64,000 nt of DNA, taken from contig JBAIAA010001539.1 of assembly GCA_037893245.1 (NCBI GenBank), forward strand, positions 20,078-84,077, written 5' to 3'. Below, piece after piece: positions 1-64,000 of the stretch (positions within the stretch are counted from its first letter, which is position 1; every line of letters begins with the position of its first letter). The stretch comes from Crossaster papposus (lineage: Eukaryota > Echinodermata > Asteroidea > Velatida > Solasteridae). A program made the translations under genes and the position numbers. The notes under the pieces are model-generated. The model worked only from the letters and a program-made list of their open reading frames with translations, ran no database searches and was not told the DNA's origin.

Positions 1-239
1 ACTTCTTTCCCTTTACATATTTCTTATGCACACTTCTTTCCCTTTACATATTTCTTATGCACACTTCTTTCCTTTTACATATTTCTTATGCACACTTCTT
101 TCCCTTTACATATTTCTTATGCACACTTCTTTCCCTTTACATATTTCTTATGCACACTTCTTTCCCTTTACATATTTCTTATGCACACTTCTTTCCCTTT
201 ACATATTTCTTATGCACACTTCTTTCCCTTTACATATTT

Positions 240-275
240 AACTCGAGGGCTTGTCCCGACATCATGTGTTTATTT
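240..275 (+). repeat. 36-bp inserted segment, type A (prototype)
   Basis: A 36-bp segment sits between CATATTT and CTTATGCAC of a unit. It carries CTCGAG (an XhoI site) at 242-247, then GGGCTTGTCCCGACATC, and ends GTGTTTATTT. Its first A completes a TAA with the preceding T, the only regular plus-strand stop in the array. Type A is defined by GTCCCGAC. The 21 type A copies start at 240, 1862, 2580, 2864, 3706, 4424, 4708, 5922, 7482, 8546, 10168, 10886, 11170, 18240, 21315, 42002, 44912, 47044, 50495, 60275 and 63571. Type A dominates the first 11 kb and then opens each module after 42,002. Confidence 0.95.
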
Positions 276-1453
276 CTTATGCACACTTCTTTCCCTTTAC
301 ATATTTCTTATGCACACTTCTTTCCCTTTACATATTTCTTATGCACACTTCTTTCCCTTTACATATTTCTTATGCACACTTCTTTCCCTTTACATATTTC
401 TTATGCACACTTCTTTCCCTTTACATATTTCTTATGCACACTTCTTTCCCTTTACATATTTCTTATGCACACTTCTTTCCCTTTACATATTTCTTATGCA
501 CACTTCTTTCCCTTTACATATTTCTTATGCACACTTCTTTCCCTTTACATATTTCTTATGCACACTTCTTTCCCTTTACATATTTCTTATGCACACTTCT
601 TTCCCTTTACATATTTATTATGCACACTTCTTTCCCTTTACATATTTCTTATGCACACTTCTTTCCCTTTACATATTTCTTATGCACACTTCTTTCCCTT
701 TACATATTTCTTATGCACACTTCTTTCCCTTTACATATTTCTTATGCACACTTCTTTCCCTTTACATATTTCTAATGCACACTTCTTTCCCTTTACATAT
801 TTCTTATGCACACTTCTTTCCCTTTACATATTTCTTATGCACACTTCTTTCCCTTTACATATTTCTTATGCACACTTCTTTCCCTTTACGTATTTCTTAT
901 GCACACTTCTTTCCCTTTACATATTTCTTATGCACACTTCTTTCCCTTTACATATTTCTTATGCACACTTCTTTCCCTTTACATATTTCTTATGCACACT
1001 TCTTTCCCTTTACATATTTCTTATGCACACTTCTTTCCCTTTACATATTTCTTATGCACACTTCTTTCCCTTTACATATTTCTTATGCACACTTCTTTCC
1101 CTTTACATATTTCTTATGCACACTTCTTTCCCTTTACATATTTCTTATGCACACTTCTTTCCCTTTACATATTTCTTATGCACACTTCTTTCCCTTTACA
1201 TATTTCTTATGCACACTTCTTTCCCTTTACATATTTCTTATGCACACTTCTTTCCCTTTACATATTTCTTATGCACACTTCTTTCCCTTTACATATTTCT
1301 TATGCACACTTCTTTCCCTTTACATATTTCTTATGCACACTTCTTTCCCTTTACATATTTCTTATGCACACTTCTTTCCCTTTACATATTTCTTATGCAC
1401 ACTTCTTTCCCTTTACATATTTCTTATGCACACTTCTTTCCCTTTACATATTT

Positions 1454-1489
1454 AACTCGAGGGCTTGTTCCCACATCATGTGTTAATTT
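1454..1489 (+). repeat. 36-bp segment, B variant ending GTTAATTT
   Basis: B-type segment with GTGTTAATTT instead of GTGTTTATTT at its 3' end. The only other copy with this change is at 9760-9795, exactly 8,306 bp away, which ties both to one duplication. Confidence 0.93.
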
Positions 1490-1501
1490 CTTATGCACAC
1501 T

Positions 1502-3345
1502 TCTTTCCCTTTACATATTTCTTATGCACACTTCTTTCCCTTTACATATTTCTTATGCACACTTCTTTCCCTTTACATATTTCTTATGCACACTTCTTTC
1601 CCTTTACATATTTCTTATGCACACTTCTTTCCCTTTACATATTTCTTATGCACACTTCTTTCCCTTTACATATTTCTTATGCACACTGCTTTCCCTTTAC
1701 GTATTTCTTATGCACACTTCTTTCCCTTTACATATTTCTTATGCCCACTTCTTTCCCTTTACATATTTCTTATGCACACTTCTTTCCCTTTACATATTTC
1801 TTATGCACACTTCTTTCCCTTTACATATTTCTTATGCACACTTCTTTCCCTTTACATATTTAACTCGAGGGCTTGTCCCGACATCATGTGTTTATTTCTT
1901 ATGCACACTTCTTTCCCTTTACATATTTCTTATGCACACTTCTTTCCCTTTACATATTTCTTATGCACACTTCTTTCCCTTTACATATTTCTTATGCACA
2001 CTTCTTTCCCTTTACATATTTCTTATGCACACTTCTTTCCCTTTACATATTTCTTATGCACACTTCTTTCCCTTTACATATTTCTTATGCACACTTCTTT
2101 CCCTTTACATATTTCTTATGCACACTTCTTTCCCTTTACATATTTCTTATGCACACTTCTTTCCCTTTACATATTTCTTATGCACACTTCTTTCCCTTTA
2201 CATATTTCTTATGCACACTTCTTTCCCTTTACATATTTCGTATGCACACTTCTTTCCCTTTACATATTTCTTATGCACACTTCTTTCCCTTTACATATTT
2301 CTTATGCACACTTCTTTCCCTTTACATATTTCTTATGCACACTTCTTTCCCTTTACATATTTCTTATGCACACTTCTTTCCCTTTACATATTTCTTATGC
2401 ACACTTCTTTCCCTTTAAATATTTCTTATGCACACTTCTTTCCCTTTACATATTTCTTATGCACACTTCTTTCCCTTTACATATTTCTTATGCACACTTC
2501 TTTCCCTTTACATATTTCTTATGCACACTTCTTTCCCTTTACATATTTCTTATGCACACTTCTTTCCCTTTACATATTTAACTCGAGGGCTTGTCCCGAC
2601 ATCATGTGTTTATTTCTTATGCACACTTCTTTCCCTTTACATATTGCTTATGCACACTTCTTTCCCTTTACATATTTCTTATGCACACTTCTTTCCCTTT
2701 ACATATTTCTTATGCACACTTCTTTCCCTTTACATATTTCTTATGCACACTTCTTTCCCTTTACATATTGCTTATGCACACTTCTTTCCCTTTACATATT
2801 TCTTATGCACACTTCTTTCCCTTTACATATTTCTTATGCACACTTCTTTCCCTTTACATATTTAACTCGAGGGCTTGTCCCGACATCATGTGTTTATTTC
2901 TTATGCACACTTCTTTCCCTTTACATATTTCTTATGCACACTTCTTTCCCTTTACATATTTCTTATGCACACTTCTTTCCCTTTACATATTTCTTATGCA
3001 CACTTCTTTCCCTTTACATATTTCTTATGCACACTTCTTTCCCTTTACATATTTCTTATGCACACTTCTTTCCCTTTACATATTTCTTATGCACACTTCT
3101 TTCCCTTTACATATTTCTTATGCACACTTCTTTCCCTTTACATATTTCTTATGCACACTTCTTTCCCTTTACATATTTCTTATGCACACTTCTTTTCCTT
3201 TACATATTTCTTATTCACACTTCTTTCCCTTTACATATTTTTTATGCACACTTCTTTCCCTTTACATATTTCTTATGCACACTTCTTTCCCTTTACATAT
3301 TTCTTATGCACACTTCTTTCCCTTTACATATTTCTTAAGCACATT
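1502..3345 (+). repeat. 1,844-bp tandem duplication, first copy
   Basis: Segments at 1862, 2580 and 2864 recur at 3706, 4424 and 4708, and the marker cluster ACTGCTTTCC / TACGTATT / TGCCCAC recurs at 3531-3593. The period equals 56 units plus 3 segments. The segment at 1454 has no partner at 3298, so the left boundary lies between about 1,490 and 1,690; the value given is approximate. Confidence 0.88.
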
Positions 3346-5189
3346 TCTTTCCCTTTACATATTTCTTATGCACACTTCTTTCCCTTTACATATTTCTTAT
3401 GCACACTTCTTTCCCTTTACATATTTCTTATGCACACTTCTTTCCCTTTACATATTTCTTATGCACACTTCTTTCCCTTTACATATTTCTTATGCACACT
3501 TCTTTCCCTTTACATATTTCTTATGCACACTGCTTTCCCTTTACGTATTTCTTATGCACACTTCTTTCCCTTTACATATTTCTTATGCCCACTTCTTTCC
3601 CTTTACATATTTCTTATGCACACTTCTTTCCCTTTACATATTTCTTATGCACACTTCTTTCCCTTTACATATTTCTTATGCACACTTCTTTCCCTTTACA
3701 TATTTAACTCGAGGGCTTGTCCCGACATCATGTGTTTATTTCTTATGCACACTTCTTTCCCTTTACATATTTCTTATGCACACTTCTTTCCCTTTACATA
3801 TTTCTTATGCACACTTCTTTCCCTTTACATATTTCTTATGCACACTTCTTTCCCTTTACATATTTCTTATGCACACTTCTTTCCCTTTACATATTTCTTA
3901 TGCACACTTCTTTCCCTTTACATATTTCTTATGCACACTTCTTTCCCTTTACATATTTCTTATGCACACTTCTTTCCCTTTACATATTTCTTATGCACAC
4001 TTCTTTCCCTTTACATATTTCTTATGCACACTTCTTTCCCTTTACATATTTCTTATGCACACTTCTTTCCCTTTACATATTTCGTATGCACACTTCTTTC
4101 CCTTTACATATTTCTTATGCACACTTCTTTCCCTTTACATATTTCTTATGCACACTTCTTTCCCTTTACATATTTCTTATGCACACTTCTTTCCCTTTAC
4201 ATATTTCTTATGCACACTTCTTTCCCTTTACATATTTCTTATGCACACTTCTTTCCCTTTAAATATTTCTTATGCACACTTCTTTCCCTTTACATATTTC
4301 TTATGCACACTTCTTTCCCTTTACATATTTCTTATGCACACTTCTTTCCCTTTACATATTTCTTATGCACACTTCTTTCCCTTTACATATTTCTTATGCA
4401 CACTTCTTTCCCTTTACATATTTAACTCGAGGGCTTGTCCCGACATCATGTGTTTATTTCTTATGCACACTTCTTTCCCTTTACATATTGCTTATGCACA
4501 CTTCTTTCCCTTTACATATTTCTTATGCACACTTCTTTCCCTTTACATATTTCTTATGCACACTTCTTTCCCTTTACATATTTCTTATGCACACTTCTTT
4601 CCCTTTACATATTGCTTATGCACACTTCTTTCCCTTTACATATTTCTTATGCACACTTCTTTCCCTTTACATATTTCTTATGCACACTTCTTTCCCTTTA
4701 CATATTTAACTCGAGGGCTTGTCCCGACATCATGTGTTTATTTCTTATGCACACTTCTTTCCCTTTACATATTTCTTATGCACACTTCTTTCCCTTTACA
4801 TATTTCTTATGCACACTTCTTTCCCTTTACATATTTCTTATGCACACTTCTTTCCCTTTACATATTTCTTATGCACACTTCTTTCCCTTTACATATTTCT
4901 TATGCACACTTCTTTCCCTTTACATATTTCTTATGCACACTTCTTTCCCTTTACATATTTCTTATGCACACTTCTTTCCCTTTACATATTTCTTATGCAC
5001 ACTTCTTTCCCTTTACATATTTCTTATGCACACTTCTTTTCCTTTACATATTTCTTATTCACACTTCTTTCCCTTTACATATTTTTTATGCACACTTCTT
5101 TCCCTTTACATATTTCTTATGCACACTTCTTTCCCTTTACATATTTCTTATGCACACTTCTTTCCCTTTACATATTTCTTAAGCACATT
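3346..5189 (+). repeat. 1,844-bp tandem duplication, second copy
   Basis: Shares the private markers TTTTCC, TTATTCAC, TTTTTTATG and TTAAGCACATTT (the last near 3335 and 5179) with the first copy. The 8,307-11,206 duplicate holds only one copy of this block, so the tandem doubling differs between two otherwise matching stretches. Confidence 0.87.
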
Positions 5190-5479
5190 TCTTTCCCTTT
5201 ACATATTTCTTATGCACACTTCTTTCCCTTTACATATTTCTTATGCACACTTCTTTCCCTTTACATATTTCTTATGCACACTTCTTTCCCTTTACATATT
5301 TCTTATGCACACTTCTTTCCCTTTACATATTTCTTATGCACACTTCTTTCCCTTTACATATTTCTTATGCACACTTCTTTCCCTTTACATATTTCTTATG
5401 CACACTTCTTTCCCTTTACATATTTCTTATGCACACTTCTTTCCCTTTACATATTTCTTATGCACACTTCTTTCCCTTT

Positions 5480-5957
5480 ACATATTTCTTATGCACACTT
5501 CTTTCCTTTTACATATTTCTTATGCACACTTCTTTCCCTTTACATATTTCTTATGCACACTTCTTTCCCTTTACATATTTCTTATGCACACTTATTTCCC
5601 TTTACATATTTCTTATGCACCCTTCTTTCCCTTTACATATTTCTTATGCACACTTCTTTCCCTTTACATATTTCTTATGCACACTTCTTTCCCTTTACAT
5701 ATTTCTTATGCACACTTCTTTCCCTTTACATATTTCTTATGCACACTTCTTTCCCTTTACATATTTCTTATGCACACTTCTTTCCCTTTACATATTTATT
5801 ATGCACACTTCTTTCCCTTTACATATTTCTTATGCACACTTCTTTCCCTTTACATATTTCTTATGCACACTTCTTTCCCTTTACATATTTCTTATGCACA
5901 CTTCTTTCCCTTTACATATTTAACTCGAGGGCTTGTCCCGACATCATGTGTTTATTT
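5480..5957 (+). repeat. 1,560-bp-spaced duplication, copy 1
   Basis: Markers TTCCTTTTAC (near 5509), CTTATTTCCC (near 5590), CACCCTTC (near 5617), TTTATTATG (5798) and the type A segment at 5922 all recur 1,560 bp downstream. 1,560 is 48 units plus 2 segments. Outer limits are approximate. Confidence 0.82.
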
Positions 5958-6484
5958 CTTATGCACACTTCTTTCCCTTTACATATTTCTTATGCACACT
6001 TCTTTCCCTTTACATATTTCTTATGCACACTTCTTTCCCTTTACATATTTCTTATGCACACTTCTTTCCCTTTACATATTTCTTATGCACACTTCTTTCC
6101 CTTTACATATTTCTTATGCACACTTCTTTCCCTTTACATATTTCTTATGCACACTTCTTTCCCTTTACATATTTCTTATGCACACTTATTTCCCTTTACA
6201 TATTTCTTATGCACACTTATTTCCCTTTACATATTTCTTATGCACACTTATTTCCCTTTACATATTTCTTATGCACACTTCTTTCCCTTTACATATTTCT
6301 TATGCACACTTCTTTCCCTTTACATATTTCTTATGCACACTTCTTTCCCTTTACATATTTCTTATGCACACTTCTTTCCCTTTACATATTTATTATGCAC
6401 ACTTCTTTCCCTTTACATATTTCTTATGCACACTTCTTTCCCTTTACATATTTCTTATGCACACTTCTTTCCCTTTACATATTT

Positions 6485-6520
6485 AACTCGAGGGCTTGTT
6501 TCCACATCATGTGTTTATTT
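6485..6520 (+). repeat. 36-bp segment, B variant with GTTTCCAC
   Basis: Singleton. One further base differs from type B (GTTTCCAC), and the downstream unit begins TTTATTATG rather than TTTCTTATG. It lies in the irregular stretch between 5,190 and 8,300. Confidence 0.92.
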
Positions 6521-7039
6521 ATTATGCACACTTCTTTCCCTTTACATATTTCTTATGCACACTTCTTTCCCTTTACATATTTCTTATGCACACTTCTTTC
6601 CCTTTACATATTTCTTATGCACACTTCTTTCCCTTTACATATTTCTTATGCACACTTCTTTCCCTTTACATATTTTGTATGCACACTTCTTTCCCTTTAC
6701 ATATTTGTTATGCACACTTCTTTCCCTTTACATATTTCTTATGCACACTTCTTTCCCTTTACATATTTCTTATGCACACTTCTTTCCCTTTACATATTTC
6801 TTATGCACATTTCTTTCCCTTTACATATTTCTTATGCACACTTCTTTCCCTTTACATATTTCTTATGCACACTTCTTTCCCTTTACATATTTCTTATGCA
6901 CACTTCTTTCCCTTTACATATTTCTTATGCACACTTCTTTCCCTTTACATATTTCTTATGCACACTTCTTTCCCTTTACATATTTCTTATGCACACTTCT
7001 TTCCCTTTACATATTTCTTATGCACACTTCTTTCCCTTT

Positions 7040-7517
7040 ACATATTTCTTATGCACACTTCGTTCCTTTTACATATTTCTTATGCACACTTCTTTCCCTT
7101 TACATATTTCTTATGCACACTTCTTTCCCTTTACATATTTCTTATGCACACTTATTTCCCTTTACATATTTCTTATGCACCCTTCTTTCCCTTTACATAT
7201 TTCTTATGCACACTTCTTTCCCTTTACATATTTCTTATGCACACTTCTTTCCCTTTACATAATTCTTATGCACACTTCTTTCCCTTTACATATTTCTTAT
7301 GCACACTTCTTTCCCTTTACATATTTCTTATGCACACTTCTTTCCCTTTACATATTTATTATGCACACTTCTTTCCCTTTACATATTTCTTATGCACACT
7401 TCTTTCCCTTTACATATTTCTTATGCACACTTCTTTCCCTTTACATATTTCTTATGCACACTTCTTTCCCTTTACATATTTAACTCGAGGGCTTGTCCCG
7501 ACATCATGTGTTTATTT
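7040..7517 (+). repeat. 1,560-bp-spaced duplication, copy 2
   Basis: Partner of 5,480-5,957, ending in the type A segment at 7482. It differs by CGTTCC for CTTTCC near 7061 and ATAATTC for ATATTTC near 7261. Confidence 0.8.
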
Positions 7518-8013
7518 CTTATGCACACTTCTTTCCCTTTACATATTTCTTATGCACACTTCTTTCCCTTTACATATTTCTTATGCACACTTCTTTCCCT
7601 TTACATATTTATTATGCACACTTCTTTCCCTTTACATATTTCTTATGCACACTTCTTTCCCTTTACATATTTCTTATGCACACTTCTTTCCCTTTACATA
7701 TTTCTTATGCACACTTCTTTCCCTTTACATATTTTTTATGCACACTTCTTTCCCTTTACATATTTCTTATGCACACTTCTTTCCCTTTACATATTTCTTG
7801 TGCACACTTCTTTCCCTTTACATATTTCTTATGCACACTTCTTTCCCTTTACATATTTCTTATGCACACTTCTTTCCCTTTACATATTTCTTGTGCACAC
7901 TTCTTTCCCTTTACATATTTCTTATGCACACTTCTTTCCCTTTACATATTTCTTATGCACACTTCTTTCCCTTTACATATTTCTTATGCACACTTCTTTC
8001 CCTTTACATATTT

Positions 8014-8049
8014 AACTCGAGGGCTTGTTCCCACATCATGTGTTTATTT
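8014..8049 (+). repeat. 36-bp inserted segment, type B (prototype)
   Basis: Same entry point and length as type A, but GTTCCCAC replaces GTCCCGAC (two substitutions). This removes one CpG and completes an 11-bp dyad, CACAT-C-ATGTG. The 52 unmodified B copies start at 8014, 19268, 20388, 22343, 23463, 23808, 29503, 29632, 32334, 33021, 33150, 34089, 34218, 36641, 36770, 37457, 38611, 38740, 39024, 39215, 39344, 40217, 41032, 41161, 42689, 42818, 43972, 44101, 45599, 46104, 46233, 47731, 47860, 48731, 48798, 48927, 49370, 51120, 51249, 52120, 52187, 52316, 53281, 54650, 58158, 58225, 60962, 61091, 61962, 62029, 62158 and 62601. Confidence 0.95.
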
Positions 8050-8306
8050 CTTATGCACACTTCTTTCCCTTTACATATTTCTTATGCACACTTCTTTCCC
8101 TTTACATATTTCTTATGCACACTTCTTTCCCTTTACATATTTCTTATGCACACTTCTTTCCCTTTACATATTTCTTATGCACACTTCTTTCCCTTTACAT
8201 ATTTCTTATGCACACTTCTTTCCCTTTACATATTTCTTATGCACACTTCTTTCCCTTTACATATTTCTTATGCACACTTCTTTCCCTTTACATATTTCTT
8301 ATGCAC

Positions 8307-11206
8307 ACTTCTTTCCCTTTACATATTTCTTATGCACACTTCTTTCCCTTTACATATTTCTTATGCACACTTCTTTCCTTTTACATATTTCTTATGCACA
8401 CTTCTTTCCCTTTACATATTTCTTATGCACACTTCTTTCCCTTTACATATTTCTTATGCACACTTCTTTCCCTTTACATATTTCTTATGCACACTTCTTT
8501 CCCTTTACATATTTCTTATGCACACTTCTTTCCCTTTACATATTTAACTCGAGGGCTTGTCCCGACATCATGTGTTTATTTCTTATGCACACTTCTTTCC
8601 CTTTACATATTTCTTATGCACACTTCTTTCCCTTTACATATTTCTTATGCACACTTCTTTCCCTTTACATATTTCTTATGCACACTTCTTTCCCTTTACA
8701 TATTTCTTATGCACACTTCTTTCCCTTTACATATTTCTTATGCACACTTCTTTCCCTTTACATATTTCTTATGCACACTTCTTTCCCTTTACATATTTCT
8801 TATGCACACTTCTTTCCCTTTACATATTTCTTATGCACACTTCTTTCCCTTTACATATTTCTTATGCACACTTCTTTCCCTTTACATATTTCTTATGCAC
8901 ACTTCTTTCCCTTTACATATTTATTATGCACACTTCTTTCCCTTTACATATTTCTTATGCACACTTCTTTCCCTTTACATATTTCTTATGCACACTTCTT
9001 TCCCTTTACATATTTCTTATGCACACTTCTTTCCCTTTACATATTTCTTATGCACACTTCTTTCCCTTTACATATTTCTAATGCACACTTCTTTCCCTTT
9101 ACATATTTCTTATGCACACTTCTTTCCCTTTACATATTTCTTATGCACACTTCTTTCCCTTTACATATTTCTTATGCACACTTCTTTCCCTTTACGTATT
9201 TCTTATGCACACTTCTTTCCCTTTACATATTTCTTATGCACACTTCTTTCCCTTTACATATTTCTTATGCACACTTCTTTCCCTTTACATATTTCTTATG
9301 CACACTTCTTTCCCTTTACATATTTCTTATGCACACTTCTTTCCCTTTACATATTTCTTATGCACACTTCTTTCCCTTTACATATTTCTTATGCACACTT
9401 CTTTCCCTTTACATATTTCTTATGCACACTTCTTTCCCTTTACATATTTCTTATGCACACTTCTTTCCCTTTACATATTTCTTATGCACACTTCTTTCCC
9501 TTTACATATTTCTTATGCACACTTCTTTCCCTTTACATATTTCTTATGCACACTTCTTTCCCTTTACATATTTCTTATGCACACTTCTTTCCCTTTACAT
9601 ATTTCTTATGCACACTTCTTTCCCTTTACATATTTCTTATGCACACTTCTTTCCCTTTACATATTTCTTATGCACACTTCTTTCCCTTTACATATTTCTT
9701 ATGCACACTTCTTTCCCTTTACATATTTCTTATGCACACTTCTTTCCCTTTACATATTTAACTCGAGGGCTTGTTCCCACATCATGTGTTAATTTCTTAT
9801 GCACACTTCTTTCCCTTTACATATTTCTTATGCACACTTCTTTCCCTTTACATATTTCTTATGCACACTTCTTTCCCTTTACATATTTCTTATGCACACT
9901 TCTTTCCCTTTACATATTTCTTATGCACACTTCTTTCCCTTTACATATTTCTTATGCACACTTCTTTCCCTTTACATATTTCTTATGCACACTGCTTTCC
10001 CTTTACGTATTTCTTATGCACACTTCTTTCCCTTTACATATTTCTTATGCCCACTTCTTTCCCTTTACATATTTCTTATGCACACTTCTTTCCCTTTACA
10101 TATTTCTTATGCACACTTCTTTCCCTTTACATATTTCTTATGCACACTTCTTTCCCTTTACATATTTAACTCGAGGGCTTGTCCCGACATCATGTGTTTA
10201 TTTCTTATGCACACTTCTTTCCCTTTACATATTTCTTATGCACACTTCTTTCCCTTTACATATTTCTTATGCACACTTCTTTCCCTTTACATATTTCTTA
10301 TGCACACTTCTTTCCCTTTACATATTTCTTATGCACACTTCTTTCCCTTTACATATTTCTTATGCACACTTCTTTCCCTTTACATATTTCTTATGCACAC
10401 TTCTTTCCCTTTACATATTTCTTATGCACACTTCTTTCCCTTTACATATTTCTTATGCACACTTCTTTCCCTTTACATATTTCTTATGCACACTTCTTTC
10501 CCTTTACATATTTCTTATGCACACTTCTTTCCCTTTACATATTTCGTATGCACACTTCTTTCCCTTTACATATTTCTTATGCACACTTCTTTCCCTTTAC
10601 ATATTTCTTATGCACACTTCTTTCCCTTTACATATTTCTTATGCACACTTCTTTCCCTTTACATATTTCTTATGCACACTTCTTTCCCTTTACATATTTC
10701 TTATGCACACTTCTTTCCCTTTAAATATTTCTTATGCACACTTCTTTCCCTTTACATATTTCTTATGCACACTTCTTTCCCTTTACATATTTCTTATGCA
10801 CACTTCTTTCCCTTTACATATTTCTTATGCACACTTCTTTCCCTTTACATATTTCTTATGCACACTTCTTTCCCTTTACATATTTAACTCGAGGGCTTGT
10901 CCCGACATCATGTGTTTATTTCTTATGCACACTTCTTTCCCTTTACATATTGCTTATGCACACTTCTTTCCCTTTACATATTTCTTATGCACACTTCTTT
11001 CCCTTTACATATTTCTTATGCACACTTCTTTCCCTTTACATATTTCTTATGCACACTTCTTTCCCTTTACATATTGCTTATGCACACTTCTTTCCCTTTA
11101 CATATTTCTTATGCACACTTCTTTCCCTTTACATATTTCTTATGCACACTTCTTTCCCTTTACATATTTAACTCGAGGGCTTGTCCCGACATCATGTGTT
11201 TATTTC
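8307..11206 (+). repeat. Long direct duplication, copy 2
   Basis: Partner of 1-2,900. The 8,306-bp offset equals 254 units plus 12 inserted segments exactly. Correspondence is lost between 11,206 and 11,499: the TTTTCC variant near 3,193 of copy 1 has no counterpart here. This copy instead runs into the invariant block. Confidence 0.9.
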
Positions 11207-11755
11207 TTATGCACACTTCTTTCCCTTTACATATTTCTTATGCACACTTCTTTCCCTTTACATATTTCTTATGCACACTTCTTTCCCTTTACATATTTCT
11301 TATGCACACTTCTTTCCCTTTACATATTTCTTATGCACACTTCTTTCCCTTTACATATTTCTTATGCACACTTCTTTCCCTTTACATATTTCTTATGCAC
11401 ACTTCTTTCCCTTTACATATTTCTTATGCACACTTCTTTCCCTTTACATATTTCTTATGCACACTTCTTTCCCTTTACATATTTCTTATGCACACTTCTT
11501 TCCCTTTACATATTTCTTATGCACACTTCTTTCCCTTTACATATTTCTTATGCACACTTCTTTCCCTTTACATATTTCTTATGCACACTTCTTTCCCTTT
11601 ACATATTTCTTATGCACACTTCTTTCCCTTTAAATATTTCTTATGCACACTTCTTTCCCTTTACATATTTCTTATGCACACTTCTTTCCCTTTACATATT
11701 TCTTATGCACACTTCTTTCCCTTTACATATTTCTTATGCACACTTCTTTCCCTTT

Positions 11756-11770
11756 ACATATTATATTTCT
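11756..11770 (+). repeat. Off-length unit: 5-bp gain
   Basis: The unit reads TACATATTATATTTCTTATG where CATATTTCTTATG is expected, a gain of 5 bp (36-bp unit) with no resemblance to the CTCGAG segment. It lies at the left edge of invariant block 1. Confidence 0.93.
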
Positions 11771-12330
11771 TATGCACACTTCTTTCCCTTTACATATTTC
11801 TTATGCACACTTCTTTCCCTTTACATATTTCTTATGCACACTTCTTTCCCTTTACATATTTCTTATGCACACTTCTTTCCCTTTACATATTTCTTATGCA
11901 CACTTCTTTCCCTTTACATATTTCTTATGCACACTTCTTTCCCTTTACATATTTCTTATGCACACTTCTTTCCCTTTACATATTTCTTATGCACACTTCT
12001 TTCCCTTTACATATTTCTTATGCACACTTCTTTCCCTTTACATATTTCTTATGCACACTTCTTTCCCTTTACATATTTCTTATGCACACTTCTTTCCCTT
12101 TACATATTTCTTATGCACACTTCTTTCCCTTTACATATTTCTTATGCACACTTCTTTCCCTTTACATATTTCTTATGCACACTTCTTTCCCTTTACATAT
12201 TTCTTATGCACACTTCTTTCCCTTTACATATTTCTTATGCACACTTCTTTCCCTTTACATATTTCTTATGCACACTTCTTTCCCTTTACATATTTCTTAT
12301 GCACACTTCTTTCCCTTTACATATTTCTTA

Positions 12331-12352
12331 TGCTCACTTCTTTCTTTATTTC
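12331..12352 (+). repeat. Off-length unit: 6-bp loss
   Basis: Reads TGCTCACTTCTTTCTTTATT, then TCTTATGCAC. CCCTTTACATA is shortened by 6 bp, giving a 25-bp unit that also carries a substitution (GCTCAC). It sits between two stretches of otherwise identical units. Confidence 0.92.
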
Positions 12353-15300
12353 TTATGCACACTTCTTTCCCTTTACATATTTCTTATGCACACTTCTTTC
12401 CCTTTACATATTTCTTATGCACACTTCTTTCCCTTTACATATTTCTTATGCACACTTCTTTCCCTTTACATATTTCTTATGCACACTTCTTTCCCTTTAC
12501 ATATTTCTTATGCACACTTCTTTCCCTTTACATATTTCTTATGCACACTTCTTTCCCTTTACATATTTCTTATGCACACTTCTTTCCCTTTACATATTTC
12601 TTATGCACACTTCTTTCCCTTTACATATTTCTTATGCACACTTCTTTCCCTTTACATATTTCTTATGCACACTTCTTTCCCTTTACATATTTCTTATGCA
12701 CACTTCTTTCCCTTTACATATTTCTTATGCACACTTCTTTCCCTTTACATATTTCTTATGCACACTTCTTTCCCTTTACATATTTCTTATGCACACTTCT
12801 TTCCCTTTACATATTTCTTATGCACACTTCTTTCCCTTTACATATTTCTTATGCACACTTCTTTCCCTTTACATATTTCTTATGCACACTTCTTTCCCTT
12901 TACATATTTCTTATGCACACTTCTTTCCCTTTACATATTTCTTATGCACACTTCTTTCCCTTTACATATTTCTTATGCACACTTCTTTCCCTTTACATAT
13001 TTCTTATGCACACTTCTTTCCCTTTACATATTTCTTATGCACACTTCTTTCCCTTTACATATTTCTTATGCACACTTCTTTCCCTTTACATATTTCTTAT
13101 GCACACTTCTTTCCCTTTACATATTTCTTATGCACACTTCTTTCCCTTTACATATTTCTTATGCACACTTCTTTCCCTTTACATATTTCTTATGCACACT
13201 TCTTTCCCTTTACATATTTCTTATGCACACTTCTTTCCCTTTACATATTTCTTATGCACACTTCTTTCCCTTTACATATTTCTTATGCACACTTCTTTCC
13301 CTTTACATATTTCTTATGCACACTTCTTTCCCTTTACATATTTCTTATGCACACTTCTTTCCCTTTACATATTTCTTATGCACACTTCTTTCCCTTTACA
13401 TATTTCTTATGCACACTTCTTTCCCTTTACATATTTCTTATGCACACTTCTTTCCCTTTACATATTTCTTATGCACACTTCTTTCCCTTTACATATTTCT
13501 TATGCACACTTCTTTCCCTTTACATATTTCTTATGCACACTTCTTTCCCTTTACATATTTCTTATGCACACTTCTTTCCCTTTACATATTTCTTATGCAC
13601 ACTTCTTTCCCTTTACATATTTCTTATGCACACTTCTTTCCCTTTACATATTTCTTATGCACACTTCTTTCCCTTTACATATTTCTTATGCACACTTCTT
13701 TCCCTTTACATATTTCTTATGCACACTTCTTTCCCTTTACATATTTCTTATGCACACTTCTTTCCCTTTACATATTTCTTATGCACACTTCTTTCCCTTT
13801 ACATATTTCTTATGCACACTTCTTTCCCTTTACATATTTCTTATGCACACTTCTTTCCCTTTACATATTTCTTATGCACACTTCTTTCCCTTTACATATT
13901 TCTTATGCACACTTCTTTCCCTTTACATATTTCTTATGCACACTTCTTTCCCTTTACATATTTCTTATGCACACTTCTTTCCCTTTACATATTTCTTATG
14001 CACACTTCTTTCCCTTTACATATTTCTTATGCACACTTCTTTCCCTTTACATATTTCTTATGCACACTTCTTTCCCTTTACATATTTCTTATGCACACTT
14101 CTTTCCCTTTACATATTTCTTATGCACACTTCTTTCCCTTTACATATTTCTTATGCACACTTCTTTCCCTTTACATATTTCTTATGCACACTTCTTTCCC
14201 TTTACATATTTCTTATGCACACTTCTTTCCCTTTACATATTTCTTATGCACACTTCTTTCCCTTTACATATTTCTTATGCACACTTCTTTCCCTTTACAT
14301 ATTTCTTATGCACACTTCTTTCCCTTTACATATTTCTTATGCACACTTCTTTCCCTTTACATATTTCTTATGCACACTTCTTTCCCTTTACATATTTCTT
14401 ATGCACACTTCTTTCCCTTTACATATTTCTTATGCACACTTCTTTCCCTTTACATATTTCTTATGCACACTTCTTTCCCTTTACATATTTCTTATGCACA
14501 CTTCTTTCCCTTTACATATTTCTTATGCACACTTCTTTCCCTTTACATATTTCTTATGCACACTTCTTTCCCTTTACATATTTCTTATGCACACTTCTTT
14601 CCCTTTACATATTTCTTATGCACACTTCTTTCCCTTTACATATTTCTTATGCACACTTCTTTCCCTTTACATATTTCTTATGCACACTTCTTTCCCTTTA
14701 CATATTTCTTATGCACACTTCTTTCCCTTTACATATTTCTTATGCACACTTCTTTCCCTTTACATATTTCTTATGCACACTTCTTTCCCTTTACATATTT
14801 CTTATGCACACTTCTTTCCCTTTACATATTTCTTATGCACACTTCTTTCCCTTTACATATTTCTTATGCACACTTCTTTCCCTTTACATATTTCTTATGC
14901 ACACTTCTTTCCCTTTACATATTTCTTATGCACACTTCTTTCCCTTTACATATTTCTTATGCACACTTCTTTCCCTTTACATATTTCTTATGCACACTTC
15001 TTTCCCTTTACATATTTCTTATGCACACTTCTTTCCCTTTACATATTTCTTATGCACACTTCTTTCCCTTTACATATTTCTTATGCACACTTCTTTCCCT
15101 TTACATATTTCTTATGCACACTTCTTTCCCTTTACATATTTCTTATGCACACTTCTTTCCCTTTACATATTTCTTATGCACACTTCTTTCCCTTTACATA
15201 TTTCTTATGCACACTTCTTTCCCTTTACATATTTCTTATGCACACTTCTTTCCCTTTACATATTTCTTATGCACACTTCTTTCCCTTTACATATTTCTTA

Positions 15301-18032
15301 TGCACACTTCTTTCCCTTTACATATTTCTTATGCACACTTCTTTCCCTTTACATATTTCTTATGCACACTTCTTTCCCTTTACATATTTCTTATGCACAC
15401 TTCTTTCCCTTTACATATTTCTTATGCACACTTCTTTCCCTTTACATATTTCTTATGCACACTTCTTTCCCTTTACATATTTCTTATGCACACTTCTTTC
15501 CCTTTACATATTTCTTATGCACACTTCTTTCCCTTTACATATTTCTTATGCACACTTCTTTCCCTTTACATATTTCTTATGCACACTTCTTTCCCTTTAC
15601 ATATTTCTTATGCACACTTCTTTCCCTTTACATATTTCTTATGCACACTTCTTTCCCTTTACATATTTCTTATGCACACTTCTTTCCCTTTACATATTTC
15701 TTATGCACACTTCTTTCCCTTTACATATTTCTTATGCACACTTCTTTCCCTTTACATATTTCTTATGCACACTTCTTTCCCTTTACATATTTCTTATGCA
15801 CACTTCTTTCCCTTTACATATTTCTTATGCACACTTCTTTCCCTTTACATATTTCTTATGCACACTTCTTTCCCTTTACATATTTCTTATGCACACTTCT
15901 TTCCCTTTACATATTTCTTATGCACACTTCTTTCCCTTTACATATTTCTTATGCACACTTCTTTCCCTTTACATATTTCTTATGCACACTTCTTTCCCTT
16001 TACATATTTCTTATGCACACTTCTTTCCCTTTACATATTTCTTATGCACACTTCTTTCCCTTTACATATTTCTTATGCACACTTCTTTCCCTTTACATAT
16101 TTCTTATGCACACTTCTTTCCCTTTACATATTTCTTATGCACACTTCTTTCCCTTTACATATTTCTTATGCACACTTCTTTCCCTTTACATATTTCTTAT
16201 GCACACTTCTTTCCCTTTACATATTTCTTATGCACACTTCTTTCCCTTTACATATTTCTTATGCACACTTCTTTCCCTTTACATATTTCTTATGCACACT
16301 TCTTTCCCTTTACATATTTCTTATGCACACTTCTTTCCCTTTACATATTTCTTATGCACACTTCTTTCCCTTTACATATTTCTTATGCACACTTCTTTCC
16401 CTTTACATATTTCTTATGCACACTTCTTTCCCTTTACATATTTCTTATGCACACTTCTTTCCCTTTACATATTTCTTATGCACACTTCTTTCCCTTTACA
16501 TATTTCTTATGCACACTTCTTTCCCTTTACATATTTCTTATGCACACTTCTTTCCCTTTACATATTTCTTATGCACACTTCTTTCCCTTTACATATTTCT
16601 TATGCACACTTCTTTCCCTTTACATATTTCTTATGCACACTTCTTTCCCTTTACATATTTCTTATGCACACTTCTTTCCCTTTACATATTTCTTATGCAC
16701 ACTTCTTTCCCTTTACATATTTCTTATGCACACTTCTTTCCCTTTACATATTTCTTATGCACACTTCTTTCCCTTTACATATTTCTTATGCACACTTCTT
16801 TCCCTTTACATATTTCTTATGCACACTTCTTTCCCTTTACATATTTCTTATGCACACTTCTTTCCCTTTACATATTTCTTATGCACACTTCTTTCCCTTT
16901 ACATATTTCTTATGCACACTTCTTTCCCTTTACATATTTCTTATGCACACTTCTTTCCCTTTACATATTTCTTATGCACACTTCTTTCCCTTTACATATT
17001 TCTTATGCACACTTCTTTCCCTTTACATATTTCTTATGCACACTTCTTTCCCTTTACATATTTCTTATGCACACTTCTTTCCCTTTACATATTTCTTATG
17101 CACACTTCTTTCCCTTTACATATTTCTTATGCACACTTCTTTCCCTTTACATATTTCTTATGCACACTTCTTTCCCTTTACATATTTCTTATGCACACTT
17201 CTTTCCCTTTACATATTTCTTATGCACACTTCTTTCCCTTTACATATTTCTTATGCACACTTCTTTCCCTTTACATATTTCTTATGCACACTTCTTTCCC
17301 TTTACATATTTCTTATGCACACTTCTTTCCCTTTACATATTTCTTATGCACACTTCTTTCCCTTTACATATTTCTTATGCACACTTCTTTCCCTTTACAT
17401 ATTTCTTATGCACACTTCTTTCCCTTTACATATTTCTTATGCACACTTCTTTCCCTTTACATATTTCTTATGCACACTTCTTTCCCTTTACATATTTCTT
17501 ATGCACACTTCTTTCCCTTTACATATTTCTTATGCACACTTCTTTCCCTTTACATATTTCTTATGCACACTTCTTTCCCTTTACATATTTCTTATGCACA
17601 CTTCTTTCCCTTTACATATTTCTTATGCACACTTCTTTCCCTTTACATATTTCTTATGCACACTTCTTTCCCTTTACATATTTCTTATGCACACTTCTTT
17701 CCCTTTACATATTTCTTATGCACACTTCTTTCCCTTTACATATTTCTTATGCACACTTCTTTCCCTTTACATATTTCTTATGCACACTTCTTTCCCTTTA
17801 CATATTTCTTATGCACACTTCTTTCCCTTTACATATTTCTTATGCACACTTCTTTCCCTTTACATATTTCTTATGCACACTTCTTTCCCTTTACATATTT
17901 CTTATGCACACTTCTTTCCCTTTACATATTTCTTATGCACACTTCTTTCCCTTTACATATTTCTTATGCACACTTCTTTCCCTTTACATATTTCTTATGC
18001 ACACTTCTTTCCCTTTACATATTTCTTATGCC

Positions 18033-21000
18033 ACTTCTTTCCCTTTACATATTTCTTATGCACACTTCTTTCCCTTTACATATTTCTTATGCACACTTCT
18101 TTCCCTTTACATATTTCTTATGCACACTTCTTTCCTTTTACATATTTCTTATGCACACTTCTTTCCCTTTACATATTTATTATGCACACTTCTTTCTCTT
18201 TATTATTTATTATGCACACTTCTTTCCCTTTACATATTTAACTCGAGGGCTTGTCCCGACATCATGTGTTTATTTCTTATGCACACTTCTTTCCCTTTAC
18301 ATATTTCTTATGCACACTTCTTTCCCTTTACATATTTCTTATGCACACTTCTTTCCCTTTACATATTTCTTATGCACACTTCTTTCCCTTTACATATTTC
18401 TTATGCACACTTCTTTCCCTTTACATATTTCTTATGCACACTTCTTTCCCTTTACATATTTCTTATGCACACTTCTTTCCCTTTACATATTTCTTATGCA
18501 CACTTCTTTCCCTTTACATATTTCTTATGCACACTTCTTTCCCTTTACATATTTCTTATGCACACTTCTTTCCCTTTACATATTTCTTATGCACACTTCT
18601 TTCCCTTTACATATTTCTTATGCACACTTCTTTCCCTTTACATATTTCTTATGCACACTTCTTTCCCTTTACATATTTCTTATGCACACTTCTTTCCCTT
18701 TACATATTTCTTATGCACACTTCTTTCCCTTTACATATTTCTTATGCACACTTCTTTCCCTTTACATATTTCTTATGCACACTTCTTTCCCTTTACATAT
18801 TTCTTATGCACACTTCTTTCCCTTTACATATTTCTTATGCACACTTCTTTCCCTTTACATATTTCTTATGCACACTTCTTTCCCTTTACATATTTCTTAT
18901 GCACACTTCTTTGCCTTTACATATTTCTTATGCACACTTCTTTCCCTTTACATATTTCTTATGCACACTTCTTTCCCTTTACATATTTCTTATGCACACT
19001 TCTTTCCATTTACATATTTCTTATGCACACTTCTTTCCCTTTACATATTTCTTATGCACACTTCTTTCCCTTTACATATTTCTTATGCACACTTATTTCC
19101 CTTTACATATTTATTATGCACACTTCTTTCTCTTTACATATTTCTTATGCACACTTCTTTCCCTTTACATATTTCTTATGCACACTTCTTTCCCTTTACA
19201 TATTTCTTATGCACACTTCTTTCCCTTTACATATTTATTATGCACACTTCTTTCCCTTTACATATTTAACTCGAGGGCTTGTTCCCACATCATGTGTTTA
19301 TTTCTTATGCACACTTCTTTCCCTTTACATATTTCTTACTCACACTTCTTTCCCTTTACATATTTCTTATGCACACTTCTTTTCCTTTATTATTTCTTAT
19401 GCACACTTCTTTCCCTTTACATATTTCTTATGCACACTTCTTTCCCTTTACATATTTCTTATGCACACTTCTTTCCCTTTACATATTTCTTATGCACACT
19501 TCTTTCCCTTTACATATTTCTTATGCACACTTCTTTCCCGTTACATATTTCTTATGCACACTTCTTTCCCTTTACATATTTCTTATGCACACTTCTTTCC
19601 CATTACATATTTATTATGCACACTTCTTTCCCTTTACATATTTCTTATGCACACTTCTTTCCCTTTACATATTTCTTATGCACACTTCTTTCCCTTTACA
19701 TATTTCTTATGCACACTTCTTTCCCTTTACATATTTCTTATGCACACTTCTTTCCCTTTACATATTTCTTATGCACACTTCTTTCCCTTTACATATTTCT
19801 TATGCACACTTCTTTCCCTTTACATATTTCTTATGCACACTTCTTTCCCTTTACATATTTCTTATGCACACTTCTTTCCCTTTACATATTTCTTATGCAC
19901 ACTTCTTTCCCTTTACATATTTCTTATGCACACTTCTTTCCCTTTACATATTTCTTATGCACACTTCTTTCCCTTTACATATTTCTTATGCACACTTCTT
20001 TCCCTTTACATATTTCTTATGCACACTTCTTTCCCTTTACATATTTCTTATGCACACTTCTTTCCCTTTACATATTTCTTATGCACACTTCTTTCCCTTT
20101 ACATATTTCTTATGCACACTTCTTTCCCTTTACATATTTCTTATGCACACTTCTTTCCCTTTACATATTTCTTATGCACACTTCTTTCCCTTTACATATT
20201 TCTTATGCACACTTCTTTCCCTTTACATATTTCTTATGCACACTTCTTTCCCTTTACATATTTCTTATGCACACTTCTTTCCCTTTACATATTTCTTATG
20301 CACACTTCTTTCCCTTTACATATTTCTTATGCACACTTCTTTCCCTTTACATATTTCTTATGCACACTTCTTTCCCTTTACATATTTAACTCGAGGGCTT
20401 GTTCCCACATCATGTGTTTATTTCTTATGCACACTTCTTTCCCTTTACATATTTCTTATGCACACTTCTTTTCCTTTATTATTTCTTATGCACACTTCTT
20501 TCCCTTTACATATTTCTTATGCACACTTCTTTCCCTTTACATATTTCTTATGCACACTTCTTTCCCTTTACATATTTCTTATGCACACTTCTTTCCCTTT
20601 ACATATTTCTTATGCACACTTCTTTCCCTTTACATATTTCTTATGCACACTTCTTTCCCTTTACATATTTCTTATGCACACTTCTTTCCCTTTACATATT
20701 TCTTATGCACACTTATTTCCCTTTACATATTTCTTATGCACACTTCTTTCCCTTTACATATTTCTTATGCACACTTCTTTCCCTTTACATATTTCTTATG
20801 CACACTTCTTTCCCTTTACATATTTATTATGCACACTTCTTTCCCTTTACATATTTCTTATGCACACTTCTTTCCCTTTACATATTTCTTATGCACACTT
20901 CTTTCCCTTTACATATTTCTTATGCACACTTCTTTCCCTTTACATATTTCTTATGCACACTTCTTTCCCTTTACATATTTCTTATGCACACTTCTTTCCC

Positions 21001-21107
21001 TTTACATATTTCTTATGCACACTTCTTTCCCTTTACATATTTCTTATGCACACTTCTTTCCATTTACATATTTCTTATGCACACTTCTTTCCCTTTACAT
21101 ATTCCTT
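18033..21107 (+). repeat. 3,075-bp tandem duplication, first copy
   Basis: Segments at 18240 (A), 19268 (B) and 20388 (B) recur at 21315, 22343 and 23463. The 30-bp units at 18201, 19388 and 20477 recur at 21276, 22463 and 23552. Point markers (CCTTTTAC near 18135, TTTGCC near 18912, CCATTTAC near 19015, TTACTCAC near 19338, CCCGTTAC near 19538) also recur. The period equals 96 units plus 3 segments minus 9 bp of listed deletions. The copy begins exactly where the invariant block ends. Confidence 0.93.
18186..18216 (+). repeat. 30-bp unit family (TATTATTT), first of 25
   Basis: TTTACATATTT is replaced by TTTATTATTT, a net loss of 1 bp. TATTATTT begins at 18201, 19388, 20477, 21276, 22463, 23552, 24827, 37949, 38103, 41963, 43310, 43464, 48352, 48506, 49078, 50456, 51741, 51895, 52467, 61583, 61737, 62309 and 63532. 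The related GATTATTT begins at 33828, 38350, 40771, 43711 and 45843. These act as frame-shifting landmarks and track the duplications. The count in the title covers the identical-length lesions approximately; the lists are explicit. Confidence 0.9.
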
Positions 21108-21112
21108 ACTTC
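21100..21112 (+). repeat. Duplication junction scar: 6-bp loss
   Basis: Reads TATTCCTTACTTCTTTCCC where TATTTCTTATGCACACTTC is expected, so 6 bp are missing and one T is a C. It lies exactly 3,075 bp after the 1-bp-loss unit at 18,031 (TTATGCCACTTC). Homology between the two copies starts at the shared ACTTCTTTCC (18033 and 21108). Confidence 0.92.
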
Positions 21113-23780
21113 TTTCCCTTTACATATTTCTTATGCACACTTCTTTCCCTTTACATATTTCTTATGCACACTTCTTTCCCTTTACATATTTCTTATGCAC
21201 ACTTCTTTCCTTTTACATATTTCTTATGCACACTTCTTTCCCTTTACATATTTATTATGCACACTTCTTTCTCTTTATTATTTATTATGCACACTTCTTT
21301 CCCTTTACATATTTAACTCGAGGGCTTGTCCCGACATCATGTGTTTATTTCTTATGCACACTTCTTTCCCTTTACATATTTCTTATGCACACTTCTTTCC
21401 CTTTACATATTTCTTATGCACACATCTTTCCCTTTACATATTTCTTATGCACACTTCTTTCCCTTTACATATTTCTTATGCACACTTCTTTCCCTTTACA
21501 TATTTCTTATGCACACTTCTTTCCCTTTACATATTTCTTATGCACACTTCTTTCCCTTTACATATTTCTTATGCACACTTCTTTCCCTTTACATATTTCT
21601 TATGCACACTTCTTTCCCTTTACATATTTCTTATGCACACTTCTTTCCCTTTACATATTTCTTATGCACACTTCTTTCCCTTTACATATTTCTTATGCAC
21701 ACTTCTTTCCCTTTACATATTTCTTATGCACACTTCTTTCCCTTTACATATTTCTTATGCACACTTCTTTCCCTTTACATATTTCTTATGCACACTTCTT
21801 TCCCTTTACATATTTCTTATGCACACTTCTTTCCCTTTACATATTTCTTATGCACACTTCTTTCCCTTTACATATTTCTTATGCACACTTCTTTCCCTTT
21901 ACATATTTCTTATGCACACTTCTTTCCCTTTACATATTTCTTATGCACACTTCTTTCCCTTTACATATTTCTTATGCACACTTCTTTGCCTTTACATATT
22001 TCTTATGCACACTTCTTTCCCTTTACATATTTCTTATGCACACTTCTTTCCCTTTACATATTTCTTATGCACACTTCTTTCCATTTACATATTTCTTATG
22101 CACACTTCTTTCCCTTTACATATTTCTTATGCACACTTCTTTCCCTTTACATATTTCTTATGCACACTTATTTCCCTTTACATATTTCTTATGCACACTT
22201 CTTTCTCTTTACATATTTCTTATGCACACTTCTTTCCCTTTACATATTTCTTATGCACACTTCTTTCCCTTTACATATTTCTTATGCACACTTCTTTCCC
22301 TTTACATATTTATTATGCACACTTCTTTCCCTTTACATATTTAACTCGAGGGCTTGTTCCCACATCATGTGTTTATTTCTTATGCACACTTCTTTCCCTT
22401 TACATATTTCTTACTCACACTTCTTTCCCTTTACATATTTCTTATGCACACTTCTTTTCCTTTATTATTTCTTATGCACACTTCTTTCCCTTTACATATT
22501 TCTTATGCACACTTCTTTCCCTTTACATATTTCTTATGCACACTTCTTTCCCTTTACATATTTCTTATGCACACTTCTTTCCCTTTACATATTTCTTATG
22601 CACACTTCTTTCCCGTTACATATTTCTTATGCACACTTCTTTCCCTTTACATATTTCTTATGCACACTTCTTTCCCATTACATATTTCTTATGCACACTT
22701 CTTTCCCTTTACATATTTCTTATGCACACTTCTTTCCCTTTACATATTTCTTATGCACACTTCTTTCCCTTTACATATTTCTTATGCACACTTCTTTCCC
22801 TTTACATATTTCTTATGCACACTTCTTTCCCTTTACATATTTCTTATGCACACTTCTTTCCCTTTACATATTTCTTATGCACACTTCTTTCCCTTTACAT
22901 ATTTCTTATGCACACTTCTTTCCCTTTACATATTTCTTATGCACACTTCTTTCCCTTTACATATTTCTTATGCACACTTCTTTCCCTTTACATATTTCTT
23001 ATGCACACTTCTTTCCCTTTACATATTTCTTATGCACACTTCTTTCCCTTTACATATTTCTTATGCACACTTCTTTCCCTTTACATATTTCTTATGCACA
23101 CTTCTTTCCCTTTACATATTTCTTATGCACACTTCTTTCCCTTTACATATTTCTTATGCACACTTCTTTCCCTTTACATATTTCTTATGCACACTTCTTT
23201 CCCTTTACATATTTCTTATGCACACTTCTTTCCCTTTACATATTTCTTATGCACACTTCTTTCCCTTTACATATTTCTTATGCACACTTCTTTCCCTTTA
23301 CATATTTCTTATGCACACTTCTTTCCCTTTACATATTTCTTATGCACACTTCTTTCCCTTTACATATTTCTTATGCACACTTCTTTCCCTTTACATATTT
23401 CTTATGCACACTTCTTTCCCTTTACATATTTCTTATGCACACTTCTTTCCCTTTACATATTTAACTCGAGGGCTTGTTCCCACATCATGTGTTTATTTCT
23501 TATGCACACTTCTTTCCCTTTACATATTTCTTATGCACACTTCTTTTCCTTTATTATTTCTTATGCACACTTCTTTCCCTTTACATATTTCTTATGCACA
23601 CTTCTTTCCCTTTACATATTTCTTATGCACACTTCTTTCCCTTTACATATTTCTTATGCACACTTCTTTCCCTTTACATATTTCTTATGCACACTTCTTT
23701 CCCTTTACATATTTCTTATGCACACTTCTTTCCCTTTACATATTTCTTATGCACACTTCTTTCCCTTTACATATTTCTTA
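21108..23780 (+). repeat. 3,075-bp tandem duplication, second copy
   Basis: Matches the first copy until after the 30-bp unit at 23552. The segment at 23808 has no counterpart at 20733, so the copy ends between about 23,560 and 23,790. Differences from copy 1 are few: CACATC near 21422, and TTTCTTATG for TTTATTATG near 22184 and 22689. Confidence 0.9.
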
Positions 23781-23843
23781 TGCACACTTCTTTCCCTTTA
23801 CATATTTAACTCGAGGGCTTGTTCCCACATCATGTGTTTATTT

Positions 23844-25141
23844 CTTATGCACACTTCTTTCCCTTTACATATTTCTTATGCACACTTCTTTCCCTTTACA
23901 TATTTCTTATGCACACTTCTTTCCCTTTACATATTTCTTATGCACACTTCTTTCCCTTTACATATTTCTTATGCACACTTCTTTCCCTTTACATATTTCT
24001 TATGCACACTTCTTTCCCTTTACATATTTCTTATGCACACTTCTTTCCCTTTACATATTTCTTATGCACACTTCTTTCCCTTTACATATTTCTTATGCAC
24101 ACTTCTTTCCCTTTACATATTTCTTATGCACACTTCTTTCCCTTTACATATTTCTTATGCACACTTCTTTCCCTTTACATATTTCTTATGCACACTTCTT
24201 TCCCTTTACATATTTCTTATGCACACTTCTTTCCCTTTACATATTTCTTATGCACACTTCTTTCCCTTTACATATTTCTTATGCACACTTCTTTCCCTTT
24301 ACATATTTCTTATGCACACATCTTTCCCTTTACATATTTCTTATGCACACTTCTTTCCCTTTACATATTTCTTATGCACACTTCGTTCCCTTTACATATT
24401 TCTTATGCACACTTCTTTCCCTTTACATATTTCTTATGCACACTTCTTTCCCTTTACATATTTCTTATGCACACTTCTTTCCCTTTACATATTTCTTATG
24501 CACACTTCTTTCCCTTTACATATTTCTTATGCACACTTCTTTCCCTTTACATATTTCTTATGCACACTTCTTTCCCTTTACATATTTCTTATGCACACTT
24601 CTTTCCCTTTACATATTTCTTATGCACACTTCTTTCCCTTTACATATTTCTTATGCACACTTCTTTCCCTTTACATATTTCGTATGCACACTTCTTTCCC
24701 TTTACATATTTCTTATGCACACTTCTTTCCCTTTACATATTTCTTATGCACACTTCTTTCCCTTTACATATTTCTTATGCACACTTCTTTCCCTTTACAT
24801 ATTTCTTATGCACACTTCTTTTCCTTTATTATTTCGTATGCACACTTCTTTCCCTTTACATATTTCTTATGCACACTTCTTTCCCTTTACATATTTCTTA
24901 TGCACACTTCTTTCCCTTTACATATTTCTTATGCACACTTCTTTCCCTTTACATATTTCTTATGCACACTTCTTTCCCTTTACATATTTCTTATGCACAC
25001 TTCTTTCCCTTTACATATTTCTTATGCACACTTCTTTCCCTTTACATATTTCTTATGCACACTTCTTTCCCTTTACATATTTCTTATGCACACTTCTTTC
25101 CCTTTACATATTTCTTATGCACACTTCTTTCTCTTTACATA
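23844..25141 (+). repeat. Segment-free stretch with scattered variants
   Basis: Follows the B segment at 23808. Units are regular with isolated changes: CACATC near 24318, TTCGTTCC near 24383, TTCGTATG near 24681, a 30-bp unit at 24827 followed by TTCGTATG, and TTTCTCTTTAC near 25131. This is a gradient from variant to invariant units. Confidence 0.88.
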
Positions 25142-25805
25142 TTTCTTATGCACACTTCTTTCCCTTTACATATTTCTTATGCACACTTCTTTCCCTTTAC
25201 ATATTTCTTATGCACACTTCTTTCCCTTTACATATTTCTTATGCACACTTCTTTCCCTTTACATATTTCTTATGCACACTTCTTTCCCTTTACATATTTC
25301 TTATGCACACTTCTTTCCCTTTACATATTTCTTATGCACACTTCTTTCCCTTTACATATTTCTTATGCACACTTCTTTCCCTTTACATATTTCTTATGCA
25401 CACTTCTTTCCCTTTACATATTTCTTATGCACACTTCTTTCCCTTTACATATTTCTTATGCACACTTCTTTCCCTTTACATATTTCTTATGCACACTTCT
25501 TTCCCTTTACATATTTCTTATGCACACTTCTTTCCCTTTACATATTTCTTATGCACACTTCTTTCCCTTTACATATTTCTTATGCACACTTCTTTCCCTT
25601 TACATATTTCTTATGCACACTTCTTTCCCTTTACATATTTCTTATGCACACTTCTTTCCCTTTACATATTTCTTATGCACACTTCTTTCCCTTTACATAT
25701 TTCTTATGCACACTTCTTTCCCTTTACATATTTCTTATGCACACTTCTTTCCCTTTACATATTTCTTATGCACACTTCTTTCCCTTTACATATTTCTTAT
25801 GCACA

Positions 25806-25822
25806 CTTCTTTCCTTTACATA
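25806..25822 (+). repeat. Off-length unit: 1-bp loss
   Basis: CTTTCCTTTAC in place of CTTTCCCTTTAC, one C lost in the CCC run. The same lesion recurs at about 60,013 (feature 60,009-60,022). Confidence 0.9.
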
Positions 25823-27000
25823 TTTCTTATGCACACTTCTTTCCCTTTACATATTTCTTATGCACACTTCTTTCCCTTTACATATTTCTTATGCACACTT
25901 CTTTCCCTTTACATATTTCTTATGCACACTTCTTTCCCTTTACATATTTCTTATGCACACTTCTTTCCCTTTACATATTTCTTATGCACACTTCTTTCCC
26001 TTTACATATTTCTTATGCACACTTCTTTCCCTTTACATATTTCTTATGCACACTTCTTTCCCTTTACATATTTCTTATGCACACTTCTTTCCCTTTACAT
26101 ATTTCTTATGCACACTTCTTTCCCTTTACATATTTCTTATGCACACTTCTTTCCCTTTACATATTTCTTATGCACACTTCTTTCCCTTTACATATTTCTT
26201 ATGCACACTTCTTTCCCTTTACATATTTCTTATGCACACTTCTTTCCCTTTACATATTTCTTATGCACACTTCTTTCCCTTTACATATTTCTTATGCACA
26301 CTTCTTTCCCTTTACATATTTCTTATGCACACTTCTTTCCCTTTACATATTTCTTATGCACACTTCTTTCCCTTTACATATTTCTTATGCACACTTCTTT
26401 CCCTTTACATATTTCTTATGCACACTTCTTTCCCTTTACATATTTCTTATGCACACTTCTTTCCCTTTACATATTTCTTATGCACACTTCTTTCCCTTTA
26501 CATATTTCTTATGCACACTTCTTTCCCTTTACATATTTCTTATGCACACTTCTTTCCCTTTACATATTTCTTATGCACACTTCTTTCCCTTTACATATTT
26601 CTTATGCACACTTCTTTCCCTTTACATATTTCTTATGCACACTTCTTTCCCTTTACATATTTCTTATGCACACTTCTTTCCCTTTACATATTTCTTATGC
26701 ACACTTCTTTCCCTTTACATATTTCTTATGCACACTTCTTTCCCTTTACATATTTCTTATGCACACTTCTTTCCCTTTACATATTTCTTATGCACACTTC
26801 TTTCCCTTTACATATTTCTTATGCACACTTCTTTCCCTTTACATATTTCTTATGCACACTTCTTTCCCTTTACATATTTCTTATGCACACTTCTTTCCCT
26901 TTACATATTTCTTATGCACACTTCTTTCCCTTTACATATTTCTTATGCACACTTCTTTCCCTTTACATATTTCTTATGCACACTTCTTTCCCTTTACATA

Positions 27001-27022
27001 TTTCTGCTTTCCCTTCATATTT
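27001..27022 (+). repeat. Off-length unit: 12-bp loss
   Basis: Reads TTTCTGCTTTCCCTTCATAT. Relative to a normal unit, 12 bp are missing, leaving a 19-bp unit, the shortest in the window. Both flanks are perfect units. Confidence 0.93.
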
Positions 27023-29502
27023 CTTATGCACACTTCTTTCCCTTTACATATTTCTTATGCACACTTCTTTCCCTTTACATATTTCTTATGCACACTTCTT
27101 TCCCTTTACATATTTCTTATGCACACTTCTTTCCCTTTACATATTTCTTATGCACACTTCTTTCCCTTTACATATTTCTTATGCACACTTCTTTCCCTTT
27201 ACATATTTCTTATGCACACTTCTTTCCCTTTACATATTTCTTATGCACACTTCTTTCCCTTTACATATTTCTTATGCACACTTCTTTCCCTTTACATATT
27301 TCTTATGCACACTTCTTTCCCTTTACATATTTCTTATGCACACTTCTTTCCCTTTACATATTTCTTATGCACACTTCTTTCCCTTTACATATTTCTTATG
27401 CACACTTCTTTCCCTTTACATATTTCTTATGCACACTTCTTTCCCTTTACATATTTCTTATGCACACTTCTTTCCCTTTACATATTTCTTATGCACACTT
27501 CTTTCCCTTTACATATTTCTTATGCACACTTCTTTCCCTTTACATATTTCTTATGCACACTTCTTTCCCTTTACATATTTCTTATGCACACTTCTTTCCC
27601 TTTACATATTTCTTATGCACACTTCTTTCCCTTTACATATTTCTTATGCACACTTCTTTCCCTTTACATATTTCTTATGCACACTTCTTTCCCTTTACAT
27701 ATTTCTTATGCACACTTCTTTCCCTTTACATATTTCTTATGCACACTTCTTTCCCTTTACATATTTCTTATGCACACTTCTTTCCCTTTACATATTTCTT
27801 ATGCACACTTCTTTCCCTTTACATATTTCTTATGCACACTTCTTTCCCTTTACATATTTCTTATGCACACTTCTTTCCCTTTACATATTTCTTATGCACA
27901 CTTCTTTCCCTTTACATATTTCTTATGCACACTTCTTTCCCTTTACATATTTCTTATGCACACTTCTTTCCCTTTACATATTTCTTATGCACACTTCTTT
28001 CCCTTTACATATTTCTTATGCACACTTCTTTCCCTTTACATATTTCTTATGCACACTTCTTTCCCTTTACATATTTCTTATGCACACTTCTTTCCCTTTA
28101 CATATTTCTTATGCACACTTCTTTCCCTTTACATATTTCTTATGCACACTTCTTTCCCTTTACATATTTCTTATGCACACTTCTTTCCCTTTACATATTT
28201 CTTATGCACACTTCTTTCCCTTTACATATTTCTTATGCACACTTCTTTCCCTTTACATATTTCTTATGCACACTTCTTTCCCTTTACATATTTCTTATGC
28301 ACACTTCTTTCCCTTTACATATTTCTTATGCACACTTCTTTCCCTTTACATATTTCTTATGCACACTTCTTTCCCTTTACATATTTCTTATGCACACTTC
28401 TTTCCCTTTACATATTTCTTATGCACACTTCTTTCCCTTTACATATTTCTTATGCACACTTCTTTCCCTTTACATATTTCTTATGCACACTTCTTTCCCT
28501 TTACATATTTCTTATGCACACTTCTTTCCCTTTACATATTTCTTATGCACACTTCTTTCCCTTTACATATTTCTTATGCACACTTCTTTCCCTTTACATA
28601 TTTCTTATGCACACTTCTTTCCCTTTACATATTTCTTATGCACACTTCTTTCCCTTTACATATTTCTTATGCACACTTCTTTCCCTTTACATATTTCTTA
28701 TGCACACTTCTTTCCCTTTACATATTTCTTATGCACACTTCTTTCCCTTTACATATTTCTTATGCACACTTCTTTCCCTTTACATATTTCTTATGCACAC
28801 TTCTTTCCCTTTACATATTTCTTATGCACACTTCTTTCCCTTTACATATTTCTTATGCACACTTCTTTCCCTTTACATATTTCTTATGCACACTTCTTTC
28901 CCTTTACATATTTCTTATGCACACTTCTTTCCCTTTACATATTTCTTATGCACACTTCTTTCCCTTTACATATTTCGTATGCACACTTCTTTCCCTTTAC
29001 ATATTTCTTATGCACACTTCTTTCCCTTTACATATTTCTTATGCACACTTCTTTCCCTTTACATATTTCTTATGCACACTTCTTTCCCTTTACATATTTC
29101 TTATGCACACTTCTTTCCCTTTACATATTTCTTATGCACACTTCTTTCCCTTTACATATTTCTTATGCACACTTCTTTCCATTTACATATTTCTTATGCA
29201 CACTTCTTTCCCTTTACATATTTCTTATGCACACTTCTTTCCCTTTACATATTTCTTATGCACACTTCTTTCCCTTTACATATTTCTTATGCACACTTCT
29301 TTCCCTTTACATATTTCTTATGCACACTTCTTTCCCTTTACATATTTCTTATGCACACTTCTTTCCCTTTACATATTTCTTATGCACACTTCTTTCCCTT
29401 TACATATTTCTTATGCACACTTCTTTCCCTTTACATATTTCTTATGCACACTTCTTTCCCTTTACATATTTCTTATGCACACTTCTTTCCCTTTACATAT
29501 TT

Positions 29503-32500
29503 AACTCGAGGGCTTGTTCCCACATCATGTGTTTATTTCTTATGCACACTTCTTTCCCTTTACATATTTCTTATGCACACTTATTTCCCTTTACATATTT
29601 CTTATGCACACTTCTTTCCCTTGACATATTTAACTCGAGGGCTTGTTCCCACATCATGTGTTTATTTCTTATGCACACTTCTTTCCCTTTACATATTTCT
29701 TATGCACACTTCTTTCCCTTTACATATTTCTTATGCACACTTCTTTCCCTTTACATATTTCTTATGCACACTTCTTTCCCTTTAAATATTTCTTATGCAC
29801 ACTTCTTTCCCTTTACATATTTCTTATGCACACTTCTTTCCCTTTACATATTTCTTATGCACACTTCTTTCCCTTTACATATTTCTTATGCACACTTCTT
29901 TCCCTTTACATATTTCTTATGCACACTTATTTCCCTTTACATATTTCTTATGCACACTTATTTCCCTTTACATATTTCTTATGCACACTTCTTTCCCTTT
30001 ACATATTTCTTATGCACACTTCTTTCCCTTTACATATTTCTTATGCACACTTCTTTCCCTTTACATATTTCTTATGCACACTTCTTTCCCTTTACATATT
30101 TCTTATGCACACTTCTTTCCCTTTACATATTTCTTATGCACACTTCTTTCCCTTTACATATTTCTTATGCACACTTCTTTCCCTTTACATATTTCTTATG
30201 CACACTTCTTTCCCTTTACATATTTCTTATGCACACTTCTTTCCCTTTACATATTTCTTATGCACACTTCTTTCCCTTTACATATTTCTTATGCACACTT
30301 CTTTCCCTTTACATATTTCTTATGCACACTTCTTTCCCTTTACATATTTCTTATGCACACTTCTTTCCCTTTACATATTTCTTATGCACACTTCTTTCCC
30401 TTTACATATTTCTTATGCACACTTCTTTCCCTTTACATATTTCTTATGCACACTTCTTTCCCTTTACATATTTCTTATGCACACTTCTTTCCCTTTACAT
30501 ATTTCTTATGCACACTTCTTTCCCTTTACATATTTATTATGCACACTTCTTTCCCTTTACATATTTATTATGCACACTTCTTTCCCTTTACATATTTCTT
30601 ATGCACACTTCTTTCCCTTTACATATTTCTTATGCACACTTCTTTCCCTTTACATATTTCTTATGCACACTTCTTTCCCTTTACATATTTATTATGCACA
30701 CTTCTTTCCCTTTACATATTTATTATGCACACTTCTTTCCCTTTACATATTTCTTATGCACACTTCTTTCCCTTTACATATTTCTTATGCACACTTCTTT
30801 CCCTTTACATATTTCTTATGCACACTTCTTTCCCTTTACATATTTCTTATGCACACTTCTTTCCCTTTACATATTTCTTATGCACACTTCTTTCCCTTTA
30901 CATATTTCTTATGCACACTTCTTTCCCTTTACATATTTCTTATGCTCACTTCTTTCCCTTTACATATTTCTTATGCACACTTCTTTCCCTTTACATATTT
31001 CTTATGCACACTTCTTTCCCTTTACATATTTCTTATGCACACTTCTTTCCCTTTACATATTTCTTATGCACACTTCTTTCCCTTTACATATTTCTTATGC
31101 ACACTTCTTTCCCTTTACATATTTCTTATGCACACTTCTTTCCCTTTACATATTTCTTATGCACACTTCTTTCCCTTTACATATTTCTTATGCACACTTC
31201 TTTCCCTTTACATATTTCTTATGCACACTTCTTTCCCTTTACATATTTCTTATGCACACTTCTTTCCCTTTACATATTTCTTATGCACACTTCTTTCCCT
31301 TTACATATTTCTTATGCACACTTCTTTCCCTTTACATATTTCTTATGCACACTTCTTTCCCTTTACATATTTCTTATGCACACTTCTTTCCCTTTACATA
31401 TTTCTTATGCACACTTCTTTCCCTTTACATATTTCTTATGCACACTTCTTTCCCTTTACATATGTCTTATGCACACTTCTTTCCCTTTACATATTTCTTA
31501 TGCACACTTCTTTCCCTTTACATATTTCTTATGCACACTTCTTTCCCTTTACATATTTCTTATGCACACTTCTTTCCCTTTACATATTTCTTATGCACAC
31601 TTCTTTCCCTTTACATATTTATTATGCACACTTCTTTCCCTTTACATATTTATTATGCACACTTCTTTCCCTTTACATATTTCTTATGCACACTTCTTTC
31701 CCTTTACATATTTCTTATGCACACTTCTTTCCCTTTACATATTTCTTATGCACACTTCTTTCCCTTTACATATTTCTTATGCACACTTCTTTCCCTTTAC
31801 ATATTTCTTATGCACACTTCTTTCCCTTTACATATTTCTTATGCACACTTCTTTCCCTTTACATATTTCTTATGCACACTTCTTTCCCTTTACATATTTC
31901 TTATGCACACTTCTTTCCCTTTACATATTTCGTATGCACACTTCTTTCCCTTTACATATTTCTTATGCACACTTCTTTCCCTTTACATATTTCTTATGCA
32001 CACTTCTTTCCCTTTACAAATTTCTTATGCACACTTCTTTCCCTTTACATATTTCTTATGCACACTTCTTTCCCTTTACATATTTCTTATGCACACTTCT
32101 TTCCCTTTACATATTTCTTATGCACACTTCTTTCCCTTTACATATTTCTTATGCACACTTCTTTCCCTTTACATATTTCTTATGCACACTTCTTTCCCTT
32201 TACATATTTCTTATGCACACTTCTTTCCCTTTACATATTTCTTATGCACACTTCTTTCCCTTTACATATTTCTTATGCACACTTCTTTCCCTTTACATAT
32301 TTCTTATGCACACTTCTTTCCCTTGACATATTTAACTCGAGGGCTTGTTCCCACATCATGTGTTTATTTCTTATGCACACTTCTTTCCCTTTACATATTT
32401 CTTATGCACACTTCTTTCCCTTTACATATTTCTTATGCACACTTCTTTCCCTTTACATATTTCTTATGCACACTTCTTTCCCTTTACATATTTCTTATGC

Positions 32501-33020
32501 ACACTTCTTTCCCTTTACATATTTCTTATGCACACTTCTTTCCCTTTACATATTTCTTATGCACACTTCTTTCCCTTTACATATTTCTTATGCACACTTC
32601 TTTCCCTTTACATATTTCTTATGCACACTTCTTTCCCTTTACATATTTCTTATGCACACTTCTTTCCCTTTACATATTTCGTATGCACACTTCTTTCCCT
32701 TTACATATTTCTTATGCACACTTCTTTCCCTTTACATATTTCTTATGCACACTTCTTTCCCTTTACATATTTCTTATGCACACTTCTTTCCCTTTACATA
32801 TTTCTTATGCACACTTCTTTCCCTTTACATATTTCTTATGCACACTTCTTTCCCTTTACATATTTCTTATGCACACTTCTTTCCCTTTACATATTTCTTA
32901 TGCACACTTCTTTCCCTTTACATATTTCTTATGCACACTTCTTTCCCTTTACATATTTCTTATGCACACTTCTTTCCCTTTACATATTTCTTATGCACAC
33001 TTCTTTCCCTTTACATATTT
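29503..33020 (+). repeat. B-doublet module 1 (3,518 bp)
   Basis: Opens with two B segments three units apart (29503, 29632). The unit before the second ends CCTTGACATATTT, and TTTAAATAT follows about 140 bp later. Inside are 86 units with several C23-to-A variants (30537, 30568, 30691, 30722, 31621, 31652), then the segment at 32334, again preceded by CCTTGACAT. Confidence 0.87.
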
Positions 33021-36000
33021 AACTCGAGGGCTTGTTCCCACATCATGTGTTTATTTCTTATGCACACTTCTTTCCCTTTACATATTTCTTATGCACACTT
33101 ATTTCCCTTTACATATTTCTTATGCACACTTCTTTCCCTTGACATATTTAACTCGAGGGCTTGTTCCCACATCATGTGTTTATTTCTTATGCACACTTCT
33201 TTCCCTTTACATATTTCTTATGCACACTTCTTTCCCTTTACATATTTCTTATGCACACTTCTTTCCCTTTACATATTTCTTATGCACACTTCTTTCCCTT
33301 TAAATATTTCTTATGCACACTTCTTTCCCTTTACATATTTCTTATGCACACTTCTTTCCCTTTACATATTTCTTATGCACACTTCTTTCCCTTTACATAT
33401 TTCTTATGCACACTTCTTTCCCTTTACATATTTCTTATGCACACTTATTTCCCTTTACATATTTCTTATGCACACTTCTTTCCCTTTACATATTTCTTAT
33501 GCACACTTCTTTCCCTTTACATATTTCTTATGCACACTTCTTTCCCTTTACATATTTCGTATGCACACTTCTTTCCCTTTACATATTTCTTATGCACACT
33601 TCTTTCCCTTTACATATTTCTTATGCACACTTATTTCCCTTTACATATTTCTTATGCACACTTCTTTCCCTTTACATATTTCTTATGCACACTTCTTTCC
33701 CTTTACATATTTCTTATGCACACTTCTTTCCCTTTACATATTTCTTATGCACACTTCTTTCCCTTTACATATTTCTTATGCACACTTCTTTCCCTTTACA
33801 TATTTCTTATGCACACTTCTTTCCCTTGATTATTTCTTATGCACACTTCTTTCCCTTTACATATTCCTTATGCACACTTCTTTCCCTTTACATATTTCTT
33901 ATGCACACTTCTTTCCCTTTACATATTTCTTATGCACACTTCTTTCCCTTTACATATTTCTTATGCACACTTCTTTCCCTTCACATATTTCTTATGCACA
34001 CTTCTTTCCCTTTACATATTTAACTCGACGGCTTGTTCCCACATCATGTGTTTATTTCTTATGCACACTTCTTTCCCTTTACATATTTAACTCGAGGGCT
34101 TGTTCCCACATCATGTGTTTATTTCTTATGCACACTTCTTTCCCTTTACATATTTCTTATGCACACTTCTTTCCCTTTACATATTTTTTATGCACACTTC
34201 TTTCCCTTTACATATTTAACTCGAGGGCTTGTTCCCACATCATGTGTTTATTTCTTATGCACACTTCTTTCCCTTTACATATTTCTTATGCACACTTCTT
34301 TCCCTTTACATATTTCTTATGCACACTTCTTTCCCTTTACATATTTCTTATGCACACTTCTTTCCCTTTACATATTTTTTATGCACACTTCTTTCCCTTT
34401 ACATATTTCTTATGCACACTTCTTTCCCTTTACATATGTCTTATGCACACTTCTTTCCCTTTACATATTTCTTATGCACACTTCTTTCCCTTTACATATT
34501 TCTTATGCACACTTCTTTCCCTTTACATATTTCTTATGCACACTTCTTTCCCTTTACATATTTCTTATGCACACTTCTTTCCCTTTACATATTTCTTATG
34601 CACACTTCTTTCCCTTTACATATTTCTTATGCACACTTCTTTCCCTTTACATATTTCTTATGCACACTTCTTTCCCTTTACATATTTCTTATGCACACTT
34701 CTTTCCCTTTACATATTTATTATGCACACTTCTTTCCCTTTACATATTTCTTATGCACACTTCTTTCCCTTTACATATTTCTTATGCACACTTCTTTCCC
34801 TTTACATATTTCTTATGCACACTTCTTTCCCTTTACATATTTCTTATGCACACTTCTTTCCCTTTACATATTTCTTATGCACACTTCTTTCCCTTTACAT
34901 ATTTCTTATGCACACTTCTTTCCCTTTACATATTTCTTATGCACACTTCTTTCCCTTTACATATTTCTTATGCACACTTCTTTCCCTTTACATATTTCTT
35001 ATGCACACTTCTTTCCCTTTACATATTTCTTATGCACACTTCTTTCCCTTTACATATTTCTTATGCACACTTCTTTCCCTTTACATATTTCTTATGCACA
35101 CTTCTTTCCCTTTACATATTTCTTATGCTCACTTCTTTCCCTTTACATATTTCTTATGCACACTTCTTTCCCTTTACATATTTCTTATGCACACTTCTTT
35201 CCCTTTACATATTTCTTATGCACACTTCTTTCCCTTTACATATTTCTTATGCACACTTCTTTCCCTTTACATATTTCTTATGCACACTTCTTTCCCTTTA
35301 CATATTTCTTATGCACACTTCTTTCCCTTTACATATTTCTTATGCACACTTCTTTCCCTTTACATATTTCTTATGCACACTTCTTTCCCTTTACATATTT
35401 CTTATGCACACTTCTTTCCCTTTACATATTTCTTATGCACACTTCTTTCCCTTTACATATTTCTTATGCACACTTCTTTCCCTTTACATATTTCTTATGC
35501 ACACTTCTTTCCCTTTACATATTTCTTATGCACACTTCTTTCCCTTTACATATTTCTTATGCACACTTCTTTCCCTTTACATATTTCTTATGCACACTTC
35601 TTTCCCTTTACATATTTCTTATGCACACTTCTTTCCCTTTACATATTTCTTATGCACACTTCTTTCCCTTTACATATTTCTTATGCACACTTCTTTCCCT
35701 TTACATATTTCTTATGCACACTTCTTTCCCTTTACATATTTCTTATGCACACTTCTTTCCCTTTACATATTTCTTATGCACACTTCTTTCCCTTTACATA
35801 TTTCTTATGCACACTTCTTTCCCTTTACATATTTATTATGCACACTTCTTTCCCTTTACATATTTCTTATGCACACTTCTTTCCCTTTACATATTTCTTA
35901 TGCACACTTCTTTCCCTTTACATATTTCTTATGCACACTTCTTTCCCTTTACATATTTCTTATGCACACTTCTTTCCCTTTACATATTTCTTATGCACAC

Positions 36001-36640
36001 TTCTTTCCCTTTACATATTTCTTATGCACACTTCTTTCCCTTTACATATTTCTTATGCACACTTCTTTCCCTTTACATATTTCTTATGCACACTTCTTTC
36101 CCTTTACATATTTCTTATGCACACTTCTTTCCCTTTACATATTTCGTATGCACACTTCTTTCCCTTTACATATTTCTTATGCACACTTCTTTCCCTTTAC
36201 ATATTTCTTATGCACACTTCTTTCCCTTTACATATTTCTTATGCACACTTCTTTCCCTTTACATATTTCTTATGCACACTTCTTTCCCTTTACATATTTC
36301 TTATGCACACTTCTTTCCCTTTACATATTTCTTATGCACACTTCTTTCCATTTACATATTTCTTATGCACACTTCTTTCCCTTTACATATTTCTTATGCA
36401 CACTTCTTTCCCTTTACATATTTCTTATGCACACTTCTTTCCCTTTACATATTTCTTATGCACACTTCTTTCCCTTTACATATTTCTTATGCACACTTCT
36501 TTCCCTTTACATATTTCTTATGCACACTTCTTTCCCTTTACATATTTCTTATGCACACTTCTTTCCCTTTACATATTTCTTATGCACACTTCTTTCCCTT
36601 TACATATTTCTTATGCACACTTCTTTCCCTTTACATATTT
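33021..36640 (+). repeat. B-doublet module 2 (3,620 bp)
   Basis: Opens with the doublet 33021/33150 carrying the same CCTTGACAT and TTTAAATAT marks, then 27 units with a GATTATTT unit, then the triad 34022/34089/34218. About 77 units without a 36-bp segment follow, holding TTTTTTATG, CATATGTC, GCTCAC (35129) and TTTCGTATG (36145) variants. Confidence 0.87.
34022..34253 (+). repeat. Segment triad, CGACGG type (prototype of five)
   Basis: Three 36-bp segments at fixed spacing: first, 1 unit, second, 3 units, third. In the first segment CTCGAGGG has become CTCGACGG, destroying the XhoI site. Identical triads start at 38544, 40965, 43905 and 46037, each preceded a few units earlier by a CATATTCCTTATG unit and a GATTATTT unit. 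Confidence 0.93.
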
Positions 36641-39214
36641 AACTCGAGGGCTTGTTCCCACATCATGTGTTTATTTCTTATGCACACTTCTTTCCCTTTA
36701 CATATTTCTTATGCACACTTATTTCCCTTTACATATTTCTTATGCACACTTCTTTCCCTTGACATATTTAACTCGAGGGCTTGTTCCCACATCATGTGTT
36801 TATTTCTTATGCACACTTCTTTCCCTTTACATATTTCTTATGCACACTTCTTTCCCTTTACATATTTCTTATGCACACTTCTTTCCCTTTACATATTTCT
36901 TATGCACACTTCTTTCCCTTTAAATATTTCTTATGCACACTTCTTTCCCTTTACATATTTCTTATGCACACTTCTTTCCCTTTACATATTTCTTATGCAC
37001 ACTTCTTTCCCTTTACATATTTCTTATGCACACTTCTTTCCCTTTACATATTTCGTATGCACACTTCTTTCCCTTTACATATTTCTTATGCACACTTCTT
37101 TCCCTTTACATATTTCTTATGCACACTTCTTTCCCTTTACATATTTCTTATGCTCACTTCTTTCCCTTTACATATTTCTTATGCACACTTCTTTCCCTTT
37201 ACATATTTCTTATGCACACTTCTTTCCCTTTACATATTTCTTATGCACACTTCTTTCCCTTTACATATTTCTTATGCACACTTCTTTCCCTTTACATATT
37301 TCTTATGCACACTTCTTTCCCTTTACATATTTCTTATGCACACTTCTTTCCCTTTACATATTTCTTATGCACACTTCTTTCCCTTTACATATTTCTTATG
37401 CACACTTCTTTCCCTTTACATATTTCTTATGCACACTTCTTTCCCTTTACATATTTAACTCGAGGGCTTGTTCCCACATCATGTGTTTATTTCTTATGCA
37501 CACTTCTTTCCCTTTACATATTTCTTATGCACACTTCTTTCCCTTTACATATTTCTTATGCACACTTCTTTCCCTTTACATATTTCTTATGCACACTTCT
37601 TTCCCTTTACATATTTCTTATGCACACTTCTTTCCCTTTACATATTTCTTATGCACACTTCTTTCCCTTTACATATTTCTTATGCACACTTCTTTCCCTT
37701 TACATATTTCTTATGCACACTTCTTTCCCTTTACATATTTCTTATGCACACTTCTTTCCCTTTACATATTTCTTATGCACACTTCTTTCCCTTTACATAT
37801 TTCTTATGCACACTTCTTTCCCTTTAGATATTTCTTATGCACACTTCTTTCCCTTTACATATTCATTATGCACACTTCTTTCCCTTTACATATTTCTTAT
37901 GCACACTTCTTTCCCTTTACATATTTCTTATGCACACTTCTTTCCCTTTATTATTTCTTATGCACACTTCTTTCCCTTTACATATTTCTTATGCACACTT
38001 CTTTCCATTTACATATTTCTTATGCACACTTCTTTCCCTTTACATATTTCTTATGCACACTTCTTTCCCTTTACATATTTCTTATGCACACTTCTTTCCC
38101 TTTATTATTTCTTATGCACACTTCTTTCCCTTTACATATTTCTTATGCACACTTCTTTACCTTTACATAATTCTTATGCACACTTCTTTCCCTTTACATA
38201 TTTCTTATGCACACTTCTTTCCCTTTACATATTTCTTATGCACACTTCTTTCCCTTTATATATTTCTTATGCACACTTCTTTCCCTTTACATATTTCTTA
38301 TGCACACTTCTTTCCCTTTACATATTTCTGATGCACACTTCTTTCCCTTGATTATTTCTTATGCACACTTCTTTCCCTTTACATATTCCTTATGCACACT
38401 TCTTTCCCTTTACATATTTCTTATGCACACTTCTTTCCCTTTACATATTTCTTATGCACACTTCTTTCCCTTTACATATTTCTTATGCACACTTCTTTCC
38501 CTTTACATATTTCTTATGCACACTTCTTTCCCTTTACATATTTAACTCGACGGCTTGTTCCCACATCATGTGTTTATTTCTTATGCACACTTCTTTCCCT
38601 TTACATATTTAACTCGAGGGCTTGTTCCCACATCATGTGTTTATTTCTTATGCACACTTCTTTCCCTTTACATATTTCTTATGCACACTTCTTTCCCTTT
38701 ACATATTTGTTATGCACACTTCTTTCCCTTTACATATTTAACTCGAGGGCTTGTTCCCACATCATGTGTTTATTTCTTATGCACACTTCTTTCCCTTTAC
38801 ATATTTCTTATGCACACTTCTTTCCCTTTACATATTTCTTATGCACACTTCTTTCCATTTACATATTTCTTATGCACACTTCTTTCCCTTTACATATTTC
38901 TTATGCACACTTCTTTCCCTTTACATATTTCTTATGCACACTTCTTTCCCTTTACATATTTCTTATGCACACTTCTTTCCCTTTACATATTTCTTATGCA
39001 CACTTCTTTCCCTTTACATATTTAACTCGAGGGCTTGTTCCCACATCATGTGTTTATTTCTTATGCACACTTCTTTCCCTTTACATATTTCTTATGCACA
39101 CTTCTTTCCCTTTACATATTTCTTATGCACACTTCTTTCCCTTTACATATTTCTTATGCACACTTCTTTCCCTTTACATATTTCTTATGCACACTTCTTT
39201 CCCTTTACATATTT
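36641..39214 (+). repeat. B-doublet module 3 (2,574 bp)
   Basis: Doublet 36641/36770 with the CCTTGACAT and TTTAAATAT marks, then 21 units to 37457, 34 units (with three 30-bp units) to the triad 38544/38611/38740, then 8 units to 39024. The stretch 37457-38775 matches 42818-44136 at an offset of 5,361 bp. Confidence 0.87.
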
Positions 39215-42001
39215 AACTCGAGGGCTTGTTCCCACATCATGTGTTTATTTCTTATGCACACTTCTTTCCCTTTACATATTTCTTATGCACACTTATTTCC
39301 CTTTACATATTTCTTATGCACACTTCTTTCCCTTGACATATTTAACTCGAGGGCTTGTTCCCACATCATGTGTTTATTTCTTATGCACACTTCTTTCCCT
39401 TTACATATTTCTTATGCACACTTCTTTCCCTTTACATATTTCTTATGCACACTTCTTTCCCTTTACATATTTCTTATGCACACTTCTTTCCCTTTACATA
39501 TTTCTTATGCACACTTCTTTCCCTTTACATATTTCTTATGCACACTTCTTTCCCTTTACATATTTCTTATGCACACTTCTTTCCCTTTACATATTTCTTA
39601 TGCACACTTCTTTCCCTTTACATATTTCTTATGCACACTTCTTTCCCTTTACATATTTCTTATGCACACTTCTTTCCCTTTACATATTTCGTATGCACAC
39701 TTCTTTCCCTTTACATATTTCTTATGCACACTTCTTTCCCTTTACATATTTCTTATGCACACTTCTTTCCCTTTACATATTTCTTATGCACACTTCTTTC
39801 CCTTTACATATTTCTTATGCACACTTCTTTCCCTTTACATATTTCTTATGCACACTTCTTTCCCTTTACATATTTCTTATGCACACTTCTTTCCATTTAC
39901 ATATTTCGTATGCACACTTCTTTCCCTTTACATATTTCTTATGCACACTTCTTTCCCTTTACATATTTCTTATGCACACTTCTTTCCCTTTACATATTTC
40001 TTATGCACACTTCTTTCCCTTTACATATTTCTTATGCACACTTCTTTCCCTTTACATATTTCTTATGCACACTTCTTTCCCTTTACATATTTCTTATGCA
40101 CACTTCTTTCCCTTTACATATTTCTTATGCACACTTCTTTCCCTTTACATATTTCTTATGCACACTTCTTTCCCTTTACATATTTCTTATGCACACTTCT
40201 TTCCCTTTACATATTTAACTCGAGGGCTTGTTCCCACATCATGTGTTTATTTCTTATGCACACTTCTTTCCCTTTACATATTTCTTATGCACACTTCTTT
40301 CCCTTTACATATTTCTTATGCACACTTCTTTCCCTTTACATATTTCTTATGCACACTTCTTTCCCTTTAAATATTTCTTATGCACACTTCTTTCCCTTTA
40401 CATATTTCTTATGCACACTTCTTTCCCTTTACATATTTCTTATGCACACTTCTTTCCCTTTACATATTTCTTATGCACACTTCTTTCCCTTTACATATTT
40501 CTTATGCACACTTATTTCCCTTTACATATTTCTTATGCACACTTCTTTCCCTTTACATATTTCTTATGCACACTTATTTCCCTTTACATATTTCTTATGC
40601 ACACTTCTTTCCCTTTACATATTTCTTATGCACACTTCTTTCCCTTTACATATTTCTTATGCACACTTCTTTCCCTTTACATATTTCTTATGCACACTTC
40701 TTTCCCTTTACATATTTCTTATGCACACTTCTTTCCCTTTACATATTTCTTATGCACACTTCTTTCCCTTGATTATTTCTTATGCACACTTCTTTCCCTT
40801 TACATATTCCTTATGCACACTTCTTTCCCTTTACATATTTCTTATGCACACTTCTTTCCCTTTACATATTTCTTATGCACACTTCTTTCCCTTTACATAT
40901 TTCTTATGCACACTTCTTTCCCTTTACATATTTCTTATGCACACTTCTTTCCCTTTACATATTTAACTCGACGGCTTGTTCCCACATCATGTGTTTATTT
41001 CTTATGCACACTTCTTTCCCTTTACATATTTAACTCGAGGGCTTGTTCCCACATCATGTGTTTATTTCTTATGCACACTTCTTCCCCTTTACATATTTCT
41101 TATGCACACTTCTTTCCCTTTACATATTTTTTATGCACACTTCTTTCCCTTTACATATTTAACTCGAGGGCTTGTTCCCACATCATGTGTTTATTTCTTA
41201 TGCACACTTCTTTCCCTTTACATATTTCTTATGCACACTTCTTTCCCTTTACATATTTCTTATGCACACTTCTTTCCCTTTACATATTTCTTATGCACAC
41301 TTCTTTCCCTTTACATATTTTTTATGCACACTTCTTTCCCTTTACATATTTCTTATGCACACTTCTTTCCCTTTACATATGTCTTATGCACACTTCTTTC
41401 CCTTTACATATTTCTTATGCACACTTCTTTCCCTTTACATATTTCTTATGCACACTTCTTTCCCTTTACATATTTCTTATGCACACTTCTTTCCCTTTAC
41501 ATATTTCTTATGCACACTTCTTTCCCTTTACATATTTCTTATGCACACTTCTTTCCCTTTACATATTTCTTATGCACACTTCTTTCCCTTTACATATTTC
41601 TTATGCACAATTCTTTTCCTTTACATATTTCTTATGCACACTTCTTTCCCTTTACATATTTCTTATGCACACTTCTTTCCCTTTACATATTTCTTATGCA
41701 CACTTCTTTCCCTTTACATATTTCTTATGCACACTTCTTTCCCTTTACATATTTCTTATGCACACTTCTTTCCCTTTACATATTTCTTATGCACACTTCT
41801 TTCCCTTTACATATTTATTATGCACACTTCTTTCCCTTTACATATTTCTTAGGCACACTTCTTTCCCTTTACATATTTCTTATGCACACTTCTTTCCCTT
41901 TACATATTTCTTATGCACACTTCTTTCCCTTTACATATTTCTTATGCACACTTCTTTCCCTTTATTATTTCTTATGCACACTTCTTTCCCTTTACATATT
42001 T
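39215..42001 (+). repeat. B-doublet module 4 (2,787 bp)
   Basis: Doublet 39215/39344 with CCTTGACAT, 27 units to 40217, TTTAAATAT near 40370, 23 units (one GATTATTT) to the triad 40965/41032/41161, then 26 units ending in TTAGGCAC near 41850 and a 30-bp unit at 41963. Confidence 0.86.
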
Positions 42002-44911
42002 AACTCGAGGGCTTGTCCCGACATCATGTGTTTATTTCTTATGCACACTTCTTTCCCTTTACATATTTCTTATGCACACTTCTTTCCCTTTACATATTTC
42101 TTATGCACACTTCTTTCCCTTTACATATTTCTTATGCACACTTCTTTCCCTTTACATATTTCTTATGCACACTTCTTTCCCTTTACATATTTCTTATGCA
42201 CACTTCTTTCCCTTTACATATTTCTTATGCACACTTCTTTCCCTTTACATATTTCTTATGCACACTTCTTTCCCTTTACATATTTCTTATGCACACTTCT
42301 TTCCCTTTACATATTTCTTATGCACACTTCTTTCCCTTTACATATTTCTTATGCACACTTCTTTCCCTTTACATATTTCTTATGCACACTTCTTTCCTTT
42401 AACATATTTCTTATGCACACTTCTTTCCCTTTACATATTTCTTATGCACACTTCTTTCCCTTTACATATTTCTTATGCACACTTCTTTCCCTTTACATAT
42501 TTCTTATGCACACTTCTTTCCCTTTACATATTTCTTATGCACACTTCTTTCCCTTTACATATTTCTGATGCACACTTCTTTCCCTTTACATATTTCTTAT
42601 GCACACTTCTTTCCCTTTACATATTTCTTATGCACACTTCTTTCCCTTTACATATTTCTTATGCACACTTCTTTCCCTTTACATGTTTAACTCGAGGGCT
42701 TGTTCCCACATCATGTGTTTATTTCTTATGCACACTTCTTTCCCTTTACATATTTCTTATGCACACTTCTTTCCCTTTACATATTTCTTATGCACACTTC
42801 TTTCCCTTTACATATTTAACTCGAGGGCTTGTTCCCACATCATGTGTTTATTTCTTATGCACACTTCTTTCCCTTTACATATTTCTTATGCACACTTCTT
42901 TCCCTTTACATATTTCTTATGCACACTTCTTTCCCTTTACATATTTCTTATGCACACTTCTTTCCCTTTACATATTTCTTATGCACACTTCTTTCCCTTT
43001 ACATATTTCTTATGCACACTTCTTTCCCTTTACATATTTCTTATGCACACTTCTTTCCCTTTACATATTTCTTATGCACACTTCTTTCCCTTTACATATT
43101 TCTTATGCACACTTCTTTCCCTTTACATATTTCTTATGCACACTTCTTTCCCTTTACATATTTCTTATGCACACTTCTTTCCCTTTAGATATTTCTTATG
43201 CACACTTCTTTCCCTTTACATATTCATTATGCACACTTCTTTCCCTTTACATATTTCTTATGCACACTTCTTTCCCTTTACATATTTCTTATGCACACTT
43301 CTTTCCCTTTATTATTTCTTATGCACACTTCTTTCCCTTTACATATTTCTTATGCACACTTCTTTCCATTTACATATTTCTTATGCACACTTCTTTCCCT
43401 TTACATATTTATTATGCACACTTCTTTCCCTTTACATATTTCTTATGCACACTTCTTTCCCTTTATTATTTCTTATGCACACTTCTTTCCCTTTACATAT
43501 TTCTTATGCACACTTCTTTACCTTTACATAATTCTTATGCACACTTCTTTCCCTTTACATATTTCTTATGCACACTTCTTTCCCTTTACATATTTCTTAT
43601 GCACACTTCTTTTCCTTTATATATTTCTTATGCACACTTCTTTCCCTTTACATATTTCTTATGCACACTTCTTTCCCTTTACATATTTCTTATGCACACT
43701 TCTTTCCCTTGATTATTTCTTATGCACACTTCTTTCCCTTTACATATTCCTTATGCACACTTCTTTCCCTTTACATATTTCTTATGCACACTTCTTTCCC
43801 TTTACATATTTCTTATGCACACTTTTTTCCCTTTACATATTTCTTATGCACACTTCTTTCCCTTTACATATTTCTTATGCACACTTCTTTCCCTTTACAT
43901 ATTTAACTCGACGGCTTGTTCCCACATCATGTGTTTATTTCTTATGCACACTTCTTTCCCTTTACATATTTAACTCGAGGGCTTGTTCCCACATCATGTG
44001 TTTATTTCTTATGCACACTTCTTTCCCTTTACATATTTCTTATGCACACTTCTTTCCCTTTACATATTTGTTATGCACACTTCTTTCCCTTTACATATTT
44101 AACTCGAGGGCTTGTTCCCACATCATGTGTTTATTTCTTATGCACACTTCTTTCCCTTTACATATTTCTTATGCACACTTCTTTCCCTTTACATATTTCT
44201 TATGCACACTTCTTTCCCTTTACATATTTCTTATGCACACTTCTTTCCCTTTACATATTTTTTATGCACACTTCTTTCCCTTTACATATTTCTTATGCAC
44301 ACTTCTTTCCCTTTACATATGTCTTATGCACACTTCTTTCCCTTTACATATTTCTTATGCACACTTCTTTCCCTTTACATATTTCTTATGCACACTTCTT
44401 TCCCTTTACATATTTCTTATGCACACTTCTTTCCCTTTACATATTTCTTATGCACACTTCTTTCCCTTTACATATTTCTTATGCACACTTCTTTCCCTTT
44501 ACATATTTCTTATGCACACTTCTTTCCCTTTACATATTTCTTATGCACACTTCTTTCCCTTTACATATTTCTTATGCACACTTCTTTCCCTTTACATATT
44601 TCTTATGCACACTTCTTTCCCTTTACATATTTCTTATGCACACTTCTTTCCCTTTACATATTTCTTATGCACACTTCTTTCCCTTTACATATTTCTTATG
44701 CACACTTCTTTCCCTTTACATATTTCTTATGCACACTTCTTTCCCTTTACATATTTCTTATGCACACTTCTTTCCCTTTACATATTTCTTAGGCACACTT
44801 CTTTCCCTTTAAATATTTCTTATGCACACTTCTTTCCCTTTACATATTTCTTATGCACACTTCTTTCCCTTTACATATTTCTTATGCACACTTCTTTCCC
44901 TTTACATATTT
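42002..44911 (+). repeat. Type A-opened module 1 (2,910 bp)
   Basis: Order: A segment, 21 units, CATGTTT-marked B (42689), 3 units, B (42818), 34 units with 30-bp units at 43310, 43464 and 43711, triad 43905/43972/44101, 25 units ending in TTAGGCAC and TTTAAATAT. The same order recurs in the following modules. Confidence 0.9.
42682..42724 (+). repeat. CATGTTT-marked B segment (prototype of five)
   Basis: The unit just before the B segment ends CATGTTT instead of CATATTT. The mark is found only before segments at 42689, 45599, 47731, 51120 and 60962, always the first B after a type A segment. It is therefore inherited with the module rather than recurrent. Confidence 0.92.
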
Positions 44912-47043
44912 AACTCGAGGGCTTGTCCCGACATCATGTGTTTATTTCTTATGCACACTTCTTTCCCTTTACATATTTCTTATGCACACTTCTTTCCCTT
45001 TACATATTTCTTATGCACACTTCTTTCCCTTTACATATTTCTTATGCACACTTCTTTCCCTTTACATATTTCTTATGCACACTTCTTTCCCTTTACATAT
45101 TTCTTATGCACACTTCTTTCCCTTTACATATTTCTTATGCACACTTCTTTCCCTTTACATATTTCTTATGCACACTTCTTTCCCTTTACATATTTCTTAT
45201 GCACACTTCTTTCCCTTTACATATTTCTTATGCACACTTCTTTCCCTTTACATATTTCTTATGCACACTTCTTTCCCTTTACATATTTCTTATGCACACT
45301 TCTTTCCCTTAACATATTTCTTATGCACACTTCTTTCCCTTTACATATTTATTATGCACACTTCTTTCCCTTTACATATTTCTTATGCACACTTCTTTCC
45401 CTTTACATATTTCTTATGCACACTTCTTTCCCTTTACATATTTCTTATGCACACTTCTTTCCCTTTACATATTTCTTATGCACACTTCTTTCCCTTTACA
45501 TATTTCTTATGCACACTTCTTTCCCTTTACATATTTCTTATGCACACTTCTTTCCCTTTACATATTTCTTATGCACACTTCTTTCCCTTTACATGTTTAA
45601 CTCGAGGGCTTGTTCCCACATCATGTGTTTATTTCTTATGCACACTTCTTTACCTTTACATAATTCTTATGCACACTTCTTTCCCTTTACATATTTCTTA
45701 TGCACACTTCTTTCCCTTTACATATTTCTTATGCACACTTCTTTTCCTTTATATATTTCTTATGCACACTTCTTTCCCTTTACATATTTCTTATGCACAC
45801 TTCTTTCCCTTTACATATTTCTTATGCACACTTCTTTCCCTTGATTATTTCTTATGCACACTTCTTTCCCTTTACATATTCCTTATGCACACTTCTTTCC
45901 CTTTACATATTTCTTATGCACACTTCTTTCCCTTTACATATTTCTTATGCACACTTTTTTCCCTTTACATATTTCTTATGCACACTTCTTTCCCTTTACA
46001 TATTTCTTATGCACACTTCTTTCCCTTTACATATTTAACTCGACGGCTTGTTCCCACATCATGTGTTTATTTCTTATGCACACTTCTTTCCCTTTACATA
46101 TTTAACTCGAGGGCTTGTTCCCACATCATGTGTTTATTTCTTATGCACACTTCTTTCCCTTTACATATTTCTTATGCACACTTCTTTCCCTTTACATATT
46201 TGTTATGCACACTTCTTTCCCTTTACATATTTAACTCGAGGGCTTGTTCCCACATCATGTGTTTATTTCTTATGCACACTTCTTTCCCTTTACATATTTC
46301 TTATGCACACTTCTTTCCCTTTACATATTTCTTATGCACACTTCTTTCCCTTTACATATTTCTTATGCACACTTCTTTCCCTTTACATATTTCTTATGCA
46401 CACTTCTTTCCCTTTACATATTTCTTATGCACACTTCTTTCCCTTTACATATTTCTTATGCACACTTCTTTCCCTTTACATATTTCTTATGCACACTTCT
46501 TTCCCTTTACATATTTCTTATGCACACTTCTTTCCCTTTACATATTTCTTATGCACACTTCTTTCCCTTTACATATTTCTTATGCACACTTCTTTCCCTT
46601 TACATATTTCTTATGCACACTTCTTTCCCTTTACATATTTCTTATGCACACTTCTTTCCCTTTACATATTTCTTATGCACACTTCTTTCCCTTTACATAT
46701 TTCTTATGCACACTTCTTTCCCTTTACATATTTCTTATGCACACTTCTTTCCCTTTACATATTTCTTATGCACACTTCTTTCCCTTTACATATTTCTTAG
46801 GCACACTTCTTTCCCTTTAAATATTTCTTATGCACACTTCTTTCCCTTTACATATTTCTTATGCACACTTCTTTCCCTTTACATATTTCTTATGCACACT
46901 TCTTTCCCTTTACATATTTCTTAGGCACACTTCTTTCCCTTTAAATATTTCTTATGCACACTTCTTTCCCTTTACATATTTCTTATGCACACTTCTTTCC
47001 CTTTACATATTTCTTATGCACACTTCTTTCCCTTTACATATTT
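44912..47043 (+). repeat. Type A-opened module 2, shortened (2,132 bp)
   Basis: A, 21 units, CATGTTT-marked B (45599), then directly the late part of the long interval (CTTTACCTTTACATAATTC near 45650) and the triad 46037/46104/46233. Compared with module 1, the second B of the doublet and about 21 units are missing, consistent with an internal deletion by unequal exchange. TTAGGCAC followed by TTTAAATAT appears twice at its end (46798 and 46922), 4 units apart. Confidence 0.88.
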
Positions 47044-48730
47044 AACTCGAGGGCTTGTCCCGACATCATGTGTTTATTTCTTATGCACACTTCTTTCCCT
47101 TTACATATTTCTTATGCACACTTCTTTCCCTTTACATATTTCTTATGCACACTTCTTTCCCTTTACATATTTCTTATGCACACTTCTTTCCCTTTACATA
47201 TTTCTTATGCACACTTCTTTCCCTTTACATATTTCTTATGCACACTTCTTTCCCTTTACATATTTCTTATGCACACTTCTTTCCCTTTACATATTTCTTA
47301 TGCACACTTCTTTCCCTTTACATATTTCTTATGCACACTTCTTTCCCTTTACATATTTCTTATGCACACTTCTTTCCCTTTACATATTTCTTATGCACAC
47401 TTCTTTCCCTTTACATATTTCTTATGCACACTTCTTTCCCTTAACATATTTCTTATGCACACTTCTTTCCCTTTACATATTTATTATGCACACTTCTTTC
47501 CCTTTACATATTTCTTATGCACACTTCTTTCCCTTTACATATTTCTTATGCACACTTCTTTCCCTTTACATATTTCTTATGCACACTTCTTTCCCTTTAC
47601 ATATTTCTTATGCACACTTCTTTCCCTTTACATATTTCTTATGCACACTTCTTTCCCTTTACATATTTCTTATGCACACTTCTTTCCCTTTACATATTTC
47701 TTATGCACACTTCTTTCCCTTTACATGTTTAACTCGAGGGCTTGTTCCCACATCATGTGTTTATTTCTTATGCACACTTCTTTCCCTTTACATATTTCTT
47801 ATGCACACTTCTTTCCCTTTACATATTTCTTATGCACACTTCTTTCCCTTTACATATTTAACTCGAGGGCTTGTTCCCACATCATGTGTTTATTTCTTAT
47901 GCACACTTCTTTCCCTTTACATATTTCTTATGCACACTTCTTTCCCTTTACATATTTCTTATGCACACTTCTTTCCCTTTACATATTTCTTATGCACACT
48001 TCTTTCCCTTTACATATTTCTTATGCACACTTCTTTCCCTTTACATATTTCTTATGCACACTTCTTTCCCTTTACATATTTCTTATGCACACTTCTTTCC
48101 CTTTACATATTTCTTATGCACACTTCTTTCCCTTTACATATTTCTTATGCACACTTCTTTCCCTTTACATATTTCTTATGCACACTTCTTTCCCTTTACA
48201 TATTTCTTATGCACACTTCTTTCCCTTTAGATATTTCTTATGCACACTTCTTTCCCTTTACATATTCATTATGCACACTTCTTTCCCTTTACATATTTCT
48301 TATGCACACTTCTTTCCCTTTACATATTTCTTATGCACACTTCTTTCCCTTTATTATTTCTTATGCACACTTCTTTCCCTTTACATATTTCTTATGCACA
48401 CTTCTTTCCATTTACATATTTCTTATGCACACTTCTTTCCCTTTACATATTTCTTATGCACACTTCTTTCCCTTTACATATTTCTTATGCACACTTCTTT
48501 CCCTTTATTATTTCTTATGCACACTTCTTTCCCTTTACATATTTCTTATGCACACTTCTTTACCTTTACATAATTCTTATGCACACTTCTTTCCCTTTAC
48601 ATATTTCTTATGCACACTTCTTTCCCTTTACATATTTCTTATGCACACTTCTTTCCCTTTATATATTTCTTATGCACACTTCTTTCCCTTTACATATTTC
48701 TTATGCACACTTCTTTCCCTTTACATATTT

Positions 48731-48962
48731 AACTCGAGGGCTTGTTCCCACATCATGTGTTTATTTCTTATGCACACTTCTTTCCCTTTACATATTTAAC
48801 TCGAGGGCTTGTTCCCACATCATGTGTTTATTTCTTATGCACACTTCTTTCCCTTTACATATTTCTTATGCACACTTCTTTCCCTTTACATATTTCTTAT
48901 GCACACTTCTTTCCCTTTACATATTTAACTCGAGGGCTTGTTCCCACATCATGTGTTTATTT
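48731..48962 (+). repeat. Segment triad, unmodified type (prototype of three)
   Basis: Same 1-unit and 3-unit spacing as the CGACGG triads but with an intact CTCGAG in all three segments. Others start at 52120 and 61962. Each is preceded by a CTTTATATATTT unit about 90 bp upstream. Confidence 0.92.
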
Positions 48963-49302
48963 CTTATGCACACTTCTTTCCCTTTACATATTTCTTATGC
49001 ACACTTCTTTCCCTTTACATATTTCTTATGCACACTTCTTTCCCTTTACATATTTCTTATGCACACCTCTTTCCCTTTATTATTTCTTATGCACACTTCT
49101 TTCCCTTTACATATTTCTTATGCACACTTCTTTCCCTTTACATATTTCTTATGCACACTTCTTTCCCTTTACATATTTCTTATGCACACTTCTTTCCCTT
49201 TACATATTTCTTATGCACACTTCTTTCCCTTTATATATTTCTTATGCACACTTCTTTCCCTTTACATATTTCTTATGCACACTTCTTTCCCTTTACATAT
49301 TT

Positions 49303-49534
49303 AACTCGAAGGCTTGTTCCCACATCATGTGTTTATTTCTTATGCACACTTCTTTCCCTTTACATATTTAACTCGAGGGCTTGTTCCCACATCATGTGTT
49401 TATTTCTTATGCACACTTCTTTCCCTTTACATATTTCTTATGCACACTTCTTTCCCTTTACATATTTTTTATGCACACTTCTTTCCCTTTACATATTTAA
49501 CTCGAGGGCTTGTTCCCACATCATGTCTTTATTT
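49303..49534 (+). repeat. Segment triad, CGAAGG type (prototype of two)
   Basis: First segment reads CTCGAAGG, and the third (49499) ends CATGTCTTTATTT instead of CATGTGTTTATTT. Both marks recur only at 62534-62765, 13,231 bp downstream. Confidence 0.93.
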
Positions 49535-52500
49535 CTTATGCACACTTCTTTCCCTTTACATATTTCTTATGCACACTTCTTTCCCTTTACATATTTCTTA
49601 TGCACACTTCTTTCCCTTTACATATTTTTTATGCACACTTCTTTCCCTTTACATATTTCTTATGCACACTTCTTTCCCTTTACATATTTCTTATGCACAC
49701 TTCTTTCCCTTTACATATTTCTTATGCACACTTCTTTCCCTTTACATATTTCTTATGCACACTTCTTTCCCTTTACATATTTCTTATGCACACTTCTTTC
49801 CCTTTACATATTTCTTATGCACACTTCTTTCCCTTTACATATTTCTTATGCACACTTCTTTCCCTTTACATATTTCTTATGCACACTTCTTTCCCTTTAC
49901 ATATTTCTTATGCACACTTCTTTCCCTTTACATATTTCTTATGCACACTTCTTTCCCTTTACATATTTCTTATGCACACTTCTTTCCCTTTACATATTTC
50001 TTATGCACACTTCTTTCCCTTTACATATTTCTTATGCACACTTCTTTCCCTTTACATATTTCTTATGCACACTTCTTTCCCTTTACATATTTCTTATGCA
50101 CACTTCTTTCCCTTTACATATTTCTTATGCACACTTCTTTCCCTTTACATATTTCTTATGCACACTTCTTTCCCTTTACATATTTCTTATGCACACTTCT
50201 TTCCCTTTACATATTTCTTATGCACACTACTTTCCCTTTACATATTTCTTATGCACACTTCTTTCCCTTTACATATTTCTTATGCACACTTCTTTCCCTT
50301 TACATATTTCTTATGCACACTTCTTTCCCTTTACATATTTCTTAGGCACACTTCTTTCCCTTTACATATTTCTTATGCACACTTCTTTCCCTTTACATAT
50401 TTCTTATGCACACTTCTTTCCCTTTACATATTTCTTATGCACACTTCTTTCCCTTTATTATTTCTTATGCACACTTCTTTCCCTTTACATATTTAACTCG
50501 AGGGCTTGTCCCGACATCATGTGTTTATTTCTTATGCACACTTCTTTCCCTTTACATATTTCTTATGCACACTTCTTTCCCTTTACATATTTCTTATGCA
50601 CACTTCTTTCCCTTTACATATTTCTTATGCACACTTCTTTCCCTTTACATATTTCTTATGCACACTTCTTTCCCTTTACATATTTCTTATGCACACTTCT
50701 TTCCCTTTACATATTTCTTATGCACACTTCTTTCCCTTTACATATTTCTTATGCACACTTCTTTCCCTTTACATATTTCTTATGCACACTTCTTTCCCTT
50801 TACATATTTCTTATGCACACTTCTTTCCCTTTACATATTTCTTATGCACACTTCTTTCCCTTTACATATTTCTTATGCACACTTCTTTCCCTTTACATAT
50901 TTCTTATGCACACTTCTTTCCCTTTACATATTTCTTATGCACACTTCTTTCCCTTTACATATTTCTTATGCACACTTCTTTCCCTTTACATATTTCTTAT
51001 GCACACTTCTTTCCCTTTACATATTTCTTATGCACACTTCTTTCCCTTTACATATTTCTTATGCACACTTCTTTCCCTTTACATATTTCTTATGCACACT
51101 TCTTTCCCTTTACATGTTTAACTCGAGGGCTTGTTCCCACATCATGTGTTTATTTCTTATGCACACTTCTTTCCCTTTACATATTTCTTATGCACACTTC
51201 TTTCCCTTTACATATTTCTTATGCACACTTCTTTGCCTTTACATATTTAACTCGAGGGCTTGTTCCCACATCATGTGTTTATTTCTTATGCACACTTCTT
51301 TCCCTTTACATATTTCTTATGCACACTTCTTTCCCTTTACATATTTCTTATGCACACTTCTTTCCCTTTACATATTTCTTATGCACACTTCTTTCCCTTT
51401 ACATATTTCTTATGCACACTTCTTTCCCTTTACATATTTCTTATGCACACTTCTTTCCCTTTACATATTTCTTATGCACACTTCTTTCCCTTTACATATT
51501 TCTTATGCACACTTCTTTCCCTTTACATATTTATTATGCACACTTCTTTCCCTTTACATATTTCTTATGCACACTTCTTTCCCTTTACATATTTCTTATG
51601 CACACTTCTTTCCCTTTACATATTTCTTATGCACACTTCTTTCCCTTTACATATTCATTATGCACACTTCTTTCCCTTTACATATTTCTTATGCACACTT
51701 CTTTCCCTTTACATATTTCTTATGCACACTTCTTTCCCTTTATTATTTCTTATGCACACTTCTTTCCCTTTACATATTTCTTATGCACACTTCTTTCCAT
51801 TTACATATTTCTTATGCACACTTCTTTCCCTTTACATATTTCTTATGCACACTTCTTTCCCTTTACATATTTCTTATGCACACTTCTTTCCCTTTATTAT
51901 TTCTTATGCACACTTCTTTCCCTTTACATATTTCTTATGCACACTTCTTTACCTTTACATAATTCTTATGCACACTTCTTTCCCTTTACATATTTCTTAT
52001 GCACACTTCTTTCCCTTTACATATTTCTTATGCACACTTCTTTCCCTTTATATATTTCTGATGCACACTTCTTTCCCTTTACATATTTCTTATGCACACT
52101 TCTTTCCCTTTACATATTTAACTCGAGGGCTTGTTCCCACATCATGTGTTTATTTCTTATGCACACTTCTTTCCCTTTACATATTTAACTCGAGGGCTTG
52201 TTCCCACATCATGTGTTTATTTCTTATGCACACTTCTTTCCCTTTACATATGTCTTATGCACACTTCTTTCCCTTTACATATTTCTTATGCACACTTCTT
52301 TCCCTTTACATATTTAACTCGAGGGCTTGTTCCCACATCATGTGTTTATTTCTTATGCACACTTCTTTCCCTTTACATATTTCTTATGCACACTTCTTTC
52401 CCTTTACATATTTCTTATGCACACTTCTTTCCCTTTACATATTTCTTATGCACACTTCTTTCCCTTTATTATTTCTTATGCACACTTCTTTCCATTTACA

Positions 52501-54685
52501 TATTTCTTATGCACACTTCTTTCCCTTTACATATTTCTTATGCACACTTCTTTCCCTTTACATATTTCTTATGCACACTTCTTTCCGTTTACATATTTCT
52601 TATGCACACTTCTTTCCCTTTACATATTTCTTATGCACACTTCTTTCCCTTTACATATTTCTTATGCACACTTCTTTCCCTTTACATATTTCTTATGCAC
52701 ACTTCTTTCCCTTTACATATTTCTTATGCACACTTCTTTCCCTTTACATATTTCTTATGCACACTTCTTTCCCTTTACATATTTCTTATGCACACTTCTT
52801 TCCCTTTACATATTTCTTATGCACACTTCTTTCCCTTTACATATTTCTTATGCACACTTCTTTCCCTTTACATATTTCGTATGCACACTTCTTTCCCTTT
52901 ACATATTTCTTATGCACACTTCTTTCCCTTTACATATTTCTTATGCACACTTCTTTCCCTTTACATATTTCTTATGCACACTTCTTTCCCTTTACATATT
53001 TCTTATGCACACTTCTTTCCTTTTACATATTTCTTATGCACACTTCTTTCCCTTTACATATTTCTTATGCACACTTCTTTCCCTTTACATATTTCTTATG
53101 CACACTTCTTTCCCTTTACATATTTCTTATGCACACTTCTTTCCCTTTACATATTTCTTATGCACACTTCTTTCCCTTTACATATTTCTTATGCACACTT
53201 CTTTCCCTTTACATATTTCTTATGCACACTTCTTTCCCTATACATATTTCTTATGCACACTTCTTTCCCTTTACATATTTAACTCGAGGGCTTGTTCCCA
53301 CATCATGTGTTTATTTCTTATGCACACTTCTTTCCCTTTACATATTTCTTATGCACACTTCTTTCCCTTTACATATTTCTTATGCACACTTCTTTCCCTT
53401 TACATATTTCTTATGCACACTTCTTTCCCTTTACATATTTCTTATGCACACTTCTTTCCCTTTACATATTTCTTATGCACACTTCTTTCCCTTTACATAT
53501 TTCTTATGCACACTTCTTTCCCTTTACATATTTCTTATGCACACTTCTTTCCCTTTACATATTTCTTATGTACACTTCTTTCCCTTTACATATTTCTTAT
53601 GCACACTTCTTTCCCTTTACATATTTCTTATGCACACTTCTTTCCCTTTACATATTTATTATGCACACTTCTTTCCCTTTACATATTTCTTATGCACACT
53701 TCTTTCCCTTTACATATTTATTATGCACACTTCTTTCCCTTTACATATTTCTTATGCACACTTCTTTCCCTTTACATATTTCTTATGCACACTTCTTTCC
53801 ATTTACATATTTCTTATGCACACTTCTTTCCCTTTACATATTTTTTATGCACACTTCTTTCCCTTTACATATTTCTTATGCACACTTCTTTCCCTTTACA
53901 TATTTCTTATGCACACTTCTTTCCCTTTACATATTTCTTATGCACACTTCTTTCCCTTTACATATTTCTTATGCACACTTCTTTCCCTTTACATATTTCT
54001 TATGCACACTTCTTTCCCTTTACATATTTCTTATGCACACTTCTTTCCCTTTACATATTTCTTATGCACACTTCTTTCCCTTTACATATTTCTTATGCAC
54101 ACTTCTTTCCCTTTACATATTTCTTATGCACACTTCTTTCCCTTTACATATTTCTTATGCACACTTCTTTCCCTTTACATATTTCTTATGCACACTTCTT
54201 TCCCTTTACATATTTCTTATGCACACTTCTTTCCCTTTACACATTTCTTATGCACACTTCTTTCCCTTTACATATTTCTTATGCACACTTCTTTCCCTTT
54301 ACATATTTCTTATGCACACTTCTTTCCCTTTACATATTTCTTATGCACACTTCTTTCCCTTTACATATTTCTTATGCACACTTCTTTCCCTTTACATATT
54401 TCTTATGCACACTTCTTTCCCTTTACATATTTCTTATGCACACTTCTTCCCCTTTACATATTTCTTATGTACACTTCTTTCCCTTTACATATTTCTTATG
54501 CACACTTCTTTCCCTTTACATATTTCTTATGCACACTTCTTTCCCTTTACATATTTATTATGCACACTTCTTTCCCTTTACATATTTCTTATGCACACTT
54601 CTTTCCCTATACATATTTCTTATGCACACTTCTTTCCCTTTACATATTTAACTCGAGGGCTTGTTCCCACATCATGTGTTTATTT

Positions 54686-57600
54686 CTTATGCACACTTCT
54701 TTCCCTTTACATATTTCTTATGCACACTTCTTTCCCTTTACATATTTCTTATGCACACTTCTTTCCCTTTACATATTTCTTATGCACACTTCTTTCCCTT
54801 TACATATTTCTTATGCACACTTCTTTCCCTTTACATATTTCTTATGCACACTTCTTTCCCTTTACATATTTCTTATGCACACTTCTTTCCCTTTACATAT
54901 TTCTTATGCACACTTCTTTCCCTTTACATATTTCTTATGCACACTTCTTTCCCTTTACATATTTCTTATGCACACTTCTTTCCCTTTACATATTTCTTAT
55001 GCACACTTCTTTCCCTTTACATATTTCTTATGCACACTTCTTTCCCTTTACATATTTCTTATGCACACTTCTTTCCCTTTACATATTTCTTATGCACACT
55101 TCTTTCCCTTTACATATTTCTTATGCACACTTCTTTCCCTTTACATATTTCTTATGCACACTTCTTTCCCTTTACATATTTCTTATGCACACTTCTTTCC
55201 CTTTACATATTTCTTATGCACACTTCTTTCCCTTTACATATTTCTTATGCACACTTCTTTCCCTTTACATATTTCTTATGCACACTTCTTTCCCTTTACA
55301 TATTTCTTATGCACACTTCTTTCCCTTTACATATTTCTTATGCACACTTCTTTCCCTTTACATATTTCTTATGCACACTTCTTTCCCTTTACATATTTCT
55401 TATGCACACTTCTTTCCCTTTACATATTTCTTATGCACACTTCTTTCCCTTTACATATTTCTTATGCACACTTCTTTCCCTTTACATATTTCTTATGCAC
55501 ACTTCTTTCCCTTTACATATTTCTTATGCACACTTCTTTCCCTTTACATATTTCTTATGCACACTTCTTTCCCTTTACATATTTCTTATGCACACTTCTT
55601 TCCCTTTACATATTTCTTATGCACACTTCTTTCCCTTTACATATTTCTTATGCACACTTCTTTCCCTTTACATATTTCTTATGCACACTTCTTTCCCTTT
55701 ACATATTTCTTATGCACACTTCTTTCCCTTTACATATTTCTTATGCACACTTCTTTCCCTTTACATATTTCTTATGCACACTTCTTTCCCTTTACATATT
55801 TCTTATGCACACTTCTTTCCCTTTACATATTTCTTATGCACACTTCTTTCCCTTTACATATTTCTTATGCACACTTCTTTCCCTTTACATATTTCTTATG
55901 CACACTTCTTTCCCTTTACATATTTCTTATGCACACTTCTTTCCCTTTACATATTTCTTATGCACACTTCTTTCCCTTTACATATTTCTTATGCACACTT
56001 CTTTCCCTTTACATATTTCTTATGCACACTTCTTTCCCTTTACATATTTCTTATGCACACTTCTTTCCCTTTACATATTTCTTATGCACACTTCTTTCCC
56101 TTTACATATTTCTTATGCACACTTCTTTCCCTTTACATATTTCTTATGCACACTTCTTTCCCTTTACATATTTCTTATGCACACTTCTTTCCCTTTACAT
56201 ATTTCTTATGCACACTTCTTTCCCTTTACATATTTCTTATGCACACTTCTTTCCCTTTACATATTTCTTATGCACACTTCTTTCCCTTTACATATTTCTT
56301 ATGCACACTTCTTTCCCTTTACATATTTCTTATGCACACTTCTTTCCCTTTACATATTTCTTATGCACACTTCTTTCCCTTTACATATTTCTTATGCACA
56401 CTTCTTTCCCTTTACATATTTCTTATGCACACTTCTTTCCCTTTACATATTTCTTATGCACACTTCTTTCCCTTTACATATTTCTTATGCACACTTCTTT
56501 CCCTTTACATATTTCTTATGCACACTTCTTTCCCTTTACATATTTCTTATGCACACTTCTTTCCCTTTACATATTTCTTATGCACACTTCTTTCCCTTTA
56601 CATATTTCTTATGCACACTTCTTTCCCTTTACATATTTCTTATGCACACTTCTTTCCCTTTACATATTTCTTATGCACACTTCTTTCCCTTTACATATTT
56701 CTTATGCACACTTCTTTCCCTTTACATATTTCTTATGCACACTTCTTTCCCTTTACATATTTCTTATGCACACTTCTTTCCCTTTACATATTTCTTATGC
56801 ACACTTCTTTCCCTTTACATATTTCTTATGCACACTTCTTTCCCTTTACATATTTCTTATGCACACTTCTTTCCCTTTACATATTTCTTATGCACACTTC
56901 TTTCCCTTTACATATTTCTTATGCACACTTCTTTCCCTTTACATATTTCTTATGCACACTTCTTTCCCTTTACATATTTCTTATGCACACTTCTTTCCCT
57001 TTACATATTTCTTATGCACACTTCTTTCCCTTTACATATTTCTTATGCACACTTCTTTCCCTTTACATATTTCTTATGCACACTTCTTTCCCTTTACATA
57101 TTTCTTATGCACACTTCTTTCCCTTTACATATTTCTTATGCACACTTCTTTCCCTTTACATATTTCTTATGCACACTTCTTTCCCTTTACATATTTCTTA
57201 TGCACACTTCTTTCCCTTTACATATTTCTTATGCACACTTCTTTCCCTTTACATATTTCTTATGCACACTTCTTTCCCTTTACATATTTCTTATGCACAC
57301 TTCTTTCCCTTTACATATTTCTTATGCACACTTCTTTCCCTTTACATATTTCTTATGCACACTTCTTTCCCTTTACATATTTCTTATGCACACTTCTTTC
57401 CCTTTACATATTTCTTATGCACACTTCTTTCCCTTTACATATTTCTTATGCACACTTCTTTCCCTTTACATATTTCTTATGCACACTTCTTTCCCTTTAC
57501 ATATTTCTTATGCACACTTCTTTCCCTTTACATATTTCTTATGCACACTTCTTTCCCTTTACATATTTCTTATGCACACTTCTTTCCCTTTACATATTTC

Positions 57601-57920
57601 TTATGCACACTTCTTTCCCTTTACATATTTCTTATGCACACTTCTTTCCCTTTACATATTTCTTATGCACACTTCTTTCCCTTTACATATTTCTTATGCA
57701 CACTTCTTTCCCTTTACATATTTCTTATGCACACTTCTTTCCCTTTACATATTTCTTATGCACACTTCTTTCCCTTTACATATTTCTTATGCACACTTCT
57801 TTCCCTTTACATATTTCTTATGCACACTTCTTTCCCTTTACATATTTCTTATGCACACTTCTTTCCCTTTACATATTTCTTATGCACACTTCTTTCCCTT
57901 TACATATTTCTTATGCACAC
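54686..57920 (+). repeat. Near-invariant 31-bp unit block 3
   Basis: Starts right after the B segment at 54650 and ends at TTCCTTCTCTTTAC near 57,922. About 104 successive units without a visible substitution or length change. Unlike blocks 1 and 2 it contains no off-length unit. Confidence 0.92.
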
Positions 57921-58157
57921 TTCCTTCTCTTTACATATTTCTTATGCACACTTCTTTCCCTTTACATATTTCTTATGCACACTTCTTTCCCTTTACATAT
58001 TTCTTATGCACACTTCTTTCCCTTTACATATTTCTTATGCACACTTCTTTCCCTTTACATATTTCTTATGCACACTTCTTTCCCTTTACATATTTCTTAT
58101 GCACACTTCTTTCCCTTTACATATTTCTTATGCACACTTCTTTCCCTTTACATATTT

Positions 58158-58260
58158 AACTCGAGGGCTTGTTCCCACATCATGTGTTTATTTCTTATGC
58201 ACACTTCTTTCCCTTTACATATTTAACTCGAGGGCTTGTTCCCACATCATGTGTTTATTT
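58158..58260 (+). repeat. Segment pair one unit apart
   Basis: Two B segments separated by one unit, as in the first two members of a triad, but the third is absent: regular units follow for over 2 kb. It closes the stretch after invariant block 3. Confidence 0.9.
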
Positions 58261-60008
58261 CTTATGCACACTTCTTTCCCTTTACATATTTCTTATGCAC
58301 ACTTCTTTCCCTTTACATATTTCTTATGCACACTTCTTTCCCTTTACATATTTCTTATGCACACTTCTTTCCCTTTACATATTTCTTATGCACACTTCTT
58401 TCCCTTTACATATTTCTTATGCACACTTCTTTCCCTTTACATATTTCTTATGCACACTTCTTTCCCTTTACATATTTCTTATGCACACTTCTTTCCCTTT
58501 ACATATTTCTTATGCACACTTCTTTCCCTTTACATATTTCTTATGCACACTTCTTTCCCTTTACATATTTCTTATGCACACTTCTTTCCCTTTACATATT
58601 TCTTATGCACACTTCTTTCCCTTTACATATTTCTTATGCACACTTCTTTCCCTTTACATATTTCTTATGCACACTTCTTTCCCTTTACATATTTCTTATG
58701 CACACTTCTTTCCCTTTACATATTTCTTATGCACACTTCTTTCCCTTTACATATTTCTTATGCACACTTCTTTCCCTTTACATATTTCTTATGCACACTT
58801 CTTTCCCTTTACATATTTCTTATGCACACTTCTTTCCCTTTACATATTTCTTATGCACACTTCTTTCCCTTTACATATTTCTTATGCACACTTCTTTCCC
58901 TTTACATATTTCTTATGCACACTTCTTTCCCTTTACATATTTCTTATGCACACTTCTTTCCCTTTACATATTTCGTATGCACACTTCTTTCCCTTTACAT
59001 ATTTCTTATGCACACTTCTTTCCCTTTACATATTTCTTATGCACACTTCTTTCCCTTTACATATTTCTTATGCACACTTCTTTCCCTTTACATATTTCTT
59101 ATGCACACTTCTTTCCCTTTACATATTTCTTATGCACACTTCTTTCCCTTTACATATTTCTTATGCACACTTCTTTCCCTTTACATATTTCTTATGCACA
59201 CTTCTTTCCCTTTACATATTTCTTATGCACACTTCTTTCCCTTTACATATTTCTTATGCACACTTCTTTCCCCTTACATATTTCTTATGCACACTTCTTT
59301 CCCTTTACATATTTCTTATGCACACTTCTTTCCCTTTACATATTTCTTATGCACACTTCTTTCCCTTTACATATTTCTTATGCACACTTCTTTCCCTTTA
59401 CATATTTCTTATGCACACTTCTTTCCCTTTACATATTTCTTATGCACACTTCTTTCCCTTTACATATTTATTATGCACACTTCTTTCCCTTTACATATTT
59501 CTTATGCACACTTCTTCCCCTTTACATATTTCTTATGCACACTTCTTTCCCTTTACATATTTCTTATGCACACTTCTTTTCCTTTACATATTTCTTATGC
59601 ACACTTCTTTCCCTTTACATATTTCTTATGCACACTTCTTTCCCTTTACATATTTCTTATGCACACTTCTTTCCCTTTACATATGTCTTATGCACACTTC
59701 TTTCCCTTTACATATTTCTTATGCACACTTCTTTCCCTTTACATATTTCTTATGCACACTTCTTTCCCTTTACATATTTCTTATGCACACTTCTTTCCCT
59801 TTACATATTTCTTATGCACACTTCTTTCCCTTTACATATTTCTTATGCACACTTCTTTCCCTTTACATATTTCTTATGCACACTTCTTTCCCTTTACATA
59901 TTTCTTATGCACACTTCTTTCCCTTTACATATTTCTTATGCACACTTCTTTCCCTTTACATATTTCTTATGCACACTTCTTTCCCTTTACATATTTCTTA
60001 TGCACACT

Positions 60009-60022
60009 TCTTTCCTTTACAT
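60009..60022 (+). repeat. Off-length unit: 1-bp loss
   Basis: CTTTCCTTTAC, one C lost from the CCC run, just upstream of the start of the 13,231-bp-spaced duplication. Confidence 0.9.
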
Positions 60023-60274
60023 ATTTCTTATGCACACTTCTTTCCCTTTACATATTTCTTATGCACACTTCTTTCCCTTTACATATTTCTTATGCACACT
60101 TCTTTCCCTTTACATATTTCTTATGCACACTTCTTTCCCTTTACATATTTCTTAGGCACACTTCTTTCCCTTTAAATATTTCTTATGCACACTTCTTTCC
60201 CTATACATATTTCTTATGCACACTTCTTTCCCTTTACATATTTCTTATGCACACTTCTTTCCCTTTACATATTT

Positions 60275-63200
60275 AACTCGAGGGCTTGTCCCGACATCAT
60301 GTGTTTATTTCTTATGCACACTTCTTTCCCTTTACATATTTCTTATGCACACTTCTTTCCCTTTACATATTTCTTATGCACACTTCTTTCCCTTTACATA
60401 TTTCTTATGCACACTTCTTTCCCTTTACATATTTCTTATGCACACTTCTTTCCCTTTACATATTTCTTATGCACACTTCTTTCCCTTTACATATTTCTTA
60501 TGCACACTTCTTTCCCTTTACATATTTCTTATGCACACTTCTTTCCCTTTACATATTTCTTATGCACACTTCTTTCCCTTTACATATTTCTTATGCACAC
60601 TTCTTTCCCTTTACATATTTCTTATGCACACTTCTTTCCCTTTACATATTTCTTATGCACACTTCTTTCCCTTAACATATTTCTTATGCACACTTCTTTC
60701 CCTTTACATATTTCTTATGCACACTTCTTTCCCTTTACATATTTCTTATGCACACTTCTTTCCCTTTACATATTTCTTATGCACACTTCTTTCCCTTTAC
60801 ATATTTCTTATGCACACTTCTTTCCCTTTACATATTTCTTATGCACACTTCTTTCCCTTTACATATTTCTTATGCACACTTCTTTCCCTTTACATATTTC
60901 TTATGCACACTTCTTTCCCTTTACATATTTCTTATGCACACTTCTTTCCCTTTACATGTTTAACTCGAGGGCTTGTTCCCACATCATGTGTTTATTTCTT
61001 ATGCACACTTCTTTCCCTTTACATATTTCTTATGCACACTTCTTTCCCTTTACATATTTCTTATGCACACTTCTTTCCCTTTACATATTTAACTCGAGGG
61101 CTTGTTCCCACATCATGTGTTTATTTCTTATGCACACTTCTTTCCCTTTACATATTTCTTATGCACACTTCTTTCCCTTTACATATTTCTTATGCACACT
61201 TCTTTCCCTTTACATATTTCTTATGCACACTTCTTTCCCTTTACATATTTCTTATGCACACTTCTTTCCCTTTACATATTTCTTATGCACACTTCTTTCC
61301 CTTTACATATTTCTTATGCACACTTCTTTCCCTTTACATATTTCTTATGCACACTTCTTTCCCTTTACATATTTCTTATGCACACTTCTTTCCCTTTACA
61401 TATTTCTTATGCACACTTCTTTCCCTTTACATATTTCTTATGCACACTTCTTTCCCTTTAGATATTTCTTATGCACACTTCTTTCCCTTTACATATTCAT
61501 TATGCACACTTCTTTCCCTTTACATATTTCTTATGCACACTTCTTTCCCTTTACATATTTCTTATGCACACTTCTTTCCCTTTATTATTTCTTATGCACA
61601 CTTCTTTCCCTTTACATATTTCTTATGCACACTTCTTTCCATTTACATATTTCTTATGCACACTTCTTTCCCTTTACATATTTCTTATGCACACTTCTTT
61701 CCCTTTACATATTTCTTATGCACACTTCTTTCCCTTTATTATTTCTTATGCACACTTCTTTCCCTTTACATATTTCTTATGCACACTTCTTTACCTTTAC
61801 ATAATTCTTATGCACACTTCTTTCCCTTTACATATTTCTTATGCACACTTCTTTCCCTTTACATATTTCTTATGCACACTTCTTTCCCTTTATATATTTC
61901 TTATGCACACTTCTTTCCCTTTACATATTTCTTATGCACACTTCTTTCCCTTTACATATTTAACTCGAGGGCTTGTTCCCACATCATGTGTTTATTTCTT
62001 ATGCACACTTCTTTCCCTTTACATATTTAACTCGAGGGCTTGTTCCCACATCATGTGTTTATTTCTTATGCACACTTCTTTCCCTTTACATATTTCTTAT
62101 GCACACTTCTTTCCCTTTACATATTTCTTATGCACACTTCTTTCCCTTTACATATTTAACTCGAGGGCTTGTTCCCACATCATGTGTTTATTTCTTATGC
62201 ACACTTCTTTCCCTTTACATATTTCTTATGCACACTTCTTTCCCTTTACATATTTCTTATGCACACTTCTTTCCCTTTACATATTTCTTATGCACACCTC
62301 TTTCCCTTTATTATTTCTTATGCACACTTCTTTCCCTTTACATATTTCTTATGCACACTTCTTTCCCTTTACATATTTCTTATGCACACTTCTTTCCCTT
62401 TACATATTTCTTATGCACACTTCTTTCCCTTTACATATTTCTTATGCACACTTCTTTCCCTTTATATATTTCTTATGCACACTTCTTTCCCTTTACATAT
62501 TTCTTATGCACACTTCTTTCCCTTTACATATTTAACTCGAAGGCTTGTTCCCACATCATGTGTTTATTTCTTATGCACACTTCTTTCCCTTTACATATTT
62601 AACTCGAGGGCTTGTTCCCACATCATGTGTTTATTTCTTATGCACACTTCTTTCCCTTTACATATTTCTTATGCACACTTCTTTCCCTTTACATATTTTT
62701 TATGCACACTTCTTTCCCTTTACATATTTAACTCGAGGGCTTGTTCCCACATCATGTCTTTATTTCTTATGCACACTTCTTTCCCTTTACATATTTCTTA
62801 TGCACACTTCTTTCCCTTTACATATTTCTTATGCACACTTCTTTCCCTTTACATATTTTTTATGCACACTTCTTTCCCTTTACATATTTCTTATGCACAC
62901 TTCTTTCCCTTTACATATTTCTTATGCACACTTCTTTCCCTTTACATATTTCTTATGCACACTTCTTTCCCTTTACATATTTCTTATGCACACTTCTTTC
63001 CCTTTACATATTTCTTATGCACACTTCTTTCCCTTTACATATTTCTTATGCACACTTCTTTCCCTTTACATATTTCTTATGCACACTTCTTTCCCTTTAC
63101 ATATTTCTTATGCACACTTCTTTCCCTTTACATATTTCTTATGCACACTTCTTTCCCTTTACATATTTCTTATGCACACTTCTTTCCCTTTACATATTTC

Positions 63201-63570
63201 TTATGCACACTTCTTTCCCTTTACATATTTCTTATGCACACTTCTTTCCCTTTACATATTTCTTATGCACACTTCTTTCCCTTTACATATTTCTTATGCA
63301 CACTACTTTCCCTTTACATATTTCTTATGCACACTTCTTTCCCTTTACATATTTCTTATGCACACTTCTTTCCCTTTACATATTTCTTATGCACACTTCT
63401 TTCCCTTTACATATTTCTTAGGCACACTTCTTTCCCTTTACATATTTCTTATGCACACTTCTTTCCCTTTACATATTTCTTATGCACACTTCTTTCCCTT
63501 TACATATTTCTTATGCACACTTCTTTCCCTTTATTATTTCTTATGCACACTTCTTTCCCTTTACATATTT
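60275..63570 (+). repeat. Type A-opened module 5 (3,296 bp)
   Basis: Near copy of module 3 at an offset of 13,231 bp: segments at 60275, 60962, 61091, 61962, 62029, 62158, 62534, 62601 and 62730 match one for one with subtype. After 62730 the offset falls to 13,076 bp (CACTACTTTCC at 63304 against 50228; A segment 63571 against 50495), so exactly five units are missing here or extra in module 3. Confidence 0.92.
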
Positions 63571-64000
63571 AACTCGAGGGCTTGTCCCGACATCATGTGT
63601 TTATTTCTTATGCACACTTCTTTCCCTTTACATATTTCTTATGCACACTTCTTTCCCTTTACATATTTCTTATGCACACTTCTTTCCCTTTACATATTTC
63701 TTATGCACACTTCTTTCCCTTTACATATTTCTTATGCACACTTCTTTCCCTTTACATATTTCTTATGCACACTTCTTTCCCTTTACATATTTCTTATGCA
63801 CACTTCTTTCCCTTTACATATTTCTTATGCACACTTCTTTCCCTTTACATATTTCTTATGCACACTTCTTTCCCTTTACATATTTCTTATGCACACTTCT
63901 TTCCCTTTACATATTTCTTATGCACACTTCTTTCCCTTTACATATTTCTTATGCACACTTCTTTCCCTTTACATATTTCTTATGCACACTTCTTTCCCTT
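63571..64000 (+). repeat. Type A-opened module 6, cut by window end
   Basis: A-type segment at 63571-63606 followed by unvaried units to the end of the window, matching the start of the other type A-opened modules. Confidence 0.85.

Follow-up and report, generated by a model that had tools for sequence, protein, structure and literature searches.

The window, that is, the whole stretch of 64,000 bp analyzed here, is satellite DNA from end to end, as is all of the 84,077-bp contig to which it belongs. The main TRF row is a single 31-bp array spanning positions 1 to 64000, and a two-unit dynamic-programming parse resolved the window into 1967 units of 31 bp (A) and 85 units of 36 bp (B) (Table 1). 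Over the contig in full, this parse gave 2572 A and 123 B, one B being cut at the contig start. Across this single 84,077-bp array of head-to-tail units, 86.1% of the 31-bp monomers match the consensus exactly, with a mean divergence of 0.50%, and one 14-mer, AACTCGAGGGCTTG, occurs 78 times in the window, far above chance. Long runs of near-identical units are characteristic of satellite DNA, as is presence at several loci, which is described below.

Table 1. Features of the window (positions in bp of the window)
Feature	Position	Strand	Basis or remark
31-bp unit A satellite array, consensus CTTATGCACACTTCTTTCCCTTTACATATTT	1..64000	+	1967 units; last 64,000 of the 84,077-bp contig
First B in window, type 2, AACTCGAGGGCTTGTCCCGACATCATGTGTTTATTT	240..275	+	parse and flank search
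First type-1 B in window, TTGTTCCCAC	1454..1489	+	parse, flank search
B starts, 1-44 of 85	240, 1454, 1862, 2580, 2864, 3706, 4424, 4708, 5922, 6485, 7482, 8014, 8546, 9760, 10168, 10886, 11170, 18240, 19268, 20388, 21315, 22343, 23463, 23808, 29503, 29632, 32334, 33021, 33150, 34022, 34089, 34218, 36641, 36770, 37457, 38544, 38611, 38740, 39024, 39215, 39344, 40217, 40965, 41032	+	
B starts, 45-85 of 85	41161, 42002, 42689, 42818, 43905, 43972, 44101, 44912, 45599, 46037, 46104, 46233, 47044, 47731, 47860, 48731, 48798, 48927, 49303, 49370, 49499, 50495, 51120, 51249, 52120, 52187, 52316, 53281, 54650, 58158, 58225, 60275, 60962, 61091, 61962, 62029, 62158, 62534, 62601, 62730, 63571	+	
Second copy of 211-unit block, 44 variant units	4899..11500, end approximate	+	identical to block from window coordinate -3407, shift 8,306 bp
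81-unit block, 21 variant units	47514..50100, end approximate	+	identical to block at 60745
Second copy of 81-unit block	60745..63330, end approximate	+	matches block at 47514

Local alignment of B with A gave no clear excess over shuffled sequences, the observed score being reached by 68 to 352 of 1000 dinucleotide shuffles for the five B forms compared. We therefore rejected the idea that B is a diverged A monomer. All 122 full-length B copies of the contig lie in the same orientation, with none reversed, and in one register: the preceding sequence is ACATATTT (116 copies), ACATGTTT (5), or ACATCTTT (1), and the following sequence is CTTATGCA (120) or ATTATGCA (2). The parse found no adjacent B-B pair in the contig. 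Because B and A both end in TATTT, the boundary of B is ambiguous by 5 bp. The copies fall into two linked types (74 of type 1, 46 of type 2, and 2 of neither), with no recombinants among the 122. The initial annotation had described a 31-bp monomer mixed with 85 copies of an unrelated-looking 36-bp segment, always at the same base and in the same orientation, and had held this to exceed ordinary monomer variation; our data agree on each of these points, the two components having no detectable similarity. It had also recognized no described family with this pairing, and we found no description of the A/B pair in literature searches on 31-bp satellites, starfish satellites, satellite origin, and the sequence letters. 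The lone sequence-letter match (PMC5362230) deals with MCPIP1 and C/EBP beta and appears to be unrelated.

We then compared the variant units surrounding the B copies. B and its best partner have on average 11.7 additional flanking variant units in common, compared to 0.70 in 20 shuffles; at least one is shared for 111 of the 122 copies and none for the remaining 11. Given these shared flanks, most B copies have spread by segmental duplication. The nine commonest A variants also share their flanks, 50 to 100% having at least one flanking variant unit in common with the best partner. Since segmental duplication copies B together with its flanks, the fixed register of B arises without any need for targeting, and a register resembling targeted insertion would be the expected leftover of exchange between homologous monomers. 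The 211-unit block repeat is read as a recent segmental duplication that took B copies along. No fixed higher-order period was found, the best unit lag (266) explaining only 10.6% of the variant units; a fixed higher-order repeat composed of A and B was thus rejected in favor of block duplications of various sizes.

Of 60 contig starts sampled, 9 had arrays of the A type and 4 had arrays of a second, C type; the sample was not random, and 2 of the 60 begin with N. The satellite therefore occurs at several loci. Each of the four A contigs of which at least 10 kb was read contains B, one 10-kb sample holding a single copy, and B recurs in the same register in C1400, C1600, C1700, and C1650 (51 of 51 copies). 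The variant patterns of these other A contigs differ from those of the window contig, and no block of at least 5 variant units was common to the window contig and the others (five 10-kb samples from three other A contigs), so that the spread of the satellite between contigs leaves no traced path in shared blocks. Among the sampled contigs we saw no junction of A arrays with C arrays, and no sampled locus holds B without A. D-like and A-end-like sites in another locus (L018) were discarded, their surroundings being unrelated. Separately, the first 10 kb of the mitochondrial contig (C1841) has COX1 open under code 9, the echinoderm mitochondrial code and the one code applied; tRNA-Glu, tRNA-Thr, and COX1 lie on the plus strand and 16S, ND1, and ND2 on the minus strand, the protein genes being named by eye. 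The sea-star mitochondrial gene order has an inverted 16S block, with which this arrangement is compatible; the contig points to an echinoderm host, probably a sea star.

Contig C10 of the same genome shows a different arrangement of A and B; 50 of its 283 kb were read, as five 10-kb samples, and an unrelated minisatellite of about 0.8 kb is left out of the counts below. In C10, a satellite with a 43-bp unit (C) has modules of fixed order set into it: after a run of C come B-A pairs, from one to three in number, then a piece of 49 bp (D), and the next run of C. Of 65 modules, 21 have one B-A pair, 40 have two, and 4 have three. In all 113 cases, B is preceded by C or by A-TTTAA and followed by A, and A is followed by D (65 cases) or by TTTAA and another B (48 cases). 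The sampled part contains no A-A or B-B junctions. In four of the five samples, there are tandem stretches of a 154-bp unit, which on the window strand reads C43-B34-A28-D49. Since every sampled C10 B precedes A and no A there follows another A, A and B are neighbors in a 154-bp composite repeat (C-B-A-D), and this constant neighborhood makes B look like a leftover of A's parent repeat. The commonest C10 B is one base apart from the type-1 consensus of the window contig and three bases from that of type 2. The picture in the initial annotation, in which the segment interrupts the monomer again and again at one specific site, is thus not borne out, either by the shared flanking variants or by C10, where all 113 sampled B copies adjoin A inside a larger repeat. 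Divergence gives no clear order of events: A is more diverged in C10 (1.26%) than in the window contig (0.50%), but C10 B (0.36%) and C10 C (0.49%) are not.

The breakpoints of the derived repeats of 43, 67, and 31 bp sit on direct repeats of 5, 6, and 5 bp, respectively. Such repeats are rare in this sequence: among position pairs at least 15 bp apart, a direct repeat of at least 5 bp is present at 1.0% in the 154-bp circle and 0.9% in the 67-bp circle, and one of at least 6 bp at 0.16% in the 154-bp circle, the breakpoint probability being post hoc. TATTT flanks B on both sides and also forms the A-A junction; its presence on both sides is also expected from microhomology. The BA..D segment is flanked by TTTAA, which holds TTAA, and the direct repeats at the breakpoints could instead be target-site duplications of insertions.

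We consider it likely that A was multiplied from an older 154-bp composite repeat and that the window's B copies are founder relics kept by unequal exchange. From the observed composition, register, shared flanks, module order in C10, and breakpoint repeats, we infer an order of events and a recombination mechanism as follows. A and B would have started as adjacent pieces of the composite repeat. Tandem duplication of C between two TTTAA would have given the 43-bp satellite, and that of B plus A between two TACATA the 67-bp pairs. Within such pairs, A alone may have been duplicated between two TATTT, giving the 31-bp unit, which would then have grown into long arrays in the lineage of the window, while the founder B was repeatedly copied by unequal exchange between A units. 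Because such exchange pairs A with A, B would stay in one register and never adjoin another B. The polarity of this origin we likewise infer, neither an outgroup species nor an old, dispersed copy of the composite repeat having been found. The role of the array, if any, is most likely that of ordinary heterochromatin.

Alternatively, B could have entered an existing A array once, as repair filler or a mobile fragment, duplicating 5 bp (TATTT) on entry, and spread by unequal exchange, a B-A fragment with D being later captured into a C array. We regard this as unlikely. It accounts for TATTT on both sides of B and at the A-A junction, and spread by duplication alone accounts for the register. 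However, it leaves as coincidence the 11-bp stretch TACATATTTAA that precedes B in A arrays and C arrays alike (in the window contig, 111 of 122 B copies come after an A ending TACATATTT; the figure for C10 is 101 of 113), and none of the 113 C10 A units follows another A, although A runs dominate A arrays. Simulated exchange between A units, with arbitrary parameters, also argues against it: a late single insertion reached at least 60 copies in none of 120 runs (0/60 and 0/60), whereas B as a founder relic did so in 31/60 and 29/60 runs, and a founder with two B in 50/60 and 47/60. No B-B pairs formed. Another scheme, which bears on late insertion only, started from a single B among 2000 A and allowed exchange at every unit; B disappeared in 297 of 300 runs and, as read from quantiles, reached at most 8 copies in the other 3.

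It is highly improbable that B is a binding site for a protein, maintained at intervals by selection like the CENP-B box of alpha satellite. Two dyads were seen in B by eye (CTCGAG and CACAT-C-ATGTG), and B occurs in all four A contigs read at length, but CTCGAG varies within 7 of the 122 copies, B occurs just once in one 10-kb sample, and a relic plus duplication suffices. The CENP-B-box motif is NTTCGNNNNANNCGGGN; its best match in B has 5 of 9 fixed bases, and we rejected such a box in any unit consensus, where at most 6 of 9 were found. Still less credible is repeated insertion, at TATTT of the A monomer, of a tiny mobile unit made up of 31 bp and a 5-bp duplication. The single register, single orientation, and direct repeats would fit, but the shared flanking variants indicate that whole neighborhoods were copied, one orientation only is found, the two linked types have no recombinants among the 122 copies, no terminal inverted repeats were seen by eye, and no sampled locus has B without A. 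In the sampled DNA, no B was found at an independent site, C10 and the A arrays each showing constant B neighbors. That the mixture is an assembly artifact can practically be dismissed: the long identical blocks (211 units, 8,306 bp apart) could be assembly duplications, but B recurs in an unchanged register, with other variant patterns, in C1400, C1600, C1700, and C1650, and a related B-A pair is present in C10.

Several known systems resemble this one in part. Bovine and cervid satellite I has 31-bp subrepeats, inserted sequences are found in bovine satellites, and a muntjac paper reportedly mentions "31-bp". The 31-bp unit and the foreign segments in the satellite are thus alike, but those satellites are mammalian, and the likeness is one of description; the common length is probably a coincidence. 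Human alpha satellite, like other satellites with higher-order repeats, has variant units copied in blocks by unequal exchange. Block copying of variant units is also seen in the window, which, unlike alpha satellite, has no fixed higher-order period. As here, short tandem repeats are accompanied by constant sequences in the satellite-like arrays that Helentrons carry in oysters; in the DNA sampled here, no element ends or dispersed copies were seen. The oyster arrays are the subject of PMC7492417. Similar in mechanism are the maize CRM-derived tandem repeats, for which the accessible part of PMC3648361 proposes founding by sequential illegitimate recombination at short homologies, followed by spread through homogenizing exchange or conversion. 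In both cases, a satellite stems from an amplified part of a longer repeat. According to the same part of that paper, the maize parent is a centromeric retrotransposon and the drawn homologies are trinucleotides, while here the parent would be a composite repeat of 154 bp with three tandem repeats as its descendants, and B, the neighboring piece, stays in the derived array. General background on microhomology and repeat birth is given in the accessible part of PMC9659126.

The satellite of the window is ordinary satellite biology, yet a clean case of satellite birth. We somewhat favor the broader reading that one 154-bp composite repeat gave rise, within a single genome, to tandem repeats of three unit lengths (31, 43, and 67 bp), each via a different 5- to 6-bp direct repeat, with relics in place that record the order of events. 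How the first copies of new satellites arise is poorly known, as homogenization removes the traces of their beginnings. In the present genome, the relic units, together with a related composite array, preserve junctions from which the steps of birth may be read, and these steps are testable in related species.

The array was parsed with two units, of 31 bp (A) and 36 bp (B), in an assembly of 1,841 contigs and 1,023,315,904 bases. The window (positions 20078-84077 of contig C1537) contains 1967 A and 85 B units; the remaining 20,077 bases of this contig consist of the same satellite, and the whole contig contains 2572 A and 123 B units. All 122 full-length B copies of the contig lie in one orientation. 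They are preceded by ACATATTT in 116 cases and by a one-base variant of it in 6, and are followed by CTTATGCA in 120 cases and by ATTATGCA in 2. The initial annotation, which had counted 85 B copies in the window, always in one orientation and interrupting A at the same base, was thus exact in its count and is borne out in orientation and register. No adjacent B-B pairs occur in the contig under this parse. A is highly uniform: among the 31-bp monomers, 86.1% are identical to the consensus, and the mean A divergence is 0.50%.

For each full-length B (n = 122), we counted the extra variant units held in common with its best partner in unbroken alignment. The mean was 11.7, compared to 0.70 (maximum, 0.82) when the A units were shuffled (20 shuffles). 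At least one variant unit was shared by 111 of the 122 copies and none by the other 11. The nine commonest A variants behaved like B, with 50 to 100% of their copies sharing at least one variant unit. In addition, the contig harbors long identical blocks, such as one of 211 units, including 44 variant units, found 8,306 bp apart. Given these blocks and the shared flanking variants, we conclude that most B copies were produced by the copying of neighborhoods, a process that by itself would account for their single register. A regular higher-order period was absent, the best lag matching 10.6% of variant units.

The B copies of C1537 fall into two linked types, TTCCC (n = 74) and TCCCG (n = 46), with two copies belonging to neither. 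Aligned with A, B did not score clearly above its own shuffled sequence (the score was reached by 68 to 352 of 1,000 dinucleotide shuffles for five B forms), in line with its earlier description as unrelated-looking. Both units end in TATTT, and B can therefore be read as a 31-bp core with TATTT on each side. At the sequence level, B gave no sign of base-by-base conservation, CTCGAG itself varying in 7 of 122 copies, and no CENP-B box was apparent in the unit consensus sequences. The A/B pairing, which the initial annotation did not recognize, had no published description that we could find among open-access full texts.

We surveyed 60 contig starts, a nonrandom set spaced through the contig numbering, with some near C1537; two begin with N and one is the mitochondrial genome. 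A-type arrays were present at nine (C1400, C1560, C1590, C1600, C1610, C1630, C1650, C1700, and C1720) and a 43-bp satellite (C) at four (C10, C1300, C1350, and C1410). In samples of A-type arrays outside C1537 (10-kb samples of C1400, C1600, and C1700 and 300 bases of C1650), all 51 B copies had the orientation and register of the window, and 5 of them showed point changes in their flanks. The mitochondrial contig (C1841, 16,330 bp, first 10 kb read) has open frames for COX1, COX2, ATP6, ND1, and ND2, named by eye, under code 9, the only code tried. COX1, tRNA-Glu, and tRNA-Thr share one strand, and 16S, ND1, and ND2 are encoded on the other, an arrangement that we take to be the sea-star mitochondrial order.

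Further features observed in the window and in the sampled stretches (L numbers) of other contigs
Contig	Coordinates	Feature	Details
C1537	window 37927-63510	30-bp A variant	TTTATTATTT replaces TTTACATATTT; commonest form in 14 copies, all within the right-hand part of the contig
C10	L024, near 5700-5800	Small rearrangement	Inverted C unit and two D remnants (D, 49-bp piece)
C10	L026 9188-10000	Minisatellite adjoining the 43-bp array	25- and 40-bp units (TCCCATTGAATCACATCCCATTGGG...)
C2 (start)	L005 1-10000	131-bp satellite	99% match between copies
C1200 (start)	L011 1-10000	199-bp satellite	98% match between copies
C1800 (start)	L022 1-10000	Tandem histone gene repeat	Unit of ~6.25 kb; H3, H4, H2A, and H2B frames, named by eye; one U2 snRNA gene per unit; one complete unit and part of the next

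Five 10-kb samples out of the 283,406 bases of C10 (L007 and L024 to L027) revealed a composite relative of the window array, in which runs of C are interrupted by modules of B, A, and a 49-bp piece (D) in strict order. In L026, the parse had wrongly fitted units to an unrelated minisatellite of ~0.8 kb; once this stretch was excluded, the samples hold 917 C, 113 B, 113 A, and 67 D units. All 113 B lead directly into A, A leads either to D (n = 65) or through TTTAA to the next B (n = 48), and D leads to C (n = 66), the remaining D standing at a sample end; before B lies either C (n = 65) or A-TTTAA (n = 48). This order is broken only in L024, where C twice passes directly to D, next to an inverted C unit and remnants of D. 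Modules carry one (n = 21), two (n = 40), or three (n = 4) B-A pairs. Where a single C separates modules, a 154-bp repeat results (C43-B34-A28-D49), and TRF detected this unit in tandem runs in four samples, listing a 222-bp form in the fifth. In the sampled part of C10, A and B are thus fixed neighbors within a larger repeat.

The window array probably originated from such a composite, A having been amplified alone and B left behind as a relic. The 43-, 67-, and 31-bp repeats would then have arisen by tandem duplications with breakpoints in short direct repeats. The boundaries of the 43-bp unit in the parent repeat carry TTTAA, those of the 67-bp B-A pair TACATA, and those of the 31-bp A unit, inside the 67-bp pair, TATTT. 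When pairs of positions separated by 15 bp or more are counted, only 1.0% (154-bp circle) and 0.9% (67-bp circle) fall in direct repeats of at least 5 bases; for repeats of at least 6 bases, the share is 0.16% in the 154-bp circle. Such rare repeats at the unit boundaries fit tandem duplication. Their joint probability is a post hoc figure, and direct repeats would likewise be left by insertions that duplicate their target site. Alternatively, and less probably, B entered an existing A array once and spread by unequal exchange, a B-A fragment being captured later by a C array. Yet TACATATTTAA precedes CTCGAG in A arrays and C arrays alike (TACATATTT is exact there in 111 of 122 copies in C1537 and 101 of 113 in C10), which insertion leaves as a coincidence, while an exchange at TACATA in the composite would account for it. 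Divergence gives no clear time order: in C10, A (1.26%) and D (0.95%) exceed the A units of C1537 (0.50%), whereas C (0.49%) and B (0.36%) do not.

In a toy simulation with exchange restricted to A units (two exchange lengths, 60 runs each), a single B entering a mature array never reached at least 60 copies (0/60 and 0/60), and B-B pairs arose in none of the runs. An earlier simulation, seeded with a single B among 2000 A and permitting exchange at any unit, retained B in 3 of 300 runs. Arrays grown from a founder with one B reached at least 60 copies in 31/60 and 29/60 A-only runs, and those from a founder with two B in 50/60 and 47/60. Because the parameters are arbitrary, these runs demonstrate plausibility only.
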